Of a stretch of 64,000 bases of DNA, positions 1-64,000 are shown in pieces (position 1 is the first letter of the stretch; each line of letters begins with the position of its first letter). The notes under the pieces were generated by a model. It searched no databases and had not been told where the DNA came from. It worked only from the letters and a program-made list of their open reading frames with translations. The DNA lies in assembly GCF_900100605.1 (NCBI RefSeq), contig NZ_FNCN01000008.1, positions 1 through 64,000 on the forward strand, given 5' to 3'. The DNA is from Sinosporangium album. GTDB lineage: Bacteria > Actinomycetota > Actinomycetes > Streptosporangiales > Streptosporangiaceae. The position numbers and the translations under genes were made by a program.

Positions 1-1116
1 GCCTTCCTCGACGCGGTTCATGACGTAGCCGAACGCGAGGCCGGTCGCCGGGTCGGCGAAGCCGAGCGATCCGCCGCGGCCGGGGAAGCCGAAGGCGGTC
101 GGTGAGTACCAGAAGGCGTCCGGCGTCGGGAGACCGAAACCGGTGCCTATGCGGACGGGCACGCGCAGGATGCGGTCCATGCCGCGGGCCTGTTCCGCGG
201 TCGCGGCGGCCAAGGTCTCGGCAGTGAGAATGCGGTGCCCGTCCACCTCGCCGATGAGCGCGGCGTAGAAGCGCGCCAGGGCGCGAGCCGTACAGATGCC
301 GTTGGTCGCGGGCATCTCCGCAGCCTGCTCCTGCGGCCTGTTGTGGTCCAGCGGGGGCGTGACGACGGCGAGCGAGCGTCTGGTCAACGACCCCGGATCG
401 GCATAGGCCGCCATGACCTCACGCATGGGTTCAGGGAGGGCGTTCAGGTCGATTCCGGCCATGGCCTGAAAGTCGGGCGGGGGCGCGATGATCCGGCTGA
501 CCCGGTGCTGTTCGGTCTTCGGCAGCCCGATCCACAGATCGAGTCCGAGCGGTCCGGCGATCTCCTCCGCGAGGAACGTGCCGATGCTGCGGCCGGACAC
601 CCGGCGGACGACCTCGCCGACGAGCCAGCCGTAGGTGAGACCGTGGTAGCCGTGGCCCGCGCCCGGCTCCCAGTACGGACGCTGGGCCGCCAGCGCGGCC
701 ACCATGGGCTCCCAGGCGATCGCCTCCTCGGGCGTGACCGGGTTGTCGATCGCGGGCAGTCCGGCCTGGTGGGTGAGTAGCCAGCGGACCGGGATGCGGT
801 CCTTGCCGTTGGCCGCGAACTCCGGCCAGTATTCGGCCACAGGCGCGTCGAGGTCCAGTTCCCCCCGCTGGGCCAGCAGGAGGGCGCAGGTGGCGGTGAC
901 GGCCTTGGTGGTGGAGTAGACGAGCTGCAGGGTGTCGCGTCGCCACGGGCGGCCGCTCTCGGGGTCGGCGATCCCACCCCACAGATCGACGACCTTCCGG
1001 CCGTGCAGGTGGACGCTGACCGCGGCCCCTATCTCCTGGCCGCCGGCCAGGTTGGCGGCGAACGCCTCACGTACTGCTTCGAATCCCGGTGCGGTGTCCC
1101 CGCCGATTTCGGGCAT
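1..1116 (-). CDS. Beta-lactamase/esterase-type serine hydrolase (3' end beyond window)
   Basis: Reading the minus strand from the ATG at 1116 gives an uninterrupted protein to the left edge, so its C-terminus is missing. It begins MPEIGGDTAP and carries S-T-T-K at about residues 68-71, the SxxK nucleophile motif of class C beta-lactamases and EstB-type esterases, followed by a conserved GHGYHGLTYGWLVGE stretch that supplies the second catalytic tyrosine region. There is no signal peptide, so it is probably a cytosolic esterase or peptidase rather than a secreted beta-lactamase. The substrate cannot be read from sequence. The next gene to the right is on the same strand but about 45 bp away and unrelated. 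Confidence 0.85.
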   Translation of the reverse strand, partial: MPEIGGDTAPGFEAVREAFAANLAGGQEIGAAVSVHLHGRKVVDLWGGIADPESGRPWRRDTLQLVYSTTKAVTATCALLLAQRGELDLDAPVAEYWPEFAANGKDRIPVRWLLTHQAGLPAIDNPVTPEEAIAWEPMVAALAAQRPYWEPGAGHGYHGLTYGWLVGEVVRRVSGRSIGTFLAEEIAGPLGLDLWIGLPKTEQHRVSRIIAPPPDFQAMAGIDLNALPEPMREVMAAYADPGSLTRRSLAVVTPPLDHNRPQEQAAEMPATNGICTARALARFYAALIGEVDGHRILTAETLAAATAEQARGMDRILRVPVRIGTGFGLPTPDAFWYSPTAFGFPGRGGSLGFADPATGLAFGYVMNRVEEG

Positions 1117-1161
1117 GCGTCATCGCCTTCTGTGTGCTGTTGGAGAGCTGGCCCGCCTGGG

Positions 1162-1539
1162 CTAGTCGCGCCATTTCCCGACGAGCCAGGCGCAGATCTC
1201 CGGCTCGGTCATCTCAGGAAACTCTTGGGTGAACGTTGCGAGCGCGCGCATCGCCTCGTCGCGGGTCAGGCCGCGCGCTGCTGCTTCCTTGAGGTATTCC
1301 TGATGCGCGAGGGATGGACGCCCTCCGCCTGCGCCGCGGCCGGGCAGCCCCTCGCGCCACTGCGCGATCTCCGTCAGCCGATCCGGCCGCCAGCCGGGAG
1401 CCCCGTCGATCTCGACGTCCGGCGCTGGAAACGGGTGATCGGAGTCGTCTGAGTAGCGGCTGCGCCACTTGTGCACCGCATGACGGGTCACGCCCAGGGC
1501 TTCGGCGATGCCGAGGACACCGAGGTAGCGCTCGGTCAT
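1162..1539 (-). CDS. Small helix-turn-helix DNA-binding protein
   Basis: A protein of about 125 residues starting MTERYLGVLGIAEALGVTR. The segment 'LGIAEALGVTRHAVHKWRSR' is a MerR/AlpA-like helix-turn-helix at residues 8-25, followed by 'PDVEIDGAPGWRPDRL', a pattern shared with actinobacterial excisionase-like regulators. The C-terminal half is helical and ends 'ICAWLVGKWRD'. An upstream in-frame start exists at 1638, but it would place the paired inverted repeats inside the gene, so 1539 is preferred. It probably binds DNA as a transcription factor. Its target is unknown; the repeats just upstream suggest self-regulation. Confidence 0.7.
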   Translation of the reverse strand: MTERYLGVLGIAEALGVTRHAVHKWRSRYSDDSDHPFPAPDVEIDGAPGWRPDRLTEIAQWREGLPGRGAGGGRPSLAHQEYLKEAAARGLTRDEAMRALATFTQEFPEMTEPEICAWLVGKWRD

Positions 1540-1621
1540 GGGGTGCACCTGCTTGTCCGGTCGTCCTCCTTCGCGGATCCCAAGTAGTACCACGCGGGAC
1601 GCATGGACCATCCCAAACGTC

Positions 1622-1671
1622 GTCTCTGTCGGAGACAACGTTAGCAGGTAAACATCGTCTACAGAAGAGAC
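1622..1671. promoter_or_regulatory. Pair of matching inverted repeats (candidate operators)
   Basis: Two inverted repeats of the same form, GTCT-N7-AGAC, lie at 1622-1636 and 1657-1671. The second extends to TCGTCT-N7-AGACGA. Their centres are about 35 bp apart, a little over three helical turns. They sit 80-130 bp upstream of the small HTH gene that starts at 1539, so they are candidate operators for it or for another dimeric repressor. Confidence 0.5.
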
Positions 1672-2116
1672 GAACTTCTATCGGGCGTCTGTCGGGCGAC
1701 GAGAAGGGATCCTGGCGGAGCAGACGCCTCCCGGTCGAGCCATGGGCCAGGGAGCGTTGACGGCCCGCCGACCGGCCTCCCGTCGGGCGTCATCCCTGAC
1801 GGCTTGTCCACGAGCATCGCCACCCGGTTGTGGACACGGTCTCCCGCGGGTGACGGCCGATGAGGAGACCCGCCGACCGGAGTAAGTGGTTCCGGAATGT
1901 CATCGCTTTGGTGAGGCGCCGGAACAAGACAGCCCGGTTCATCGGCGGAAGACCGACAGCAGGCACGCACTGCGAACGTGAATCTGTACGGTCGGCCCGA
2001 GGCATCGACGCGCGAGCCACGGGCCTCGGGACCCGAAAATGCACCTTTCGAGCCGATCCCGGTCCCCCGGGCGGGCGTGGGGAACCGGGCGAGCGTGGGG
2101 AACCGGGCGCTGAGAC
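1672..2116. other. Intergenic stretch without a convincing gene
   Basis: No reading frame here has protein-like sequence. The only structure noted is an 18-bp direct repeat of the form GGGCGnGCGTGGGGAACC near 2068-2110, just beyond the 3' end of the SDR gene. Confidence 0.5.
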
Positions 2117-2956
2117 TCAGTCGGTGCCGTCGTATGCGGTGGCGAGGGACTTCTCCTGCCAGGCCATCAAGTCGTGCTGAAGCTTTTGGATCTTGATCTG
2201 CTGGCGTACGATCGCGTCTCGGCCCAGCGCCAAGTGCTCGGGGAGCTTGTCCTGGCAGGTCACCTCGTAGATCAGCGCGGCGCCCTTGACCGGGTCGCCG
2301 AACTGGTTGTGGTTGGTGGCATCGGCCCAGTCGAGCATGTCTCGGGCGGGAGTGCCGTCATAGGCGTCGATCCGCCGAGCGGCGACGGATACGGAACTGC
2401 TGTCGAGGAAGTCCGTACGGAAGATGCCAGGCTCGACGACCATGCTCTGAATCCCGAACGGCTCCAGCTCCTCGGACAGGGATTCGCTGATGCCGGCGAC
2501 GGCGAACTTCGAGGAGCAGTACATGCTCGCCCCCGCTCCCCCCTCGAAGCCGCCGCGGGACCCGATGTTGACGATCTTGCCTCCTCCCCCTGCACGCATT
2601 CCCGGTAGGACGGCACGAGTGACGTTGATCAGCCCGAAGAAGTTGAGGTCGAACAGGGACCGCGCCTCGGCGTCGGTGACCTCCTCCAGGGCGCCGAACA
2701 GGCCCCGGCCCGCGTTGTTGACCAGCACGTCGATGCGGCCGAAGCGCTCGATCGCCGTTTGGACGGCGGTTTCGATGTCCTCCGGACGGGTGACGTCGAG
2801 GGTGACGCCGAGCACACGGTCGGACCGCTTCAGGTCATCCGGCAGACCGTCCAGGTTGCGGACCGCCGCCACTACGGTGTCACCGCCCGCTACGGCGGCG
2901 CGGGCGATCTGCAGGCCGAATCCCCGGGAAGCACCGGTGATGAACCACGTGGACAT
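2117..2956 (-). CDS. Short-chain dehydrogenase/reductase (SDR)
   Basis: A 279-residue classical SDR that would oxidise or reduce an alcohol/ketone substrate with NAD(P)(H). Visible motifs are the nucleotide-binding TGASRGFG (residues 7-14), NNAG (80-83), a serine in 'NIGSRGG' (about 133) and the catalytic Y146-x3-K150 in 'MYCSSK'. The ATG at 2956 is chosen because it directly precedes the Rossmann strand STWFITGAS and follows the ribosome binding site AGAGGAG; longer in-frame readings add only non-homologous sequence. It is transcribed divergently from an XRE-family regulator, a common actinobacterial arrangement in which the regulator controls the SDR gene. The substrate is unknown. Confidence 0.9.
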   Translation of the reverse strand: MSTWFITGASRGFGLQIARAAVAGGDTVVAAVRNLDGLPDDLKRSDRVLGVTLDVTRPEDIETAVQTAIERFGRIDVLVNNAGRGLFGALEEVTDAEARSLFDLNFFGLINVTRAVLPGMRAGGGGKIVNIGSRGGFEGGAGASMYCSSKFAVAGISESLSEELEPFGIQSMVVEPGIFRTDFLDSSSVSVAARRIDAYDGTPARDMLDWADATNHNQFGDPVKGAALIYEVTCQDKLPEHLALGRDAIVRQQIKIQKLQHDLMAWQEKSLATAYDGTD

Positions 2957-3063
2957 GCGAGAACTCCTCTTTCGCCTGTTGAGTGAGGACCGGACCTCCG
3001 GCCGGGAGCGTGTCCCGGTAGCCGGCCCGGTTTCCACTGAACCAGCCCTGAGCAGCGAAAACA

Positions 3064-3120
3064 GGTACCAAACGGGGCCAAGTAATCGGGGGACAAACTG
3101 GGCCACCCTGACGAGGTACC
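3064..3120. promoter_or_regulatory. Direct repeats in the SDR/XRE divergent promoter region
   Basis: In the 194-bp spacer between the divergent SDR and XRE genes, CAAACnGGGCCA occurs at 3069-3080 and again at 3094-3105, a 25-bp period. The pair is bracketed by AGGTACC at 3063-3069 and again at 3114-3120. This layout suggests a two-site operator serving both promoters. Confidence 0.4.
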
Positions 3121-3150
3121 GCCCGGCGAAAAAGCGCGACACTCGATGGT

Positions 3151-4092
3151 ATGGACGGTGACCACACCAGCACCCCGCTGGCCCAGTTCTTGCGCTCGGC
3201 CCGCGCCCGGCTCAGCCCGTACGAGGCCGGACTCGACGAACCGCTCATGGGCCGACGCCGCGTGTCGGGACTGCGGCGCGAGGAACTGGCCCGGCTGGCC
3301 GGGGTGAGCGTGGACTACTACACGCGCCTGGAGCAGGGCCGCAGCCGCAGCGCCTCACCGGAGGTCATCGACGCGCTGGCCACGGCGCTGCGCCTCGACG
3401 AGGCCGAACACGACCACCTGCACACCCTCGCCCGCCCGACGCCCGCCCGGCGCAGGCGCCGCCCGCGTCCGCAACGTGTCCACCCCGCCACCTGGCGGCT
3501 GCTGGACGTTCTGGAAGCGGCGTGCCGGCCCTGCTTCGTCCTCGGCCGCCGCCTCGACATTCTCGCCCACAACCGGCTCGCCGGGCGCATGATCGGCGAC
3601 TTCCGCGCGCTGCCCGCGGCCGAACGCAACCTGGCACGCTTCGTCTTCCTCGACTGCCACGCCCGCGAGCTGTTCAAGAACTGGGCCGCGGTCGCCGCCG
3701 ACACCGCCGCCATGCTCCGCCTCGACGCGGGCCGCCACCCCGACGACCCCGCCCTCAGCGCCCTGGTCGGAGACCTGTCCATCCGCAGCGAGGAATTCCG
3801 CCGCCACTGGTCCGACAACAAGGTCCACCGGCGCACCACCGGCAGCAAGGCCTACCGCCATCCCCTCGTCGGCGACCTCACCGTCACCTACCAGGCCCTC
3901 ACCCCCGCCGACGACCCCGATCAGACCCTGTTCATCTACGACGCCGAACCCGGCAGCCCCTCAGACACCTCGCTGCGCCTGCTCGCCCAGTGGAACGAGC
4001 AGGCGACCGGCGACAGCGCCTCCCCGCAGACCAAGGCCGCAGACCAAGGCCGTAGACCAAGAAGGATGCCCCCCTCGTGGAGGCAGGGTTGA
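3151..4092 (+). CDS. XRE-family regulator with MmyB-like ligand-binding domain
   Basis: A 313-residue protein with an N-terminal helix-turn-helix at about residues 35-70 ('LRREELARLAGVSVDYYTRLEQG', given here only as its key pattern LARLAGVS..YTRLEQGR). A PAS-like MmyB ligand-binding domain follows, with 'RLDILAHNRLAGRMIGDF' near 130 and 'SEEFRRHWSDNKV' near 215. This family consists of transcription factors that sense small molecules, often fatty-acid-like. It starts at ATG 3151, divergent from the SDR gene it probably regulates. The last 25 residues (PQTKAADQGRRPRRM...) look poorly conserved and overlap a separate small reading frame. Confidence 0.85.
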   Translation: MDGDHTSTPLAQFLRSARARLSPYEAGLDEPLMGRRRVSGLRREELARLAGVSVDYYTRLEQGRSRSASPEVIDALATALRLDEAEHDHLHTLARPTPARRRRRPRPQRVHPATWRLLDVLEAACRPCFVLGRRLDILAHNRLAGRMIGDFRALPAAERNLARFVFLDCHARELFKNWAAVAADTAAMLRLDAGRHPDDPALSALVGDLSIRSEEFRRHWSDNKVHRRTTGSKAYRHPLVGDLTVTYQALTPADDPDQTLFIYDAEPGSPSDTSLRLLAQWNEQATGDSASPQTKAADQGRRPRRMPPSWRQG

Positions 4093-4169
4093 CGCTCCAG
4101 AACAACCCGACTCTCATCTACCGGGGCGATGAGGACTGGATGCTCGTTGACTTGACAGCCATCGAGTGA
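4077..4169 (+). CDS. Candidate 30-residue small protein overlapping the XRE 3' end
   Basis: A GTG at 4077, preceded by the purine-rich AAGAAGGA, opens a 30-codon frame, +2 relative to the regulator, that ends at TGA 4167-4169. The predicted peptide ends in RGDEDWMLVDLTAIE, a well-mixed acidic/hydrophobic sequence unlike the Arg/Pro-rich readings typical of wrong frames in this genome. It sits just upstream of two terminator hairpins. The function is unknown. It could also be a remnant of the regulator's original C-terminus after a frameshift. Confidence 0.35.
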   Translation: MEAGLTLQNNPTLIYRGDEDWMLVDLTAIE

Positions 4170-4173
4170 GTGA

Positions 4174-4217
4174 CAGGTCGTCCTGATCTCCATAGGAAAG
4201 GGGATCAGGGCGACCTG
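4174..4217. terminator. Long hairpin between convergent genes
   Basis: An 18-nt arm beginning CAGGTCGTCCTGATC (4174-4191) pairs with 4200-4217 across an 8-nt loop, with two G-T mismatches that can wobble-pair in RNA. It lies between the rightward regulator and the leftward proteasome-type gene. Confidence 0.6.
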
Positions 4218-4230
4218 CACCCGTAATGGG

Positions 4231-4260
4231 GTCACCGAGCCGTCCATGCGGCTCGGTGAC
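4231..4260. terminator. Perfect 12-bp hairpin terminator
   Basis: GTCACCGAGCCG (4231-4242), a 6-nt loop and its exact reverse complement (4249-4260). It lies 21 bp beyond the stop of the leftward proteasome-type gene and can serve both convergent units. Like many actinobacterial terminators it lacks a U-tract. Confidence 0.75.
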
Positions 4261-4281
4261 GCCCCGGTGGGTGTTCGCGTG

Positions 4282-5121
4282 CTACGGGCGCAGCGGCGCC
4301 TTGGGGCCGAGAGGGCTGGTCATGCGGGCGTCGACGACGGTGCGGGCGATGGCGGCGGCCTCATCGTCGCTATAGCGTCTGGCGCCGTCGGCGGTGGCGA
4401 CGGCGAGGACGGGGTAGATGCCCCGGGTCAGGTCGGGGCCGCCGGTCGCCGCGTCGTCGTCGGCGGCGTCGTAGAGCGCCTCGACGCACGCTCGGGCGAG
4501 TTCGTCAACGGTGAGGTCGTCGCGGTAGAGCTTCTTCATGGCGCCGCGGGCGTAGGGCGACCCGGAGCCGAGCGCGTAGAAGCCGCGTTCCTCGTAGGGG
4601 CCGCCGCCGATGTCGTAGCTGAAGATGTGTCCGGTGCCCTTGGCCTCGTCGTATCCGGCGTAGAGCGGGAGGGCGACCATGCCCTGGGCGGCAAGGCCGA
4701 GATTGGCGCGGACCATGGCGGCGAGCCGGTTGGCCTTGCCCGCCGTGGACAGGGATCTGCCTTGGACCTTCTCGTAGTGCTGGAGTTCGAACTGGAAGAG
4801 CCGGATGAGCTCCAGGGACATGCTGACGGCGCCGGCGTAGGCGATGATGGAGTAGTCGTCGGCGAGCGCGACCTTTTCCAGCTCGCGGTTGACGATCATG
4901 TTGCCTGCGGTGGCGCGGCGGTCGCCGGCCACCATGACGCCTCCGGGGAAGGTGGCGGCGAGCACGGTGGTGCCGTGCGGGATGGCCGTGGTGTCGGCCG
5001 TGTTCTCGTCCACACGGTTCCACGGCAGCATGTCGGGCTGCCGTGCCTCGACCAGGTCGAGGAAGGACGACGTGTGGTGAGCGAAGAGGGGGAGTTCCTC
5101 TCCTCCGGGACCCGCCTTCAA
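4282..5121 (-). CDS. Proteasome beta-type subunit, paralog 1
   Basis: A 279-residue N-terminal-nucleophile hydrolase of the 20S proteasome beta family. A 50-residue propeptide precedes the cleavage site HG|TTVLAATFPGG, making Thr51 the mature Thr1. Asp17 and Lys33 (mature numbering) are present in 'MVAGDRRAT' and 'NRELEKV', and the conserved 'LYDAADDDAATGGPD' follows near the C-terminus. It should mature by self-cleavage and hydrolyse peptides inside a ring particle. No alpha subunit, Pup, Dop or ARC/Mpa gene is nearby, so it is a stand-alone copy. The start is a TTG at 5121 behind GAGGAG. A second paralog lies two genes upstream. Confidence 0.88.
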   Translation of the reverse strand: MKAGPGGEELPLFAHHTSSFLDLVEARQPDMLPWNRVDENTADTTAIPHGTTVLAATFPGGVMVAGDRRATAGNMIVNRELEKVALADDYSIIAYAGAVSMSLELIRLFQFELQHYEKVQGRSLSTAGKANRLAAMVRANLGLAAQGMVALPLYAGYDEAKGTGHIFSYDIGGGPYEERGFYALGSGSPYARGAMKKLYRDDLTVDELARACVEALYDAADDDAATGGPDLTRGIYPVLAVATADGARRYSDDEAAAIARTVVDARMTSPLGPKAPLRP

Positions 5122-5333
5122 AGGGCACTCCTCTTCCGTCTGGGACTCGTCCGTTTTCTGATGCCAGCCTGCCGTACCCGCTGGAAGATGTCGATGAATT
5201 CACCTCCCTCGACATGACACGAGCGGAAATGCGCCCTCACCTCCCACAGCAGTTCGGGCAGGTCAAAGCGTCGTCACCGACCACCCTGGCCCGTCCGAGG
5301 GAGCGAAGTCATGTCGTTCATCGCCCCGACAGC

Positions 5334-5750
5334 TCAGTCGGTATGTTGGTCGCGGTCCGGAATCGGCTCAGCCAGTGCAGCGCGCCCGGGAGATGCGGGA
5401 AAGGGGTCGGCGAAGTACTGGGTCTCGTGCGTTACGAGACCATGGGTGAACTCCATGACGCTGACCGAGTACGTGGGCATGCCGTCATAGGTGATCACGC
5501 ACTCGCTCACCCAAAGGTCGCCGCCGCCCAGGATCCGGCGGATGGTGAAGTGGCGTTCGGCCGGGTGCCCGCCGCGTTGCGCTTGGATCATTGACCGGCC
5601 TCTGAAGCGCTCGCCCGACTGCGGGTAATCCAGGATCGCGTCCGCAGCGTAGATCGCGTGCTCAGCATCGACGTCTCCCCGTTCGGAGGCCTCCCAGTGC
5701 TGCTGGAGCCGAGCCCGGGTCTCGGCTCCAGGATCACTTGCGTTGTTCAC
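5334..5750 (-). CDS. SnoaL/NTF2-like fold protein
   Basis: A 138-residue protein starting at GTG 5750. The N-terminal helix 'ARLQQHWEASERGDVDAEHAIYA' followed by 'DAILDYPQSGERFRGR' is typical of SnoaL-like polyketide cyclase/NTF2 proteins, a fold used by small enzymes, binding proteins and immunity-type proteins. No catalytic Asp/His pair can be assigned with confidence. It lies between the two proteasome beta paralogs on the same strand, with about 100-210 bp on each side, so co-transcription is possible but not obvious. Confidence 0.7.
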   Translation of the reverse strand: MNNASDPGAETRARLQQHWEASERGDVDAEHAIYAADAILDYPQSGERFRGRSMIQAQRGGHPAERHFTIRRILGGGDLWVSECVITYDGMPTYSVSVMEFTHGLVTHETQYFADPFPASPGRAALAEPIPDRDQHTD

Positions 5751-5847
5751 CCGTTAGCCTCTCGCGACCGGAAACAGCGGTGAAGCAGCCAGCCTGGCGG
5801 GTTCACCGCCGGAGGTCAATCACCGCCCGAGGCCAGGTGACGGGTCG

Positions 5848-6684
5848 CTAGCTCAGCGGCGCGGTCGGGCCGTCCGGAGCGCTCATGCGGCCGTCCAGCA
5901 TCCTGCGGACGTGCGTGTCGACCTCGTCGTCGGACAGCAGGCGGAAGCCCTCCGAGGTGATCACCGCCACGCGCGGATAGATCTTCCGCGTCACATCGGG
6001 CCCACCGGTCGCCGAGTCGTCGTCGGCGGCGTCGTAAAGCGCCTGAACGCAGGCGAACACGGCTTCGTCGGACGAGGCGCCTTCACGGTAGAGCTTCTTC
6101 ATGGCGCCTCTGGCGAAGACCGACCCCGATCCGATCGCATGGAAATGATCGGTCTCGTAGGGGCCGCCGCCGACGTCATAGGTGAAGATCCGCCCAGCGT
6201 CGCGCGTCTCGTCGTATGCCGCCAGGATCGGGATCACCACCATGCCCTGCATCGCCAGCGGCAGATTGCTCCGGATCATCGTCGCGAGCCGGTTGGCCTT
6301 GCCCTCCACCGACAGCGAGCGGCCCTGCAGCTTCTCATAGTGCTCAAGCTCGACCGCGTAGAGCCTGGTCAGCTCCTTGCCGAAACTGCCCGCGCCGGCC
6401 GCGCCCACACACGAGAACTCGTCCACACGGTTGATCTTCTCCGCGTCCCGCTGGACGATCATGTTCCCGCTGGTGCCTCGGCGGTCGGCCGCCATCACCA
6501 CCCCGCCCGCGCAGGTCGCCACGATGATCGTGGTGGCGTGGGGGATCTCGTCGGCCGGCGACGCCGAGGGAAGGCTGCGCCCCCATGGCAGCACGCCGGG
6601 CGAATAGGACGCGGCGAACTCCGTGAACGAAGTCGTCCAGGCGGAGGACAGCACATCGAAGGAAGGCTGTGAGTCGTCGCGCAT
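5848..6684 (-). CDS. Proteasome beta-type subunit, paralog 2
   Basis: A 278-residue proteasome beta-family protein. The presumed cleavage site reads HA|TTIIVATCAGG, so Thr51 is the mature nucleophile, but the usual Gly at -1 is Ala. Asp17 and Lys33 equivalents are kept ('MAADRRGTSGNMIVQRDAEK'), as is 'DDDSATGGPD'. The propeptide is also 50 residues and shares the F-x-x-F/L ... VLPW pattern of paralog 1, so the two are probably an old duplication and could co-assemble. The ATG at 6684 is chosen to match the paralog's length; an upstream in-frame start at 6765 would add 27 residues. Confidence 0.85.
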   Translation of the reverse strand: MRDDSQPSFDVLSSAWTTSFTEFAASYSPGVLPWGRSLPSASPADEIPHATTIIVATCAGGVVMAADRRGTSGNMIVQRDAEKINRVDEFSCVGAAGAGSFGKELTRLYAVELEHYEKLQGRSLSVEGKANRLATMIRSNLPLAMQGMVVIPILAAYDETRDAGRIFTYDVGGGPYETDHFHAIGSGSVFARGAMKKLYREGASSDEAVFACVQALYDAADDDSATGGPDVTRKIYPRVAVITSEGFRLLSDDEVDTHVRRMLDGRMSAPDGPTAPLS

Positions 6685-6821
6685 AAGGCCGTACCGGTCC
6701 TTCCGTATCGATCGATCCTGGATCAAGACCCTACCGTTGCTCAGAGCCTCAGCGGCTCTCAACATCCCGGGCGTTTCCGCCTGGAAGGTCCGTCACATCA
6801 CCAAAGTGGGAGGGCTTCGGC

Positions 6822-7186
6822 TTAAGGACGGTCTCTCGCTTCTTCCCACCGCTGGAGCGGCAGGGTCGCGCCTCCTGCCCGCCGCGCCTCCACCTTGCGA
6901 CGGGGGCGGGCGGCGCGGGTCTTACGGTCGGCTCCACAAGGCTTCGATACCCGCTCGGGGCGTCCCGGTCTCTGGCCACTCCAGTACCGGTCACCGCAGC
7001 CGCTGCGAGAGGGAAGGCCGCTGCCCGGTCCGGCGGTCGGGGCCCCGGCGGCGGGAGACGGTGCGGGAGGCCCGGCCCAGCTCCTTGAGGGCCCGGTCGT
7101 AGTGCCCGGAGTCGGCCACAGTGCGAATCCCGCCCGAACCGAAACGTGTGCACCGCGAACCCGGGCCGCGGCTCGAACCTCTTCAC
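6822..7186 (-). pseudogene. IS607-type tnpB remnant (RNA-guided nuclease, internally deleted)
   Basis: The minus strand begins GTG at 7186, overlapping the end of the tnpA remnant, as the two genes do in IS607 elements. It reads VKRFEPRPGFAVHTFRFG, a typical TnpB N-terminus. After a frame change it reads LKELGRASRTVSRRRGPDRR, like the TnpB region before the nuclease core. A Cys-containing tail 'CGADRKTRAARPRRK' ends at 6822. The RuvC-like core of about 300 residues is missing, so this is a decayed copy. Confidence 0.6.
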
Positions 7187-7380
7187 TCGGCGGCCTCGCC
7201 GGACACCACGGCCGCCGCGCGAGTGGCCCGGTTCGTCCCGCCGCCCGCCGCCCGTACAGGATGCACGCACATCGACGTCAGTACCTCGGTGATGTCATGC
7301 ACCGGGTCGTCGGCGGTCTCGGCGGGGTCGAGCACGACCAGGCGCCGCCCGGATGCGGACAGGGCGGCTTCGAGGTCCCA
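7183..7380 (-). pseudogene. IS607-type serine recombinase (tnpA) C-terminal remnant
   Basis: On the minus strand the frame LEAALSASGRRLVVLDPAE, then DDPVHDITEVLTSMC, closely matches the C-terminal catalytic-domain end of IS607 TnpA serine recombinases. The family tail 'ARLYGRRAA.NRA' is present but frameshifted (CTG TAC GGG CGG CGG is readable in another frame). A stop codon lies immediately upstream and the helix-turn-helix N-terminus is absent. The frame closes AAE-stop at 7183, overlapping the tnpB-like start. Confidence 0.65.
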
Positions 7381-7549
7381 CTACGCCCCTTCCGCTTCCG
7401 CAGGCGCCGCCGTCTCCAACGGGACTTGGGCTATTGAGTCCGACATGCCTTGCAGCGTCTCGGCGAGACGGGCAGCACCGCGTGACGCCTCGCAGGCGTC
7501 GGGAGCCGGGTGCGCGAGGCGTGCGGTGGGAGATGAGCGCGGGTGAATC

Positions 7550-7604
7550 TTAAACAGATTGTTTAAATCGATGTGTTGACATCAACTCACACGCCGCCCA
7601 TTCT
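7550..7604 (+). promoter_or_regulatory. 17-bp palindrome plus leaderless-type promoter
   Basis: TTAAACA-GAT-TGTTTAA (7550-7566) is a perfect inverted repeat in an AT-rich patch. It is followed by TTGACA (7576-7581), a 17-bp spacer and CATTCT (7599-7604). The ATG of the next gene is at 7611, seven bases past the -10, the geometry of leaderless actinobacterial transcripts. The palindrome abuts the -35 and is a good operator candidate. Confidence 0.6.
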
Positions 7605-7610
7605 TGTTTC

Positions 7611-8060
7611 ATGTCGTCGACTCCTGATGCGCACACCGACCCCTTCACACCTCCCCAGCCGGAGCAGGCGCGGGCACACCGCGTCTACGCGTCCCTGCTT
7701 CGCATCGCCGAGCGACACGCGGCTACCGACGAGCAACGCCACCGACAGGTCCATGCCTCCCTCATAGGGCCGCACGAAGCCATCAGACTCGTAGCATTCC
7801 TACTCAGCGGGGCCGCACAGCCGGATGACGGTGAACCCGATGTCGACCATGCCGACATCACCGCCGCGTTGAGCCTCGTCCCGCTGGTCCGCGCGGAAAT
7901 CGACGAACTGGAAACCGGGCTCCTCCAGATGGCACGGGGCCGCGGCATGACCTGGCAAGAGATCGCCTTCGGACTCGGGCTTGGCACCCCGCAAGCAGCC
8001 AGGCAGCGATACGAACGACTGGCCAGCCGGGCCGCAGCCGACGCAGGAGATCCGAAATAG
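7611..8060 (+). CDS. Conserved DNA-binding-type protein (C-terminal HTH)
   Basis: A 149-residue hydrophilic protein. The C-terminal segment 'RGRGMTWQEIAFGLGLGTPQ' continues into ARQRYERL, a helix-turn-helix pattern (W-x-EIA-x-x-LG-x-x-T...A-x-x-R) found in many small actinobacterial proteins. No ribosome binding site precedes the ATG, consistent with the leaderless promoter found upstream. The role is probably regulatory; no partner domain is visible. It follows the IS607 remnant and reads away from it. Confidence 0.65.
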   Translation: MSSTPDAHTDPFTPPQPEQARAHRVYASLLRIAERHAATDEQRHRQVHASLIGPHEAIRLVAFLLSGAAQPDDGEPDVDHADITAALSLVPLVRAEIDELETGLLQMARGRGMTWQEIAFGLGLGTPQAARQRYERLASRAAADAGDPK

Positions 8061-8265
8061 ACGGAAGACCTTCGATCCGGCTCCAACCCCTGCTCAACGA
8101 GCTCCACGGCCTTCGAGGCGCGACCGCGGCTCTCCGGGACGGCACCCCTCCCCTCAGACCGACACGCCTCACGGACTCCGAGCCCGCGCAGCGGCCGGGA
8201 AATGTCAGTCGGCCCCGCTAACTTTCGGGGGCAGGTCATCCGAATCGCTGATCACGGAGGCAAGG

Positions 8266-8592
8266 ATGTTTCGGCAGGGCGACGTTTTGATCATTCCTGT
8301 GGCCGAGGAGTCGGTGCCCGCCCGGGTGCACACGCTCCCGGCCGCGCCACGCGACGCACGCGGTCGGTTGGTCCTCGCGCTGGGCGAGGCCACCGGCCAC
8401 GCCCACGCGGTCGTCGGCCAGGGCACGCTGCTGCGCGACGCCGACCCTCTGCGGCCCCAGCACCTGCAGCTGACCTCGGCCGCGCGGGTCGTGCATGAGG
8501 AACACGACGCCATTTCACTGCCCCCGGGGTGGTATCGCGTGGTGAGGCAGCGCGAATACGTGCCTGGTTCCGTCCGCGTGGTCGCCGACTGA
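8266..8592 (+). CDS. Small conserved protein (MFRQGDVLI family), partner of DUF6745
   Basis: A 108-residue protein with a good ribosome binding site (GGAGGCAAGG) before ATG 8266. It starts FRQGDVLIIPVAEE, has a central 'GEATGHAHAV' and ends 'REYVPGSVRVVAD'. The sequence pattern (RQGDV, EATGHAH, Y.PGSVR) is strongly constrained, so it is a real family, and it has two His in a possible metal-binding GHAH. No catalytic function is known to me. The DUF6745-type gene lies 330 bp downstream on the same strand. Confidence 0.65.
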   Translation: MFRQGDVLIIPVAEESVPARVHTLPAAPRDARGRLVLALGEATGHAHAVVGQGTLLRDADPLRPQHLQLTSAARVVHEEHDAISLPPGWYRVVRQREYVPGSVRVVAD

Positions 8593-8919
8593 CCTGCCCG
8601 CCGCAAACCGAGCCCCCAGGCGGTCCCTCACTGAGACCGCGTACGGCTACCGCCCCTCCCGCAGGGCCCGTGCCGTACATAGTGTGAAACGCGCCCATGC
8701 GCCGACAGTGTGAACAAGTCGCCGGTCTGAGAGCAGGCTCGGTCCTTGAGGTAGCCGATCGACTCCACCAGGCAAGTTCCGCCGGAAGGCGGTTGGCGCA
8801 TGGTCTCGGCGCCATTCGACTCCGGGTCACTTTCGCGCTCTAAGGCCGATTCCGAGACTTCTGTCCGGGCCCCGCGCGCCCATGCCCATTTTCGTGCCAT
8901 TTCACTTTCTGAGGCTTTC
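8593..8919. other. Intergenic region before the DUF6745 gene
   Basis: No gene is supported in these 327 bp. AGTGTGAA occurs twice about 26 bp apart near 8680-8715. The last 100 bases are less GC-rich and probably hold the promoter of the following gene. Confidence 0.4.
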
Positions 8920-10134
8920 ATGACTGCATCAGCCACCAGCACCTCGTCAGCTCAATCAGCGGCGGCAAGGAGTGCCACGGGCGCACAGCTTTCCTTTGAC
9001 ATGGCCGCTGCCCTGGTCGCGGCGTCCGACCGATGGTCGGACGCATGCTTCGCCACGGGACCTGCCGAACGTGAGGCAGCCGAGGCAGGCATTCTGGGCT
9101 GTTACGCGGCAGCGGGCCTGCCCGGACCCGGCCGCATCATCTGGATGCCCTCCCCCGCGCACGGCACGATCGCGGCGCTCCTGGGCTCACAGCAGTCGCT
9201 GGTCAGTCTGGAAAACGGAGATGCTTCCCACCTTGTGGCCGAAACCCGCGAACTACTCGGCGATGCGACAGTGGGCAAGAGCGTCCGAAGCTCCCTGCGC
9301 GACAAGCCGTGGGAGGCCGCCCGCGCCGCCGCGGTCTCCGCTCTCGGCCCTCAAAGGTGGGCGCACGCCTGGTCGCTGACCGGAGGCCGGCTCTGGCAGC
9401 CCGTCTCCAATCTCGTGTCCCAGATCCGCCGCGCCATCGGCGAACTGGTCCCCGAAGAAGACGAGACCACCCGCCGCCTGCTTCGCGAGGCGACCCTCGA
9501 CGCTGTGCTCGGCCACCAGGAAGCCGCATGGCTCGCGGTGTTCGACGGCCTCACCTCGGCCGCCGCCGACACCCACTCCACCACATGGCCCGACGGACTG
9601 GCCTCCCTCGCCACCGTCGCCCGATCCGCCGGCTGGTGGTGGCCCTTCGACAACCTCGCCATCGTCTGCGAACGCCCCACCGAGCTTCACCGCGACGAGC
9701 TCTCCCGCCTCCACCGAGGCGACGGCCCCGCCCTCGCCTACCCCGGCGGCTTCGGCCTCCACGCCTGGAGCGGCATGCCCGTGCCCAAGGATTTCATCAC
9801 GACCCTCGTCAACGTGACCCCGGAGCGGATCCGCCACGAGGACAACGCCGAACTGCGCCGGGTCATGCTTGAGCACTACGGATTCGACCGCTACCTCGCC
9901 GATACCGGAGCCAAGCCAGTCCAACGCGACGAAACCGGAGTCCTTTGGCGCGTCCACATGGACGGGGACGAGCCCATCGTCATGGTCGAAGTCATCAACT
10001 CCACCCCCGAGCCCGACGGCACCTCCCGCCGCTACTGGCTCCGCGTCCCTCCCGGCACGACAACCGCCCGCGAAGGCGTAGCCTGGACCTTCGGCGTCGA
10101 CCCTGACGACTACACCCCCCTCAAGCAGACCTGA
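8920..10134 (+). CDS. DUF6745-type protein
   Basis: A 404-residue protein starting MTASATSTSSAQSAAARSAT. After a Ser/Ala-rich leader it has 'AASDRWSDACFATGPAEREA', 'GPGRIIWMPSP' and the C-terminal 'YWLRVPPGTTTAREGVAWTF', features I associate with the DUF6745 family of actinobacterial proteins of unknown function. An in-frame ATG at 8800 gives a longer reading with unconvincing sequence; GAGG before 8920 supports the shorter start. No enzyme motif is evident. Its neighbours (the small GDV protein and the STM401x cassette) suggest an uncharacterised shared pathway. Confidence 0.65.
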   Translation: MTASATSTSSAQSAAARSATGAQLSFDMAAALVAASDRWSDACFATGPAEREAAEAGILGCYAAAGLPGPGRIIWMPSPAHGTIAALLGSQQSLVSLENGDASHLVAETRELLGDATVGKSVRSSLRDKPWEAARAAAVSALGPQRWAHAWSLTGGRLWQPVSNLVSQIRRAIGELVPEEDETTRRLLREATLDAVLGHQEAAWLAVFDGLTSAAADTHSTTWPDGLASLATVARSAGWWWPFDNLAIVCERPTELHRDELSRLHRGDGPALAYPGGFGLHAWSGMPVPKDFITTLVNVTPERIRHEDNAELRRVMLEHYGFDRYLADTGAKPVQRDETGVLWRVHMDGDEPIVMVEVINSTPEPDGTSRRYWLRVPPGTTTAREGVAWTFGVDPDDYTPLKQT

Positions 10135-10299
10135 CCCCTCCGAACGGCGCTGGAGGCTCCAGCCGACCGCCGACCCGACCCCACCCGCCCCGCCCAAACG
10201 GCGGACGCGCTCCCGGGTGCTCAACGAGCGGACATCACCGGATCAAAGCCGACCCCGTATGGCAAGATCGGGCTCCCAGCCATCGGAGAAAGCCCCTCA

Positions 10300-10379
10300 A
10301 CCCAATGCCCGAAATGTCCGAACCTTGGAAAGTGCTCAGAAACCGCCCTCTCACGGGATAGACACGCAGGTCAGCGAGG
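10300..10379 (+). promoter_or_regulatory. CRISPR leader-like sequence
   Basis: The bases before the first repeat include CCTTGGAAAGTGCTCAGAAA then CCGCC, and end ACACGCAGGTCAGCGAG. This resembles leaders of actinomycete type I-E arrays as I recall them, and so orients the array rightward. Confidence 0.45.
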
Positions 10380-10470
10380 GTGCTCCCCGCGCACGCGGGG
10401 ATGGTCCCCCTGTGAGCTGGTCAGTGGCTGGACCGATCGACGTGCTCCCCGCGCATGCGGGGGTGGCTTG
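10380..10470 (+). CRISPR. Minimal two-repeat, one-spacer type I-E-like array
   Basis: A 29-bp repeat beginning GTGCTCCCCGCGCACGCGGG occupies 10380-10408 and contains the dyad CCCCGCG-CA-CGCGGGG. A second copy at 10442-10470 matches for the first 25 bases apart from two substitutions and then degenerates, as terminal repeats usually do. The spacer is 33 bp (10409-10441), the standard I-E size. No cas gene lies in the window, so the array is either orphaned or served in trans. Confidence 0.85.
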
Positions 10471-10483
10471 GGCAGGGTGTTGG

Positions 10484-11377
10484 TCAGTCGGGTGCCGCCG
10501 TGGGGAGGGCTGGGGGCCAGGTGTGGGGGATGCGTTCGAGGATGCCGCCGGCGAAGAGGTCGTAGAGGCCGAGGGGTTCGAGGTGGACGTAGCCGATGTG
10601 GCAGTCGCAGGTGGCGAGAGGGCAGGGGCGGGGGCGGAGGGCTTGGCGGAAGGAGTCGTCGTAGAGGTTGCCCAGGGGTTGGGGGATGAAGTGGCAGCGT
10701 TTGACGTCGCCGTCGCCTGAGACGGAGATGGCTGTGTGGCCGGTGCGGCAGGGGAGGCCGAGGCTGGTGTGGGGGTTTCGGCTGTAGCCGAAGTGGGGGT
10801 CGATGGCGTGCCAGGGGGCTGCCTGTGCGTCGGTGTAGAGGTGGCCTTCGGCGGCGTTGATCCAGAGGTAGATGTCGGAGGGGAGTTCGTCACGTAGGCG
10901 TCGGGCTTCGTCGAGGTGTTCGGGGAGGCCGACCATGCCGACGCTGAAGCGGACGCCCATGGCGACGAGGTCGCGGCAGCGGGCGAGGAACCGGTCACGG
11001 GCCACCTGGGTGGGGTGGTAGGTGACCCAGAGGGCGAGGGTCGACAGGTCGGCGTCGGGCAGCCAGGTGAGGCGGCAACTCAGGTTGGTCTGGATGGCGA
11101 CGCGTTCGACGTGGGGCAGGTGGCTGAAGGTGACCATGGCTTGCCGGTACCAGGAGCGTACGAGGCCCTCCCCCCACGGGGTGAAGAGGATGGAGAGCAG
11201 GTCGGGGGCTTCGGCGACCCAGCGGGTGAAGCGTTCGAGGGCGGCGCGGTCGGCGCGGAGTTGCTCGGGGGTGTCGCGCCGTTTGGCGAACGGGCAGTAG
11301 GCGCAGTCGTAGTCGCAGCTCGACAGGGGGCCGCGATAGAGGATCGTCAGTTCCTCCCGGTCGGCGAGGTGCGTCAA
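10484..11377 (-). CDS. STM4011-family radical SAM protein
   Basis: A 297-residue radical SAM enzyme. The cluster motif is C21-x3-C25-x2-C28 in 'SSCDYDCAYCPFAKRR', placed early as in the STM4011 family, and a C-terminal Cys-rich part ('CRTGHT...KRCHF...CPLATCDCH') may bind a second Fe-S cluster. Radical SAM enzymes cleave S-adenosylmethionine to start radical chemistry; the substrate here is unknown. The start appears to be a TTG at 11377, 40 bp behind the STM4012-like gene. It is the last gene of the cassette, with the CRISPR array just past its end. Confidence 0.85.
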   Translation of the reverse strand: MTHLADREELTILYRGPLSSCDYDCAYCPFAKRRDTPEQLRADRAALERFTRWVAEAPDLLSILFTPWGEGLVRSWYRQAMVTFSHLPHVERVAIQTNLSCRLTWLPDADLSTLALWVTYHPTQVARDRFLARCRDLVAMGVRFSVGMVGLPEHLDEARRLRDELPSDIYLWINAAEGHLYTDAQAAPWHAIDPHFGYSRNPHTSLGLPCRTGHTAISVSGDGDVKRCHFIPQPLGNLYDDSFRQALRPRPCPLATCDCHIGYVHLEPLGLYDLFAGGILERIPHTWPPALPTAAPD

Positions 11378-11416
11378 CTCGTTGGCCTTTCTTGTGCCAC
11401 ACGCTGTCTCCGCATG

Positions 11417-12730
11417 TCAGCGGGCCTGGTGGGTGGACATGAGAGCTTGTACGGCGGGCGAGAACAGGCCGGGGCCGATCTCGTCGGAGTGGGCGAGGCC
11501 ATCGTCGGTGAGGGTGAGCCGGTCGCCGGTGTGGGCGAGCCAGCCTCGATCGGCGAGGGTTTCCAGGGTGGGGAAGTCGTCGAGGGCGTCGGAGCCGAAA
11601 CGGGTGCGATATGTGGAGCGCTCCAGCCCTTCGGTTTGGAGGAGCGCTTGGATGAGGTGGCGGCGCCGGCGTTCGTCGCTGTCGAGGGTGAATCCGGCTT
11701 CGGCGTGGGCGAAGTCGGCGGCGGGCCGCTGGACGAAGTCGTCGATGATGGTGCGCACGTGGCGTGCGCCGACGGCGTAGTCGAAGGAGTAGTGGAGTCG
11801 GCCGGTGTAGGAGCGTGCGCCGCAGCCCAGCCCGATCATGCCGTCGCTCTGGCAGCAGTAGGTCGGTGAGTCGACGTTCATCTGGGGTGTTCCAACCGGT
11901 TCGGCCAAGCGGAACATGCGCATCGACACCTGTTCGTAGCCGGAGGCGCGTAAGTGGTCGCGTCCTTGGCGGTAGAGGGTGATGCGCTGGTCGTCCCAGT
12001 CTTGCGCGCGGCGTCCGAGACCGGTGAGGGGACGCACGTAGAGGGGGTAGAGGTAGATCTCCTCGGGTTTCCAGGAGAGTGCCGCGTCGAGGGAGTAACG
12101 CCAGGAGTCTGCGGTCTGGCCGTCGATGCCGTAGATGAGGTCGATGTTGAGCTTGTCGAAGCCGGTGTCGCGGATGTTGGCCAGTGCGGTGTCGACTTCC
12201 GCCCGCTTCTGCGGGCGTACGGCGGCGCGGGCTTCGGCGTCGATGAAGCTCTGCACGCCGATGGAGACGCGGTTGGTGCCTCCGGCGTGGAGTACGGCGA
12301 GGCGGTCGGGTGTGGCGGTCGCCGGGGAGGTCTCCACCGATAGAGGGATCAGAGAGAGGTCGGCCCCCATGTCATCGCGGGCGATGCCGAACAGGCGCTC
12401 GAGTTCGGCCGCGGTGAGGTAGGTGGGTGTGCCGCCGCCGAAGGCGGCGACGGCGAAGCGGGCGTCGCTGACGGCATGCCGTACGGCACGGGCCTGGCGT
12501 TGGAGGGCGTCAAGGTAGGCGTGGGTGAGCTCTTCGGATGCGCCGGTCCGCGTGAACAGGTTGCAGAAGCCGCAGCGCATCTCGCAGAACGGGATGTGCA
12601 TGTAGAGGAAAAGGGCGTCGCGCCGTTCGCCCGCCCAGATGTCGCTGAGCAGCGGACGCGGATCGAGCGGGCGATAGGCGGTCTTATGGGGGTAGGCATA
12701 GACATAGCCCTGGTAGGGGCCACTCGTCAT
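11417..12730 (-). CDS. STM4012-family radical SAM protein (HemN-like)
   Basis: A 437-residue protein related to oxygen-independent coproporphyrinogen oxidase (HemN). The radical SAM motif is C49-x3-C53-x2-C56 ('HIPFCEMRCGFCNLF'), with GGGTP in 'AAFGGGTPTYL' and a HemN-type C-terminal winged-helix region ('GLEEIGPGLFSP'-like end). It is not the heme enzyme: neighbours and length fit the STM4012 family of unknown function. The ATG at 12730 overlaps the previous stop as ATGA, indicating translational coupling with the STM4013-like gene. Confidence 0.88.
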   Translation of the reverse strand: MTSGPYQGYVYAYPHKTAYRPLDPRPLLSDIWAGERRDALFLYMHIPFCEMRCGFCNLFTRTGASEELTHAYLDALQRQARAVRHAVSDARFAVAAFGGGTPTYLTAAELERLFGIARDDMGADLSLIPLSVETSPATATPDRLAVLHAGGTNRVSIGVQSFIDAEARAAVRPQKRAEVDTALANIRDTGFDKLNIDLIYGIDGQTADSWRYSLDAALSWKPEEIYLYPLYVRPLTGLGRRAQDWDDQRITLYRQGRDHLRASGYEQVSMRMFRLAEPVGTPQMNVDSPTYCCQSDGMIGLGCGARSYTGRLHYSFDYAVGARHVRTIIDDFVQRPAADFAHAEAGFTLDSDERRRRHLIQALLQTEGLERSTYRTRFGSDALDDFPTLETLADRGWLAHTGDRLTLTDDGLAHSDEIGPGLFSPAVQALMSTHQAR

Positions 12731-13554
12731 TTCCACGAATTGTGCTCCAGAACGAACTCGCCGTAAGGCACGGTCCACACGACTTCATGACCGACCCGGT
12801 GGCCGGTTTGCCCGCTTTCGCCGTATGCGGTGCCGTGGTCTGAGGAGATGATCGTCAGGCAGGGCCCACGAGAGCTCATGAGGTCGAACAGCCGTGGAAT
12901 ATGACGGTCGACGTATTCCAGGGCCGCGGCGTGCGTGTCCCGCGTGTCGACCCGGTCGGCGCCGGGGAGGTGGAACCAGTTCGGCTGGTGCAGGGCGGAC
13001 ACGTTGAGGAAGAGGAACAGCCGTCGATCCGGGGTCAGCTTCGCCGCAACACGCTCGGCGCAGCCGATCTGGGCTTCGAGGGACGTGGGCGAGGTGACGC
13101 CGAAGGAGGGATCCCAGTGGCTTTCCCGGAAGAGGTTCGGCAGAGCCGAGCCGAGCGGGGTCTGCTTGTTGAAGAAGCCGACTCCGCCGATGCAGACGGT
13201 GTGATAGCCGGCGTCGGCGAGCCCGGTGGGTAGGTCGGCGGCGTCGAACACCCACGTGCCGGGGCCCGTGGTCTCGCTCCCGGGGAAGGCCGCGGCGAAC
13301 AGGCGGGGGTGCGGGCCCGGGGCGACGGGCGTCGGTAGAAAACCGGCGAACATCGCGGCATGCGCGGCGTAGGTGAAACTTCCGGGGGTGTGGCGTTTCT
13401 CCCAACGACCGTCGGGCAGGGCTCGCCGCAGATGCGGCGTGCGTCCCTGGACCATGAGCTCCTCGGCCACGTCGAATCGCAAGGTGTCGAGCGTGACCAG
13501 CAGGACATCGTGTGTGCCGATCAACGCTCCCATGTCCAGCTTCAGCCGACCCAT
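12727..13554 (-). CDS. STM4013-family alkaline-phosphatase-superfamily hydrolase
   Basis: A 275-residue protein of the sulfatase/phosphatase metal-dependent fold. The N-terminal 'LLVTLDTLRFD' gives the first metal Asp (D23) and 'IISSDHGTAYGE' the late metal Asp-His pair. At the nucleophile position, where sulfatases have C-x-P-x-R, it reads T61-Y-A-A-H, so a Thr replaces the formylglycine Cys. It is therefore more likely a phospho- or phosphonoester hydrolase or transferase than a sulfatase. It has an ATG start behind GGAGGG and lies between STM4015- and STM4012-like genes in one operon. Confidence 0.85.
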   Translation of the reverse strand: MGRLKLDMGALIGTHDVLLVTLDTLRFDVAEELMVQGRTPHLRRALPDGRWEKRHTPGSFTYAAHAAMFAGFLPTPVAPGPHPRLFAAAFPGSETTGPGTWVFDAADLPTGLADAGYHTVCIGGVGFFNKQTPLGSALPNLFRESHWDPSFGVTSPTSLEAQIGCAERVAAKLTPDRRLFLFLNVSALHQPNWFHLPGADRVDTRDTHAAALEYVDRHIPRLFDLMSSRGPCLTIISSDHGTAYGESGQTGHRVGHEVVWTVPYGEFVLEHNSWK

Positions 13555-13627
13555 CCGTCACCCTCCACACACGTGCGATGCGCCACCGGTCAAAACGACG
13601 AGCCTACGACGCGGCCACGCACTGCCC

Positions 13628-14590
13628 TCACTCCGCGACCGTGACATAGCGCGCTCTCCCCCACGTGCTGAGGTCGCGCCGGTGGCCGAGCTCGACCGCG
13701 ACTCCCGAGGGAGCGAGGGCGTCGGTGAGGCGGCTCATCATGGAGTCGCTCATGAAGTGATGACGCAGGTCGAGCCGTTTGAGGTGGGTGAGGGGCTGGC
13801 CGGCGAGGAGGGCTTCGGCGCCCTCATCGCCGAACGTGCCGAGGGCGAGGCTCAGACACGCCAGCCTCGCGACGAGCGGCGAGGCTGCCACCAGGGCGGC
13901 GATCTCGTCTTGCTGGTCGCTGTTCTCCACGCCGAGGTGGGTGAGGGCGGGCAGGCGCTCACCGGACAGGAGCGGGGAGAGGTCTCCGAGACTCACGGTG
14001 CACCCGTAGTTGGGCACTCCGAGCCACAGGTCGAGGCGTTCGAGACGGGGAAGGTCGCTGTCGAGGACCCCGCGGAGGACCTCTACGGGCAGCCCGCCGG
14101 TCTCGAAGCGCAACGTCCGCAGCGCTTCGTGCCGAACGGGCCGCAGGGTGAGACCGTCGCTGCCGCGCACATCGAGCCGCGTGAGCCGGGGGAATGCCTC
14201 CAGGATCGGTGTGACGTCGGTCTGCTGGATCCAGGACATCTCGTTCTCCTCGGAGGTGATGGCTCCCAGGAAGATCGAGCGGAGGGCGGGGAAGCGGTCG
14301 GCGGCCTTGATGAGAGGCTCCACGATGAGCGCGGCGCTGTCATCGCTGTCGCCGAACGCACCCACGACCAGCGCCTGGACCTCGGTGGTGTCGACGGTGT
14401 CGATGAACTCGGCGAACGACTCGGCGATGTCATCGGCTTCGTCCCACCCGGCCGACAGCGTCCATGCCGCCTCCCCCGCCGGCGGCAGCGGGTCGCTGTC
14501 GAGGCCTGCCACCGGCAGCCCGGCGTAGACCGTGTCGATCGGACCGACGTCTCCGAAGTAGAAGTCCTCGCAACAGGTCTCGTCGGCCAT
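13628..14590 (-). CDS. STM4015-family leucine-rich-repeat-like protein
   Basis: A 320-residue protein that starts MADETCCEDFYFGDVGPIDT behind AAAAGGAG. It has repeated L-x-x-L-x-L segments such as 'FPRLTRLDVRGSDGLTL', 'LPRLERLDLWLG' and 'LTHLKRLDLRHHFMSD', consistent with a leucine-rich-repeat or similar solenoid, which normally binds a partner. It matches what I know of the STM4015 family, which travels with STM4011-4014. It is the first gene of the leftward cassette, about 73 bp before the STM4013-like gene. No STM4014-type gene is present. Confidence 0.8.
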   Translation of the reverse strand: MADETCCEDFYFGDVGPIDTVYAGLPVAGLDSDPLPPAGEAAWTLSAGWDEADDIAESFAEFIDTVDTTEVQALVVGAFGDSDDSAALIVEPLIKAADRFPALRSIFLGAITSEENEMSWIQQTDVTPILEAFPRLTRLDVRGSDGLTLRPVRHEALRTLRFETGGLPVEVLRGVLDSDLPRLERLDLWLGVPNYGCTVSLGDLSPLLSGERLPALTHLGVENSDQQDEIAALVAASPLVARLACLSLALGTFGDEGAEALLAGQPLTHLKRLDLRHHFMSDSMMSRLTDALAPSGVAVELGHRRDLSTWGRARYVTVAE

Positions 14591-14766
14591 CACGCACTCC
14601 TTTTCCACCTGGTTCCATCTGGCACCATCTGGCGCAGATCGGGCACCGCCCAGCGACGCGGGGCGCCCACCGGAGGTATGCCGGTGGCGCCGCAGCGACG
14701 GCATCAGTGATACCAGCCACCACCGACAGAACCGTCTTCACCGCATGGCCGCGACCGGGGAGCAGG

Positions 14767-15324
14767 CTAGTCCGAGTAGAAGAGCACCACGAACTCGACC
14801 GACGTCGCCGGTCCTTCCGTCCAATAGCCGCGGCCGATGTCGGCGGCGTTCTTGAACATCGGGTGGCGGCTCTGCAAGGTGCGGATGGCCTCGTGCGCGC
14901 CCGCGATGGACGGCCCCTTGTCCGAGTCCGGCCCGGCGCCGAGGGCGAGGACGAACCCCACCTCGCGCCGTTCGAGCTCGGGCTTGGCCTTCGCCAGCCT
15001 GGCCAGCTCACGCGTGACACCGGACAGGAGTCTCCTGGCCGCGGGCGTGTCGGCGCCGGAGCGCAGGGCGAGCGGCGACACCCGCACGGTGAAGGTGTAC
15101 GGCTTGCGCTCGACGACCCTCGGCCCCGCCTTCGGGGTGGGCTCCGCGGACGGCGCGGGCGGCGGCGCCACCGCGGGCTCTGCCCCGGTGTCGCCCGCGG
15201 GGAGGCCGCCGAGGGCGGCGAGGAACAGCACGAGGAGCAGGTCGACGAACAGCCACCCGGCGAGCATGGGCATGCGCATGCGGTCGGCGCGTCCCGCCCG
15301 CCCGGCGCGGGCCCTGGTGGCCAC
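14767..15324 (-). CDS. Single-pass membrane protein with a buried Asp (MotB/ExbD/ZorB-like topology)
   Basis: A 185-residue protein. A basic N-terminus is followed by one membrane helix at residues 20-42 ('LAGWLFVDLLLVLFLAAL') with an Asp at 28, then a Pro-rich linker and a soluble domain ending 'SVEFVVLFYSD'. An Asp inside the single N-terminal helix is the signature of MotB, ExbD, TolR and Zorya ZorB, where it carries protons; the soluble domain could be OmpA-like but I cannot confirm that. It starts at GTG 15324, overlapping the preceding gene's stop region. It is the last gene of the GTPase-associated operon. Confidence 0.65.
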   Translation of the reverse strand: MATRARAGRAGRADRMRMPMLAGWLFVDLLLVLFLAALGGLPAGDTGAEPAVAPPPAPSAEPTPKAGPRVVERKPYTFTVRVSPLALRSGADTPAARRLLSGVTRELARLAKAKPELERREVGFVLALGAGPDSDKGPSIAGAHEAIRTLQSRHPMFKNAADIGRGYWTEGPATSVEFVVLFYSD

Positions 15325-15327
15325 GGG

Positions 15328-16587
15328 TCACACTCCGCCGGGGCGGTAGCCGTACCCGTCGACCTGTTCGAGGGCGTCGCGCATCTGGTGGACGAGCACG
15401 CCGAGGCTTTCCATCGACTGGGAGGTCCAGCCGTGGAGTGTCCGGGTGAGGTCGGTCACCTCGCGCGTCATGATCTGCTGTTCGTTGGCGGCGCTTTCGC
15501 CGGCTTTGGCGGTGGCTCCGAGTTGGGTGACGAGGGCGGCGAGGCCGCCGTGGAGGCGTTTGCCTTCGGCGGCGATGTCGCGTTGCAGGGCTTCGAGGCG
15601 TTGCAGTACTTCCGTGGGGGTGTTGAGGGCTTCGCCGAGTCTGCGCAGGTCGGCGGCGGCGGCGCCGACGGCGTTGAGCGATCCGGCGAGGGCGGACGCG
15701 GCGGTGGCCATGCGCTGGGCCTGTTCGCCTTGGAGTGCGGCCGCGATCTGGCTGCCGGTTCCGCGGAGGGTGTCGTTCATGGTGTCGATGCTGTGCCGGA
15801 GGGTGCGGCTGAATTCGGCGAGGGAGCGTTCGCTGACAGGTGTGCCGCCGATGCCCTTGCGGGCGATGACGACCGTCGCGTAGGCGAGGTCGCGCGCGAC
15901 CTGTTCTCGGAGGCGGATGCGTGAGGCGAGGCCGTCGAGGAGGTGGAGGACGAACGTCAACATGATGATCGCCAGGACGAGCAGGGCGACCGCCATGGCG
16001 GTCTGGGCGAGGGTCCAGACTCCGCTGAATCCCCGCTGCCAGGCGTACAGAAACGCCTGTTTCCCGTCGGTCGCGCCGTAGGCGTCCAGCGCCTGGTGCA
16101 GTTGCCACCAGGCGAGAACGATGGGCGAGAAGATGAGGATGTCGCGGAGGATCTCCATCCATCTGGCGAGGGCGGCCGGGGCCGCGGCCTCCGGCACGAG
16201 CACGTCGGGCGGGTAGGCGGTGACCAGATCGACGCCGCCGAGGTTCGCGCCGGATTTGATCTCGCCGGCCAGTTCGCGTAGGGCCCGCCCGGGCGGGGGC
16301 CGACGCGGCGCGGCCGGTGGCGCGGGTACGGCGGGAGCCGCCGCCGCGCCTCGGCCCGGTCCCGGGCCGGCCGCTCCATAGCGTGCGGCACCGGGGCGTG
16401 CCGCGGGCGGCGCCACAGCGGGGGCCGCCCCGTAAACGGGCGTCGTGGGAGGGGCCGCGCCGAAGGGCGTCGGCAGTGGCGGTGCGGTCGGCGGCGGCGG
16501 CCGTCTGCGGCCGTCGATCCGGTCGGCGACCCGTTCGAGCCGGGTCGCCAGTTCCGCGAGAATGGCCGCCGTCAACGGGGTGCTCAC
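15328..16587 (-). CDS. Membrane protein with long coiled-coil tail (possible MotA/ZorA-like partner)
   Basis: A 419-residue protein from GTG 16587, preceded by AAGGAGG. Residues 29-100 are Pro/Ala-rich, and hydrophobic helices lie at about 147-162 and 195-217. The remaining 200 residues are helical with methyl-accepting-protein-like heptads ('LRHSIDTMNDTLRGTGSQI', 'ALQRDIAAEGKRL'). Two membrane helices with a long cytoplasmic coiled coil, next to a MotB/ZorB-like gene, suggest a motor- or sensor-like membrane unit. Direct similarity to ZorA was not demonstrable by eye. Confidence 0.6.
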   Translation of the reverse strand: MSTPLTAAILAELATRLERVADRIDGRRRPPPPTAPPLPTPFGAAPPTTPVYGAAPAVAPPAARPGAARYGAAGPGPGRGAAAAPAVPAPPAAPRRPPPGRALRELAGEIKSGANLGGVDLVTAYPPDVLVPEAAAPAALARWMEILRDILIFSPIVLAWWQLHQALDAYGATDGKQAFLYAWQRGFSGVWTLAQTAMAVALLVLAIIMLTFVLHLLDGLASRIRLREQVARDLAYATVVIARKGIGGTPVSERSLAEFSRTLRHSIDTMNDTLRGTGSQIAAALQGEQAQRMATAASALAGSLNAVGAAAADLRRLGEALNTPTEVLQRLEALQRDIAAEGKRLHGGLAALVTQLGATAKAGESAANEQQIMTREVTDLTRTLHGWTSQSMESLGVLVHQMRDALEQVDGYGYRPGGV

Positions 16588-16603
16588 GGGATGTCCGTCC
16601 TCC

Positions 16604-18712
16604 TTAAGGCACACCGAACAGCACGACCAGGACAAAGATCGCCACCACGAGCACGACGGCGAGGACCGCCACTCCCCCGAGCAGGAGGCGGGTCAGCGTG
16701 TCGCCGTCCCACCACCATCTCTGGAACGGGGTGGCTTGGAGTGGGAGCCGCGGGTCGCTGTCGGACCGTACCGCCGTGATGCTCACGGCCGGTGCGGCGG
16801 CCGCGGTGCGCACCGGGTGGTGCCGCAGGCCGTGTTCGCCGAACCAGCGGGTTCCCGCGTGTTCCATGACGATGGCGCCGAGCTTCGGGTCCCCGACCTG
16901 CTGGACCAGCGCGTGCAGCAGCACGGGCGCGCCGGACGTCTTCTGGAGGATGCCGCGGATCACCCACTCGTCGGCGAGGGCGTCGCCGTACGAGACCGAG
17001 AACATCCACTGGAGGATGCTCGACTGCTTGGCGAGGTCGTCGGGCTCGATGCGTTGGACGGTCGGGACGAGGTAGTCGCATTCCGCCATCACCGCGATGG
17101 ACCGCTCGCGTTCGCGCGGCGTGTCGCGCCGGACGGAGGCCCGTTCGAGCAGCAGCCAGGCCAGGTCCTGCGAGGTGTCCGCGTACCGGGCCGCGGCGGC
17201 CAGCAGTTCGGAGGTCGGCGCCGCGCTGAGCAGGCCTTTCACTTCGACCGCGTCGTAGCGCAGGCCGAGGGTCACGGCCCGTTCCACGTAGTGGAGGCGG
17301 ACGGCGTGCATGGCCTTCGCGGAGTGCGTGCGCAGTTCGGCGGCGATGACCGCGAGCGGCGGCGGGTTGCGGGTGAGCACTCCGCGCAGGTGCGCGTCGT
17401 CGCCGCTCGTGGTCATGAAGCGGCGTACGGCTGCCGCCACGGCCCTGTCGGCCAGCTCGGCGTATTCACCTCCGGCCGAGGCCAGCCCGTCGATCACCTC
17501 GGCCAGGGCGGCGGAGTCGAGTTCGTCCCAGTTCTCCCCGATATGCGCGGACCAGACGTGCAGCGCGCCGACCGTCTCGTGGAAGGGCGCGGGCTCGGTG
17601 GAGGTGCGCACCAGCAGGCGCACCAGGCTGGTCCAGGAGGGGGCCCAGGCGTGCGCGGTGGCGCCGGTGAGGGGGCCGCGGGGGCGCAGGTCCCGCACGA
17701 GGTCGGGGCCGCCGTGGCGGTAGGCGACGGCGAGCGCGGCGGCGAGGTCGAGCGCCTCCGCGGGGACCTCGCCCGCGGTGCCCGCACTACCCACGCTGAC
17801 CGTACTACCCACGCTGACCGTACTACCCGTGCTGCCGGCACTGCCCGTGCCGCCCGTGCCGAGGAACACGCGGGTGCCGTTCGCGGCTTGGTCGGGACGG
17901 GGCCGTTCGGTGACGGCGACGAGGCGGGGCCGGTGGCGGCTGCGTGGTTCGACCGCTTCGCGGGTGGCGAACGTCCATGGCCGGTCGGGGTCGTCGCCGA
18001 GCACGTCGACCACGGCGCAGACCAGCTCGGCGGCGTCGCCGTCGGGGACGACCAGCGTGAAGCCGCCCTCGGGTTCGGCGAGGATCGGCGCCAGCAGGTC
18101 GGCGAGGTGCTGCGTCGGCCGCGACCGCGCCCCTTCCCGCAATGCGGCGAGGCCGGCCAGCGCGGCGAGCCGCAGCGTGTCGTACGGCACCGCCTCCAGC
18201 ACGTCGGTTACGCCGCGCGCCGTCGGCCGGGTCTGTTCGGCGGGTCCGGCGCCGCCGTGTCCGCCGCCGCCGTGTCCGCCGGCCTCGGCCGCGGTGTCGG
18301 AGTCGGGGCCGGAGTCGCGGCCTGGGTGGGCGCCGGAATCGGGGCCGGTATCGAGGTCGTCGCCGATCCAGCCGGACCAGGAGGCGAGGCCGAGGGCCAG
18401 TTCGGCGGTGAGCAGCGCGGCGGGTCCGACGAGGGCGTGGGCGACGGTGGAGCCGCGCCGCCCGCGGGGGTCGCGCACGGACAGCTTGCGGACCACCGCG
18501 GCCTCGTGGTCGAAGGTGAGCAGGAGCAGCGCCGTACCGCCCGCGCGCTGGTCGGCCTCGGCCGCCGCCCATTCGGGCGACAGGAGCCGCTGCTCCCATT
18601 TGGTCACGTCGCCGATCGGTAGGGACGCGGAGACCGGCCCCAGCCCGCGGTGTCCGGTCAGCGTAGGGTCATCCCAAGAGAACAGAATCTGGTCAATCGC
18701 CGTCTCGGTCAC
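16604..18712 (-). CDS. GTPase-associated protein 1 (GAP1)-like protein with C-terminal membrane anchor
   Basis: A 702-residue protein. The N-terminal 140 residues ('DQILFSWDDPTLTGHRGLGP' then ASLPI, and 'LTFDHEAAVVRKLSVRDPRG') fit the GAP1-N2 type domain found beside small conflict-system GTPases. A helical middle region follows, with a low-complexity GST/SVGS linker near residue 300 and a membrane helix in the last 25 residues before VLFGVP. It is probably an adaptor linking the GTPase to the membrane. It overlaps or abuts its neighbours (1 bp from the GTPase gene), so it is co-translated. The domain call is from memory of family patterns. Confidence 0.6.
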   Translation of the reverse strand: MTETAIDQILFSWDDPTLTGHRGLGPVSASLPIGDVTKWEQRLLSPEWAAAEADQRAGGTALLLLTFDHEAAVVRKLSVRDPRGRRGSTVAHALVGPAALLTAELALGLASWSGWIGDDLDTGPDSGAHPGRDSGPDSDTAAEAGGHGGGGHGGAGPAEQTRPTARGVTDVLEAVPYDTLRLAALAGLAALREGARSRPTQHLADLLAPILAEPEGGFTLVVPDGDAAELVCAVVDVLGDDPDRPWTFATREAVEPRSRHRPRLVAVTERPRPDQAANGTRVFLGTGGTGSAGSTGSTVSVGSTVSVGSAGTAGEVPAEALDLAAALAVAYRHGGPDLVRDLRPRGPLTGATAHAWAPSWTSLVRLLVRTSTEPAPFHETVGALHVWSAHIGENWDELDSAALAEVIDGLASAGGEYAELADRAVAAAVRRFMTTSGDDAHLRGVLTRNPPPLAVIAAELRTHSAKAMHAVRLHYVERAVTLGLRYDAVEVKGLLSAAPTSELLAAAARYADTSQDLAWLLLERASVRRDTPRERERSIAVMAECDYLVPTVQRIEPDDLAKQSSILQWMFSVSYGDALADEWVIRGILQKTSGAPVLLHALVQQVGDPKLGAIVMEHAGTRWFGEHGLRHHPVRTAAAAPAVSITAVRSDSDPRLPLQATPFQRWWWDGDTLTRLLLGGVAVLAVVLVVAIFVLVVLFGVP
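17786..17857. repeat. Degenerate 18-bp tandem repeat inside the GAP1-like gene
   Basis: About four units of ACTACCCACGCTGACCGT, the first two identical. They encode the Gly/Ser/Thr/Val linker (GSTVSVGSTVSVGS) of the GAP1-like protein and probably vary in copy number. Confidence 0.6.
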
Positions 18713-18713
18713 G

Positions 18714-19784
18714 TCAGCACGACTCCTCCCGCCCGAGCATCCCCGGGTCGACCACGCCCTTCATGGCGAGCAGGGAGAGCAGCGGTTTCAGCACACGTCG
18801 GGGCTGAAAGCCACGCTCGGGGAAATAGTCGCCTTCGGCGCTGACCCCTGTCGCCGAGGCGAAGTGCAGCGTCGAGTCGGCGAACCGGGAGGCGGCCGAG
18901 GCCCACCGCGACGCGCCGTGTGTGGCGAGGAAGGTGTAGGCGTCGGCGCTTTCCCGCTCGACCGTGCCGAGGTGGAAGTCCTCGCCGTCGCGCGACATCC
19001 ACCGGTCGACCGCGGCGAAGCCTCGGTGGCGGAGCAGGTCGGCCTTGTTCACGACGAAGGCGGCCGGCAGCGGGAGCAGCGGCCGTTTCTCGGGGTTGAG
19101 CGTGTGTTCCAGGGTGCGGAGGGCGTTGCCGAACGTGGGGTCGCCCGCGGCGCGCTCTTTCTCGGGGGCGCCGAGCCCTCCGACGCGCATCGGGTCGACG
19201 ATGAAGATGAGCGCGTTGACCGCGCCGAGGAAGCGTACGGCTTCGCCGCTGCGCTCCTGCACCTCGCCGGCGACGTCGAAGAAGGTCACGGCGTAGCGCG
19301 CGGGGCGCGGGCGGTCGACGTTGGTGACCTTGAGGGTGTCGACGTAGCCGATGGCGTCGTGGGAGGTGCGGGTGAGCTGCTCGCGTCTGGCGAGGAACGG
19401 TTCGACCACGGTCTTCATGTAGTCGCGGTGCAGGAAGGGGTGGAACTCCTCGACGCGCAGTCCGACCTCGGGCAGGTGGGCGGTCCGTGCGAATTCGCCG
19501 ATCATCGCCGCGAGCAGGTGGGTTTTGCCGGCGACGGCCGTACCGATCATGCCGATGACGACGCGGCCCTCGTATTCGCCGTATTCGTGGGGAAGGTGGT
19601 GGGGTGGTCTCTCCCCTGGGCACTCGCGGTAGGCGAAGGTCAGGCGGTGTCTCCACCGCGTGTCGGACTCGCCGTCTTCACGGACCAGCTCGCGGGCCGC
19701 GCCGGTGTTCTCGTCGAGGCTGACGAGGCGGGCGCGCTTCCATGGGAACTCGTGGAGGCAGATGGGGCACCGGACCGTGGTCAC
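18714..19784 (-). CDS. P-loop GTPase of a GTPase-associated system
   Basis: A 356-residue GTPase. The Walker A/G1 is G81-TAVAGKT88, G3 is D170-VAGE ('VTFFDVAGEVQE') and G4 is N246-KAD249 ('VVNKADLL'). The N-terminus has Cys pairs (CPICL at 6-10; CPGE at 55) that could form a zinc ribbon. The G-domain resembles the double-GTPase-like proteins of bacterial conflict systems, which act as nucleotide-dependent switches. The start is an ATG or alternative at 19784 that overlaps the kinase-like gene's stop. The GAP1-like gene follows after 1 bp. Confidence 0.8.
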   Translation of the reverse strand: MTTVRCPICLHEFPWKRARLVSLDENTGAARELVREDGESDTRWRHRLTFAYRECPGERPPHHLPHEYGEYEGRVVIGMIGTAVAGKTHLLAAMIGEFARTAHLPEVGLRVEEFHPFLHRDYMKTVVEPFLARREQLTRTSHDAIGYVDTLKVTNVDRPRPARYAVTFFDVAGEVQERSGEAVRFLGAVNALIFIVDPMRVGGLGAPEKERAAGDPTFGNALRTLEHTLNPEKRPLLPLPAAFVVNKADLLRHRGFAAVDRWMSRDGEDFHLGTVERESADAYTFLATHGASRWASAASRFADSTLHFASATGVSAEGDYFPERGFQPRRVLKPLLSLLAMKGVVDPGMLGREESC

Positions 19785-20920
19785 CGCACCACCCCGATCA
19801 GCGTGACCGCGCCGACGGCGACGAGCACCAGGGCCAGTCCGGCGGTGAGGACGACCGCGATGGCCGTCGCGGGCGCCCGCCGCGCGGCGCGTAACGCCGA
19901 GGCGAGCGATCCGCGCGGCTCGCGGCCCGAGACGGCCCGGCTCCCCGCGGACCAGAGCCCCGCCCCCGGCGTGTCGGCGGCGCGGCGGCGCGCGGTCTCG
20001 GCGCGGAAGGCGTGCTGGGCCGCACGCATCGCCTCGAACTCGGCGCGGACCGCGCGCTCGCCGTCGAGCCGCCGCCAGAGTACGGCCGGAGCCTGCGCGT
20101 CGGCGCCCTCTGCCCTGCCGACTCCCCTGCCGGTTCCGGCGTCGAGGCGGCGCAGGAGTTGCCTGGCGTAGGGCCGGTCGGCGGCGCGGGGGGCGCGGGT
20201 GCCTTCCAGCAGCCGCTGGAAGGAGAAGTCGAGCCGCGCGAGGACGTCGGCGACCTCGGCGGAGGTGGTGGTCGGTTCCCGGGAGGCGAGCCTGGCGATG
20301 AGTACGGCCGCGGCGTGGATGTCGTCGCGGCTGTCGGCGGCGCCGACGCCCTCAAGCTGCTCGGGGGAATCCCACGGCACCTCGCCGAGGGGGCGGCCCC
20401 GGGGGCGTCCCGCCTCGGCCGCGTGGCCGAAGTCGGCGATCATCAGCGGGCCGCCTTCCCAGCGCAGGTGCTCGGGCCGGAGCCGGCGGTGGACGACGCG
20501 GGCGTGGTCGAGCCAGGCGAGCCCGGTCAGGAGGTCTTTGAGCAGCGCGGTCAGCTCGTCGCTGCGGAGTTCGGGGTTGTCGGCGACGGGGGCGAGGTCG
20601 TCGCGCCGGTAGGTCACGAGCACCCGGCGGGGGCCGGCCAGCGGCGAGTAGCCGATGAGGCGGCTGAGCTGGACGGGGTATTCGCCTTCCGGGATGCGGC
20701 CGAGGAGCCGCTCTCCTATCTCGACCTCGCGTCTGAGCAGGGCGGCGCCGCCGTCGCCGACGGCCTCTTTGAGGGCGACCGGGCCTTCGACGGCGTGCCT
20801 GCCGTAGCGCACCGAGTGGTTGCCGCGCAGCACGGGCGGCCCCGCGAAGTCCACATGGAACGGTTGCGGCCCCCTACCCGGGACGAAGGGCACGTAGAGC
20901 ATCAAAGGATCGGTAGCCAC
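19781..20920 (-). CDS. Protein kinase-like membrane protein, catalytic loop altered
   Basis: A 379-residue Ser/Thr kinase-fold protein with a C-terminal membrane helix (about 350-375). The ATP-anchoring lysine (VALK, K51) and the metal-binding DFG (D163) are present. The catalytic-loop HRD-x-K-x-x-N is replaced by H144-R-R-L-R-P-E-H, which lacks the catalytic Asp, Lys and Asn. It is therefore probably a pseudokinase that binds nucleotide or partners rather than phosphorylating. It opens the leftward operon, diverging from the CHAT protease gene across 239 bp. Confidence 0.75.
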   Translation of the reverse strand: MATDPLMLYVPFVPGRGPQPFHVDFAGPPVLRGNHSVRYGRHAVEGPVALKEAVGDGGAALLRREVEIGERLLGRIPEGEYPVQLSRLIGYSPLAGPRRVLVTYRRDDLAPVADNPELRSDELTALLKDLLTGLAWLDHARVVHRRLRPEHLRWEGGPLMIADFGHAAEAGRPRGRPLGEVPWDSPEQLEGVGAADSRDDIHAAAVLIARLASREPTTTSAEVADVLARLDFSFQRLLEGTRAPRAADRPYARQLLRRLDAGTGRGVGRAEGADAQAPAVLWRRLDGERAVRAEFEAMRAAQHAFRAETARRRAADTPGAGLWSAGSRAVSGREPRGSLASALRAARRAPATAIAVVLTAGLALVLVAVGAVTLIGVVR

Positions 20921-21159
20921 AGATCACCCCGCCTCTACCCCGAACTCACAAGAAACTCAAGCGGCTCGGAAAAGCCCGCCGTGTTCATTATCCGACGAAG
21001 GAGACCTAGTCTTAGGACACAAGCCAGAATACTCTCTACTGACCGTTACACCTGTGAGAGTAATCGGATGATCACCGGAAATCAAAATCGGAGATCAAGC
21101 GCCAGATTCACCCATATGCACTGATGCACGGTGTCCCACCAGCCCCAGGCGGTTGCCCG
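20921..21159. promoter_or_regulatory. Shared AT-richer spacer between the two large divergent operons
   Basis: This is the only clearly AT-richer stretch in the 20-kb locus. It contains CCTA-GTCT-TAGG at 21005-21016 and several near-palindromic tracts up to 21100, so it probably holds both divergent promoters and their operators. AGGCGG, seven bases before ATG 21160, may act as the ribosome binding site. Confidence 0.5.
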
Positions 21160-22041
21160 ATGATCACATATGACGAAGCCCGGAGGAACGGTGTCATCAC
21201 CGCCCTGGCCCAGGTTTTCGATTCCGAGGCCAAGAGTTACGCGCTTCTGGAGGACATGGGCGTCGACCGCACCCGACTTCCCCACTTCGGCTCCCTCGCC
21301 GCGGAGTTCTTCTGGCGGCAGGTGGTGCGGGAACTCGCCCACGGCATGGCCGAGCCCGGCCTGACCGAGCTGGTCGACACCGCATACCGCCTCTATCCGG
21401 GCAATGAGGTCTTCCGGCGCTACTCCGGCGCGGCCCCCTCCCCCGCGGCGCCCCCGGCTGCGCCCGGGGCGACCCGGCCGCTGCGGGTGCTCTGCCTGCA
21501 GTCCGCCCCCGGCAACACGGCCGAGCTGCGGCTCGACCGCGAATACCGGGAGATGCTGCGCGTGGCCGAGACCCGCACCGCCCGCGGGCTTGAGGTGGTC
21601 GTCTCCCCCGCGACCCGCGCCGACGACATCCAGCGCCGCCTGCTGTCGGGCTCGTGGGACGTGGTGCACTTCTCCGGCCACGGCACAAGCGATGGGCGGC
21701 TGCTGTTCGAGGACCGCTGGGGGGACGACTACCCGGTGTCGGTCGAGGTCCTCGCCGAGGTCTTCGAGGCCGCCGCGGGCACGCTGGAGTGCGTGGTGCT
21801 GGCGAGCTGCTACAGCGGGGCCTACGCCGCCGAGCTGCTGCGTTGCGCCCGTGCCGTCGCGGGGTCGAGCACGCCGATCTCCGACGACTGCGCGATCGCG
21901 TTCGTCGAGGGGTTCTACGAGGCACTGGCGGAGGGCCGCGACGCGCGGAAGGCGTTCGACAACGGCAAGAGCCGTATGAGGCTGCTCGGGTGCGGTTCCG
22001 GCGACATGCACTTCGAGGCGAGGGAGGGCCATGAGCGGTGA
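21160..22041 (+). CDS. EAD1-CHAT caspase-like protease
   Basis: A 293-residue protein. Residues 8-90 form an effector-associated EAD1-type domain ('ITALAQVFDSEAKSYALLED ... YPGNEVFRR'), a death-like adaptor that pairs with matching domains. A Pro/Ala linker leads to a CHAT protease domain with catalytic His174 in 'HFSGHGTSDG' and Cys217 in 'LASCYSGAYAAEL'. CHAT proteases of conflict systems cleave target proteins once triggered. It opens the rightward operon. An in-frame ATG at 21124 adds only 12 residues of poor quality. The same EAD1 type recurs in the E2 fusion encoded three genes downstream. Confidence 0.88.
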   Translation: MITYDEARRNGVITALAQVFDSEAKSYALLEDMGVDRTRLPHFGSLAAEFFWRQVVRELAHGMAEPGLTELVDTAYRLYPGNEVFRRYSGAAPSPAAPPAAPGATRPLRVLCLQSAPGNTAELRLDREYREMLRVAETRTARGLEVVVSPATRADDIQRRLLSGSWDVVHFSGHGTSDGRLLFEDRWGDDYPVSVEVLAEVFEAAAGTLECVVLASCYSGAYAAELLRCARAVAGSSTPISDDCAIAFVEGFYEALAEGRDARKAFDNGKSRMRLLGCGSGDMHFEAREGHER

Positions 22042-22732
22042 CCGCGCCCGCCTCCCCGGAGGTGTGCCTTCGGGGGCCGAGGCCGCCGGCCCGCCAGCGA
22101 GGAGCACGGTGAAGAGCACGGCGGAGAGCACGGCGGAGAGCACGGCGGAGAGCCTGGTGAGGAGCTTCGAGGCGGGGCTGCGGCTCGGGCGCGACCCGGC
22201 CAACCTCCTGCCCGAGGGGCGGGCCCGCACCACGTCGGGGTCGCCGTGGTGGCCGAGCGAGCGCTGCCCCGTATGCCGCCACAGCTATCGCATCGGCGAC
22301 GACGTGTGGGTGTCCATCGAGAACGGCCGTCTGGTCGTCAGACATGACATGCCCACGTTGAGCTGCCAGTTCCCGGAAAACGCCACGCCTGTGGAGGGGA
22401 CTCCGGTTCTTGAGGCTTTCTACGCCGCACTCGACGCGGCGAATCCGCCTCCAAGAAACTTTGTTGTAGAGCGTTTAAACCCGAGAGATATGCTCTTCGA
22501 TGCTCGAAGGCCCTACCGTGTCCAATGCGTAGGTTGTCCGCGTACCTTCCGCCCATATGAAGTCGTGGCATTCTGCCCCTGCAATCCGGAAGAGCCGAAA
22601 TGCAGATTACGGGCACACCGCGATCCCGGTGCGGGCCTGACCTGTTTCGACGCGCTCATCAGCGACAAACGGCGGCGGCACTGCATGCTGAGTTTCAAGA
22701 AACTCTCATCTCAGCGGTCCGAGGGCTGGTGA
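22031..22732 (+). CDS. Zinc-ribbon protein of the ubiquitin-like operon, with a TTA codon
   Basis: A 233-residue protein overlapping the CHAT gene by 11 bp. The N-terminus carries four S-T-x-E repeats from a 12-bp tandem repeat. Two zinc-binding-like groups follow: CPVCRH near residue 78, and 'CVGCPRTF ... FCPCNPEEPKC' at about 165-195. It probably serves as an adaptor or reader for the tagging system; no catalytic motif is visible. From about 22430 to 22620 the composition drops in GC, with AGA, GTT, GTA and an in-frame TTA codon at 22475-22477, unusual for this genome. A lower-confidence alternative is a recombined gene. Confidence 0.65.
   Translation: MSGDRARLPGGVPSGAEAAGPPARSTVKSTAESTAESTAESLVRSFEAGLRLGRDPANLLPEGRARTTSGSPWWPSERCPVCRHSYRIGDDVWVSIENGRLVVRHDMPTLSCQFPENATPVEGTPVLEAFYAALDAANPPPRNFVVERLNPRDMLFDARRPYRVQCVGCPRTFRPYEVVAFCPCNPEEPKCRLRAHRDPGAGLTCFDALISDKRRRHCMLSFKKLSSQRSEGW
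22099..22152. repeat. 12-bp tandem repeat in the zinc-ribbon gene
   Basis: GAGCACGGCGGA is repeated three times after a variant first copy. It encodes the STAE-type repeats at the protein's N-terminus. Confidence 0.7.
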
Positions 22733-23733
22733 TGCGGCGCTACACCCGCCACAGCGGCATTCCCGGCTGGAACCAGGAACGCCTGGCCTCCTCGTCCGCG
22801 GTCGTCATCGGGATGGGTGCGCTCGGCAGCGAGGTCGCCCGCATGCTCGCCCAGAGCGGGGTGGGCCACCTCGTCCTCTGCGACGGCGACACGGTGAGCG
22901 AGTCCAATCTCAACCGCGGCTCGCTGTACGGCGCCACCGACGTGGGCATGGCCAAGGTCGATGCGGCGGCGGCCCACCTGTCCGCGATCAACCCCGGTGT
23001 CCACGTCGACCCCCGGCCCACCTGGTCGTCGTGCGGGGTGGGGCTGAGCGAACTGCGCGACGCCGACGCCGTGCTGAGCTGCCTGGACAGCCGCGCCGCG
23101 CGGGTGGAGCTGGCGCGGCGCTGCAACCTGGCGGGGGCGGCCATGCTGGACGGCGGCACCTGGCCGTGGGGCGGCGAGGTGCGGCTCTACACGCCCGACG
23201 GGGCGTGCTACGGCTGCGCCCTCGACGACGCGGGGCGGGCGGAGTCCGACGAGGCCGTGCGGTGCGGGGCGCCGCAGAACGGCGCCGCCTCCGCGGCGTC
23301 GGCGCCGGTGTCCGCGCTCATCGGCTCGCTCATGTCGGCGACGGCGATCCGGATGCTCCTCGACCTTCCGGTGCGTCCCGGTGTGGTCAGCGTGGACGCG
23401 ACGCTCCTGTCGAGCCACCGGGTGCGGGCGGAGCGCGACCCGGCCTGCCCGCTGCACCTCACGATCCCCGCCAAGGCCGTGGAGCGGTCGCCGTACAGCA
23501 GCGACGCGCTCGTCAGGCTGCTGCTCGCCCGGCTTGAGCCCGGCGAGACGGTGCTCACCTGGGCCGACTTCCCCTCACCCGACGACGCCGCGGCCAGGCT
23601 GATCCAGTTGCGCGACGCCGCGCCGGACCAGCGGCTGCGGGACCTCGGGGTCGCTCCCGGGGAGATCCTCACGGTGGTGCGTGAGGGCCGTCCCGACCGC
23701 TACATCGAACTCGCCCGAGGAGGCCGCCGATGA
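22732..23733 (+). CDS. E1-like ThiF-family adenylyltransferase
   Basis: A 333-residue E1-type enzyme that would adenylate the C-terminus of a ubiquitin-like protein. It has the nucleotide-binding G27-x-G-x-x-G32, the 'CDGDTVSESNLNRG' motif (D51, D53, N59, N61, R62) and one Cys pair C159-Y-G-C162, with a lone C239 where a second pair would be expected. C178 ('VRCGAPQNG') is a candidate thioester Cys. Its ATG overlaps the zinc-ribbon stop (TGATG), and its own end overlaps the E2 fusion start, so the set is translationally coupled. The C-terminal 80 residues are an extra domain. Confidence 0.88.
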   Translation: MRRYTRHSGIPGWNQERLASSSAVVIGMGALGSEVARMLAQSGVGHLVLCDGDTVSESNLNRGSLYGATDVGMAKVDAAAAHLSAINPGVHVDPRPTWSSCGVGLSELRDADAVLSCLDSRAARVELARRCNLAGAAMLDGGTWPWGGEVRLYTPDGACYGCALDDAGRAESDEAVRCGAPQNGAASAASAPVSALIGSLMSATAIRMLLDLPVRPGVVSVDATLLSSHRVRAERDPACPLHLTIPAKAVERSPYSSDALVRLLLARLEPGETVLTWADFPSPDDAAARLIQLRDAAPDQRLRDLGVAPGEILTVVREGRPDRYIELARGGRR

Positions 23734-25292
23734 AGCCGGAATACCTCACCGCGCTCTCCGTGGTGTTCGACAACCCCGCCAAGGCCACGGCGCTTCTGGA
23801 GGACATGAACTACCCGCGCGACCGGGTGCCGCCCTGGGACACGACGTCGCGCGCGTGGTGGTCGCGGGTCGTGCGGGAGATCGACGACGGCATCACCGAG
23901 GGCGGTTTCGCCGTGCTGTTCTCCTATGCGAGCCGGCAGTATCCGGGCAACAGGCCGTTCCGTGAGGCGATGCTCGACTATCCGCAGAGCCCGGCGCCCG
24001 CGGCTGAGGCCGTACCGGGGCCGGGGTTCCCCCCTCCGCCTCCCCTGGGCTCCTCGGGGGCGGCGGCGCAGCAGCCTTCCCCTCCCCCCAAGGCCGACCT
24101 CGGCGGGCCCCAGGTCGCCCCGCACTCCGACGAGTGGCCCACGATCACGCTCATCGGCAGCGACCGCAGCGACGACTTCATCCGCGAGGTCCGCAGACAC
24201 GACCCCTCGGCGCAGCTCTGCTACGCCACGCAGGGGCAGGCGTGTGTCGCGCTCTCCTTTACCGGGGTTCGTGCCCAGGAGGTCGCCGACCAGGTCGGCG
24301 CGGAGGTGAACCGGTGGAACGAGGACACCGAGGGGGACCGGGGGAACGAGCGCGCGGACGTGGAGTACGCGGTCTACCCGTTCCGCCCCTACGCGCTGCG
24401 CGAGATCACGGTCTACGGGCCCGACGGGGAGGGCTTCCTGCTCCACGGCGTGCCGTCGACGACGCCGGTGCGCGACATCCCGTGGGCGGTGCTGCAGCGC
24501 TACGCCGACGACGCGGTGCGCGACCGGCGGGGGCGCTTCCTGCGCACCACGGTGGACCTGATCGAGCCCGACGGGACCGCGCGGCGGCTCAACCCCGACG
24601 AGACCCTGCACGCCGCCAGGGTGCCGGACGGGGCGCACCTGCGGATCCACCCCGAGGCGACGGCCGGGGCGCACCCGTCGTCCTACCGGGAGATGGTGCT
24701 GGGGGCGCAGCGGCAGATCGAACGCTACGCCGAGCGGAACAAGGACTGGTTCCGCATCGTCGAGATCCGGCACCGGGAGCTGCCCACCAGGTATCTCATC
24801 GAGTTCGACGCGGCGGGTTTCGCCCCGCCGGAAAGGATCGACGACACTCCCGCGGAGCTGCTGAAGCCGCACCCGGTCGACGTGCACCGCGTGTCCATCG
24901 AGCTGCTGCGGGAGTTCCCGGTGCGCCCGCCGTGGGTGGTGTGGCGGACACCGATCTTCCACCCCAACATCCTGCGCCTGCCGCCCGGCGACGCGCGGGC
25001 CGGAGCGGTGTGCCTCGGGGCGCTCATGGACGCCTACCGGCCCGACCTGGACCTCGGGGACCTGTGCCAGATGCTCGTCAACATCGCCGCCTACCGGAAT
25101 TACGAGGTGCTGCGGCCGGACGAGCTGGGCGGCGAAGGCTACCTCGACAAGGTGGCCGCGCAGTGGGCCCGCTCGCCCGAGGGGCAGCGGCAGATCGAGG
25201 AGCGCGGCGGCACTCCGCGCACCGACCTGACCGGAAGCGATCAACCCGATATCCGCCGCCGACCCTTGGAGATCAGTACATGGGACACGTGA
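23730..25292 (+). CDS. EAD1 - ubiquitin-like - E2 (UBC) fusion protein
   Basis: A 520-residue, three-part protein. Residues 1-85 are an EAD1 domain ('LSVVFDNPAKATALLEDMNY ... YPGNRPFREAM') closely like that of the CHAT protease. A Pro-rich linker and a segment with a small alpha/beta look follow to about 220. Residues 224-310 look like a ubiquitin-like beta-grasp ('EITVYGPDGEGFLLHGV', 'DETLHAARVPDGAHLRIHPE'). Residues 320-470 are an E2 fold with HPN (411-413) and catalytic Cys428 in 'GAVCLGALMDAY'. It should accept a tag from the E1-like enzyme, and the shared EAD1 should recruit the CHAT protease. The domain boundaries are read by eye. Confidence 0.8.
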   Translation: MKPEYLTALSVVFDNPAKATALLEDMNYPRDRVPPWDTTSRAWWSRVVREIDDGITEGGFAVLFSYASRQYPGNRPFREAMLDYPQSPAPAAEAVPGPGFPPPPPLGSSGAAAQQPSPPPKADLGGPQVAPHSDEWPTITLIGSDRSDDFIREVRRHDPSAQLCYATQGQACVALSFTGVRAQEVADQVGAEVNRWNEDTEGDRGNERADVEYAVYPFRPYALREITVYGPDGEGFLLHGVPSTTPVRDIPWAVLQRYADDAVRDRRGRFLRTTVDLIEPDGTARRLNPDETLHAARVPDGAHLRIHPEATAGAHPSSYREMVLGAQRQIERYAERNKDWFRIVEIRHRELPTRYLIEFDAAGFAPPERIDDTPAELLKPHPVDVHRVSIELLREFPVRPPWVVWRTPIFHPNILRLPPGDARAGAVCLGALMDAYRPDLDLGDLCQMLVNIAAYRNYEVLRPDELGGEGYLDKVAAQWARSPEGQRQIEERGGTPRTDLTGSDQPDIRRRPLEISTWDT

Positions 25293-25296
25293 ACCA

Positions 25297-26409
25297 ATGA
25301 TCGCGGAGATCGAGCTGTACAAGGGGAGGCGCCGGACCTACTACGGACGCCTCGTGCTGCAGCAGGTGCTGTTCGAAGCGCTCAACGACGCCCATCCGGG
25401 GCTTCTGCCCCGGGCCGAGGACGTGGAGAAATCGGAGCGGTCGGAGCGCCCGAGATTCGTCCTGCATTTCCACGACGCCGAGGACACCGGCCGCATCCCC
25501 GGTGAACCCGAGGTGACCAACGTCCGGGCGGACTTCGGCCACCTGGACCTGCGCGTGCTGGTGGGAGGCGCGGTCGTGCACGAGCGGCACTACTCGGTGA
25601 GCGAGCTACTGGGAGACGTCCTGGCGAAGCTGCTTTCGCGCATCGACCCGGACGAACGGGTGTGGGGGTTCGCGATCCGGCATCCCGCCCTCGGCGCGAT
25701 GGCCCGCTCGCGCCGGGCCCCGGAGGTGGAGGGCGCGGTCGACATCGACCTGAAGGAGACGAGGAACCTGCCGTTCACGGTCCAGCGGATCGAGGAGCGC
25801 CAGGACGCCGTCGATCCGGCGAGCCTGGGCATCTCCCCCGGCAGGCTCGGCCCGATCAACGTGATCATGTCGGAGGAGGTCTGCGATCTGCTGGCCGAAG
25901 GGCTGCCACTGTCGACGTCGATCGAAGAGGGCGGGTTCCTGCTGGGCAGGCTGAGCCCCGCCGCGGGCGCGCCCGACCGGCTCATGGTGGAGGTCACGCA
26001 CGTCACGCCCGCCGAGCGGTCCGGCGCCTCGGCCACGCATTTCACCTTCACCGGCGACTCGTTCACCGCGGTCAACAGGCTGATCGTGGAGCGCGGCCAG
26101 GGCGAGGACCTGGTGGGGTGGTACCACACGCACCTGTTCTCCGCGGCCGTCGCGATGAGCACCGGAACGGGACTGTCGGGCACCGACGTGGACCTGCATT
26201 TCGCGACCTTCAGGCGGCCCGGACAGGTGGCGGGCCTCATCAACCTTCACGAAGACACCCGGCTGGTCAGGTTCTACGGGCGGGTAGGCGACCGGATGGC
26301 GGAATGCGGGGTGTGGAGCCGCGATGAGCGCGGTCGATACAGCATGCGACGTGATGCTCTGGGCCGTCACCGAGGCGGCGACCCGCCGCGACGCGCCGGG
26401 ACACGGTGA
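25297..26409 (+). CDS. JAB/JAMM-type metallo-deubiquitinase-like peptidase
   Basis: A 370-residue protein. The N-terminal ~160 residues are an unassigned domain. The C-terminal half is a JAB domain with Glu210/211 ('SIEEGGFLLGRL'), H277-T-H279 ('VGWYHTHLF') and S294-x2-D297 ('LSGTDVDLHF'). The gap between HxH and SxxD is 14 residues rather than the usual seven, so the active-site loop is enlarged. It should cut ubiquitin-like tags or precursors using zinc. It starts 4 bp after the E2 fusion. Its last 28 residues overlap the next gene and look poorly constrained. Confidence 0.83.
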   Translation: MIAEIELYKGRRRTYYGRLVLQQVLFEALNDAHPGLLPRAEDVEKSERSERPRFVLHFHDAEDTGRIPGEPEVTNVRADFGHLDLRVLVGGAVVHERHYSVSELLGDVLAKLLSRIDPDERVWGFAIRHPALGAMARSRRAPEVEGAVDIDLKETRNLPFTVQRIEERQDAVDPASLGISPGRLGPINVIMSEEVCDLLAEGLPLSTSIEEGGFLLGRLSPAAGAPDRLMVEVTHVTPAERSGASATHFTFTGDSFTAVNRLIVERGQGEDLVGWYHTHLFSAAVAMSTGTGLSGTDVDLHFATFRRPGQVAGLINLHEDTRLVRFYGRVGDRMAECGVWSRDERGRYSMRRDALGRHRGGDPPRRAGTR

Positions 26410-27226
26410 CCTGTCCGGGGCCGCCGACCTGGCCGACCCGCCCGAGGAGCTACGCGTGTCGCTCGGCCGGCTGGCCGCCGTCACCGCGGCGCGGCTGCGC
26501 CTCGGCCCGCCTCCGCTGGGCGACGGGCCGGGCGGCGCGGTCGGGCCCGGCGCGGCGCTGCTGGCCGCGGCCGTCGGCGCGCGCCACCACTTGGCGGCCT
26601 CTGTCGACGTGCTGAACGCGGCCCGGCTGCCGACGGCCGCCGACGGCGCGGCGGAGGCCGGTGGCTGGGAGCTGGCCGTACGGCACGGCGTCGCCGAGGC
26701 GGCTCTCGCCGTACCCGACCTGGACCCCGACCTCGCGGACCTGCTGCGCGACTGCTCTCCGCTGACGGCCCTGCTGGACCATCCGACGCCCGAGGGGGAA
26801 CGGGAGGCGGAGCTGCTGCTCACCCGCAGGCTGCTGCACCATCCGGACGGGTGGCGGCTGGCGGCGCTGGCGTTGGCCGAGCCGCCCGCCGGGGCCGCTC
26901 AGGCCGTGTGGCGGTCGGGCCTGCTGTCGCGGTGCCGCCGGGTCAACCTGGCGTTCGTGCTGGACGTCTATGAGATGGGACTGTCGCTGTTCGCCGCCGA
27001 GCACCGGCGGCGGCTGCGGGCCGCGCGGCGGCTTCTGTCCGGCGCAGGCCGGGGTCGCGCGGTGGACCCCGACGCCGTAGCGGGGACGGCGCTGTGGTGG
27101 CGGGCCCTGGCGGAGATCGGGAAGACCAACCCCCGCGCGATCGGGCGCAGGCGGTGGATCACCGCCGAGCACGCCCAGGGGATCGAGCTGTACCGCGCAC
27201 TTCGACGCTGGGAGGCGGCCTCGTGA
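26324..27226 (+). CDS. Helical protein of unknown function in the tagging operon
   Basis: A 300-residue Ala/Leu/Arg-rich, probably all-helical protein that overlaps the JAMM gene by 86 bp and is coupled to the AAA gene by a GTGA overlap. The C-terminal part 'RAIGRRRWITAEHAQGIELY' is the best-structured sequence. GGAG seven bases before ATG 26324 supports the start despite the long overlap. I recognise no motif. Its fixed place between the JAMM peptidase and the AAA ATPase suggests a scaffold or substrate adaptor joining the two modules. Confidence 0.6.
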   Translation: MSAVDTACDVMLWAVTEAATRRDAPGHGDLSGAADLADPPEELRVSLGRLAAVTAARLRLGPPPLGDGPGGAVGPGAALLAAAVGARHHLAASVDVLNAARLPTAADGAAEAGGWELAVRHGVAEAALAVPDLDPDLADLLRDCSPLTALLDHPTPEGEREAELLLTRRLLHHPDGWRLAALALAEPPAGAAQAVWRSGLLSRCRRVNLAFVLDVYEMGLSLFAAEHRRRLRAARRLLSGAGRGRAVDPDAVAGTALWWRALAEIGKTNPRAIGRRRWITAEHAQGIELYRALRRWEAAS

Positions 27227-29073
27227 TTCCACTCCGCGTGGTCTATACGGCCGAACGGAACCGCCGGGACCTGGCCGCGAGCTCGCGTGAGACCATGCTC
27301 GCGGCGGCGCTGCACGTGTCGGGATGCGTCCTGCTGGAGCCGCTGCGCTCCGGCTGGCGCCAGTTGCCGATGTCGGCGTTCCGCCTGACGTTCATTCCGG
27401 TCGACCAGGTGGGCCCCGGCACTCCGCTGTATGCCGCCGACGGGTCTCCGGCGTCGGTGGGGGCCGGGTTCGGGCAGGTGGGCGACCTGACCGAGCCGGA
27501 CCCGTCGCAGCGGCCGGTCGGCATCACCGACGAGGCGGCCACCCGCCTGGCCTACGAGCCGGAGATCGCCGAGGTGGCCTCGCTGCTGCGCGCGGACCTG
27601 TCGGTGCTGGTGGTGTCGGACAAGATCGTCGTGCCGTACCTCGCCGAGCACATCGTGCGGCGCGCGGGCCGCGAGGCGCTGATCGTGGACGCCTCCGGCG
27701 ATGACGACGACGAGGAGGACGGCGGGCCGCTGTCGGGCCTGCCGGCGGCCGGTTCGACGCGGCAGCGGCAGATGGCGCGGCTGCGCACACTCATCCGGGC
27801 CGCCAAGCCCGGACATGTCATCGTCATTCCGCATCTGGACCTGCTGGCGGGCGGAGCGGATTCGGGGCTGTCCGCGGAGGCCCGCGAGGTGACCGAGCTG
27901 CTGTACGCCTCGGCCGACCGGGTGGTGCTGGCGTTCGCCGACCTGTCGCTGCGGGTGCCCGAGGTGCTGGCGGCCCGGTTGAGCCGGAGGCTGGCGCTGG
28001 AGGGCAGCCCGCGCACGGTGTGCTTCCCCGGCGGCGGCGAGGCCCCGCTGGAGCGGGCGCTGGTCACCGAACAGGAGGCCATGCGGTTCGCCGGGCTGGA
28101 GTCCGCCGACTTCTACAAGCACGTGGCGGGCCTGAACCCGGTACGGCTGCGCCAGGCGATGCGCTACGCGATGCAGGTCCACGAGGGCAACCCGAACCCG
28201 CGCGTGGAGGACCTGCGGGACACGATCCGCTCGTTCAAGACCCACCTGGTCACCAACTTCGAGATCCCCAAGATCACGTTCGCCGACATCGGCGGCTACG
28301 ACCAGGTGAAGGCGGAGCTGCAGGAGGCGCTGCACGTGATGGAGGCGTCGCAGTTCCTGCCCGAGGCCGACCGGCAGCTCAAGGGCGAGATCGTGCCGCG
28401 GGGGTTCATCTTCCACGGCCCGGCGGGCACCGGGAAGACCCTGCTCGCCAAGGCCATCGCCAACGAGATGAATGGCACGATCCAGGTCGTGTCCGGCCCC
28501 GAGGTCACCAGCAAGTGGGTGGGGGAAGGCGAGGGCAAGGTGCGCGAACTGTTCGCCGAGGCCCGCAGGAACGCCCCCTCGGTGATCGTGTTCGACGAGT
28601 TCGACTCCATCGCCGCCCGCAGGTCGAGCTGGGAGGACGGCGGAAGCCGGGCCGCCAACGCGATGGTCGCGCAGATCCTCACCGAGATGGACGGCTTCCG
28701 GCCCGACGTGCCGATGCTCGTCATCGGCACGACCAACCGCATCGACATCATCGACCCGGCGCTGCTGCGCCCCAGCCGGTTCCGCAGCTTCCACATCGAC
28801 CTGCCCGACGTCGAGGGGCGGCGGGCCATCGTCCACGTGCATGCCCGCCGCTACCACATCGAGGTGGGCGAACTCCTCGAACCCATTGCGAAAGCGACAG
28901 AAGGCTGGAACGGCGACCAGATCGCCTCCATCTTCCGCGGGGTGTACATCGCCAAGTGGCTCCGCCGCGAAAGCCTGGACGCCCCCGAAGAGCTGGCCAC
29001 GCGCATCGGCGCGATCATCGGCGGCATCCAGAAGGCTGCCCAGGACATGCGCGTCAGCCAGGAAGGACAGTAA
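27223..29073 (+). CDS. FtsH/Cdc48-like AAA+ ATPase
   Basis: A 616-residue AAA+ protein. The first ~350 residues are system-specific, including an acidic 'DDDDEEDGG' stretch. The ATPase core follows with Walker A GPAGTGKT near 399-406, the pore-type 'KWVGEGEGKVRELF', Walker B VIVFDEFD near 453-460, and the arginine-finger region 'PALLRPSRF'. There is no FtsH protease HEXXH, so it would unfold or remodel rather than degrade. It starts at GTG 27223 overlapping the previous stop, and its TAA overlaps the MoxR ATG. It corresponds to the 'FtsH' member of ternary conflict systems. Confidence 0.87.
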   Translation: MIPLRVVYTAERNRRDLAASSRETMLAAALHVSGCVLLEPLRSGWRQLPMSAFRLTFIPVDQVGPGTPLYAADGSPASVGAGFGQVGDLTEPDPSQRPVGITDEAATRLAYEPEIAEVASLLRADLSVLVVSDKIVVPYLAEHIVRRAGREALIVDASGDDDDEEDGGPLSGLPAAGSTRQRQMARLRTLIRAAKPGHVIVIPHLDLLAGGADSGLSAEAREVTELLYASADRVVLAFADLSLRVPEVLAARLSRRLALEGSPRTVCFPGGGEAPLERALVTEQEAMRFAGLESADFYKHVAGLNPVRLRQAMRYAMQVHEGNPNPRVEDLRDTIRSFKTHLVTNFEIPKITFADIGGYDQVKAELQEALHVMEASQFLPEADRQLKGEIVPRGFIFHGPAGTGKTLLAKAIANEMNGTIQVVSGPEVTSKWVGEGEGKVRELFAEARRNAPSVIVFDEFDSIAARRSSWEDGGSRAANAMVAQILTEMDGFRPDVPMLVIGTTNRIDIIDPALLRPSRFRSFHIDLPDVEGRRAIVHVHARRYHIEVGELLEPIAKATEGWNGDQIASIFRGVYIAKWLRRESLDAPEELATRIGAIIGGIQKAAQDMRVSQEGQ

Positions 29074-30236
29074 TGGCCTGGGAACAGCACACGCTGCAGA
29101 TCATCCGGCGGCTGCGGACGGTCCACCAGGAGATCAGCGCGGACTACGTCGAGCGCGACCTGGTCGTCGAACTCCTGCAGCTCGCCGCGGTCACCCGCGA
29201 GCACCTGCTGCTGCTGGGCCCGCCCGGCACGGCCAAGACCGACCTCGTGGAGCGGTTCTGCCTCGGCCTCGGGGCGCGGCGGTACCGCTACCTGCTGACC
29301 CGCTTCACCGAGCCGTCGGAGATCTTCGGGCCGCTCGACTTCGCGAGATTCCAGCAGGGCGAGTACCACATCCAGACCTCCGGCATGCTGCCGGAAGCCG
29401 AGATCGCCTTCCTCGACGAGGTGTTCCAGGGCAGCAGCGCGATCCTCAACACGCTGCTCACGCTGCTCAACGAGCGCCGCTTCCACAACGGCCCCCACAC
29501 CCAGCACGCGCCCCTGATCAGCGTGTTCGGCGCGAGCGCCGAACTGCCGGAGGACCCCGCCCTGAGCGCCTTCGCCGACCGCTTCCTGATCCGCGCCAGA
29601 GTCGAGCCCGTCGGCGAGAGCCACCTGCCCGACCTGCTGGAGGCGGGCTGGGGCCGGGAGCGCGACCGGCTGTCCTCCCGGAACGGCGCCGCCCCCACCC
29701 CGCTGGTCGACACCGCCGAACTGGCCCAGCTGACCGGCAGGCTCGGCCGCGTGGACCTCGACGTCATCCGGCCGCTGTACGAGGAGCTGATCCGCGAGCT
29801 GCGCGGCCAGGGGGTGGCGCTGTCGGACCGCCGCCTGGTGCGGGGGCTCAAACTGGTCGCCGGAGCGGCCCTGCTGAGCGAAAGGGACGTGGCGGCGGCC
29901 GAGGACCTGTGGCCGATCGCCCACGCGTGGGCCGACCCCGCCGACGCCGACCTGGTCGCCGACATCGTGGCGGAACGCTCCTCCTCCGGGGAGGCGGCCC
30001 GCGAGCGGAGCAGGCCGACCAGCGAGATCGTGGCCGAGGCGCGTTTCGAGGCCGAACGGGTCAGCGCGCCCTCCTACGACGTGACCCGGGGGTCGATCGA
30101 CGCCACGCTGCGGACCTTGAGCAGGCTCCGGCGCGAACTGCTCACCGGCCCCCAGGACCCCCCGCGCCGGGCAGGGACCGACGAGGTCGACCAGTTGATC
30201 GACTACGTGATGAGCCACTACCAGAACATCAGCTAG
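29073..30236 (+). CDS. MoxR/RavA-type AAA+ ATPase
   Basis: A 387-residue MoxR-family ATPase. Walker A is GPPGTAKT (49-56), followed by 'LLTRFTEPSEIFGPLDF' and Walker B-type 'AEIAFLDEVFQGSSAILNTL', which are MoxR hallmarks. MoxR proteins act as chaperone-like ATPases with von Willebrand factor A partners. A vWA-like domain is present at the end of this operon. The TAATG overlap with the upstream AAA gene shows tight coupling. The last 100 residues are helical with no assigned domain. Confidence 0.9.
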   Translation: MAWEQHTLQIIRRLRTVHQEISADYVERDLVVELLQLAAVTREHLLLLGPPGTAKTDLVERFCLGLGARRYRYLLTRFTEPSEIFGPLDFARFQQGEYHIQTSGMLPEAEIAFLDEVFQGSSAILNTLLTLLNERRFHNGPHTQHAPLISVFGASAELPEDPALSAFADRFLIRARVEPVGESHLPDLLEAGWGRERDRLSSRNGAAPTPLVDTAELAQLTGRLGRVDLDVIRPLYEELIRELRGQGVALSDRRLVRGLKLVAGAALLSERDVAAAEDLWPIAHAWADPADADLVADIVAERSSSGEAARERSRPTSEIVAEARFEAERVSAPSYDVTRGSIDATLRTLSRLRRELLTGPQDPPRRAGTDEVDQLIDYVMSHYQNIS

Positions 30237-30255
30237 TCCCGCAGAGGGAGAGGCC

Positions 30256-31047
30256 ATGTGCAATCCACGTCGCATCCGGATCCGGGCGACACGCACCATC
30301 GCCGAGCGGTGGAGCGCGGAGATCCGGCGTACGGCACGCGTGCGCGGCAGCGTCACCGGAACGGCGCGCATGTCGCAGCCGCTCGCCTCGATGCTGCCCG
30401 ACGCGCCGAGACGTGCCTTCGAGCTGGTCGTGGCGCGCCACCCCGAGTGGCGGCAGGTGGGCGACTGCCACCTCGCCGACGTACCGGGCGGGCGGATCGC
30501 CTACTGGCCGGACACGGGAGAGCTGGAGATCAGCGTGGAGCTGTCCACCGAGATCGAGGCGGAAGGGGAAGGTGTCGTCACCATCGGCGGCGAGGTGCGG
30601 GAGGACGCCACGGCCGAAGCCGAGGCGTTCTACTACTCCGACGGCTACAGCGGGCGGACCCGGTCGGCGGCCAGGCGCCAGGCGCGGCAGGCCGCCGAGG
30701 CCGAGGCCGACCAACGGGCGGCCGAGCTGGCCGCGACCCGGGCCGCCGTGGCCGGGGAGCTGGCGCGGGCCGCGGGCGAGGGGGGCGAGGAAGCGGTCGA
30801 GGCCGCCCGGGCCGACGCCGAACGCCGCCTCGACCGGCAGCGCGCCCGCGTGGCCGACGACCTGAACCGGCAGGCCGAGGAACAGCTCGACGATCTGCAC
30901 CGCCGTACGCTGCGGGTCGTCTTCGCCACGGTCGCCGAAGGCTACCGGGCCGCCACGATCGCCTACGCCCGCGCCAACGGCGCGGAGAACATCAGGGAGA
31001 GCGACGAGGGCGGCGTCATCGAGATCCAGTTCGAGATGGAGGCGTGA
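30256..31047 (+). CDS. Ternary-system accessory protein with coiled coil
   Basis: A 263-residue protein, start supported by GGGAGAGG before ATG 30256. A conserved N-terminal half ('HPEWRQVGDCHLADVPGGRI', 'GELEISVELSTEIEA') is followed by an Ala/Arg/Glu-rich coiled coil (about 140-235) and a C-terminal 'ENIRESDEGGVIEIQFEME'. Its position after FtsH- and MoxR-type ATPases fits the 'FtsH ternary system X-domain' proteins, which have no known enzymatic role. It is probably a structural or substrate-binding part of the ATPase assembly. Confidence 0.6.
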   Translation: MCNPRRIRIRATRTIAERWSAEIRRTARVRGSVTGTARMSQPLASMLPDAPRRAFELVVARHPEWRQVGDCHLADVPGGRIAYWPDTGELEISVELSTEIEAEGEGVVTIGGEVREDATAEAEAFYYSDGYSGRTRSAARRQARQAAEAEADQRAAELAATRAAVAGELARAAGEGGEEAVEAARADAERRLDRQRARVADDLNRQAEEQLDDLHRRTLRVVFATVAEGYRAATIAYARANGAENIRESDEGGVIEIQFEMEA

Positions 31048-31052
31048 AGGCC

Positions 31053-31316
31053 ATGCGGTTCCGAGTCACCCTCCGCGTCGACCCCGAGACCGGGGAGACG
31101 CAGGTGCAGGTGGACGACATCAGCGTGGGGCGGCGGCTCGCCGACCACGACGCCAGGCACGAGGAACTCGCCCAGGAGTTCCTCGACGTCCTCGACCCGC
31201 AGGCCGACCTCGACGAGATCAGGAGGGCGGCCCCGCTGCTGCCCGCCGCCGCGCCGGGGCCGGAGGAGGAGGCCGCGCGGACGCGCCGCGCCGAAGAGCT
31301 CGGAGGTGCCTCGTAG
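31053..31316 (+). CDS. Small ternary-system accessory protein
   Basis: An 87-residue protein beginning MRFRVTLRVDPETGETQVQV, which reads as a beta hairpin, with a helical acidic tail ending 'ARTRRAEELGGAS'. Its first line resembles the C-terminal strand region of the preceding protein. It lies 5 bp downstream of that gene and its stop TAG overlaps the apparent beginning of the TPR-like frame. The function is unknown; it is likely a subunit of the same complex. Confidence 0.55.
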   Translation: MRFRVTLRVDPETGETQVQVDDISVGRRLADHDARHEELAQEFLDVLDPQADLDEIRRAAPLLPAAAPGPEEEAARTRRAEELGGAS

Positions 31317-31954
31317 CCGGGTCGATCGAGCTGTACAACCGGGCCGCGGACTGCTTCGAGCGGTCGGGGTTCCCCCTTGACGCCGCCCGGTGCCGCGCCG
31401 CCGCCGGCCTGCCGCTGGCCGCGGCCGAACTCTACTTTCGCGGAGGAGATGTCATGGAGGCCGCGCGCTGCTACCGGCTCGCGGGCCGACCCGCCGAGGC
31501 CGAGTCCTGCTATCTGCGGGCAGGCCGCGTCGGGGAGGCCGCCGCCTGCTGGGAGGAGCGCGGCGACCTGCTGCGGGCCGCGCTGGTGCTCGCGGTGCAC
31601 GGAGAGCAGGAGCATGTACGGCAGGCCGCGGTGCTGGCGACCGCGGCCCGCACCAGGGACGACAACCAGCGCCTACGACGCGACATCGTGCTCGCCCTGT
31701 GCGGGGACCGGCTGGGCACGGGCGGGCGGCGCCTGCCCGCACTCCTCACCGACCTCGAACGGGACCTGCCCGACACGCACGGCAGAGCCGTACTCGTCGA
31801 GTGGGCGGTGCTGGCGGCGGACACGCTCGGCAGGCACGACCTGTCGGCCGCGCTGCACGCGGCGGCCCACCGCGGCGGCGACCGGGGGGCGGCGACCCGG
31901 TGGCGCGCCTGGGCCGAGCGCACGCTCGGCGGCTCGGCGGGGATCCCGCACTGA
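31313..31954 (+). CDS. TPR-like repeat protein without a canonical start codon
   Basis: The frame is coding by composition and repeats: 'AARCRAAAG', 'EAARCYRLAGRPAEAESCYL' and 'EAAACWEERGDLL' are short TPR/SEL1-like helical repeats. The earliest ATG (31454) would cut off the first repeats. No ATG, GTG or TTG occurs in frame back to 31053. A strong ribosome binding site GGAGGTG (31302-31308) precedes GTA at 31313, one base change from GTG, so either a rare start, a mutation or a sequencing error is likely. The product, about 213 residues, ends where the next gene's ATG overlaps (TGATG). Confidence 0.6.
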   Translation, partial: VAGSIELYNRAADCFERSGFPLDAARCRAAAGLPLAAAELYFRGGDVMEAARCYRLAGRPAEAESCYLRAGRVGEAAACWEERGDLLRAALVLAVHGEQEHVRQAAVLATAARTRDDNQRLRRDIVLALCGDRLGTGGRRLPALLTDLERDLPDTHGRAVLVEWAVLAADTLGRHDLSAALHAAAHRGGDRGAATRWRAWAERTLGGSAGIPH

Positions 31955-33582
31955 TGGCCCTGTTCCGCCGCCGAGGCCGCGACCGGGGCGGCACGGACCC
32001 GGCCGGGGCGAAGCCCCGGTTCACGGTCACGCGGCTGCCGAAGTCCCCCGCCGATCCCCCGCAGCCCGCCCATGCCGAACCTCCGCCGCCCGCTCCCCCG
32101 TGGCCGGCCCCCACCGTCGAGCCGCCCCCGGTGTGGCAGGGGACGCCGGCGCCGGCGCGGGCGCGCACGGCCGGATGGTTCTCCGGGCCCGGCGCGGCGC
32201 TGGCGTTCGCCGGATCGACCGGCGAACCCGACGGCTGCTACACGCACCCGGAGCTCTCCGGCGTCTGGGTGCTCTCGCCGCTGCCGCCCGACGAGGGGAT
32301 CGCCCTGGTCGAGGCGCTCGGGGGTTTCGCCTACACCGAACGCGGCGGGCGGTTCGCCCCCGCGGGACGGCCCGGCGGCAGGCCGCCTCCGCGCGACGTC
32401 GCCGACCTGCGCCCGATCACGCCGGTCGAGCTCGCCGCGGCGCTCCCCCCCGCGCCTGCGCCGCTGGGACGGCACCGGGAGATCATCGTCGTCACCGAGA
32501 CCCCGCTGATGCGCTCGGTCGTCGAACGCTGCCTGCGCGTCGACGCGACCGTGGCGATGGCCGCGCTGTGGCGGCGCCCGCTGTACGGCGACGCCCCGCA
32601 GACCGGCGCCGCCCTCGTGTACGCCCACGCCGAGGGAAGCGGGCCGCTGCCCGACGCGCTGCTGCGCGGCCTCGCCGGGCTGCCGCGCACGCTCGTGTGC
32701 CGCGAGTCGGGCCCGCGCCTGCTGACCGACGTGCGGCTGGCCCTGCCGCTGGACGACGAGTGGCTCGCCGCGACGGTGCCCGACGGGCAGCAGTGGATGC
32801 TCGGCGCCGCCGACGCGGGGGCGTTCGCCATCGTGATCGGCACCGCCGTACAGGCGCCCGTGGAGACCGTGTTCGCCGTCGCCGCCCCGCCGCGCGCGGG
32901 CGAGCTGCCCACCGTGGCCCACCCGGTGAAGGTACGGCTGACGCCGACCCGCAGGCCGGGTCCGGTCGACGCGGTGCTCGTCCACGACGACGAGCTGGAC
33001 CGGCTCCGGGAGTTCCTCGCGGGCAGGCCGCTGACGGAGACCGGGGTGATGGTGCTCGGCGACGGCGCCCACCTGCTGACCGAACCCTCCGGTCTGCTGA
33101 CCGACCTTCCCCTCGGCACGCCCCTGTCCAGGCTGGCCGGCGAGGCGCTCTATGTGGAGGCCGGATTCGAGCTCTACCCGCCGATCGGTCCGACGGCGCG
33201 CGCGCGGGCGTTCGGGCTCGCCCCGGGGCTGGTCGCGGTGGCGACCCGGCTCGGCTCCTACCTGCTGTCGCCCCGCGAGCACGCGGTGCCGGTGTGGTCG
33301 CTGTGGCTCGCCGAGCCGCCCGCCGTACGCGCCGGGCTCTCCGCGCGGGCACGCGCCCTGCTCGACCTGCACGCCGGACCGGCGGCGCACACGGAGGGGC
33401 CGCGCGACGAGCCCGCCGCGGCGAGACCCGACCGGGGGCGGCTGCTGACCGAGGCGCTCCGGCTGGAACTCGACGGCGACATCGCCGAGGCCGCCCAGCG
33501 GCTTGAACAGGCGGGCGAGCTCTACCGCGCGGCGCGGCTGTTCGAGCGGGCGGCGGGCACCCGGAGGGGTGAGCGGGCGTGA
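31954..33582 (+). CDS. Large accessory protein of the MoxR-vWA-propeller system
   Basis: A 542-residue protein starting MALFRRRGRD. A Pro-rich stretch (30-70) is followed by a mixed alpha/beta body ('EIIVVTETPLMRSVVERCLR', 'TGVMVLGDGAHLL', 'GFELYPPIGPTARARAFGLAPG'). The C-terminal 45 residues ('AAQRLEQAGELYRAARLFER') are a TPR-like hairpin similar to the preceding gene. In family terms it is likely one of the 'bpX' proteins of MoxR-vWA-beta-propeller systems; I cannot say which. It is tightly coupled on both sides by 1-4 bp overlaps. Confidence 0.55.
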   Translation: MALFRRRGRDRGGTDPAGAKPRFTVTRLPKSPADPPQPAHAEPPPPAPPWPAPTVEPPPVWQGTPAPARARTAGWFSGPGAALAFAGSTGEPDGCYTHPELSGVWVLSPLPPDEGIALVEALGGFAYTERGGRFAPAGRPGGRPPPRDVADLRPITPVELAAALPPAPAPLGRHREIIVVTETPLMRSVVERCLRVDATVAMAALWRRPLYGDAPQTGAALVYAHAEGSGPLPDALLRGLAGLPRTLVCRESGPRLLTDVRLALPLDDEWLAATVPDGQQWMLGAADAGAFAIVIGTAVQAPVETVFAVAAPPRAGELPTVAHPVKVRLTPTRRPGPVDAVLVHDDELDRLREFLAGRPLTETGVMVLGDGAHLLTEPSGLLTDLPLGTPLSRLAGEALYVEAGFELYPPIGPTARARAFGLAPGLVAVATRLGSYLLSPREHAVPVWSLWLAEPPAVRAGLSARARALLDLHAGPAAHTEGPRDEPAAARPDRGRLLTEALRLELDGDIAEAAQRLEQAGELYRAARLFERAAGTRRGERA

Positions 33583-36500
33583 TACAGCAGACGGTCTTCT
33601 CTGTTCCGCACGCCCGGTGCCTGGCCCTGGCGCCCGACTCCTCGGCGCTGGTCAGCCTGGCGGGCGACGGGCTGACGCTGCGCGAGGCGGGCGACCACGC
33701 GGTGTGGTCGGCGGCGCTGCCGGAAAGCGCGGGCGAGCGGATCGTCTGGTCGGCCGACGGCGACCATCTGTACGTCGTGTCGGGCGGCGGCGTCGCCCGC
33801 CGCGATCCGGCGAGCGGCCGGCCGGTGCCGCTGTCCGGCCCCCTCGACGATCGGGACGTCACCGCCTTCGCCCTGTCCTGCGACGGGCGGCTCGTCGCGG
33901 TCGGCGGCGCGGCCGGGGCGCTGCGTGTGCTGTCGGCGCGGACCGGCGAGGTGCTGACGCTGCCAGGCGGCCCCGACCCGGTGACGGCGCTGGCGTTCCG
34001 GCCGGGCACCGACGACCTGTGCGCGGCCAGGCCCGGGGTGCTGCAGTTCTGGAACGCGGCGAGCCGCATGATGTACACCTCGGCGCCGACGGCCGCGCCG
34101 CTCCGCCACCTGGCCTGGTCGCCCGACGGCACCCGGCTCGTGGGGGCCGGACCCGCCGAGGTCGTCGCGTTCGACCCGCGCGACGGCACACCGCTCGCCC
34201 GGCTTCCCGTGGGAGAGGTCCGGGCCCTGGCCTTCAGCAGGACCGGTGACACGCTGCTGGTCGCCGTCGAGGGCGCGGTGCGCCTTCTCGACCGGAACCT
34301 GGCGAGCATGGGCGAGGCGGAGGCCGACGTCGTAACGCCCGGTGGTCTGCACGTCTCGCAGGGCGGGCTTGTCGCCGTACGCACCGGCGACGACACGGTG
34401 AGCCTGTGGACCCTGCCCGACACCCTGCCTCCCGGCGGCGGCTCCTCCTCTTCGGCGCTGCGCCGGTGGGCGATACGGCACGGCCTCACCCTCGGCCGCG
34501 CCCCCGCCTCCCTGGCCGAGGCCGGTTCGCCCCCCGTCGTCCCCACGCTCATGCCCGAAGGCGGCGCGGCGTTCACGTGGTGGCCCGACGGCCGTACGGC
34601 GTGCCGCGAGATCGGCGGCGCGGTCGTACGGCTCTCGCCTCCCGGCGTCCACCCCGCCTGGCGCGCCGCGATGAGCAGCCCGGTGCGCGAGCTGGCCGTG
34701 TCGCCCGACGGCCGCTTCGTGGCCGCGGTCTGCGAGGAGCGGAACGGCCACACGCTGCACCTGCTCGACGGCGCCACCGGAGCCCTCACGGCGTCGACGC
34801 CCGCCGCACCCGCCCTGGCCTGGACCCGGTCCCCCGGCGGCGAACCGCTTCTGGCCATGCCCGAGGACGGCCCCGGCGCCCCGCGCGAGATCGTGGTCAT
34901 GTCTCCGGCCGAGGGCTACCAGCCGAGGCGGCTGCCCATGCACGACGGCCTGGCGCGGCTCGCCTGGTCGCCCGACGGCAGGCGGCTGGCCGCGACCGGC
35001 CCCGGCCGGGTCGTCCTGTGGGATGCCGGCCGCTGGGTCCGCAGCCGCGCCCCCCTCACCGCGGGCCCGCACGGGCGGCTCCTCGGCGACGTGGCCTGGT
35101 CGCCCGACGGGCGGTGGCTGGCCGCGGTCGCCCTGTCGGGACAGCCTCCGGCGGCGCAGGTCCCGGCGCAGGTCCCGGCGCAGGTCGCCGCGTGGGTCGT
35201 GGTGTGGGACACCGCCACCTGGGAGACGGCCGCGACACTGGGGCCGTGCGCGCCGCCGGGCCGCACGGCCGTCCTCGCCTGGTCGCCGGGCTCGGAGATG
35301 ATCGCGTTCCCCTCGCCGGACGGCGGCGGCGTCGAGCTGTGGAGCATCCGGTCGCACAACAGGCTCCGCCTGCTCGCCCCTCCGCAGCCGTCCACCGCGC
35401 CGGTCCGCGGCGTGCACTGGTCGGCCCTCGGCGACCTGCTCGTCGTCGCCCACGACGACGGCGCCGCCGTCCAGTGGGACTTGTTCGCCGACCACATCCC
35501 CGCAGGCGGGCCCGGGGCGGCCCTCCCCCACCCTCACGACACCTTGGTACACATGTCGGCCGCCGCGGCGTCGATCGGCTCCTGCGCCCCGCTGTCCCTC
35601 CTGTCCGACCTGCTGTGCCTGGTGGCGGGGAAACCACCGGCCGACGAACGGCTCCGCCCGTTCGCACGCCACCCGAGGCTCGCGGAGCTGCGCGCGCTGC
35701 GCTGGCCGCCGGCCGCTCAGATCGGCCTCGCCGTACTGCTGGCCGCCGACGTGCCCGGAGATCCGCGCTACGAACCGCCGCCGCACACCCACCGGGAGGA
35801 GCTCGCCGCGGCCATGGCCCGTGTGCTGTCGGGGTCGCCGCGGCCCGTCGCGGCGCCCGAGCTGAAGGCGGGACCGGGCGGCCTGTTCGACGGCGTCGAC
35901 GACCACGTGCTGGGCCTGCTGTCGATGCTCGGGCCCGAGGCCGTGGCCGAGGACCCGGCGCTTCCCGCCCGGCTGCGGCACCAGCGGCACGCGCTGCCCG
36001 CGCTGTCCCCGGCGCACCGCAGACTGCTCGACCTGCGGATCGCGGTGTCCCGCAGCGGCCGGGCGCAGGGCCGCGGCGGAGGGGGCGAGGGGCGCGCGGG
36101 CCTCGCCCGGCACGGCCACGTCAACGCCCTGCTGCCCACGCAACTCGCGCTGCCGCCCGCCGCCCTCGCCGCCCGGCACATCCGCGACGAGCTGCTCTAC
36201 CGCACGCAGCGCGGCTCGGTGCCGCCGCAGCCGCGCGCCATGGTGCTCGTGCTGGACGACACGCCGGCCGCGCACGGCCCGGCGGGGGTCACGCTGCGGG
36301 TCTGCGCCCATCTGCTCGCCAGGTCGCTGCTGCGCCGGGGCCTGCCCGGGACGCTGGTGACGCTGGGCGAACCGGCGCGGGCGCACCCCCTCGGCCACCC
36401 CGCCGACCTCACCGCCCTGTGGCTCGCGTCGAGTGTGGCACGGCCCGACCTCGCGGGGGCGTTCCGGCAGATCGCCGCGCTCGCCCCCCGGCTGTCGGAT

Positions 36501-36731
36501 CCGGTGGCGGGGCCGCCGCGCGTCGTGGTGCTGACGCACGCGTTCCTCGATCTCGGCTCGCACGAGACGGACGGCCACGAGGTGTTCGCCGTACGGGTGC
36601 GGTATCGCGACGCGGGCGGGGCGAGGCGGAAGGCCAGGCCGCTCACCGGACCGCGCACGCTGACGCTCCCGTGCGACCCGCGCCCCGACGAGATCGGCCG
36701 CGTGCTCGCGGCGCTGCTCAGCGCCGCATGA
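33579..36731 (+). CDS. Beta-propeller protein with C-terminal vWA-like domain
   Basis: A 1050-residue protein starting at a GTG that overlaps the previous stop. Residues 1 to ~640 contain many WD40/propeller-type blades marked by 'LAWSPDGTRLVGAG', 'LAVSPDGRFVAAV', 'DVAWSPDGRWLAAVAL' and 'IVWSADGDHLYVV'. The middle is helical. The final 170 residues read as a degenerate vWA domain: 'MVLVLDDTPAAHGPAG' replaces the DxSxS metal site, and 'PRVVVLTHAFLDLGS' follows. This would be the vWA partner of the MoxR ATPase and closes the 15.6-kb rightward operon. Confidence 0.75.
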   Translation: MIQQTVFSVPHARCLALAPDSSALVSLAGDGLTLREAGDHAVWSAALPESAGERIVWSADGDHLYVVSGGGVARRDPASGRPVPLSGPLDDRDVTAFALSCDGRLVAVGGAAGALRVLSARTGEVLTLPGGPDPVTALAFRPGTDDLCAARPGVLQFWNAASRMMYTSAPTAAPLRHLAWSPDGTRLVGAGPAEVVAFDPRDGTPLARLPVGEVRALAFSRTGDTLLVAVEGAVRLLDRNLASMGEAEADVVTPGGLHVSQGGLVAVRTGDDTVSLWTLPDTLPPGGGSSSSALRRWAIRHGLTLGRAPASLAEAGSPPVVPTLMPEGGAAFTWWPDGRTACREIGGAVVRLSPPGVHPAWRAAMSSPVRELAVSPDGRFVAAVCEERNGHTLHLLDGATGALTASTPAAPALAWTRSPGGEPLLAMPEDGPGAPREIVVMSPAEGYQPRRLPMHDGLARLAWSPDGRRLAATGPGRVVLWDAGRWVRSRAPLTAGPHGRLLGDVAWSPDGRWLAAVALSGQPPAAQVPAQVPAQVAAWVVVWDTATWETAATLGPCAPPGRTAVLAWSPGSEMIAFPSPDGGGVELWSIRSHNRLRLLAPPQPSTAPVRGVHWSALGDLLVVAHDDGAAVQWDLFADHIPAGGPGAALPHPHDTLVHMSAAAASIGSCAPLSLLSDLLCLVAGKPPADERLRPFARHPRLAELRALRWPPAAQIGLAVLLAADVPGDPRYEPPPHTHREELAAAMARVLSGSPRPVAAPELKAGPGGLFDGVDDHVLGLLSMLGPEAVAEDPALPARLRHQRHALPALSPAHRRLLDLRIAVSRSGRAQGRGGGGEGRAGLARHGHVNALLPTQLALPPAALAARHIRDELLYRTQRGSVPPQPRAMVLVLDDTPAAHGPAGVTLRVCAHLLARSLLRRGLPGTLVTLGEPARAHPLGHPADLTALWLASSVARPDLAGAFRQIAALAPRLSDPVAGPPRVVVLTHAFLDLGSHETDGHEVFAVRVRYRDAGGARRKARPLTGPRTLTLPCDPRPDEIGRVLAALLSAA

Positions 36732-36735
36732 GTCG

Positions 36736-36810
36736 GCACCTCAGGAATCGGCACCTCAGGAATCGACACCTCAGGAATCGACACCTCAGGAATCGGGGCC
36801 TCAGGAATCG
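36736..36810. repeat. Five 15-bp tandem repeats
   Basis: Units of GCACCTCAGGAATCG (first base G or A; the last unit starts GGGCCTC) run without gaps for 75 bp. They lie between the stop of the propeller/vWA gene and the convergent small gene. They encode nothing obvious and are candidates for copy-number variation or protein binding. Confidence 0.85.
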
Positions 36811-36826
36811 GCGGGCCGAGCGGGGG

Positions 36827-37030
36827 TCAGCCGCACAGCATCTGCTCGATCTCCTCGGGACCGAGGGATTCGAGCAGCCGCTCCAACAGCTCGGGTCTGA
36901 ACGCGTCGCCGAGGATCTCGACACCCTCGTCGGTGACGGAGATGCGCAGCTTCACCAGCCGCCCTTCGGGCTGCTCAGCGTAGTGGCGGGCGTCGATGAG
37001 GTCCGGAAGGTGCTCCACAAACCGGTACAC
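36827..37030 (-). CDS. Small conserved actinobacterial protein, probably leaderless
   Basis: A 67-residue protein from GTG 37030 ending 'LLESLGPEEIEQMLCG'. The body 'LVKLRISVTDEGVEILGDAF' is well constrained and looks like a small alpha/beta fold. A longer reading from ATG 37078 would overlap the divergent macro-domain gene's start codon, whereas a near-ideal promoter ends seven bases before the GTG, so 37030 is preferred. I recognise similar short proteins in actinomycetes but know no function. The C-terminal Cys-Gly is notable. Confidence 0.6.
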   Translation of the reverse strand: MYRFVEHLPDLIDARHYAEQPEGRLVKLRISVTDEGVEILGDAFRPELLERLLESLGPEEIEQMLCG

Positions 37031-37037
37031 GTCTCGC

Positions 37038-37066
37038 AGCCTAGTCGCGCACTGCCCAGAGTGGAA
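37038..37066 (-). promoter_or_regulatory. Leaderless-type promoter of the small gene
   Basis: On the minus strand TTCCAC (37066-37061), a 17-bp spacer, TAGGCT (37043-37038), then GCGAGAC and GTG at 37030. The spacing fits a SigA-like promoter with transcription starting at or next to the start codon. Confidence 0.6.
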
Positions 37067-37076
37067 CGATGACCGC

Positions 37077-38192
37077 ATGCCAGAGTCCTCAGAGCTGCCC
37101 CACGCCGACCTGATCGCCGAACTGAGGATCGTCAGGGAGCGCGGCCTGCTCAGACTCCGCCAGGCACCACTTCCCTCCCTGACAGCGTGCGCCGAGCGCC
37201 TCGGGCTGCCGACCGCCGGCGGGCTGCTGCCCACGTCGATCACGACGATGCTCCACCGCGTGGTGGCCGAACTGGGCGAAGGCACCCTCGCCGGCGCGAC
37301 GGCCCTGACCCTCGGGGTGGCCCCCGGCACCCGCGACATGGCCGCGCAGGACCGGCGGCGCAAGGCCGCCGACGTGTACGGCGTGAGCGTCGAAAGGTTC
37401 CGCAAGCACCACGAGCGGCTGATCCTGGAACACGTCGCCGACAAGATCTTGGACCTGTGCCAGCGGACCGTGCCCCCGCCGCCGCGCGATGCGGAACCGG
37501 TCCCGCCGTCCGTCCCCGCGGTGCGGCTCAGGATGCCGCACCGCCGCGGCGACCTGCACCTCACGGTGCACGGCAGGCGCGTCGAGACGCTGAGCGGCAT
37601 CGACGTCCTCGTCTCGTCGGAGAACGTCTACCTGGAGATGGCCAAGACCTTCAAATCGTCGCTGTCGGGCACCCTGCGCAACGTCGCGGCCAGGCGCAAC
37701 GCGCTCGGCGAGGTCGTCGACGACGTCCTGCAGCGCGAACTCCACGAGTGGCTGCACAAGCACAGCAGGACCGGCATGCCCGTGGCTCCCGGAACCGTCA
37801 TCGCCACCTCGCCCGGCGAGCTCGTACGGCAGGGCGTCCGGCGCATCTACCACGCGGCAACGGCCATACCCCGCCCGCACACTGACGACTACGCGATCGA
37901 ACCCGCCGGAGTGCTGCGCGCCGTCCACGGCGTCTTCGCCCTGGCCCGCGAGGAACGCCCGGATTTCGACCCGCCGCTGCGCTCGGTCTGCCTGCCGCTG
38001 TTCGGTTCGGGGCGCGGCGGCCTGCCCCTGGCGACCAGCCTCGCCTACGCCTGGCCCGCGTTGGAGGCGGAGCTGGCCGAGGGCGACTGGGACGTCCATC
38101 TGATCACCCGTGACGCGGAGGGCATCCGGGCCGTGCTCGCGGCCCTGGCCGACCTCGGAGCCCGCCGCGCCGACCCGCTGGCGTCACACTGA
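37077..38192 (+). CDS. HTH plus macro-like domain protein
   Basis: A 371-residue protein starting MPESSELPHADLIAELRIVR. The first 100 residues are helical with a DNA-binding-like or system-specific domain ('LPSLTACAERLGLPTAGGLL', 'SVERFRKHHERLILEHVAD'). Residues 160-345 look like a macro domain that binds ADP-ribose-type ligands: 'GIDVLVSSENVYLEMAKTFK', 'PGTVIATSPGEL', 'RIYHAATA' and 'SVCLPLFGSGRGGLPL'. This type occurs as sensor or effector in conflict systems. Its ATG shares a CATG with the longest reading of the divergent small gene. Its 3' end overlaps the convergent metalloenzyme-like gene by 9 bp. Confidence 0.65.
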   Translation: MPESSELPHADLIAELRIVRERGLLRLRQAPLPSLTACAERLGLPTAGGLLPTSITTMLHRVVAELGEGTLAGATALTLGVAPGTRDMAAQDRRRKAADVYGVSVERFRKHHERLILEHVADKILDLCQRTVPPPPRDAEPVPPSVPAVRLRMPHRRGDLHLTVHGRRVETLSGIDVLVSSENVYLEMAKTFKSSLSGTLRNVAARRNALGEVVDDVLQRELHEWLHKHSRTGMPVAPGTVIATSPGELVRQGVRRIYHAATAIPRPHTDDYAIEPAGVLRAVHGVFALAREERPDFDPPLRSVCLPLFGSGRGGLPLATSLAYAWPALEAELAEGDWDVHLITRDAEGIRAVLAALADLGARRADPLASH

Positions 38193-39461
38193 CACCGGGC
38201 GCGCTGGTGACGGGCTGGGCCGGGCCCGCCGGGGCGGCGCGAGCCCGCGCACCCGCTCAGTGAGGGCGGCCGCCGCCGGATGGGCCGCGCAGGCCCACGC
38301 CCAGCGCCGCCGCAGCGCGTCCGCCAGGCGGCCCGGCAGCAGCTCCTCCGGCACGTCATCCGTCCCCGCCAGCAGGGTCAGCGGCCCGGTCACGTAGGTC
38401 TCGGCCAGCAGCGGCAGCGCGTCGAGGCCCTCGGCCGGCGCGGGGGACGCGGCCCGGCCGGCTGTGCCGTACGGCATGGGCCTGGGGAGCCGGTCGTGGC
38501 CGGGCAGCCTGGCCATGCGCTCGCGCAGCCCGGCGCGCAGGACCGCGGCGTCGCGCGCCCGGCCGCCGAGCGCGCATTGCACGAGGGCCAGGATCTCCAC
38601 CGCCATCGCGTACGACTCGGCGACGAGCAGCCCCTCCCCGAACTCGATCCGGCTCGGCGCGAGCCGCTCCCCACCGACGGCGGCGAGGTGGTCGAGGTGG
38701 GCGCCGTCGTGGACGCCCCGCCAGATCCGGCGCGCCTCGGGCGTGGCCCGCCGCGGCGCCTCCAGCAGCACGTCGGCCATGCCGGCGCCGCGGGGCACCC
38801 GCAGCCAGGTGCGCCACACCGCGCCCCCGCAGTCCGGCCTCACCACGACCGCGTAGCCGCCCACCGGGGAGGGACGCAGCCGCTCCCCCCAGCGCAGGTG
38901 CTCCTCGGCCTCCGTCACGGCCCCGGACGGGGTGGACCGTACGGGCCGCACCCCGCGGCCCACCCCGCCCTCTTCCCCCCCTCGGCTTCCGCCCCTTCCA
39001 GCGGCCCCACCGGTCGGAGCGGAAGCGGAGATGGTCATCACCTGGTCGCAGAACTCCCCGAGCAGCCCGCACATCCGCCACGCCGGCGGGCTCACCGCCC
39101 GGCGCGGCCGGAGCGCCGCGTGTTCGGGATAGAAACCGGGTACGGCCCCGGCCCTGCCGCGCAGCGCTCGCAGCCGTACGGCGTGCCGGTCGCCCCGCCG
39201 CACCCCGTGCGCCCGCACCACCTCGTCGAGCCCGGCGAACCCCTCCGCGACCCCCAGTACGGCACAGCCCAGCGCCACCTCCGCCCACCCGCGCACCGTC
39301 CACGCCTCGGCCTCCTCCCCATCGGCCGGGACGCGGGTGGCCTCCGTCGCCGCGGCGACGGCCCACGTGTAGGCGGCGTCCGGTTCGATCGCGGCTTCCG
39401 CCACGGTTTCCGCCACGGTTTCCATCACGGCTTCGACTACCTCGGTCACGGCCTCCCCCAC
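38184..39461 (-). CDS. Unknown protein with a putative HDxxH metal site, paired with a TauD dioxygenase
   Basis: A 425-residue protein starting at GTG 39461, 16 bp inside the end of the dioxygenase gene. A low-complexity stretch (GGAAGRGGSRGGEEGG, about 155-175) divides it. The C-terminal half has 'WRGVHDGAHLDHLAAVG' and 'EFGEGLLVAESYAMAVEI'; His/Asp/His and a following Glu could bind a metal, as in zincin-like hydrolases, but no HEXXH is present. I do not recognise the family. Coupling to a TauD-type oxygenase suggests a two-enzyme modification of one substrate. Confidence 0.55.
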   Translation of the reverse strand: MGEAVTEVVEAVMETVAETVAEAAIEPDAAYTWAVAAATEATRVPADGEEAEAWTVRGWAEVALGCAVLGVAEGFAGLDEVVRAHGVRRGDRHAVRLRALRGRAGAVPGFYPEHAALRPRRAVSPPAWRMCGLLGEFCDQVMTISASAPTGGAAGRGGSRGGEEGGVGRGVRPVRSTPSGAVTEAEEHLRWGERLRPSPVGGYAVVVRPDCGGAVWRTWLRVPRGAGMADVLLEAPRRATPEARRIWRGVHDGAHLDHLAAVGGERLAPSRIEFGEGLLVAESYAMAVEILALVQCALGGRARDAAVLRAGLRERMARLPGHDRLPRPMPYGTAGRAASPAPAEGLDALPLLAETYVTGPLTLLAGTDDVPEELLPGRLADALRRRWAWACAAHPAAAALTERVRGLAPPRRARPSPSPARPVSV

Positions 39462-40189
39462 AGACGCACGCGCAGGAGCAGCCGCCTCGGATCGCGAAAG
39501 CCGGTGCGGGCGTGCATCGTCCGGTGGTTGTCGATGACGATGAGGTCACCGGGGCGCTGCTCGATGCGTTCGGGGGCCACGGCGGACTCCAGGCAGTCCA
39601 GAAGGACGGCGGCGGCCCGGGACTCGCGGCCCGGCCGCCGCGCCGCGAGGTTGTCGGCCCGCCATCTGACCGTGCCGTCGCCGGGCAGCACCGGTACGGG
39701 ACGCTGCTGCTCGGCAGTGCCGTACACCTCGGGGGTGCGCCACCGCCAGACGGGGTCGGCGAGGGCGCCGAGCGCCGCCTGCCCGTCGAGGTGCCGGTGC
39801 AGGGCGGACACCGTTTCGCGTTCCGTCACGAGCAGCGTGTCGCCGCCGCGGGCCGCGGGCCTGACCACGAACAGGCAGACGATGTCCTCGGGCCGGGCGT
39901 GATACTGGGAGTCGGTGTGGAAGCCGGCGCCTCCCGCACGTATCGAGAACGTGCCTGTCCGGTGACCGGCGCGTGGGCTCACCGGCCACACGGCCCTGCC
40001 GCCGTCGCGGTCCGAGGGGGTGCCGAAGCGCTCGGCGAGGGTGAGCACGGCCTCCTCGTCGGCCGTGCCGGCCGTGCCGTACGTGCCGTACGTGGCGAAC
40101 GGCAGGCCGCGGAGCAGCGCCCATCCCTGCGCCGCCAGGTCGGCTCGGGCGTGCGCCAGGGACGCCTCACTGAGCTCCGCCGACGCCAT
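39446..40189 (-). CDS. TauD/TfdA-type Fe(II)/2-oxoglutarate dioxygenase
   Basis: A 247-residue enzyme. The iron ligands are H-x-D in 'GFHTDSQYHARPED' and the distal His in 'IVIDNHRTMHARTGF', and the 2-oxoglutarate-binding Arg is probably in 'RRLLLRVRLWG'. The substrate is unknown; relatives hydroxylate amino acids or small acids. An in-frame GTG at 40381 would add 64 poorly conserved residues; ATG 40189 follows AGAGAGGG and is preferred. It is first in a two-gene leftward operon with the HDxxH protein and diverges from the TPR regulator. Confidence 0.85.
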   Translation of the reverse strand: MASAELSEASLAHARADLAAQGWALLRGLPFATYGTYGTAGTADEEAVLTLAERFGTPSDRDGGRAVWPVSPRAGHRTGTFSIRAGGAGFHTDSQYHARPEDIVCLFVVRPAARGGDTLLVTERETVSALHRHLDGQAALGALADPVWRWRTPEVYGTAEQQRPVPVLPGDGTVRWRADNLAARRPGRESRAAAVLLDCLESAVAPERIEQRPGDLIVIDNHRTMHARTGFRDPRRLLLRVRLWGRP

Positions 40190-40371
40190 ACGCGGCCCTC
40201 TCTTTCGTGGATCGCGGTGTCCTTCCAGTGGAGTCCACGAGGGGGCGCGGGAAGCGGGCGCGAACCGGGCGTCATCCGGGCGAATATGGGGTACGGCGGG
40301 GGCCGGGGCGCCGGGTCGAGGTGGGAGCCGAAGGGGGTGAAGATAGCGATACCCGGATGAGCTTTGGATGG

Positions 40372-40377
40372 ATATAG
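40372..40377 (+). promoter_or_regulatory. Candidate -10 element of the TPR regulator gene
   Basis: TATAGT lies in an AT-richer patch about 35 bp before the preferred TTG start. The -35 (GATACC, 40348-40353) is weak, suggesting an activator or another sigma factor. Confidence 0.4.
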
Positions 40378-40408
40378 TCACCTAAATCAATCTGGGGAAG
40401 AGGCAGGA

Positions 40409-42565
40409 TTGTCGGGTCAGGAGAAGCGGCTGGAGGCCATCGGAGCCGCGGCCGCGACCGTGCTCCGCAGGTCGGAATACCACCTGGTGCGGGCCGAAGA
40501 CGTGGCCGCGGAAGTGCCTCCCGGCGGGCGCAGCGCCGTGTGGCTCTACAACGAGGTGAAGAGCCGACGCGTGCTCGTGGCACTCGCGCTCCACCACGCC
40601 TTCACCACGTTCCCCGCGCCCGCCCCCTGGGGGCGCGCCCGCACCGTGACCGACCTGCGCGCCCTGGCCACGCACTCCCTTCTCCACGTCGCCCGCTTCC
40701 ACCTCGCCGAACGCGCCCTGGTCACCCAGGTGGGCCTCGGAATCGGCGACATCGCCAACTCTGAGAAGCGCTCCCGCACCTCCACCGCAGCGCGCCCCGC
40801 GAAGCCGGCGTGGTCCGACGGCCCGTGGGGACGCGTCGCGGCCGCCGCGTGGAACGGCAGGATCAACGCCTACGCGGCCCACCTCGCGCCCACGCTGCAC
40901 GCCGCCGCCTCCACCGTCTCGCCCGCGCCGGCCGCCTGGGCCGAGCAGTGCGCCGACCGTCTGTCGGACCTGGCCTTCCGCGCCTTCACCGGCGACCCCG
41001 ACGGCCCGGCCGAACGGCAGGCCGCCGCACTCGCCTCCCACTGGTTCGAGCGCGACCTGGTGCCTCTGGCCGGTGACTGGGTCGACGACCTCGCCGCCGC
41101 CGAACGCGTGGTCGCGCTCGCCGACGGCGACGACCCTCGCAGGAAGGCCGCCGCGGTCGGGATCACGGCCCGGCTGCTGCTGGGCCGCACCCCTCTCGCC
41201 GCGCGCGCCGCGCGGGCGGGCGGCCTGCTCGTCGACCTGCTCGTCGACCTGCTCGAACAGGCGCCCCAGGACGCCGCCACCGTGCGCGACCTCGTCGACG
41301 CGGCCAGTCGGCACGGCCTCGCCCTGCTGCGGGTCGGCGACCTCGCCGAGGCCGGCGACGCGTTCCGCCTATCGGCCGACCTGGCGGGGGAACCATTCAC
41401 TGACCACGACAAAGCCGCCTATCTCGCCAGGGCGAGACACAACCTCGGCGAGACGCTGCTGGAGGCGGGACGCCCCTGCGCCGCCGCGGGCGACCTCGAA
41501 CGCGCCTACCTGGAGCGCGCCTACCGCGAGCGCGATGAGGACGGCCACGATAAGGACGACCGCGGCGGGGACGACGCCGCCTGGCGCCGCCGTACGCTGA
41601 CCGCGCAGGCCCACGCTCGCGCCGTGTCCGCCTGCGGGCGGGTCGTGGAGGGCGTGCGGCTCGCCGAGGAGGTGCTTCACGACCGACGAGCGAAGCTCGG
41701 CGGCCTCGATAACGCCAACAGCGCGTCAGCCCGCGTCACCCTCGCCGAGACACTCCTCGCCGCGGGCCATCCCAGCGAGGCCCGCTACCACCTGTCCGAG
41801 GCCCACCTCCACCGCCTCGAACTGCTCCCGCGACACGGCTACCAGACGCAGTACGACGTGGTGAAACTCGCCGAGATCGAACTCGAACTGGAGGCCCCAG
41901 AGGCGGCCCTGCGCCATCTCGACGAGTCCTGCGTCACCTCCGAGTGGTTCGAAGTCCACGGGTCCCACCGCCTCGCCGAAGACGCCCGGCGCGTCCACGC
42001 CCTCGCCCTCGCCGGCACCGGCGACCTCGCGGCGGCCGAACACGCCCTGCGCGCCCTTCTCGCCTCCCCGCACCGCACCTCCGGCGACGACCCCGTCGCC
42101 CTCGCGGCGGGCCGCGCGCTCGCGCGCGTCCTGCTGCTCGGCGGCGACGCGCAGGCAGCCGCCGAGCAGCTCCACCGCGTACGCGACGCGGAACGCGCCA
42201 TCGCCGACGACCTGCCGGGCCAGGCGGAGACCCTCCTGCTCCTCGCCCGGGCCGCCTGCTCCCTCGACGGCGCCCCGGCCCCCCACGCCGACGCGGTCGC
42301 GGCCCTCGCCCGGGCGGGCCTCGACCCGTGTCACCCCCGCGCGCTGGCAGCCCAGTACGACCACGCGGTCCGGCTCATCGGCCACGGCGACCTCGACACC
42401 GCGGCCCGGCTCGTCCGCACCCTCACCCGGCGGGAGCACCTCGCCCACGACCGGCCCGCCCTCGGCGACGGACACCCCCTCCTCTCCAAGGCACTCACCC
42501 TGGCCGCCCGCCTGGGCACCACATCAGGAAACGACCGGAACGACCAACCTTGGGACGAGGCATAA
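40409..42565 (+). CDS. Winged/TetR-like N-terminus plus TPR-repeat protein
   Basis: A protein of about 718 residues. The N-terminal 60 residues ('KRLEAIGAAAATVLRRSEYH' then LVRAEDVAAEV, and 'AVWLYNEVKSRRVLVALALH') resemble a TetR-type helix-turn-helix. The remainder is helical TPR solenoid ('ARARHNLGETLLEAGRPCAA', 'HALALAGTGDLAAAEHALRALL'). Proteins of this build occur as sensors or regulators next to actinobacterial conflict systems. The TTG at 40409 is preferred because it follows GAAGAGGCAGGA and the candidate -10. An ATG at 40364 would add 15 residues. An 8-bp-spaced acidic insert (DEDGHDKDDRGGDD) lies near residue 385. Confidence 0.65.
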   Translation: MSGQEKRLEAIGAAAATVLRRSEYHLVRAEDVAAEVPPGGRSAVWLYNEVKSRRVLVALALHHAFTTFPAPAPWGRARTVTDLRALATHSLLHVARFHLAERALVTQVGLGIGDIANSEKRSRTSTAARPAKPAWSDGPWGRVAAAAWNGRINAYAAHLAPTLHAAASTVSPAPAAWAEQCADRLSDLAFRAFTGDPDGPAERQAAALASHWFERDLVPLAGDWVDDLAAAERVVALADGDDPRRKAAAVGITARLLLGRTPLAARAARAGGLLVDLLVDLLEQAPQDAATVRDLVDAASRHGLALLRVGDLAEAGDAFRLSADLAGEPFTDHDKAAYLARARHNLGETLLEAGRPCAAAGDLERAYLERAYRERDEDGHDKDDRGGDDAAWRRRTLTAQAHARAVSACGRVVEGVRLAEEVLHDRRAKLGGLDNANSASARVTLAETLLAAGHPSEARYHLSEAHLHRLELLPRHGYQTQYDVVKLAEIELELEAPEAALRHLDESCVTSEWFEVHGSHRLAEDARRVHALALAGTGDLAAAEHALRALLASPHRTSGDDPVALAAGRALARVLLLGGDAQAAAEQLHRVRDAERAIADDLPGQAETLLLLARAACSLDGAPAPHADAVAALARAGLDPCHPRALAAQYDHAVRLIGHGDLDTAARLVRTLTRREHLAHDRPALGDGHPLLSKALTLAARLGTTSGNDRNDQPWDEA

Positions 42566-42666
42566 CCGAATCACGCCCCACTTTCTTTAGCTGTGTCTAG
42601 CATTATTGGAGAGATACGGATTGAGTCATGTTCAGAGGCGTAGTGTTGCCGACCGAGGAGGTGGCC

Positions 42667-43131
42667 GTGGCGTTCAGTGACGTGGTGACGGCCCTGACCG
42701 AACACTGGGCCGACGTGCGCGCCCTCCTCGGCACCGGAACCGCCGACCGCCTCGCCGCGCTCGCAGGCGAGCTCGGCACGACCCCGCCGCACGACCCCCG
42801 CCGGCGCCGACTCGGCGACGCCATCGTCAGCATCATCGCCACCCTTCCCGCCGACCACCCCGTGCTCGTCCTCCTCCTCGCCTCGGCCAAGCCCGTCGCC
42901 CCCGCCGCCGACACCACACGCGGCGACGCCGAACCGACCGCCGCCGACAGCACCCCCGCCGCGCCGCCCCCGACACCCCGTCCCTGCCCGAGCCCTCCCC
43001 GGCCGTCCCGCCGCTGCCGCGCCGCCTGCCGTTCGGCCTACCGCGGGATGTATCTGCCGACCAGGCTTACCTGCGTCAACGGCGGCGGTCGCCGGTGGAG
43101 CGCACCCCCGCCCGCGCGCCGCTGCGGCTGA
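42667..43131 (+). CDS. Small helical conflict-associated-type protein, apparently frameshifted
   Basis: The start GTG 42667 follows GAGGAGG. The first ~97 residues ('AFSDVVTALTEHWADVRALL', 'RLGDAIVSIIATLPADHPVL') are a small helical domain like the CATRA-associated small proteins of actinobacterial conflict systems (tentative). After position ~42968 this frame turns into Pro/Arg/Ser/Cys-rich sequence. The +1 frame instead reads LPEPSPAVPPLPRRLPFGLP then RDVSADQAYLRQ and ends at TAG near 43158. A C-run (GCCGCCCCCGACACC) at the switch makes an indel or sequencing error likely. It lies 100 bp after the TPR gene, likely the same unit. Confidence 0.5.
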   Translation: MAFSDVVTALTEHWADVRALLGTGTADRLAALAGELGTTPPHDPRRRRLGDAIVSIIATLPADHPVLVLLLASAKPVAPAADTTRGDAEPTAADSTPAAPPPTPRPCPSPPRPSRRCRAACRSAYRGMYLPTRLTCVNGGGRRWSAPPPARRCG

Positions 43132-43214
43132 CCGCCCACAGCCCGAGAAGCCGTCGGTAGATCTATTGGCTAACAGCGTTCGCCTCACTGGCCCCACGCT
43201 CTATCCTCAGTCCC

Positions 43215-43868
43215 ATGCCGTACATCGAGGACCGGGTGTCCGTCGTCGAGCATGACATCTCCCACATCAAAGGAGACATGCACCAGCTCAAGATCGACAT
43301 GATCGAGGTCAAGAGCGACACGGGTCAGCTCAAGACCGACGTGGCCGAGCTCAAAACCGACGTCGCCCAGCTCAAAACCGACATGGTCGAAGTCAAGGCC
43401 GACGTGGCCGAGCTCAAAACCGACGTCGCCCAGCTCAAAACCGACATGGTCGAAGTCAAGGCCGACGTGGCCGAGCTCAAAACCGACGTCGCCCAGCTCA
43501 AAACCGACGTCGCCCAACTCAAAACCGACATGGCCGAACTCAAGAGCGACATCGCCGAGCTCAAGAGCGACGTCGCCCAGCTCAAAACCGACATGGTTCA
43601 GGTCAAGGCCGACGTGGCCGAGCTCAAGAGCGACGTGGCTACTCTCAAGATCGAGATGGCCGAGGTCAAGAAAGACGTCGCCGAACTCAAGGCCGACATG
43701 GTCGAAGTCAAGGGCGACATCGTCGTCCTGAAGCGCTCCGTCGGCAATCTGGAACGGTCCTTCGGCATCATGCGCGACGATGTCTCCGACATCAAGGCGT
43801 GCCTCCTGCAGATGGGCCACACGCTCGCCCGCCTGGTCGCAATCCAGGACGGCGTCCAACCCGCCTAG
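43215..43868 (+). CDS. Uninterrupted 26-heptad coiled-coil protein
   Basis: A 217-residue protein. Residues 14-195 are 26 consecutive heptads of the form D-[VM]-x-x-[LV]-K-x, with no skips, giving a continuous parallel coiled coil of roughly 27 nm by standard helix geometry. A short C-terminal region ('ACLLQMGHTLARLVAIQDGV') follows. There is no signal peptide or membrane helix, so it is a cytosolic rod. It is preceded by the frameshifted small protein and followed by a strong terminator. The function is unknown; spacer, scaffold or filament roles are possible. Confidence 0.8.
   Translation: MPYIEDRVSVVEHDISHIKGDMHQLKIDMIEVKSDTGQLKTDVAELKTDVAQLKTDMVEVKADVAELKTDVAQLKTDMVEVKADVAELKTDVAQLKTDVAQLKTDMAELKSDIAELKSDVAQLKTDMVQVKADVAELKSDVATLKIEMAEVKKDVAELKADMVEVKGDIVVLKRSVGNLERSFGIMRDDVSDIKACLLQMGHTLARLVAIQDGVQPA
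43254..43799. repeat. 21-bp tandem repeat array encoding the heptads
   Basis: The heptads come from a 21-bp unit (for example GACGTGGCCGAGCTCAAAAC plus one base). A larger 63-bp block (DVAELKT-DVAQLKT-DMVEVKA) is almost exactly duplicated between about 43338 and 43463, a sign of recent slippage or unequal crossover. Confidence 0.85.
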
Positions 43869-43875
43869 CGGCATC

Positions 43876-43911
43876 CGAAGAGGGGTCCCGGCCCGCCGGG
43901 ACCCCTCTTCG
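43876..43911. terminator. Strong 16-bp hairpin terminator
   Basis: CGAAGAGGGGTCCCGG (43876-43891), loop CCCG, then the exact complement (43896-43911). It is eight bases beyond the coiled-coil stop codon. Confidence 0.85.
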
Positions 43912-44061
43912 CGCCCTACGCGTTGGTCGCTCCACCTGTCGTCGCGGTGGGGGCCGAGGTCGCCGGCGGCGGAGTCGAGGAGGCGGCGCAGGGAGGAGGT
44001 GTACTCGTCGAAGGCGAAACCGACGCGCGGCGCGGTGGAGCTGATGTGGGCGGCCGGGGGG

Positions 44062-44751
44062 TCAGCCACCCAGCCTCGGCACCGCCTCAAGCAGTTCGCG
44101 CGTGTAGTCGTGTTTGGGCGACCCGACGACCTCCTCGGCGGGCCCCACCTCGACCAGCCTGCCCTTGCGCATCACCGCCACGACGTCCGAGACGTACCGC
44201 ACGACGGCCAGGTTGTGCGAGATGAACAGCATGGAGAGGTTGAGTTCGGCGCGCAGCGAGCGGATGAGGTTGAGTACGGCGCCCTGCACCGACACATCGA
44301 GCGCCGAGGTGATCTCGTCGGCCACCAGCAGCGACGGCTCGGCCCCGAGCGCGCGGGCGATGGCGACGCGCTGCCGCTGCCCTCCGGACAGTTCCCTCGG
44401 GTAGCGTCCCGCCAGCCCCGTCGGCAGCGACACCAGCGAGAGCAGCCGCTCGATCTCCGCGGCGCGCCGCGCCTTCGGCACGGACAGCCCTTCGGCCACC
44501 GAGGCGCCGACCGTCATGCGGGGGTTGAGCGAGGCGTAGGGGTCCTGGAACACCATCTGGATCCGCCTGGGGTCCAGACCTTCGACCCTGCCGGTGTACG
44601 GCACGAGCCCGCAGACGGCCTTCGCCACCGTGGACTTGCCCGACCCCGACTCCCCCACGAGCCCGACGATGGACCCGGGGGGCACTTCCAGCGTCACGTC
44701 GTCGACCGCGGTGAAGGTCCCGAACCGCACGGTCATACCCTCGATGATCAT
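44062..44751 (-). CDS. Oligopeptide ABC transporter ATPase (OppF/DppF-type)
   Basis: A 229-residue ABC ATPase with Walker A GESGSGKST (near 33-41), the Q-loop 'QMVFQDPYASLNP', signature 'LSGGQRQRVAIARAL' and Walker B 'LLVADEITSALDVS'. It powers import of oligopeptides together with the fused permease-ATPase. It is shorter than usual OppF because the C-terminal oligopeptide-specific extension is trimmed after 'TRELLEAVPRLGG'. The ATG at 44751 overlaps the upstream stop (ATGA). It is the last gene of the peptide cluster. Confidence 0.9.
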   Translation of the reverse strand: MIIEGMTVRFGTFTAVDDVTLEVPPGSIVGLVGESGSGKSTVAKAVCGLVPYTGRVEGLDPRRIQMVFQDPYASLNPRMTVGASVAEGLSVPKARRAAEIERLLSLVSLPTGLAGRYPRELSGGQRQRVAIARALGAEPSLLVADEITSALDVSVQGAVLNLIRSLRAELNLSMLFISHNLAVVRYVSDVVAVMRKGRLVEVGPAEEVVGSPKHDYTRELLEAVPRLGG

Positions 44752-46601
44752 CCGATCGCCACCTCGGCTTTCCTGGTCTCGGCGTGCCAGCAGGCGACGG
44801 CGTGCGCTGCGTCGTACCTCGTGAGGGGCGGGCGTTCGACGCAGCGGTCGGTCGCCAGGGCGCACCGGGAGGCGAACGCGCAGCCTTCGCCCACGTCGGC
44901 GGGTGAGGGCTGGTGGCCGGGGATGCTGGCCAGCGGCTTGTCCCGGTCGGTCTCCATGTCGGGCAGGGAGGCAAGCAGCGCCTTGGTGTAGGGGTGCGAC
45001 GCCCCGTCGACCAGGTCGGCCACGGGCAGCTCTTCGACGACCCGCCCGGCGTACATCACCACGACCCGGTCGCACAGTTCACTGACGACCGCGATGTCAT
45101 GCGAGATGAACAGCGCCCCTGCTCCGGCCTCGGCGGACACCTCGCGCAGCAGTTTGAGGATCTGGCGCTGCACGGTGACGTCGAGCGCCGTGGTCGGCTC
45201 GTCGGCGATGAGCAGCCGGGGCGTGCCCATCAGGCCCATGGCGATGACGGCGCGCTGGCGCATGCCGCCGGAGAACTCGTGCGGGTGCTGCCGCGCCCGT
45301 TTCTCGGGGTCGGGGATGTGGACCTGCCGGAGCCGGTCGATCGCCCTGGCCCAGGCGGCGGGGCGCTTGGCGCCCTGGTGGACGAGCGAGACCTCGGCGA
45401 GCTGCCCGCCGACCTTGAGTGCGGGGTTCAGCGACGCCATGGGGTCCTGGAACACCATCGCCATCGACGTGCCGAGCAGTTTGCGGCGTTTGGCCTCGCT
45501 CAGTGTGCTGAGTTCCTCGCCGCACAGGCTCATGTGCCCGGCGGTCACTACGCCCGGGTATGCCACCAGCCCGCCAACGGCGTTCGCGGTCATGCTCTTG
45601 CCGCTGCCCGACTCGCCCACCAGGCCGACGATCTCGCCCGGCATGATGGTGAGCGACAGCCCGCGCACCGGGGTGACACCGTCGGGGAAGGTGACGGTGA
45701 GGTCCTTGACCGAAAGGACCGCGCCCTCGACGGGCTCCTCGCCGGAGGACGGCATCGCCGCCCCCTTGCCCACAGCCTGCTTTCCCCCCACGGGAGCGCG
45801 GGCGACCGACCGGGCCAGTGCCTCTCCGAGCAGGTTGAAGCCGATGCCGGCCGCCACGATGGCGATGGCGGGCCCGATGGCCACCATCGGGTCGACGTAG
45901 ATCCGGGAGAAGCCGTCGAACAGCAGCCGCCCCCAGTCGTACGACGGCGGCTGGACACCGAGCCCGAGGAACGACATGCCCGACATCGCCACAAGGCTGC
46001 TGCCGAGCGCCGCGGTGAGGTTGAGGATGATCGGTTCGCCGATGTTCGGGAGCACGTGCCGCGTGGCGATCCGCCATCGCGGCACCCGCAGCAGCCGCGC
46101 CGCGGCGACGTAGTCGGCGGAGGCGACGGAGGCGGACAGCGTCTGGGTGAGCCGGGCGATACTGGGGGCGAAGGCGATGCCGATGCCGAGCACCGCCCCC
46201 TTGGCGCCGAGGCCGCTGATGACGGCGGTGAACATCGCCAGCAGCAGGGCTGGGAAGGCCACCAGCGCGTTGACGGCGCCGGTGACCAGCCGTCCCGCAC
46301 GCCGGGGCAGTACGGCGGGCAGCACGCCGAGCAGCGTGCCGAGGCCCGCGCCGATCGCCGTGGCGAGGAAGGCGAGGGCGACGGTGAACTGCCCGCCAGC
46401 GAGGACCCGGGCCAGGATGTCGCGGCCGAGGTGGTCGGTGCCGAGCGGATGCTCGGCCGAGGAACCCTGGAGGGCGGCGGCCGCGTTGACGGTCTCGGCC
46501 TCCTGGCCCCAGATGGCCGGGCCGACGGCGGCGATCACCAGTGTGACCGCGACGAGGGCGAGCCCGATCACGCCGCTGGGTGTGCGCAGCAGGTGCCTCA
46601 T
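44748..46601 (-). CDS. Fused OppC-type permease and OppD-type ATPase
   Basis: A 617-residue protein. Residues 1-280 are a binding-protein-dependent permease ('DHLGRDILARVLAGGQFTVA', EAA-type loop 'AARLLRVPRWRIATRHVLPN'). After a linker (GGKQAVGKGAAMPSSGEEPV) residues ~300-610 form an OppD-type ATPase with GESGSGKS, 'LGTSMAMVFQDPMASLNP', 'FSGGMRQRAVIAMGL' and the Cys-containing tail 'GCAFASRCALATDRC'. Such fusions are known in actinobacteria and fix one-to-one stoichiometry. The start ATG 46601 overlaps the oppB stop (TGATG); readings extending further upstream are out-of-frame shadows of oppB. Confidence 0.9.
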   Translation of the reverse strand: MRHLLRTPSGVIGLALVAVTLVIAAVGPAIWGQEAETVNAAAALQGSSAEHPLGTDHLGRDILARVLAGGQFTVALAFLATAIGAGLGTLLGVLPAVLPRRAGRLVTGAVNALVAFPALLLAMFTAVISGLGAKGAVLGIGIAFAPSIARLTQTLSASVASADYVAAARLLRVPRWRIATRHVLPNIGEPIILNLTAALGSSLVAMSGMSFLGLGVQPPSYDWGRLLFDGFSRIYVDPMVAIGPAIAIVAAGIGFNLLGEALARSVARAPVGGKQAVGKGAAMPSSGEEPVEGAVLSVKDLTVTFPDGVTPVRGLSLTIMPGEIVGLVGESGSGKSMTANAVGGLVAYPGVVTAGHMSLCGEELSTLSEAKRRKLLGTSMAMVFQDPMASLNPALKVGGQLAEVSLVHQGAKRPAAWARAIDRLRQVHIPDPEKRARQHPHEFSGGMRQRAVIAMGLMGTPRLLIADEPTTALDVTVQRQILKLLREVSAEAGAGALFISHDIAVVSELCDRVVVMYAGRVVEELPVADLVDGASHPYTKALLASLPDMETDRDKPLASIPGHQPSPADVGEGCAFASRCALATDRCVERPPLTRYDAAHAVACWHAETRKAEVAIG

Positions 46602-47533
46602 CACGCCTCCTTGATCGTCGACTTGGGGTCCAGCTTGGCCAGGAGCAGGTCCACCACCAGGTTCACCACGAGCACGATCCCGCCGTACACGAGGATGATC
46701 GCCTGAGCCACCGGATAGTCCTTCATCGTGATCGACTCGACCATCCGCATGCCGAGCCCCGGCCAGGCGAAGACGTACTCGACGAGGAGGCTTCCGGCGA
46801 TGAGGCCGGTGAGCAGGAGTCCGCCGATGGTGAGGGTCGCGGTCAGTGTGTTCGGCAGCAGGTGGCGGAAGTAGAGCCGGGAGGCCGGGAGGCGTTTGGC
46901 GCGCGCCAGCCGTATGTAGTCGGTGCTCAGTTCCCGCAGTGTCTCCACGCGTGCGACCCGGGCCACCATGGCGATGGGCCCGATGGCGAGGGAGAGAATG
47001 GGCAGGACGTAGGAGATGACTCCATCGCGACCCGCCGGCGGGAACCAGCCCAGGGTGACGGCGAAGACGACGACGAGGCCGATCGAATAGAGGAACTCGG
47101 GCACGGCGACCGCTGCGCCGGTGGTCGAGGTGAAGCCGATCTCCGTGCCCCGGTTGCGGCCGTTCTCGGTGCGGATGCCCGCCCACATCCCCAGCGGGAC
47201 CGCGACGAGCAGCGCGAACACGGTGGCCAGGGCGGCCAGGGCGAGGGTGTTCGGCAGCCGGTCGACGATGATCTGGCCGACCGGTTCCCTGCTGATGAAC
47301 GAGGTGCCGAACTCCCCGCTCAGTAACTGCTTGATATAGGCGAGCAACTGCGTGGGAATCGGATCGTCGAGGCCGAGGTCCGCGCGCCGCTGAGCGACCA
47401 GCTCCGGCGGCGCGTTCATTCCCAGAGCGGCTCTGATGGGGTCGCCTGGAATGAGGTGGATCATCGCGAAGGAGGCCACGACGAGCACCGCCAGCGACAC
47501 CAGGAAGCGAATCAGGCGGCGCACTGCGAACAC
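46601..47533 (-). CDS. Oligopeptide ABC transporter permease (OppB/DppB-type)
   Basis: A 310-residue integral membrane permease starting at GTG 47533. The N-terminal helix 'LVSLAVLVVASFAMIHLIPG' and the conserved 'DPIRAALGM' are followed by further membrane helices and the EAA loop 'LARAKRLPASRLYFRHLLPN'. It forms the membrane channel with the OppC half of the next protein. It begins directly at the stop of the binding-protein gene. Confidence 0.92.
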   Translation of the reverse strand: MFAVRRLIRFLVSLAVLVVASFAMIHLIPGDPIRAALGMNAPPELVAQRRADLGLDDPIPTQLLAYIKQLLSGEFGTSFISREPVGQIIVDRLPNTLALAALATVFALLVAVPLGMWAGIRTENGRNRGTEIGFTSTTGAAVAVPEFLYSIGLVVVFAVTLGWFPPAGRDGVISYVLPILSLAIGPIAMVARVARVETLRELSTDYIRLARAKRLPASRLYFRHLLPNTLTATLTIGGLLLTGLIAGSLLVEYVFAWPGLGMRMVESITMKDYPVAQAIILVYGGIVLVVNLVVDLLLAKLDPKSTIKEA

Positions 47534-49120
47534 CTAGCGGCCCTCCTTCATCCGGATGGTGCTCGTCATGACCAGGGTCCCGAACATGCGCGCGGTCGCG
47601 TCCTTGGAGGCGATGAGCATGGTGGCCTCCACTACGGGAAGCACGTCGAGGTTCTTGATCAGGGAACTTTCCGCCTGGTTCCACAGGGCGCAGGCCGGCT
47701 CACCCGTGAGCCGCATGGCCTTCTCGGTGAGTTCGACGTACTCCTTGTTGTCGATGCGGGCGAAGTTGGCGCCCTTCGGCGCGGGGGGTCCGGCGTAGAA
47801 GCCGGTGAACTGCGAGGGCAGGGCCAGGCCGATGGTGCTCCACGCCACGTCCCAGTCGCCGGTGGTGTCGACCACCTCAAGGTACTTGGTGGCGGTGTAG
47901 CCGTTGAGCTTGGTCTCGACGCCGACCTTCTTCCACGCGTCGGCGATGTATTCCGCCGCCGACTGCGCGCCCGGGCCCAGGGCATTGGAGTACACGTAGG
48001 TCATGGTGAGCTTCTTGCCGTCCTTGACCCTGATCCCGTCGGGCCCCGGCTTCCAGCCGGCGGCGGTGAGCGCCGCGTCGGCCGCCGCCGCGTCGAAGGC
48101 CGGGCGGTTGCCCGCGACGGTGTCGCCGGTGCACGGGCTCGGCTTCATCACGAGGGTGGTGGGAATGTTCCCGGTGTTGCTGGAGCCGACCTTGGCCAGC
48201 TCGTCGAGGTTCAGCGCCTGCACGAGCGCCTTGCGCAGGGCGAAGTCCTTCGTCAGCCGCCCGTCCGCCTGGTTGAAAACCAGGTCGGAGTTGACGAACG
48301 GGCTCACGTATTTGCTGATCGCGGGACCGGCCTCCAGCCGGGCCCGGTCCGTCCCGCTGAACTGCCCGAGGTTCAACGAACCTGACATGAGCATGTTCGC
48401 CGCTGTCTGCTCGTTGGGCACCACCTTCACCACGACCTTGGCGGGCTGGCCGGGCTCCTTGTTGGTCGCTCCGTTCGCACCCCAGGCGTAGCCCTCGCGC
48501 CTGGTGAAGGTGTAGCTGTCGCCCGCCATCATCTCCGACAGGACGTACGGCCCGGTCCCGGAGGTCTGCTTGGCGAGGATCGATCGGTCCTTCATCCCCG
48601 TGCCGCAGACGATGAACACGTCGCGGGCGTTCTCCAGGATGAAGCTGTACGGCTTCGGCATGGTCAGCGTGACGGTCCCCGCGGCGGCGTCGGCCTTCGC
48701 CTTCATCCCGGTCGGCACGAGGACGCCGTAGAGCGGCGACTTGGAGGCGGGGTCGGCGATGTGGTTGTAGTTCGCCGCGACGTCGGAGGCGGTGAGCTTC
48801 GTCCCGTCCGAACAGGTGATGTCCTTGCGCAGGGTGAAGGTGACCGCCTCGGGCTCGACCTCCCACTTCTCGGCCAGCCCGGAGACGGTCTTCCCCTCGG
48901 GGGTTGCGTTCACCAGCGTGTCGTAGGCCATGTTCACTGTGGCGCGTGTGGCTCCGTTGACCGCCATCGCGGGGTCGAGCGACCCCGGGTCCCCGGAGAT
49001 CGCATAGGTGAAAGTGGCGCTTTCCCCGGCTGCGCCCCCGCCGCCGCCCGCGGACGATCCGCAGGCGGCGGCCAGGAGGCCCAGGACACCGAGTGTCGCG
49101 ACGGCTCCCGTCTTGTTCAT
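47534..49120 (-). CDS. Peptide-binding lipoprotein 1 (family 5 solute-binding protein)
   Basis: A 528-residue extracellular lipoprotein. The signal sequence 'MNKTGAVATLGVLGLLAAAC' ends at the lipobox Cys20, followed by a Gly/Ser/Ala tether and the DppA/OppA fold ('ISGDPGSLDPAMAVNGATRA', 'RKDITCSDGTKLTASDVAAN'). It captures peptides for the OppB/CD/F transporter. ATG 49120 follows AGGAGCACC. A second, clearly related binding protein is encoded 154 bp upstream. Confidence 0.92.
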   Translation of the reverse strand: MNKTGAVATLGVLGLLAAACGSSAGGGGGAAGESATFTYAISGDPGSLDPAMAVNGATRATVNMAYDTLVNATPEGKTVSGLAEKWEVEPEAVTFTLRKDITCSDGTKLTASDVAANYNHIADPASKSPLYGVLVPTGMKAKADAAAGTVTLTMPKPYSFILENARDVFIVCGTGMKDRSILAKQTSGTGPYVLSEMMAGDSYTFTRREGYAWGANGATNKEPGQPAKVVVKVVPNEQTAANMLMSGSLNLGQFSGTDRARLEAGPAISKYVSPFVNSDLVFNQADGRLTKDFALRKALVQALNLDELAKVGSSNTGNIPTTLVMKPSPCTGDTVAGNRPAFDAAAADAALTAAGWKPGPDGIRVKDGKKLTMTYVYSNALGPGAQSAAEYIADAWKKVGVETKLNGYTATKYLEVVDTTGDWDVAWSTIGLALPSQFTGFYAGPPAPKGANFARIDNKEYVELTEKAMRLTGEPACALWNQAESSLIKNLDVLPVVEATMLIASKDATARMFGTLVMTSTIRMKEGR

Positions 49121-49274
49121 GATGTGGTGCTCCTAGGGCTGTGCAGGGTGGCAAGGTGGTGCAAGCCTCCCCGGCGACACCGAATGGGGTCTTCGTCCCA
49201 CCCCACGAAAGTGGCGGTGTGAATTGTGCTTCCATCACAACTTTGTCTGATTCCGGGGGACGCAGCACAGGGGT

Positions 49275-50867
49275 TCAGCCTGCCGACTTCATCCGAACCG
49301 AGGTGGCGATGGGGATGTCGCCGTACGTGTCGACCGTGGCGCCCTTCATAGCGAGCAGGAGGGTGTCCTCGACCACGGGCACCAGGTCGTGGTTGGTGAA
49401 GAGTGCCCGTTCGGCCTCGGCCCAGAGCTTGCAACCCTCCGGTCCCGGCTTCTGGATGGCCTCCGCCACCAGCTCGGTGTAGCGCTTGTTGTCGAGATGG
49501 GCGAAGTTGGCGCCCTTCGGAGCCGATGGGCCCGACAGGAAGGCCGTGAGCTGCGAGGGGAGCCCCACCCCGATGGGCAGCCAGATCACGTCCCAGTCAC
49601 CGGAGACGTTCATCACCTCGGCGAGCTTGGTGTCGATGACGCCGTTCAGCTTGAGCTCGACGCCGATCTTCTTCCACTCGCCGGCGAGGTATTCCGCGGC
49701 GGCCTGGAACCCCGGTCCGCGGGTGGTGACGTAGACGTAGCGCAGGCTCAGCTTCTTGCCGTCCTTCTCGCGGATCCCGTCGGCTCCCGGCTTCCAGCCC
49801 GCCGCGTCGAGGGCCGCGGTCGCGGCTGCGGTGTCGTACGGGGGAAGTGAGCCCGTCACGCTGTCGTCCTTGCACGGCTCCATGGACTCCCAGACGAGGC
49901 CGGTGGCCTTCCCGCCCTTGCCGCTCGTGGAGATGCCGCCGAGCTCCTGGAGGTTCACCGCCTGCGTGAGAGCCTTGCGCACGGCCGGGTCGGCGCCCGG
50001 CAGCCCCTTCTTCTGGTTGTAGAAGTACTGCCCGTTGCCGGCGGCGATCACGCGATTGTTGAAACCGGACATCTTCTCCAGTCGATCCCGGTCCGGCCCC
50101 TGGATGACCGCGAAGTTGATCCCGCCGGAGGTCAGGAGGTTGGCCGCGGTCTGCTCGTTGGGCACGACCTTCAGCACGATCTTGGCGGGCGAGCCGGGCT
50201 CGTTGTTGGTCGTGCCACCACGCCCCCAGGCATAGCCCTCGCGCCGGGTGAACGTGTAGTGGTCGCCGGAGACCGACTCGCTGAGGACGTACGGCCCCGA
50301 GCCCGAGGTCTGCTTAGTGAGAATGGAACGGTCCTTCAACCCTTTGCCGCACACGATCCAGACGTCGCGCGCGTTCTCCAGGATGAAGCTGTACGGCTGG
50401 GGCGTGCTCAGCGTGACGGTGCCCGCCGCGTCGTCGGCCTTGGCGGTGAGCCCGGCCGGCACCAGCACCCCGTAGATGGGCGACTTGGTCTCCGGGTTCG
50501 CGAGGTGGGCGAAGTTCTCGGCGATGACCGAAGGCGTCACCGTCGACCCGTCGGAACAGGTGACGTCCTTGCGGATGGTGAACGTGACCGAGTCCGGCTT
50601 GACCTCCCACTTCTCGGCCAACCCGGACACCACGCCGTTCGGGCCTTGGTGGACCAGCGCGTCATAGGCCTGAGCCAAAGTCCCGTTCGTGACCGAGAGC
50701 ACGGCGGTGGCCGGGTCGAGGGCACCGGGGTCCGTGGGGATGGCCGCGGTGAAGGTGGCGTCCTTAGCGCCCGCGTCCTTGCCGCCGTCCGCGGAGCCGC
50801 CGCCTCCGCAGGCAGCCGCCAGCAGCCCGAGTGCACCGATCGCGGCAACCGCTCCAGACTTTCTCAA
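49275..50867 (-). CDS. Peptide-binding lipoprotein 2 (paralog)
   Basis: A 530-residue family 5 solute-binding protein, colinear with lipoprotein 1 (for example 'SGSGPYVLSESVSGDHYTFT' against 'SGTGPYVLSEMMAGDSYTFT'). The TTG at 50867, behind CTGGAGCTCTCA, gives a standard signal 'LRKSGAVAAIGALGLLAAAC' with a lipobox Cys; the longer ATG reading from 50942 adds a non-signal-like leader. Two binding proteins on one transporter suggest two ligand specificities. Confidence 0.88.
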   Translation of the reverse strand: MRKSGAVAAIGALGLLAAACGGGGSADGGKDAGAKDATFTAAIPTDPGALDPATAVLSVTNGTLAQAYDALVHQGPNGVVSGLAEKWEVKPDSVTFTIRKDVTCSDGSTVTPSVIAENFAHLANPETKSPIYGVLVPAGLTAKADDAAGTVTLSTPQPYSFILENARDVWIVCGKGLKDRSILTKQTSGSGPYVLSESVSGDHYTFTRREGYAWGRGGTTNNEPGSPAKIVLKVVPNEQTAANLLTSGGINFAVIQGPDRDRLEKMSGFNNRVIAAGNGQYFYNQKKGLPGADPAVRKALTQAVNLQELGGISTSGKGGKATGLVWESMEPCKDDSVTGSLPPYDTAAATAALDAAGWKPGADGIREKDGKKLSLRYVYVTTRGPGFQAAAEYLAGEWKKIGVELKLNGVIDTKLAEVMNVSGDWDVIWLPIGVGLPSQLTAFLSGPSAPKGANFAHLDNKRYTELVAEAIQKPGPEGCKLWAEAERALFTNHDLVPVVEDTLLLAMKGATVDTYGDIPIATSVRMKSAG

Positions 50868-50959
50868 TGAGAGCTCCAGGGGGTGGGGTGGTGGTGATTC
50901 ACCCTCTCTTTGGAGCGCGATACGGGTCTTCGTGTGCCTCAACGAAAACCCGGCCGTGG

Positions 50960-52549
50960 CTAGTGCCGCCGTTCAAAGATCCTCAGCTGGAGCATGACGG
51001 CGAGCCTGGCGTCGGAGTCGGCGAGGTCGAGGCCGCCGATCTCGGTGAGTCTGCGCAGCCGGTAGCGGAACGTGTTGGGATGCACGTGAACCGTGGCCGA
51101 TGCCGCGTTGACGTCCCCGAACGCGTCGAGATACGCCTTCAGCGTCGCGACGAGGCCGGTGCCGTGCTCGGCATCGTGCTTGAGCAGCCGCTGATACGGT
51201 CCGGTGGGGGCCTGCTCCTCGGCGCTGACCAGATCGGCGAGTTGCAGCAGCAGCGACTCGAAGTGCACCCCCGTATATCCCGCGACCTGCCCTGCCGCGC
51301 CGTGCGAACGCAGCACCCGCAGGGCCCGGTCGGCGTCGGTGCGCGACCTCGCCACCTCTGAGAGGTTCGCCGCGAGCCGGCCCACCCCGATGTTGCCCAG
51401 GTGCCTGGGCCCGACCCGCGTCAGGAAGCTCTGCGCCACCCGGACGGCCCGTGCCTCCTCCTCTCCGCTGGCGTGCAGCGGGAGTACGGCATAGGCCACC
51501 GAACCGACAAGCGCCGCCGCGGCCTTGGGGTGGATCGCTCCAACGTGAAGCGCCAAGGCATCGCAGAACCGCTGCCTGTCGCCCTCCCGGTGCGCCGCGT
51601 CGATGCCGGCGTCCTCGTTGAGCTGCGCGGCCAGCACGCACAACCGCTCACTCGCCACGCCGAGCCTGCCCGCGGCCTCGGCGGCGTCCTTGCCGCCTTC
51701 CAGCACCGTCGACAGCAGGTCGGCCTTGAGCCTGCGCTGGGTGTCGGCCCCCGCCCGCTGGCGCAGAAGCTGAAGCGCGACGATCTTGGCCGCGTCGATC
51801 AGCGCGGCCTGGCGCTGCTCCGACAGGGGCTCGTGCACGGCGGCCCATATCGACCCGAGGATCTCGTCTCCCGACCGCACCGCGATGGCCACTCTCAGCA
51901 GCTGGTCTTCGCCCGGACGGATCAGGATCGGCTCGCGGGTCTGGTAGAGGCGGCGGAAGTAGCCGCCCTCCTCCAGCAGGCGGCGGTACTTCTCCGGCAC
52001 CTGCCGGCCGAGCACCGTGGCGACCCGGCCCTCGTCCGCCTCGTCCTGCCGCCCTGAGAAGGCCAGCACGCGCGAGGACCGGTCCTCGATCGTGACGGGG
52101 GCGTCCAGCAGCGCGCACACCGCGTTGGCCAGGGCGAACAGGTCGTCGGCCGCGGGCTCGCCGGGGTCGGCGATGCCGCCTTCGGCGAGCAGCGACCGCA
52201 GCAGCGCCGCCACCTGGGCCCAGGAGGCGGCGCGGGTGAGGCCGAGGACCGCGACGCCGGTCTCCAGCACCTTGGCGCGCACGCGCTCGTCGATGTCGAC
52301 GGGCTGCTTGACCACCACCCCGGAGGCCGTGGGCGCCTGGTCGATCAGGGCGCAGATGCGCTCGGCCCCCTCGACACCCACCGCCAGCAGCAACCCGCCG
52401 TCGGCGATCAGCAGTTCGTCGAGGGGGTCGTAGATGTGGACTCCGGTGACCTCGGCGTCGAGCTCGCCCGGAGACGCGGCCACGTCCAGCACGGTGTTGC
52501 CCAGGTCATCCAAAATTCGACGGAGGCTGGCACGCGGACGAGTCGTCAT
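50960..52549 (-). CDS. PucR-family transcriptional regulator
   Basis: A 529-residue regulator. The N-terminal sensor region ('ILDDLGNTVLDVAASPGELD', 'GVVVKQPVDI') and a GAF-like middle are followed by the PucR C-terminal helix-turn-helix 'LKAYLDAFGDVNAASATVHV' then HPNTFRYRLRR. PucR proteins respond to purine, peptide or amino-acid related signals and usually regulate adjacent catabolic genes. Here those would be the flanking peptide transporter and hydrolases. ATG 52549 has GAGGAG directly against it, unusually close. Confidence 0.85.
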   Translation of the reverse strand: MTTRPRASLRRILDDLGNTVLDVAASPGELDAEVTGVHIYDPLDELLIADGGLLLAVGVEGAERICALIDQAPTASGVVVKQPVDIDERVRAKVLETGVAVLGLTRAASWAQVAALLRSLLAEGGIADPGEPAADDLFALANAVCALLDAPVTIEDRSSRVLAFSGRQDEADEGRVATVLGRQVPEKYRRLLEEGGYFRRLYQTREPILIRPGEDQLLRVAIAVRSGDEILGSIWAAVHEPLSEQRQAALIDAAKIVALQLLRQRAGADTQRRLKADLLSTVLEGGKDAAEAAGRLGVASERLCVLAAQLNEDAGIDAAHREGDRQRFCDALALHVGAIHPKAAAALVGSVAYAVLPLHASGEEEARAVRVAQSFLTRVGPRHLGNIGVGRLAANLSEVARSRTDADRALRVLRSHGAAGQVAGYTGVHFESLLLQLADLVSAEEQAPTGPYQRLLKHDAEHGTGLVATLKAYLDAFGDVNAASATVHVHPNTFRYRLRRLTEIGGLDLADSDARLAVMLQLRIFERRH

Positions 52550-52584
52550 CTCCTCACGATAGTGGGAATAGACGACATTTGACT

Positions 52585-53463
52585 TCAGGGCTGTCCCCCG
52601 GAACGAAGATGGTCGATCGCCGCCTTCGCCGCCTCGCCGATGGCGGCATCGGCCTTGGGAAGCCGCACCCCGAGCCCCCGAGGGCGCAGGAAGACCGCGG
52701 CCGCGTATCTCGCCCCGTCGGGGAACTCCAGAACCCCTGCCTCGTTGCGGATGCCCATAATGGTGCCGGTCTTGGCCCCGATGCGCACCTCGTCGCCGAA
52801 GGCCGACGACAGCCGGTGCGGCCAGACCTGGTTGTACATGATCCGCCGCACTTCCGCGCACGCCTCCGCAGGGCCCGCCTCCTCGCGCCAGATCGCGGCG
52901 AGAAGGCTGGTCGTCTCCCGGGAGGTGCTGGACGTGGTCTGCTCGGGGTCGCGCACGGGCAGAGCCCGGATCCGCTCCTCGTCGACGTCCCCGAACTCCT
53001 CCCACGACGCGATGCCGAGGTCGTCGAGCAGGGTGGCCATCAGCTCCTGGCACCCGCCGATCAGCCTCGTGCGGTCCAGCCCGAGCCCGCGCAGGGTCGC
53101 GTGGACGTTGTCCAGCCCGACCCTGCGCAGTAGCACGTCGGTCGCGGCGTTGTCGCTCTGGGTGATCATGAAGTGGGCCAGGTCGCGCACGGTCAGCGAC
53201 ACGTCGTCCAGGCAGCCCGCAGTGCCGATGCCACCGTCCCTGTACTCCGCGGTCACGGTCAGCCGCTCGGTCGCCTCCAGGGTGCCCTTCGCCACCTGGC
53301 GGGCGTACTCCAGCAGGATAGGGATCTTGAACACCGAGGCCAGCACGACGGGCGCGTCGGGAAGCACCCCGACCTCGCCGTCGCCGTCCACCTCGCGGAC
53401 GTGGACGAACCCCTCGGCATCCGCCTCGGTGAAAATGTCCCTGATTTCCTGCTCGACGCTCAC
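52585..53463 (-). CDS. Class A beta-lactamase-fold serine hydrolase (cytosolic)
   Basis: A 292-residue protein with S43-VFK46, S103-DN105 and K231-TG233, the three active-site motifs of class A beta-lactamases. It has no signal peptide, and no clear Glu166 loop could be matched. It is therefore probably an intracellular hydrolase of peptides or peptidoglycan-type D-peptides rather than an antibiotic-resistance enzyme. The GTG start at 53463 follows AAGGAGAGTT. It sits between PucR and the class C-type hydrolase in the leftward cluster. Confidence 0.85.
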   Translation of the reverse strand: MSVEQEIRDIFTEADAEGFVHVREVDGDGEVGVLPDAPVVLASVFKIPILLEYARQVAKGTLEATERLTVTAEYRDGGIGTAGCLDDVSLTVRDLAHFMITQSDNAATDVLLRRVGLDNVHATLRGLGLDRTRLIGGCQELMATLLDDLGIASWEEFGDVDEERIRALPVRDPEQTTSSTSRETTSLLAAIWREEAGPAEACAEVRRIMYNQVWPHRLSSAFGDEVRIGAKTGTIMGIRNEAGVLEFPDGARYAAAVFLRPRGLGVRLPKADAAIGEAAKAAIDHLRSGGQP

Positions 53464-53543
53464 AACTCTCCTTGAACCTCGGGGTACGGCGGGGCCCGCT
53501 GGTCCTGGCCCCGCCGCTCACAGCCTGTACGGCGCCGCCGTAC

Positions 53544-54872
53544 TCACGCGACCTTGGGTGTGGCCCGCACGCCGAAGTGGCAGTACGGCGAGCCGTCCTC
53601 CAGCTCGTAGAACACCACCGACGCCCAGGCCGAGTCACCGCGGAACTTGCAGACGAACGTCCGCTCGTCCACCGCGATCAGCGTGGACTCCTCGGGCTGC
53701 TGTTCGAAGCGGGCGAGTGCTCCGGTCACCTCCATCCGCATATGCAGCGCTCCGTCCACGGCCGTGAAGGTGATGCGCGCGCCCACGCGCTCGTAGACGC
53801 CCGCATAGCGCTCCACGTCCACGGCCACCGGCTCCGCCGGCGGACCCAGGAGCGGAGGTACGGCGATGTCGAGCAGGTCGCGGAACAGCTCCGTGGCCAC
53901 CGCCTGCTCGATCGCGTTGCTCTGGCCGCCGTTGACCAGCAGACACGCCACCGTGCCCGTGCCCGGCAGCACCCACAGCATGGCCGACTGGCCGATCGTG
54001 TTGCCGCCGTGCGCAACGACCTTGTGCCCGTCCCATTCGCTGAGGATCCAGCCGATACCCCAGTGGCTGCCCAGCGTGTACGGGTTCGGGACCGCGACCT
54101 GGGGCTCCCACATGGCCTCCGGCTGCTTCAGCAGGTCGTGGCCGAGGTGCGCGGCACCGAACTTGACCACGTCCGAGGCCCGCGAGCAGATCAAGCCCGC
54201 CGACGCCACCGAACGCGGCAGCATCCACACCGGCGCGACCTTGCCGTTCTCGTGGCCGACCGCCGCACGGAAACGCAGCACGTCTTCGGGCAGCGTATGC
54301 GTGTGGGTCAGGCCGAGGGGCTCGACGATCTGCTCGCGCAGGGCGGCGTCCCAGTTCTTGCCGGTGAGTTTCTCAACGACCCGCCCCGCCACCACGAACC
54401 CGGAGTTGCAGTACGACTGCGTCGCCCCGACCGGGTGGTTCTGCTGAAGGTCCGCGCAGAGCGCCACATACTTCTCGATGCAGTCGTCGCCGCGCCCGGT
54501 GTCGTCGAACAGGTCGCCGTCGACGCCGGAGGTGTGCGACAGCAGGTGCCGCACCGTGATCCGCCGGGTGGTCTCCGGGTCCGGCAGGGTGAACTCCGGC
54601 AGCACCTCCACGACAGGCGTGTCCAGGGTCAACCGGCCCTGCTCGATCAGAAGCATGATCTGCGTCGAGGTCCACACCTTGGTGATCGAGCCGATCTGGA
54701 ACAGCGAGTCGGGCGTCGCCTCGACTCCGGTGTCCACGTTGAGCACACCTGCGGCGAACTCATGGATCTCCCCCTCGTGGAGGAAGGCGAGCGTCGCGCC
54801 GGGAACGTCGTACTCGGCGATCAGCTCTGCGAGCCGGGTGCTCCAGCGCCCGGGATCCACTGCTCCAGCCAC
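53544..54872 (-). CDS. Class C beta-lactamase-fold serine hydrolase (D-peptidase/esterase-type)
   Basis: A 442-residue protein. The SxxK motif is S62-ITK65, Y154-C-N156 gives the YxN motif and 'VVAHGGNTIG' the HxG motif. The C-terminal ~100 residues ('DVERYAGVYERVGARITFTA') are the lipocalin-like domain of D-aminopeptidase/esterase relatives. No signal peptide is present. It starts at GTG 54872 behind AAAGGA and overlaps the remnant S9 peptidase frame by 52 bp. It probably cleaves imported peptides or D-amino-acid peptides. Confidence 0.88.
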   Translation of the reverse strand: MAGAVDPGRWSTRLAELIAEYDVPGATLAFLHEGEIHEFAAGVLNVDTGVEATPDSLFQIGSITKVWTSTQIMLLIEQGRLTLDTPVVEVLPEFTLPDPETTRRITVRHLLSHTSGVDGDLFDDTGRGDDCIEKYVALCADLQQNHPVGATQSYCNSGFVVAGRVVEKLTGKNWDAALREQIVEPLGLTHTHTLPEDVLRFRAAVGHENGKVAPVWMLPRSVASAGLICSRASDVVKFGAAHLGHDLLKQPEAMWEPQVAVPNPYTLGSHWGIGWILSEWDGHKVVAHGGNTIGQSAMLWVLPGTGTVACLLVNGGQSNAIEQAVATELFRDLLDIAVPPLLGPPAEPVAVDVERYAGVYERVGARITFTAVDGALHMRMEVTGALARFEQQPEESTLIAVDERTFVCKFRGDSAWASVVFYELEDGSPYCHFGVRATPKVA

Positions 54873-55758
54873 GCGATAATCCTTTCGTTGTAGTCACGCC
54901 TATGTGACGGACGGCCATTGACGATGAAGAGGTGGGAACCACCGGGGTAACGCACGAGACGGACGGGCACCCGCCGTTCTCGCAGCGCCGTGAACCACTG
55001 CTCCGCCTGCCCCATGGGGCACCGGTCGTCGTCCTGGCCCTGGAGGATCAGGGTCGGCGTGGTGACGCGCTCCACGAACGTCATCGGCGACTGCGCCGCG
55101 ATGTCGTCGACGCACTCGTACTTCTTGAGGAAGAGCCCCGCGTCCGACGTGCCCGACATGCTGACCAGGTCGGTGACCACACCGCCGGGTACGGCTGCCG
55201 CGTGCCGTCCGGGGACCAGGCGGGCGAGCCGGCGTGGAAGTCGCCCGAGGTGACCTGCGTGACGTCGCCGCCGTCCACCGCCGCCACGAACAGGTGGGCG
55301 GTGACGCCGCGCAGCAGCCCGGCGCCGTCGGCCTTGTGGTCGAGGTGATCGTCCGCGATCGGCGCGTGGGGGTCCAGGTCCCCGTACGGCCCGCTGAAGG
55401 CGATGGCGGTGCCGTCGGGAGACCAGACCGGCGCACCGGCCCCCAGTTTCGCGTCGGTGAGCCGCCGCGCCTCGCCGCCGTCCATCGGCAGCAACCAGAT
55501 CTGCGGCGGCCCCTCCGAGGCTCGGAGAAAGGCCAGTGTGCGCCCGTCGGGCGACCAGCGCGGGGAGGAGTCGCGCCGGCCGCCCGTGAGCCGCCGGGGC
55601 GGAGAACCCGGCGCGGCAAGCCATATCTCGGAAGTGTTCTCGTCTGTTTCGCGGTCGGACCGGGTCAGCGTGTACGCGACCGCGCCGCCGTCCGGGCGTA
55701 GCTGCGGATCACCAGGTACGGCGAGTCGATACAGATCTTCGATAGTGAGGCGAGCCAT
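54821..55758 (-). pseudogene. S9 prolyl-oligopeptidase-type peptidase, internally deleted and frameshifted
   Basis: The N-terminal ~187 residues (start ATG 55758, 'ARLTIEDLYRLAVPGDPQLR', propeller blades 'SPRWSPDGRTLAFL', 'VWSPDGTAIAFSG') break off near 55190. The C-terminal alpha/beta-hydrolase end is intact in another frame ('PGGVVTDLVSMSGTSDAGLF' to 'TPTLILQGQDDDRCPMGQAE' and 'RYPGGSHLF'), including the catalytic Asp and His. The middle, including the nucleophile G-x-S-Y-G-G that normally lies just before 'GGVVTDL', is missing, about 300 residues or more. The gene cannot make an active enzyme. Confidence 0.85.
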
Positions 55759-55848
55759 GTCCTGACCGTAGGCATCACCCCTCTATCCGTGCTTCAGCCG
55801 CGCGCACGAACAGGATCCGGCTTCTTGTGCGAACCACCCAATGAGCGG

Positions 55849-56358
55849 CTAAACCCATCGATTAAGGTCGGCCGGACCGGGGGCGCCGGGGCCCGCCCGG
55901 AGCTCGCGGCGCATATGCACCAGCGCCAGGTGGTCGTGGACGCGCTCGCGCCCCACCTCGCGATAGCCGTGCCTCCGGTAGAGGCGCAGGTTGCCCTCCG
56001 AAAGGTGCCCGGTGAACAGCGTGAACACCGGCGTGTCCGGAAACGCCTCATGCAGTGCGGCCAGCAGGCCGCCTCCGACACCTCTCCCCTGCCGGTCGGG
56101 AACCACCGCGAGCCGCGCCACCAGGCACGTGCCGTCCTCCACGCGCCCGCGCACGGACCCGACGACACGGCCGCCGTCCCGCGCCACCAGCACGAACCCC
56201 GACGCGACCACATCGCGGATCTGCCCGACCGACTCCACCAGCGGCGGGATGAACGGATCACCGTAGAGCTGGGCCTCACTCACATAGGCCGCCCGCTGCA
56301 CCGTGAGGATCTCGCCGGCGTCTTCCACCCGAGCCCGCTCAATGCGCGTCACCCGCAC
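55849..56358 (-). CDS. GNAT-family N-acetyltransferase
   Basis: A 169-residue acetyltransferase. The acetyl-CoA pyrophosphate-binding motif 'VVPDRQGRGVGGGLLAAL' and the C-terminal 'NLRLYRRHGYREVGRERVHD' are characteristic. It transfers an acetyl group to an unknown amine or protein. It starts at GTG 56358. It lies downstream of the S1 protein gene on the same strand but behind that gene's terminator, so it is probably its own unit. Confidence 0.88.
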   Translation of the reverse strand: MRVTRIERARVEDAGEILTVQRAAYVSEAQLYGDPFIPPLVESVGQIRDVVASGFVLVARDGGRVVGSVRGRVEDGTCLVARLAVVPDRQGRGVGGGLLAALHEAFPDTPVFTLFTGHLSEGNLRLYRRHGYREVGRERVHDHLALVHMRRELRAGPGAPGPADLNRWV

Positions 56359-56438
56359 ACCCTAACGGCCCGCGCGCCTCCGGGAGGGCCGTGCCGGGAA
56401 CCGCCCCGGGAAGCGCCCTGTCGCCCCGTGGTCACCCT

Positions 56439-56486
56439 GTGGTCGGCCCGCGGCGTGGTCGGCCCGCGGCGTGGTCGGCCCGCGGT
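56439..56486. repeat. Three 16-bp tandem repeats
   Basis: GTGGTCGGCCCGCGGC occurs three times in a row (the last unit ends in T) between the GNAT gene and the S1 terminator. No coding role is apparent. Confidence 0.8.
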
Positions 56487-56510
56487 CACGCCATGGTCGC
56501 ACCATAAGGA

Positions 56511-56544
56511 AAGGGCCCTGTCTCCAGATGGAGACAGGGCCCTT
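56511..56544. terminator. 15-bp perfect hairpin terminator of rpsA
   Basis: AAGGGCCCTGTCTCC (56511-56525), loop AGAT, exact complement 56530-56544, about 64 bp past the rpsA stop. It is a textbook strong hairpin without a U-tract. Confidence 0.88.
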
Positions 56545-56607
56545 CACGGGTCTTCAGTCACTCACGGCCGGGGAACCGGCGTGAGCGCCCATCGACAGTC
56601 CGCCAGG

Positions 56608-58089
56608 TCAGCTCTGACCGCCCGCGAGCTTCTCGCGCAGGGCCGCGAGAGCCTCGTCGGAGGCGAGGGCGCCACCGGAACCGGTGTTGCCGCCGCCGCT
56701 GCTCTGCGAGGGGGTCTCGCCGGAGTAGGACGAGCCTGCCGCCTCGCCCGCCTCGGCCTCGGCGCGACGGGCCTCCTCGATCTGGCGCTTGTGCGCCTCG
56801 AAGCGGCCCTGGGCCTCGGCGTACTGCCGCTCCCACTCCTCGCGCTGCTTGTCGAAGCCCTCAAGCCACTCGCCGGTCTCGGAGTCGAAGCCCTCGGGGT
56901 AGATGTAGTTGCCCTGGTCGTCGTAGGTCGCCGCCATGCCGTAGAGCGTGGGGTCGAACTCGACCTCGGCACCCACACCCTCGTTGGCCTGCTTGAGCGA
57001 CAGCGAGATCCGGCGGCGGTCGAGGTCGATGTCGATGATCTTCACGAAGATCTCGTCGCCGACCTGGACGACCTGCTCGGGGATCTCGACGTGGCGCTCA
57101 GCCAGCTCGGAGATGTGGACGAGGCCCTCGATGCCCTCCTCGACCCGGACGAACGCACCGAACGGCACCAGCTTGGTGACGCGGCCCGGAACGACCTGGC
57201 CGATCTGGTGCGTGCGGGCGAACTGCTGCCACGGGTCCTCCTGCGTCGCCTTGAGCGACAGCGAGACCCGCTCGCGCTCCATGTCGACGTCGAGCACCTC
57301 GACGGTGACCTCCTGGCCGACCTCGACGACCTCGGAGGGGTGGTCGATGTGCTTCCAGGAGAGCTCGGAGACGTGGACCAGACCGTCGACGCCGCCGAGG
57401 TCGACGAAGGCGCCGAAGTTGACGATCGAGGACACGACGCCCTTGCGGACCTGGCCCTTCTGCAGCGTGTTGAGGAAGGTCTGGCGGACCTCCGACTGCG
57501 TCTGCTCCAGCCAGGCGCGGCGGGACAGGACCACGTTGTTGCGGTTCTTGTCCAGCTCGATGATCTTGGCCTCGAGCTCGCGGCCGACGTAGGGCTGGAG
57601 GTCGCGGACACGGCGCATCTCGACGAGGGACGCCGGCAGGAAGCCCCGCAGGCCGATGTCGAGGATGAGACCACCCTTGACGACCTCGATGACGGTGCCG
57701 GTGACGATGCCGTCCTCGTCCTTGATCTTCTCGATCGTGCCCCAGGCCCGCTCGTACTGAGCGCGCTTCTTGGAGAGGATCAGACGGCCTTCCTTGTCCT
57801 CCTTCTGGAGGACCAGGGCCTCGACGTGCTCGCCGACCTCGACCACCTCGGCCGGGTCGACATCATGCTTGATCGAGAGCTCACGCGAGGGGATGACACC
57901 CTCGGTCTTGTAGCCGATGTCGAGCAAGACCTCGTCTCGATCGACCTTGACGACGGTGCCCTCGACGATGTCGCCGTCGTTGAAATACTTGATGGTCTCG
58001 TCGATCGCGGCGAGGAAGGCCTCCTCGGAGCCGATGTCGTTGACCGCTACCTGCGGGGTGTTCGAGGTGGCCTCGGTGCTGCTCGTCAT
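56608..58089 (-). CDS. rpsA: 30S ribosomal protein S1
   Basis: A 493-residue S1 protein with four S1 RNA-binding domains (about 35-105, 125-190, 210-280 and 295-365), marked by 'GDIVEGTVVKVDRDEVLLDI', 'GLILDIGLRGFLPASLVEMR', 'VNFGAFVDLGGVDGLVHVSE' and 'VPFGAFVRVEEGIEGLVHIS'. The C-terminal tail is acidic, then Gly/Ser-rich, as in other actinobacteria, which have four rather than six domains. It aids mRNA binding by the 30S subunit and is essential. The ATG at 58089 follows GGAG at a slightly long 11-base spacing. Confidence 0.97.
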   Translation of the reverse strand: MTSSTEATSNTPQVAVNDIGSEEAFLAAIDETIKYFNDGDIVEGTVVKVDRDEVLLDIGYKTEGVIPSRELSIKHDVDPAEVVEVGEHVEALVLQKEDKEGRLILSKKRAQYERAWGTIEKIKDEDGIVTGTVIEVVKGGLILDIGLRGFLPASLVEMRRVRDLQPYVGRELEAKIIELDKNRNNVVLSRRAWLEQTQSEVRQTFLNTLQKGQVRKGVVSSIVNFGAFVDLGGVDGLVHVSELSWKHIDHPSEVVEVGQEVTVEVLDVDMERERVSLSLKATQEDPWQQFARTHQIGQVVPGRVTKLVPFGAFVRVEEGIEGLVHISELAERHVEIPEQVVQVGDEIFVKIIDIDLDRRRISLSLKQANEGVGAEVEFDPTLYGMAATYDDQGNYIYPEGFDSETGEWLEGFDKQREEWERQYAEAQGRFEAHKRQIEEARRAEAEAGEAAGSSYSGETPSQSSGGGNTGSGGALASDEALAALREKLAGGQS

Positions 58090-58238
58090 GTGTGGAATTG
58101 CTCCGAACGCGGACAGAAGTCGATGTGGCGGGACACGCGGCAGGCCTTTTCGCTTCCAGCCGGGAGGTCAGTCACCGACGGGAGACGAGGGCGAGCCCAC
58201 TCCGTCCGAGACACGCAAGAGCCCACAGCGCAGCGATC

Positions 58239-58267
58239 AGGATATGAGACATAGCGAGCGCGGTCAA
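58239..58267 (-). promoter_or_regulatory. Strong SigA-type promoter of rpsA
   Basis: On the minus strand TTGACC (58267-58262), 17-bp spacer, TATCCT (58244-58239). Transcription would start near 58232, giving a leader of about 140 nt before the rpsA ATG, long enough for leader-level control. Confidence 0.75.
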
Positions 58268-58309
58268 TCCGGTTACGCTGCGGATCAGGACGGAAATCCT
58301 TGGCACGCG

Positions 58310-60433
58310 CTAGTAGGCGATCAACTTCTCCGCCTGTTTGGAAGTGATATTACCCCGAAGCTTGACCGGTACTGAGATGCGCCTTGGGTCCCCGTCCGAC
58401 GTGAACCGCATGTGGGGATGCTTGTCCAGCCATTCCAGCCAGTAGGTCGAACACCAGCGACGGCACTCGCCCTTCTTCCCGTTGCTCTGGATGCGTTGGA
58501 TGGCAAGACTGTCAAAATCCTTAGCAAACGGTGACCTTGACGGTTCCGCGCCGGCCAGAAAGACGCCCTTGAAGGCGTACGAGTCGCCGTCCCATGTGCC
58601 GCTGCGAGCGGTCTTCCGCGGCCTCGCGCTGTTGCCGTACGGCAACGCGAAGGTGGCCGACGGACCCGCCCCGAGCTTTTCCAGCATCCGCTCGGCCCGC
58701 ACGATCTGCTCACGGACCGCCTTCTTGCCCAGAACCCCGAGGTTGGCGTGCCCGATCGTGTGGTTGGCCACCTCGAAGCCCCGCTCGACGAGCCAGCGCA
58801 CGTGCCTGGCCTGCTCAGCGCGCTCCTCGTGCCCGAACGGCTGGTCGTTCACCCAGAACGTGGCGACCGGCCGGAATCCCGGATAGCGCTTGGCGACGTC
58901 GTAAATGATCCCCACCGCCGTGTCCGGCCGCGGCATTCCTTGATCGTCAAGTGCGAAATGGGTTTCATGCCCATCGTCGAACGTCAGCACCACGGGATAT
59001 GAGCCCGGAGGGACCGCGATATTCCCCGTCGCAAACTCCTTAGCGGTGATCGGCACATATCCCGCCTTCGCCAGGCGCTCCAGCTCCTTGCGCATCTGCT
59101 TCGGTGTGCGATCGATCGACGCCACGCGCTTTTTCACGATCCGGTGATACATGATCACCGGCACGAGCCCCGCCTCGTTGGCCTTCGCCTTCCGGGCCGA
59201 CTCCTCCGTCGCCGCCACCGGCGGCGGCAGAGCCGCCGACGGCAATTCCGGGGCCTTCGGCGCCGCCGCCTGCGTGGGCGACGCCCGCACCGGCGTCCTC
59301 TCAGCCGACGTCGGCGCCTCCTCACCCCCAGGAACCATTACAAAAAGGGCAACCAACGCAATAACCGCCACCACAACATTGGCCACCGCCACGCTCCGAG
59401 GCACCCGGGGCGGAAACCCCGGCCACCCCTCCGCCCCGCCGGCCCCGGCCGCGCCCGCCCCCACGGGCCCGCTCCCTGGTCCGTCGGCCCCCTCGGCACG
59501 CTCCCGATCCGCTCCCGACAATCCCCCACCCGCGGCGGCCCCAGGCACACCCCGCTGCCCGGCCCCCTCGGACAGGCCCCCAGCGGCCCCGCCTTCCACG
59601 GGCGACGCGGCCGACGCGGGCGAGCCCTCCCCCGAGACGGCAGGCGTGGCGGCACCGGCAGCGGCCTCGTCCCCGGCCTCAGCGCCCTCACCCAACGCGC
59701 GTCCGTCTTGCCTTAGGCCCGAACCGCCCCTCCCCGCCCCGTACGGCGCAGGCCCCGCCCGCCCGGCGGAACCCTCCCTGAACCTCCCGGGAATCCGCCC
59801 GGCCGGCACCGTGGCGTCCGGGTCCACGGCCTCGGTGCCCCGAGGCCCGGCATCGCCCGTGTCCCCGCCCTCGCCGGTGTCCTCACCCGTGTCCTCACCC
59901 GTGTCCTCGCCCCGCCCGGAGTCCCCCTCCGCACGCTGCTCCTGGGCCGAGCGCGCGACGCCGCCGGCCGGGCGCTCCTCCCCGCCACGGGAACCCTCCG
60001 TCGACAGGACGGCGGACACCCCTCCGCGACCACTTCCGGCACCGGCCTCGGACGACGGCTCATCGACCTCCGCGGCAGACGGACCGCCCCCCGCGGCCTC
60101 CTCGCCAGAACCCCGCCCGTCACCGCCCAGCCCGGCCCCTGCGGACCACTGCACCACACCGGAGGAGGATTTCCCGCCCCCGGAACCGGCCTCGGCGGGC
60201 GCCGGGTCGCCTCCAGAGGGCCGGTCCACGCCACTCAGACCAATCCGGTCGGTCCCCGCGTCGTCCGCCTCGGTGGGCGATGGGCCGCCGGTCTCCGACC
60301 CGGGCCTGTCCGACCCGCGACCGTCAGGCCACCGCTCCCGAGGGTCACGCCTCATCGGACGATCGCCACCATGCGGATGCGCGGACCTTTCCTCATCGAG
60401 CGGTTCACGTTCCTCCCGATCCTCGCCAGCCAA
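58310..60433 (-). CDS. Membrane-anchored polysaccharide deacetylase (NodB domain)
   Basis: A 707-residue protein. The first ~340 residues are disordered Gly/Ala/Glu/Pro-rich sequence with short repeats (GEDTGEDTGED). A membrane helix ('VAVANVVVAVIALVALFVMV', about 347-366) and an extracellular NodB deacetylase domain follow: 'LVPVIMYHRIVK', 'YPVVLTFDDGHETHF' (catalytic Asp-Asp) and 'FEVANHTIGHANL' (metal His pair). It should remove acetyl groups from cell-wall or other polysaccharides. The long cytosolic tail is unusual and may be a regulatory or localisation region. Confidence 0.85.
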   Translation of the reverse strand: MAGEDREEREPLDEERSAHPHGGDRPMRRDPRERWPDGRGSDRPGSETGGPSPTEADDAGTDRIGLSGVDRPSGGDPAPAEAGSGGGKSSSGVVQWSAGAGLGGDGRGSGEEAAGGGPSAAEVDEPSSEAGAGSGRGGVSAVLSTEGSRGGEERPAGGVARSAQEQRAEGDSGRGEDTGEDTGEDTGEGGDTGDAGPRGTEAVDPDATVPAGRIPGRFREGSAGRAGPAPYGAGRGGSGLRQDGRALGEGAEAGDEAAAGAATPAVSGEGSPASAASPVEGGAAGGLSEGAGQRGVPGAAAGGGLSGADRERAEGADGPGSGPVGAGAAGAGGAEGWPGFPPRVPRSVAVANVVVAVIALVALFVMVPGGEEAPTSAERTPVRASPTQAAAPKAPELPSAALPPPVAATEESARKAKANEAGLVPVIMYHRIVKKRVASIDRTPKQMRKELERLAKAGYVPITAKEFATGNIAVPPGSYPVVLTFDDGHETHFALDDQGMPRPDTAVGIIYDVAKRYPGFRPVATFWVNDQPFGHEERAEQARHVRWLVERGFEVANHTIGHANLGVLGKKAVREQIVRAERMLEKLGAGPSATFALPYGNSARPRKTARSGTWDGDSYAFKGVFLAGAEPSRSPFAKDFDSLAIQRIQSNGKKGECRRWCSTYWLEWLDKHPHMRFTSDGDPRRISVPVKLRGNITSKQAEKLIAY

Positions 60434-60731
60434 GCCACCCTCATCCCAACGGACCTAGACAAATCCCCACCAGCTTGAAGAACCCGCCTTGGCTCAGGTC
60501 TCTCTGTGCAGCCCACGGCCAAGCGGCGGAACACCGCCCCCACGGCAGACCTCGACCCGGCCGACCACCCACAGGCGACCAGGCCACCGCCCGGCGGCAA
60601 GCCGACCTGCCTGCCCCGACGCCCGAGCGGCCGACCGGCCGGCCACGCCACAAGCGACCGGCCCGCCGCCGGCCACCGGAAGGGGTGTCCACACGCCGAA
60701 CCGTCCAGGCGCGGAGCGATTCCGGGGCCGC
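60434..60731. other. Intergenic region between polA and the deacetylase gene
   Basis: No gene or clear terminator is seen. It is GC-rich with many CCGGCC-type short repeats. The promoter of the deacetylase gene should lie near 60440-60490 where GC drops. Confidence 0.4.
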
Positions 60732-63446
60732 TCAGTGGCCGGCGTCCTCCCATGTGCGGCCCACTCCGATGGAGACGGACAGCGGCACGCGCAGCGAATA
60801 CGCATTGGCCATCTGGGCCGTCACCACGTCACGGAGGTCGTCGAGTTCGCCCGGCGCGACCTCGAACACGAGCTCGTCGTGCACTTGGAGCAGCATGCGG
60901 GAGAGCATGCCGGCCTCGCGCAGGGCGCTGCGGACTTCGAGCATGGCGAGTTTGATGATGTCGGCGGCCGACCCCTGGATCGGGGCGTTGAGGGCCATGC
61001 GCTCGGCCATCTCCCGGCGCTGGCGGTTGTCGCTGGTCAGATCGGGCAGGTAGCGGCGGCGGCCCAGGATGGTCTCGGTGTAGCCGTCGTGGCGGGCCTG
61101 CTGGACGATGGCCTGGAGATAGTCGCGGACGCCGCCGAACTCCTGGAAGTATTCCTCTTTGAGCGCTTTCGCCTCCGCCACGGGAATATTGAGCTGCCCG
61201 GAGAGGCCGAAGTCGGACAGGCCGTAGGCCAGGCCGTAGTTCATAGCCTTGATGCGCGCCCGCAGTTCGCCGCTCACCTGCTCGGCGGGCAGGTCGAAGA
61301 CCCGCGCCGCGGTCGCCTGGTGGAAGTCGTGCCCCGACTCGAAGGCCCCGATGAGCGACTCGTCGCTGGACAGGTGGGCCATGATGCGCAGCTCGATCTG
61401 GCTGTAGTCGGCGGTCATCAGGGTCTCGTAGCCCGGCCCGACGGTGAAGCCCTGCCGGATGCGGCGGCCTTCGGAGGTGCGGATCGGGATGTTCTGCAGG
61501 TTGGGCTTCTCCGAGGAGAGGCGGCCGGTGGCGGCGACGATCTGGTTGAACGTGGTGTGGATGCGCTCGTCGTCGCCGATCTCCTTGATGAGCCCCTCGA
61601 CGGTGGTGCGCAGCCGCGTCTGGTCGCGGTGGCGCAGCAGGATCACCGGCAGCTCGTGCTCGGCCTGCCCGGCGAGGTGCTCGGTCTGCCCGGCGAGCCA
61701 CGCGAGGGCGTCGGCGTCGGTGGTGTAGCCGGTCTTGATCTTCTTGGTCTTGGGCAGCCCGAGCCTGACGAACAGGATCTCCTGCAGTTGCTTGGTCGAC
61801 CCCGGGTTGAACGGCTCGCCGACGACCCGGTGGGCCTCCTCCACCGCCTGCTTCACCGCCGCGCCGAACTCGGCCTCAAGCTCGGCGAAGTAGTGGCGGT
61901 CGGCCGCGATGCCGGCCCGCTCCAACTCGGCGATGACCGAGACCAGCGGAAGCTCCAGGTCCTGCAGCAGGTGCGTGCCGCCCCGCGGCTCCAGGTGGGC
62001 CTCAAGGGCCCCCGCGAGCTCGAGTACGGCGTGAGCCCGGATGGCGAGCTCCTCCCCCACCCGCTCGACCGGGTCGTCGAACAGCGCCGTCTGGCCGTTG
62101 TCACCGGTCTCGGCCCGCAGCTCGCGGTGGAGGTAGCGCATCACCAGGTCGTCGAGGGGGAACGACCGCTGGCCCGGCATGGCGAGGTAGGCGGCGAGCG
62201 CGGTGTCGCAGCCCAGCCCCCGCAGGTCGAGGCCGCGCGCCCACAGGGCGAGCATCGGCCCCTTGGCATCGTGGACGGCCTTCTCCTTGGTCTCGTCGGC
62301 GAGCCAGGCGGCGAGGGCGGTCTCGTCGGCCTCCGTCAGCGCGCTCGGGTCGAGGTGGGCCGCCACGCCGCCGGGGCCGGCGATGGCGATCGCGTCGATG
62401 GAACCGGTGCCGCTGCCGTACGAACCGCGGAAGGCGAGGCCGGCCCGCCCCTCCGGTAGGGCGCCGAGCCACGCGGCGACCTCACCGGGGCCGAGCGCGC
62501 GGGCCTCGACCTCGAAGCCCTCGGACTCGGCCTCCGCCTCGGTCGCGCCGAGCACCTTGAACAGGCGCTCGCGCAGCTCCCCGCGGAACTGGAGGGAGTC
62601 CAGGAGCTTGTGCACCTCGTCGCGCTCCCAGGGGCGCATGGTGAGCTCGCCCACCTCGACGTCGAGGGCGACGTCGCGCCGCAGCTCGGTGAGCCGCCGG
62701 TTGAGGAGCACCTGGTCGAGGTGGTCGCGGAGCTTGTCGCCGACCTTGCCCTTGACCTGGTCGACGCGGTTGACGAGCTCCTCCAGCGAGCCGAACTCCC
62801 GCACCCATTTGGCGGCGGTCTTCTCGCCGACGCCCGGGATGCTCAGCAGGTTGTCGCTCGGGTCGCCGCGCAGCGCGGCGAAGTCGGGGTATTGCCTCGG
62901 AGTGAGGCCGTATTTCTCCTCGACCGCCTCCGGCGTGAACCTGGTCATGTCGCTGATGCCGCGCCGCGTCATGAGCACCGTGATGCGCTCGTCGACGAGC
63001 TGGAGGGCGTCGCGGTCGCCGGTGACGACCAGCACGTCCATGTCGCGCTCGGAGGCGCGGGTGGCCAGCGTGGCGATCAGGTCGTCGGCCTCGAAGCCGG
63101 GCAGGGACAGGTGGTTGACGCCGATGGTGTCGAGCACCTCGAAGATGAGGCTGATCTGCCCGCGGAAGTCTTCCGGGGTCTCGGCCCGGTTGGCCTTGTA
63201 TTCCGCGTATTCCTCGTGGCGGAACGTCGGCTCGGACCGGTCGAAGGCCACGACGACGTGAGTGGGCCGCTCGTCGCGCAGGACGTTGGTCAGCATCGAG
63301 GTGAATCCGTAGACGGCCTCGGTGTGCTGCCCGTCGGTCGTGACGAGCTGGGCATCCTTCAGCGCGTAGAACGCCCGGTAGGCCAGGGAGTGCCCGTCCA
63401 ACAGGAGCAGGCGCGGACGGCTGGGGGTCGTTTCGGTCTTCGGCAC
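60732..63446 (-). CDS. polA: DNA polymerase I
   Basis: A 904-residue family A polymerase. The 5'-3' exonuclease domain (about 1-300) has 'LLLDGHSLAYRAFYALKD', 'GFEADDLIATLATRA' and 'GDPSDNLLSIPGVGEKTA'. The central 3'-5' exonuclease-like domain lacks the usual DxE motif, as in other actinobacteria. The polymerase domain has motif A 'MTADYSQIELRIMAHLSSDE', the finger helix 'RIKAMNYGLAYGLSDFGLSG' and motif C 'VHDELVFEV'. It fills gaps in repair and replaces Okazaki primers. The start is GTG 63446, seven bases after a TAGGCT -10-like element, suggesting a leaderless or near-leaderless transcript. Confidence 0.97.
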   Translation of the reverse strand: MPKTETTPSRPRLLLLDGHSLAYRAFYALKDAQLVTTDGQHTEAVYGFTSMLTNVLRDERPTHVVVAFDRSEPTFRHEEYAEYKANRAETPEDFRGQISLIFEVLDTIGVNHLSLPGFEADDLIATLATRASERDMDVLVVTGDRDALQLVDERITVLMTRRGISDMTRFTPEAVEEKYGLTPRQYPDFAALRGDPSDNLLSIPGVGEKTAAKWVREFGSLEELVNRVDQVKGKVGDKLRDHLDQVLLNRRLTELRRDVALDVEVGELTMRPWERDEVHKLLDSLQFRGELRERLFKVLGATEAEAESEGFEVEARALGPGEVAAWLGALPEGRAGLAFRGSYGSGTGSIDAIAIAGPGGVAAHLDPSALTEADETALAAWLADETKEKAVHDAKGPMLALWARGLDLRGLGCDTALAAYLAMPGQRSFPLDDLVMRYLHRELRAETGDNGQTALFDDPVERVGEELAIRAHAVLELAGALEAHLEPRGGTHLLQDLELPLVSVIAELERAGIAADRHYFAELEAEFGAAVKQAVEEAHRVVGEPFNPGSTKQLQEILFVRLGLPKTKKIKTGYTTDADALAWLAGQTEHLAGQAEHELPVILLRHRDQTRLRTTVEGLIKEIGDDERIHTTFNQIVAATGRLSSEKPNLQNIPIRTSEGRRIRQGFTVGPGYETLMTADYSQIELRIMAHLSSDESLIGAFESGHDFHQATAARVFDLPAEQVSGELRARIKAMNYGLAYGLSDFGLSGQLNIPVAEAKALKEEYFQEFGGVRDYLQAIVQQARHDGYTETILGRRRYLPDLTSDNRQRREMAERMALNAPIQGSAADIIKLAMLEVRSALREAGMLSRMLLQVHDELVFEVAPGELDDLRDVVTAQMANAYSLRVPLSVSIGVGRTWEDAGH

Positions 63447-63495
63447 ACTCGAAGCCTAGTCTCCATGTACGACGGAAAACTCATGCACGATAGAC

Positions 63496-63511
63496 AGGAG
63501 GCGCCTCCTTG
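63496..63511 (+). promoter_or_regulatory. Palindromic ribosome binding site of the thioesterase gene
   Basis: AGGAGGCGCCTCCT (63496-63509) is a perfect 14-bp palindrome containing the ribosome binding site, and its last T begins the TTG start codon at 63509. In RNA the AGGAG could pair with CTCCT across a GCGC loop. Confidence 0.6.
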
Positions 63512-63931
63512 ACGATGGCAAACCCCGACGATCTCCAGCGGCTCACCTCGGCGAACGGCGACAGCGCCGGCTCGCTCGCCTCACGCCTCGGCATCGAGAT
63601 CCTCGAACTGACCGCCGAGCGCGTGGTCGGCCGCATGCCGGTCGAGGGCAACACCCAGCCGTACGGCCTGCTGCACGGGGGCGCCTCGGTCGCACTGGCC
63701 GAGACCCTCGGCTCGGTGGGCGCGGCGCTGCACGCGGGTGGCGGGCGGATCGCCGTGGGCATCGAGATCAACGCCACCCACCACCGGTCGGCCGGCTCCG
63801 GTCATGTGACGGGTGTCGCGACTCGGGTCCACGGGGGCCGCAGCCTGGCGACATACGAGATCGAGATCACCGACGACCAGGGGCGCAGGCTGTGCACCTC
63901 CCGCCTCACCTGCATGTTGCGCGACGCGTGA
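63509..63931 (+). CDS. PaaI-family hotdog thioesterase
   Basis: A 140-residue hotdog-fold acyl-CoA thioesterase. Motifs are 'PYGLLHGGASVALAETLGSV', carrying the catalytic acidic/His region HGG...E, and 'EINATHHRSAGSGHVTGVAT'. The TTG at 63509 is seven bases from AGGAGG and is preferred to the ATG at 63515. It diverges from polA across 62 bp, a common actinobacterial pairing. It probably hydrolyses aromatic or short acyl-CoA. Confidence 0.92.
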   Translation: MTMANPDDLQRLTSANGDSAGSLASRLGIEILELTAERVVGRMPVEGNTQPYGLLHGGASVALAETLGSVGAALHAGGGRIAVGIEINATHHRSAGSGHVTGVATRVHGGRSLATYEIEITDDQGRRLCTSRLTCMLRDA

Positions 63932-64000
63932 ACGCGGGCGCCTGACGGACGCGTTCCCTCGGGCATCAGGGTTCTCGAATTCGTCTCGTGTCTTCCTTTG

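Follow-up and report, generated by a model that had tools for sequence, protein, structure and literature searches.

A candidate stator-like membrane pair in a GTPase/GAP1-type operon of Sinosporangium album

On the minus strand of a 64,000-nucleotide stretch of Sinosporangium album DNA (contig NZ_FNCN01000008.1, positions 1 to 64,000; hereafter the window), five genes at 14767-20920 encode a kinase-like protein, a GTPase, a putative GTPase partner and two membrane proteins. The original prediction took them for a GTPase-gated membrane effector with the layout of ZorA/ZorB or MotA/MotB. The reading favored here, to which we give a probability of about 0.5, takes the products of the last two genes for a stator-like pair belonging to a new family, which acts as an envelope sensor or transducer and switches the cytoplasmic module encoded alongside.

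The operon and its divergent neighbor

The genes of the operon and those beside it are as follows.

19781..20920, minus strand: P0005, pseudokinase with a C-terminal transmembrane (TM) helix, HRD degraded to HRR (Pfam Pkinase, E 9.4e-9, and alignment)
18714..19784, minus strand: P0004, zinc-ribbon GTPase of the DO-GTPase2 kind, with P-loop, DVAGE and NKxD (Pfam DO-GTPase2, 22.7 bits, below the curated cut-off of 27)
16604..18712, minus strand: P0003, divergent GAP1-like protein with a C-terminal TM helix (motif alignment to GAP1-N2)
15328..16587, minus strand: P0002, A subunit, with a Pro-rich N-terminus, a two-TM hairpin and a long cytoplasmic helical tail
14767..15324, minus strand: P0001, B subunit, with a TM helix at 18-39 holding Asp28, a Pro-rich linker and a predicted OmpA-like outer domain at 76-184
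13628..14704, minus strand: LRR-like protein (weak LRR matches), 62 nt downstream of B
21124..22041, plus strand: EAD1-CHAT protease, with which the divergent operon begins (Pfam EAD1 2.7e-17, CHAT 8.6e-14)
22600..26409, plus strand: E1 (ThiF), EAD1-fvmYukD-E2 and fvmJAB (Pfam)
27094..36731, plus strand: FtsH-like AAA, MoxR, fvmX7 and beta-propeller (AAA 3.2e-42, bpMoxR 7.3e-85, fvmX7 3.3e-106, WD40)

The junctions from P0005 through P0004, P0003 and P0002 to P0001 measure -4, 1, 16 and 3 nt by their coordinates, so that the five genes form a tightly coupled operon, as had been proposed, and their order recurs in other genera. The LRR-like gene probably shares the transcript of B; in a sister species it directly follows the GAP1-like gene. 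The proposed pseudokinase is borne out by the HRR of P0005, although the Streptomyces relatives of this kinase retain HRD, and the prefix thus fits only some members. The GTPase likewise stands, as P0004 carries a CPIC zinc ribbon, a GTAVAGKT P-loop, FFDVAGE and NKAD, shows the zinc ribbon and Walker B Glu of DO-GTPase systems, and all 16 of its homologues match DO-GTPase2 at E up to 0.01 (best E 1.3e-10). A first scan of genome contigs with the GTPase as query gave no match. P0003 itself has no Pfam match, and a single homologue out of 16 (L104, the same locus as L012) matches GAP1-N2, weakly, at E 9e-4 and below the cut-off. The motif D..GR.G...HALVG of P0003 aligns to the GAP1-N2 signature, the HH probability against GAP1-N2 is 9% (controls, about 1% or less), and the gene adjoins that of the GTPase in the position that GAP1 takes in DO-GTPase/GAP1 systems. 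On position, sub-threshold Pfam match and aligned motif, P0003 is therefore termed GAP1-like, an assignment weaker than that of the GTPase.

This part of the operon resembles the DO-GTPase/GAP1-N2 systems of Kaur et al. (2020; PMC7159879), in which a zinc-ribbon DO-GTPase2 is followed by a GAP1-like gene, with a TM kinase, in actinobacteria. It differs in that tubulin, HSP70 and PP2C partners are absent from this operon and a stator-like pair is found instead; the FNIII repeat of such systems is likewise absent from all five proteins by Pfam. That paper contains no occurrence of MotA or ExbB and makes no mention of a stator-like pair.

The divergent operon, which starts about 200 bases away, is a complete FtsH ternary conflict system in the complex form set out by Kaur et al. 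(2020; PMC7159879), its component set being present with the vWA domain not matched separately. A similar divergent arrangement lies beside the homologous operons L011 and L012. In FtsH-system loci of another family, found via fvmJAB, the five-gene operon is absent by profile, so the association of the two is not an obligate one, and the FtsH ternary passages of PMC7159879 describe no accompanying DO-GTPase operon or membrane pair. Beside the system, at 10484-13554 on the minus strand, a sulfatase-like protein and two radical-SAM proteins are encoded; a peptide-modifying part is known to accompany FtsH ternary systems, and these genes may represent it.

The two membrane subunits and known stators

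The single-pass protein with an Asp inside its membrane helix was correctly recognized in P0001, whose one TM helix holds D28, and the motor-like reading holds well for this subunit. When a profile of 40 B relatives is run against 177,635 PDB sequences, two ExbD sequences take the first and second places (E 0.010 and 0.026); their essential Asp is in register, and the matches cover about 20-40 residues and are each marginal alone. Against twelve E. coli proteins the profile gives ExbD 20 bits and TolR 10 bits, with the other ten at or below about 1 bit and no score for MotB. None of the 40 B members matches the ExbD/TolR or MotB Pfam families at E up to 1. The membrane Asp is invariant in 47 of 47 B homologues. 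The outer domain, in an AlphaFold2 model with a mean pLDDT of 80, has the order beta-alpha-beta-alpha-beta-beta and is predicted to be OmpA-like, since Foldseek places OmpA C-terminal peptidoglycan-binding domains first among its PDB matches (4rha, E 1.2e-3, probability 1.00), followed by OprF, H. pylori MotB and TagL; TM-scores below 0.5 make this a match at the level of fold and not a close one. No clearly conserved pattern of peptidoglycan-contacting Asp and Arg was seen in the B alignment.

P0002 has two TM helices and then long helices, in keeping with the membrane protein with a long tail that had been foreseen. Pro155 and Trp160 are invariant in 46 of 46 A proteins and Thr159 is found in 45. 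Both membrane helices of A show one-sided conservation (p 0.006 and <1e-4), whereas the B helix is conserved on all sides, as would be expected for a B helix enclosed by A helices. A profile search with A gave no detectable similarity to MotA, ExbB, TolQ or ZorA, the membrane hairpin matched neither PDB sequences nor E. coli MotA, ExbB or TolQ, and the monomer model (pTM 0.39) retrieved only unrelated helical bundles by Foldseek. The resemblance to ZorA/ZorB or MotA/MotB is backed for B by three independent tests (ExbD-type helix, OmpA-like outer domain, invariant Asp); for A it extends to topology, adjacency, co-inheritance and one-sided conservation, but not to a sequence or structural relationship, and A has two TMs rather than three or four. 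A could be a stator subunit in very reduced form, or else a protein of no relation to stators that came to fill their role. A PADLOC ZorA2 match of P0002 (E 0.036) and the ZorA matches of its relatives were rejected as coiled-coil noise, as in a control that model matched only coiled-coil stretches in actinobacterial genomes. Residue 159, in TM1, is Ala in P0002 and Thr in the other 45 of 45 aligned A proteins.

Among known systems, Zorya serves as the model for comparison. There, the Asp of ZorB lies against a ring of Ser/Thr residues in ZorA, ZorB contacts the wall while the ZorA tail enters the cytoplasm, effectors are interchangeable, and function needs the ZorA tail, peptidoglycan binding and ion flow (PMC11890865). 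The present pair shares an A subunit with a long cytoplasmic helical tail, a B subunit with a TM Asp and an OmpA-like domain (at fold level only), a defense context and interchangeable cytoplasmic partners. It differs in that A has two TMs against three in ZorA and has no MotA/TolQ/ExbB-type membrane domain by Pfam, PDB sequences or Foldseek, that its partners are DO-GTPase/GAP1 or vWA/PP2C/kinase, and that a PADLOC scan found no ZorC, ZorD or ZorE in the operon or among neighboring proteins. With ExbB/ExbD and TolQ/TolR it shares the B helix, which aligns with that of ExbD (and TolR), whereas the outer domain is OmpA-like and not of the ExbD/TolR type, A is unrelated in sequence and the host is actinobacterial. 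The layout of B, with short N-terminus, Asp helix, linker and OmpA-like domain, is that of MotB, but the flagellar context is absent, the B profile leaves MotB unscored and A has its two TMs. These tests place the pair outside Zorya, MotAB and ExbBD; it appears to be a new stator-like pair, for which stator-like working is moderately probable. No description of such a pair was found in the literature searched, whose coverage is incomplete.

Relatives and genomic contexts of the pair

A profile of three B proteins, run against 343 genomes of the host's family, gave 91 matches at E up to 1e-3, the weakest of which match parts of the profile only. In the 40 neighborhoods extracted, A adjoins B in 39 by profile and in the 40th by BLAST cluster, most commonly with a 4-nt overlap; in one locus (L053) the order is reversed, and in another (L068) the A frame as read stops 540 nt before B. 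Distances among A proteins follow those among B proteins (Mantel r 0.88, 0 of 5000 permutations), so the pair moves between contexts as a unit. The order of the five genes recurs in Thermocatellispora (L012) and in another genus of the family (L011). A scan of genome contigs yielded 15 named loci in Streptomyces, Actinomadura, Thermobifida, Thermocatellispora and Actinorugispora, each with A and B, and the GTPase and GAP1-like genes lie upstream of the pair in 14 of them, the T. fusca contig ending at that point; a kinase profile match lies upstream in 12 of the 14. Across 395 genomes of the host's class, the B gene is present in 16 genomes of six families.

Two contexts account for all but a few of the 40 neighborhoods. 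The GTPase/GAP1 context of the window is found in 10. In the other, A and B are followed by a vWA protein, a PP2C phosphatase (both named from sequence motifs read by eye) and a kinase, and 12 such loci also carry BrxD and BrxHI (606 and 1,028 bits in one checked case). A TerY-like kinase occurs in 20 of the 40 neighborhoods, and BrxD and BrxHI in 12 each. The vWA (DESYSM)-PP2C-kinase-BrxD-BrxHI cluster headed by the pair (L058, L062, L064, L067, L069, L076, L077 and others) is apparently a defense system that the literature searched does not describe. That the same pair stands beside two quite different defense machineries suggests that it is a sensor or motor part of a portable kind not described before.

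A decayed copy in the sister species (L009:6972-10486) has the kinase N-terminus fused to the GTPase C-terminus beside an intact GAP1-like gene, and the A and B genes are missing, the pair having been lost; that species also has a DO-GTPase system of the tubulin type (L010, on G001:C4), whose kinase, GTPase and GAP1-like genes are homologous. In six loci of the Actinomadura type (L055, L056, L070, L071, L074 and L081) a second kinase and GTPase follow the B gene.

A model for the pair, and its alternatives

Taken as a whole, these results allow a model in which B would be a subunit of the ExbD/MotB/ZorB type, its helix holding an ion-binding Asp and its OmpA-like domain reaching the cell wall, while an A oligomer would surround the B helices with its two-helix hairpins and extend a long coiled-coil tail into the cytoplasm. 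Disturbance of the wall, for example upon phage entry, may free B, whereupon ions would cross between A and B at Asp28 and the A tail, by moving, would switch the module encoded alongside, here the DO-GTPase, the GAP1-like protein and the membrane-anchored pseudokinase. This module may in turn set off the adjacent CHAT/ubiquitin-like/FtsH-MoxR machinery, which would give the locus an anti-phage role. More generally, the pair would be the input, GTPase/GAP1 or vWA/PP2C/kinase the switch, and the CHAT/ubiquitin-like/FtsH set or BrxD/BrxHI the output. The placing of the pair at the input is inferred by analogy with Zorya, from the same layout and the changing partners. Several results weigh against the model: A has two TMs and matches no known stator subunit, the ExbD matches of B are marginal and MotB does not score, residue 159 of P0002 is Ala, and the sister species has lost the pair.

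The signaling direction favored here runs opposite to that of a GTPase gating the membrane pair, and neither is proven. In the latter scenario the GTPase and GAP1-like protein sense invasion and open an A/B channel, depolarizing the cell. Every complete locus of the window's type does have the GTPase and GAP1-like genes upstream of the pair within one operon, and GAP1 systems are known to have two-TM pore-forming effectors among their partners (PMC7159879). However, 30 of the 40 relatives of the pair have no such GTPase in the extracted stretch (one of them, L063, being cut by a contig end), many GTPase-free loci carry BrxD/BrxHI, which are already likely effectors, and the cell-wall type of domain in B suits sensing better than killing. 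The original prediction of a GTPase-gated effector is accordingly not upheld in that form and now seems unlikely, since the occurrence of the pair in GTPase-free systems favors a sensor or transducer for interchangeable modules. SLATT two-TM effectors are common in GAP1-N2 systems (PMC7159879), and as A has exactly two TMs, P0002 could be a SLATT-type pore-forming effector, unrelated to stators, with P0001 as its anchor or inhibitor. Neither P0002 nor its homologues match Pfam SLATT, and such an identity would not account for the ExbD-like helix or the OmpA-like domain of B, which makes it very improbable.

A further alternative retains stator ancestry but dispenses with ion flow, so that B would hold the wall and A the cytoplasmic module in a non-conducting, wall-anchored mechanosensor or scaffold. 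This could account for an A subunit with no detectable stator sequence and for the loss, in the window protein, of a nearly invariant polar TM1 residue, but it is hard to reconcile with the invariance of a membrane Asp that a mere anchor would not need, and it too is rather doubtful. Returning to the sensor or transducer reading, its broader form is a tentative one, held at somewhat less than even odds: that the pair represents a second, independent class of defense stator in actinobacteria, with a minimal two-helix A and a B of ExbD-type helix and OmpA-type domain, from which at least two unrelated conflict systems would draw a portable, ion-driven input, one being DO-GTPase/GAP1 with FtsH ternary and the other vWA/PP2C/kinase with BrxD/BrxHI. 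If true, this would extend ion-driven stators of the 5:2 type to actinobacterial immunity, make A the smallest A subunit known to us, and provide GTPase/GAP1 and FtsH ternary systems, for which we know of no trigger, with an input.

Lastly, a third context is seen in L059, L060 and L082, where the A protein has no N-terminal DLxxAYPP motif; in L060 and L082 the A gene is preceded by that of a large protein of about 1,360 aa. The pair is also present in actinobacteria with very small genomes of 1.3-1.5 Mb (L171 and L172).

Follow-up and report, generated by a model that had tools for sequence, protein, structure and literature searches.

Does the part of the Sinosporangium album genome in which genes for a ubiquitin-like (Ubl) conjugation pathway run directly into genes for FtsH-type and MoxR AAA proteins hold one system or two, and what would the Ubl tag be for? 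Within the window (the whole 64,000-nucleotide stretch of DNA analysed), positions 21160–36731 carry 13 genes, g1–g13, all on the + strand and overlapping or abutting by their coordinates. Their order is EAD1-CHAT protease, RING-like Cys-rich protein, E1, EAD1-Ubl-E2, JAB, fvmX1, FtsH-type AAA, MoxR, fvmX2, fvmX3, TPR-like protein, fvmX7 and propeller protein. Judged by its sequence, the locus belongs to the complex type of FtsH ternary conflict systems, a predicted immune machinery. Kaur, Burroughs, Iyer and Aravind (2020, PMC7159879), in the part of their account covered here, place a Ubl tri-ligase, an EAD1-caspase, FtsH, MoxR and a propeller-vWA protein in one such system, and propose that an EAD1-Ubl tag recruits an EAD1-protease. 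The preliminary description of this DNA, in which two separately discussed systems were thought to meet, was thus wrong on that point, and the joining of Ubl and AAA modules is ruled out as a novelty by the same part of that account. Common to the locus and the published system are an EAD1-caspase-like effector, EAD1-Ubl-E2, E1, a candidate RING-type E3 and JAB, together with an FtsH-type AAA, a MoxR with GxxxTAK, a propeller with a vWA-like part, private helical proteins and an associated peptide. The traits found include MoxR GxxxTAK[ST], the combination of E1, E2-Ubl fusion and JAB, EAD1 on both the Ubl protein and the effector, and an FtsH-type protein with an N-terminal half that is inactive by its motifs and an active C-terminal AAA. 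Unlike the system as published, the window lacks a radical SAM gene next to the peptide, and subtype A, compared with the portion of the account covered, adds a constant divergent operon of kinase, GTPase and membrane proteins. No experiments on any member of the complex FtsH ternary system were found in the literature.

The tagging arm begins with g1 (21160–22041, +), an EAD1 adaptor joined to a CHAT (caspase-like) protease (Pfam EAD1 2.4e-17, CHAT 7.6e-14), whose His174 and Cys217 are kept in at least 85% of 16 aligned sequences. The Cys/His-rich protein g2 (22031–22732, +) is a candidate prokaryotic RING-type E3 by its Cys/His sets, C79, C82, H84, H105 and C112, and C166, C169, C182, C184, C191, H196, C205 and C218, all kept in at least 85% of 19 sequences; Pfam and NCBIfam gave zero family matches for it. 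The E1 is g3 (22729–23733, +; Pfam ThiF 2.2e-48). In g4 (23730–25292, +), EAD1, a YukD-like N domain, a Ubl and an E2 follow one another (Pfam fvmYukDl_N 2e-32, EAD1 2.9e-10, UQ_con 1.9e-6). The E2 fold of its C-terminal part, which bears HPN (411–413) and Cys428, is supported by the predicted model, which matches E2 enzymes (best Z 11.6, residues 316–494; the VIA-align rows span the E2 part alone), and the Ubl is recognized from fvmYukDl_N, a YukD match under its cut-off and the order of strands in the model. There are only two copies of EAD1 in the whole genome, those of g1 and g4. The JAB/MPN isopeptidase g5 (25297–26409, +; fvmJAB_N 4.7e-62; JAB 20.2 bits, below the cut-off of 22.5) has E210/E211, H277, H279, S294 and D297 invariant in five of five sequences. 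Active-site residues are conserved in the alignments of CHAT, E2 and JAB alike.

At the end of the Ubl, Ala312-Gly313 (codons at 24663–24668, +) is invariant in 15/15 sequences, and in the g4 model the pair falls inside a low-confidence linker (310–316) between the last Ubl strand (303–308) and the E2. It is a likely candidate for a processing site, cleavage there being proposed from its conservation; it does not appear in the account of Kaur et al. (2020, PMC7159879) as far as that was covered. Dactylosporangium has a second EAD1-Ubl-E2 gene that retains HPN and Ala-Gly and has lost the E2 cysteine, so that, by this comparison, the tag function of g4 looks separable from its E2 function.

The AAA module opens with g6 (26324–27226, +; Pfam fvmX1 4.4e-99), which overlaps the JAB gene. 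The FtsH-type protein g7 (27223–29073, +; Pfam AAA 2.5e-42) has one active AAA domain, with one Walker A, at 399, and one Walker B, at 455; Walker motifs are absent from its N-terminal half, and a motif search found no HExxH protease motif. It is followed by the MoxR AAA+ protein g8 (29073–30236, +; Pfam bpMoxR 1.8e-85; P-loop GPPGTAKT), by g9 (30256–31047, +; Pfam fvmX2 5.8e-120), whose start at 30256 is supported because the Pfam match begins at residue 1, and by g10 (31044–31316, +; Pfam fvmX3 4.5e-22). The TPR-like protein g11 (31313–31954, +) is drawn from an open homologous frame, its start codon being uncertain (the first canonical one is at 31454) and its TPR matches weak and under cut-off. 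After g12 (31954–33582, +; Pfam fvmX7 1.7e-106), the last gene, g13 (33579–36731, +; Pfam WD40 5.8e-21), encodes a protein with a beta-propeller of WD40 type and, at the C-terminus, a degenerate vWA-like part; Pfam gives no vWA there up to E 0.1, and a motif alignment shows a vWA-like DDTPA in a conserved region. Convergent with g13 lies fvmRadSAM-pep (36827–37036, −; Pfam PF20007 1.2e-36), a small protein ending MLCG-COOH, which is present in 18/21 genomes and for which a sequence search of the PDB gave nothing useful. No radical SAM gene stands beside it in the window; a homologue (60%) sits on another contig. The genes m8 and m9 were considered as its radical SAM partners and rejected, having HemN-type and weak SPASM-type matches and no conservation in 13 flanks. 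For nine parts the match is to a system-specific Pfam model (EAD1, fvmYukDl_N, fvmJAB_N, fvmX1, fvmX2, fvmX3, fvmX7, bpMoxR and fvmRadSAM-pep); for CHAT, ThiF, E2, AAA and WD40 in the operon it is to a general one.

The tight packing claimed in the preliminary description is confirmed by the gene coordinates, from which the junctions were computed (in bp, negative values being overlaps): g1/g2 −11; g2/g3 −4 (GTG 22729) or −1; g3/g4 −4; g4/g5 +4; g5/g6 −86, or −59/−56 if later starts are used; g6/g7 −4; g7/g8 −1; g8/g9 +19; g9/g10 −4; g11/g12 −1; g12/g13 −4. If only ATG, GTG and TTG starts are admitted, g11 begins at 31454 and a gap of 137 bp follows g10. The frame is open and protein-like from 31313, and in 12/14 subtype-A relatives g11 starts 4 bp inside g10; a true gap is ruled out on these grounds, and the 137 bp are probably coding, with a non-canonical start codon. 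At the border of the two modules, a candidate fvmX1 start 50–53 bp inside the JAB gene is available in 14/14 subtype-A relatives, an alternative 1–22 bp past the JAB stop being also possible in L016, L023 and L026–L029; in the window, g5 and g6 must overlap if the fvmX1 domain is complete. A crude scan of 20700–37100 found no sigma70-like promoter, although actinomycete promoters may escape such a scan. The two terminator-like sites that it gave lie on the − strand, a number not above that in shuffles. The single run supposed earlier is thus split by no + strand terminator seen in that scan.

The same arrangement is found elsewhere. With the FtsH protein alone as query, 21 loci were collected, 19 of which have both Ubl-E2 and JAB genes close to FtsH, so that the expected co-occurrence of both modules beyond S. 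album holds. The 13-gene order, at approximately 31–57% protein identity, is kept in 12/14 subtype-A relatives (open frame or tblastn), and is therefore not due to chance; the remaining two are L027, a contig of 10 kb, and L026, which stops within g13 and gives no match to g12. Only 2/6 type-B loci show a g1-like match, at other positions, so that other effectors may serve there. Subtypes A and B separate in an FtsH tree, in which the support for the split is weak (45/43) and the branches are long. The profile PF20006 was found in 1/394 genomes only, though G017, G233, G260 and G316 have g4 homologues; it thus misses type-B Ubl proteins, and the survey of Ubl genes without FtsH is partial.

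On the other side of a spacer at 20921–21159, delimited by the gene starts of both operons, lies the divergent operon m1–m5. That a GTPase operon shares this spacer was correctly noted beforehand, and its genes (kinase-like, DO-GTPase2-like, solenoid and two membrane proteins) accompany the system in 15/15 subtype-A genomes. The kinase-like m1 (19781–20920, −; Pfam Pkinase 9.4e-9) has a C-terminal membrane segment by hydropathy and, read by eye in the alignment, HRR where HRD is expected. In m2 (18714–19784, −), an N-terminus with a conserved Cys precedes a DO-GTPase2-like GTPase (PF19993 in 8/8 aligned members, best 2e-11; that of the window scores 22.7 bits, below the cut-off of 27). For m3 (16604–18712, −), the model (pLDDT 71) and hydropathy suggest an N-terminal alpha/beta domain, helical repeats and a C-terminal membrane segment, the last present in 7/13 relatives only; informative Pfam matches are absent across 10 members, and Foldseek gave zero matches at E ≤0.001, the best (E 2.9e-3) being a designed protein. 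The membrane protein m4 (15328–16635, −; start uncertain, perhaps 16203) has, by alignment and hydropathy, a coiled-coil-like tail, over which PADLOC ZorA2 matches at E 0.039 only, and nothing informative in Pfam; m5 (14767–15324, −) has a single membrane segment and, in an alignment of 10, an invariant AGWLFxDL, with no family match in Pfam or PADLOC (Zor models included). Sequence searches of the PDB with m2, m4 and m5 gave nothing useful. An extension of the operon to m6–m9 (LRR, phosphodiesterase-like and two radical SAM genes) was rejected, none having a relative in 13 flanks.

The divergent operon lies beside 0/6 subtype-B loci and occurs alone elsewhere. A profile search found m3-like proteins in 32/388 genomes, most without an fvmX1 match, so the linkage to FtsH is one of the uses made of a broader module. 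The type-B genome of Frankia QA3 (G233, locus L034) has an m3-like protein by the m3 profile, approximately 1.1 Mb from its FtsH system, with no m1–m5 frames called around it (L078); absence from type B is therefore limited to the m3 of the window (tblastn) and to the neighbourhood. In the part of Kaur et al. (2020, PMC7159879) covered, the GTPase-centric (DO-GTPase/GAP1) systems resemble m1–m5 in their DO-GTPase2-like GTPase and membrane-bound partners and, in some actinobacterial members, a protein kinase (compare m1), whereas m1–m5 has other partner genes and is paired divergently with the FtsH system. No GAP1-named Pfam model matches m3 (10 members) or three m3 homologues elsewhere, although a divergent GAP1 could be missed. 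The constant divergent operon of subtype A was not found in that account as far as it was covered.

What, then, does the tag do? The parts, their order, the conservation of active sites and the EAD1 common to tag and protease are read directly from the sequence, and we consider it rather probable that they amount to an EAD1-Ubl tagging arm, protease recruitment and AAA control. JAB, or another step, would cleave the polyprotein encoded by g4 behind Ala312-Gly313 and so release a tag composed of EAD1, YukD-like domain and Ubl, with a free C-terminal glycine. Conjugation of this tag to target proteins would be the work of the E1, the RING-like protein and the E2 half of g4. As the common domain suggests, the EAD1 of the tag would pair with that of the CHAT protease, which would cut tagged targets or become active on clustering. 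Assembly, thresholding or dismantling of the complex may fall to the FtsH-type AAA together with MoxR and the propeller/vWA-like protein. In subtype A the trigger may, going by linkage, come from the membrane-anchored kinase-like/GTPase complex of the divergent operon, and the infected or stressed cell would presumably arrest or die.

It has also been suggested, in the preliminary description, that tagged substrates are handed to AAA rings for remodelling; on such a model the rings would unfold or remodel what the tag marks, and the protease would be secondary. The g6 start available inside the JAB gene ties tagging to the AAA genes, which stand together in nearly all the loci collected, and the FtsH-type AAA retains Walker A and B; yet that protein has no HExxH, a Ubl-AAA fusion was not seen among the loci mapped, and Protofrankia (L031) keeps the AAA module while Ubl-E2 was not found in its draft genome. 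A hand-off of tagged substrates to AAA rings is possible, if hypothetical; as the main purpose of tagging we think it unlikely. Less probable still is that conjugation sends targets to the host proteasome, a route also suggested by Kaur et al. (2020, PMC7159879), who, in the part covered, point to related Ubl-Pup loci in its favour; no proteasome gene is present in the part of the window's genes that was scanned. Equally improbable, in our estimation, is that the modules are neighbours with their own promoters and regulation rather than a single functional unit. In Streptomyces loci the g7/g8 gaps do reach 39–72 bp and the g11/g12 gaps 37–358 bp, and promoters may have evaded the scan, but the g5/g6 border can overlap throughout subtype A, must do so in the window given a complete fvmX1 domain, and the order is conserved across genera.

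Recruitment of the protease by the tag remains our preferred reading. The locus resembles the Bil and type II CBASS conjugation systems in its E1, a partial stretch of which matches the PADLOC E1-E2 and BilD models. It differs from them in its free-standing E1, in an E2 joined to Ubl and EAD1, and in having AAA modules and a protease; the window genes scanned include no cyclase. What emerges is a strikingly eukaryote-like ubiquitin pathway in a bacterium, with a separate E1, an E2 with HPN, a RING-like protein and JAB. A caspase-like protease and two AAA machines are coupled to it, and pairing with a second, membrane-anchored operon is seen in the closer relatives examined. The mechanism proposed, in which the tag recruits the protease, is directly testable in laboratory strains thanks to the candidate processing site, the dead-E2 copy, the constant membrane operon and the several Streptomyces carriers, S. 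canus (L022) and S. griseomycini (L018) among them. More tentatively, subtype A could be a two-armed machine in which m1–m5, a membrane-anchored complex of kinase-like, GTPase and helical-repeat proteins, is both envelope sensor and switch for the cytosolic Ubl tagging arm, which in turn deploys the caspase-like protease; if true, this would be a route in bacteria that leads from a membrane receptor through a ubiquitin-like tag to a protease.

The sequence is the first part of a contig in a high-GC genome of 7.06 Mb, and the locus of interest comprises thirteen plus-strand genes (21160-36731) that were called from their open frames and codon-position composition and by comparison to relatives. 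In order, they encode an EAD1-CHAT protein (g1), a Cys/His-rich protein (g2), an E1/ThiF protein (g3), an EAD1-YukD-like-Ubl-E2 protein (g4), a JAB isopeptidase (g5), the system-specific family fvmX1 (g6), an FtsH-type AAA protein (g7), bpMoxR (g8), fvmX2 (g9), fvmX3 (g10), a TPR-like protein (g11), fvmX7 (g12) and a WD40 propeller protein whose C-terminus is degenerate and vWA-like (g13, ending at 36731). The preliminary description had these genes overlapping or abutting as one unit, and this is borne out: every junction is an overlap or a gap of at most 19 bp, apart from an apparent spacing of 137 bp upstream of g11. That spacing looks like a start-codon problem rather than a true gap, because the g11 frame is open from 31313 and homologous to the relatives' protein, and the start lies 4 bp within g10 in 12 of 14 relatives of the subtype termed A below. 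At the g5/g6 border, all 14 of these relatives have an in-frame g6 start 50-53 bp within the JAB gene; six (L016, L023 and L026-L029) also have an alternative start 1-22 bp past the JAB stop. The fvmX1 match in the window starts ahead of the JAB stop, which makes the overlap necessary if the fvmX1 domain is complete. A terminator splitting the modules was likewise not found, in that a crude scan of 20700-37100 gave two terminator-like sites, both on the minus strand and not above shuffled sequence. The scan gave no sigma70-like promoter in the same interval, although actinomycete promoters could escape it. The locus is tightly organised, conserved and real.

It is also of a known kind. Two separately discussed systems were thought to be joined here, but the combination had already been described by Kaur et al. 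2020 (PMC7159879), whose account of a 'more complex' FtsH ternary system, in the part of the paper that treats it, includes propeller-vWA, MoxR and FtsH components, a full Ubl-conjugation set (JAB, E1, a RING-type E3 and EAD1-Ubl-E2), a caspase-like effector fused to EAD1, helical proteins private to the system and a peptide-processing set associated with it. The locus carries these parts, two of them as candidates: the Cys/His-rich g2 is a putative RING-type E3, and the degenerate end of g13 a putative divergent vWA domain. The peptide-processing set is represented by the peptide gene described below. Among the literature matches listed, the relevant part of PMC7159879 alone describes the FtsH system, and none is an experimental study of it; the corresponding parts of PMC11237479 mention a DO-GTPase in another context, and those of PMC8195603 link another Ubl system, TERNS3, to EAD1.

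A search of 84,980 species genomes, with the FtsH-type protein's N-terminal half as the only bait and two peptide patterns (hence not exhaustive), gave at least 21 loci. The modules do co-occur beyond this strain, as had been proposed, 19 of the 21 also carrying Ubl-E2 and JAB matches within the locus. The two exceptions, L031 (a draft genome of Protofrankia coriariae) and L036 (a 5-kb contig of a Catenulispora MAG), give only an EAD1-like g4 match. Subtype A, defined by the thirteen-gene order irrespective of the divergent operon, contains the window and L016-L029, from Streptomyces, Dactylosporangium, Actinocrispum and one Streptosporangiaceae MAG; L026 and L027 were placed there on partial order and the tree. 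Subtype B (L030-L035) comprises four loci of the Frankia group and two of Streptomyces; the propeller gene is upstream or inverted in three and unseen in the locus in the other three, and a g1-like match occurs in two of the six. The FtsH tree separates A from B with one change, at weak support. The system is rare and patchy in the class, since fvmX1 was found in only 7 of 394 class genomes (six over the cut-off).

As the preliminary description had it, a divergent GTPase operon shares the spacer upstream of g1. Its five genes read away from that spacer on the minus strand: a kinase-like gene (m1), a DO-GTPase2-like gene (m2), m3 (545-741 aa in complete relatives), and m4 and m5, both with predicted membrane segments. 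With the window's m3 as query, a match was obtained in 15/15 subtype-A and 0/6 subtype-B genomes. The m2 gene adjoins the FtsH system in 13 relatives; in the fourteenth, the L027 genome, it is found on another contig, L049, where its neighbour belongs to the g1/EAD1 cluster. Flanks contain m4 in 13 of 13 cases and m5 in all 12 that reach far enough (that of L025 left out), and m1 is an open frame in ten relatives and a tblastn match in L016 and L029. In L028, m1 and m2 are fused into one 708-aa protein (1197-3323); the single 708-aa frame of L049 (2823-4949) is presumed, from its equal length, to be the same fusion. No gene past m5 is common to the window and the relatives' flanks. Beside the operon, at 10484-13554 (minus strand), the window carries non-conserved genes for a HemN-type radical SAM protein, a weakly SPASM-like protein and a phosphodiesterase-like protein. 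Membrane segments are predicted for m1, m3, m4 and m5 of the window and for none of g1-g13; in relatives they are predicted for m1 in 9 of 10 called frames, m3 in 7 of 13, and m4 and m5 in 12 of 12 each. The kinase HRD motif reads HRR in the window's m1 and is broken in several relatives, as read by eye from the alignment. Protein distances of the two operons correlate at 0.76-0.91 (15 non-independent pairs from six representatives).

The m1-m2-m3 trio also exists alone. An m3 profile matches 32 of 388 class genomes, including the subtype-B strain Frankia QA3, where the m3-like gene is far from the FtsH system. Of these m3-type regions, eleven (L070-L080) were retrieved; m2 is present in ten of them, m1-m2-m3 in seven and all five genes in one (L075); profiles that left out Ubl-E2 gave no match to FtsH, fvmX1 or JAB there, and a single weak MoxR match (L079). 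Among the neighbours in such regions are an FtsW/PBP fusion (L070) and, in L077, a tubulin-like protein. It looks as though m1-m5 is an independent membrane GTPase system that has come to accompany the FtsH systems of subtype A constantly, a linkage not found in the description by Kaur et al. (PMC7159879), as far as the relevant part of that paper extends.

In the structural model of g4 (mean pLDDT 75.9), a disordered linker separates the helical EAD1 from a YukD-like domain, behind which come the Ubl, rich in beta structure, and then the E2. The E2 part resembles E2 enzymes of eukaryotes (best Z 11.6, rmsd 3.6, 137 aligned). Ala312-Gly313 is invariant in all 15 aligned proteins and sits in a low-confidence stretch (310-316) right behind the last Ubl strand, at the place where ubiquitin has its C-terminal tail. 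Alignment and model thus suggest that g4 may be cut after Gly313. Dactylosporangium aurantiacum (L016:2845-7887) has two tandem pairs of E1 and EAD1-Ubl-E2 genes, of which the second combines an E1-like gene with a g4 gene that has lost the E2 cysteine and kept HPN and Ala-Gly, as would be expected if the Ubl half has a role of its own. EAD1 occurs only twice in the whole host genome, in g1 and g4, which would fit a one-to-one pairing of tag and protease.

Convergent with g13 is a gene (36827-37036, minus strand) for a 69-aa protein ending in MLCG that matches the Pfam family fvmRadSAM-pep. Of the 21 FtsH-system genomes, 18 have it as a single copy (14/15 subtype A, 4/6 subtype B), the relatives' versions being 51-72% identical to it. 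Among 384 class genomes it was matched in six, once weakly; in Protofrankia it is on a different contig from the FtsH block. A gene of 144-364 aa, in some cases cut by the locus end, adjoins it in 11 subtype-A loci, and two such neighbours that were scanned both gave AmmeMemoRadiSam radical SAM as best match, one over and one under the cut-off. The peptide set of the complex ternary system likewise has a radical SAM protein, whereas none was found adjoining the window's MLCG gene; the one homologue in the host genome is on another contig. The relatives' radical SAM position is occupied here by a gene (37077-38192, plus strand) that matches a macro domain weakly (E 0.06). Between g13 and the MLCG gene (36732-36826), several near-copies of a 15-bp CGGCACCTCAGGAAT-like repeat can be seen by eye.

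At the level of sequence, the parts, their order, the conserved active sites and the presence of EAD1 on both g1 and g4 are established. In the scheme proposed, JAB would process g4, E1, E2 and the RING candidate would conjugate the Ubl tag, and EAD1 would recruit CHAT, with MoxR and the FtsH-type AAA protein controlling assembly and m1-m5 acting as the trigger. Alternatively, tagged proteins might be handed over to the AAA rings, a possibility with which the coupling of tagging and AAA genes is in keeping; however, no HExxH motif was found in the window's AAA protein or in 22 frames from the 21 loci, and one lineage, Protofrankia (L031), retains an FtsH-MoxR-fvmX block that lacks the Ubl genes. 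The additions to the system already described are a divergent membrane GTPase operon that constantly accompanies subtype A, the Ala-Gly site in g4 and, in Dactylosporangium, the duplicate with a dead E2.
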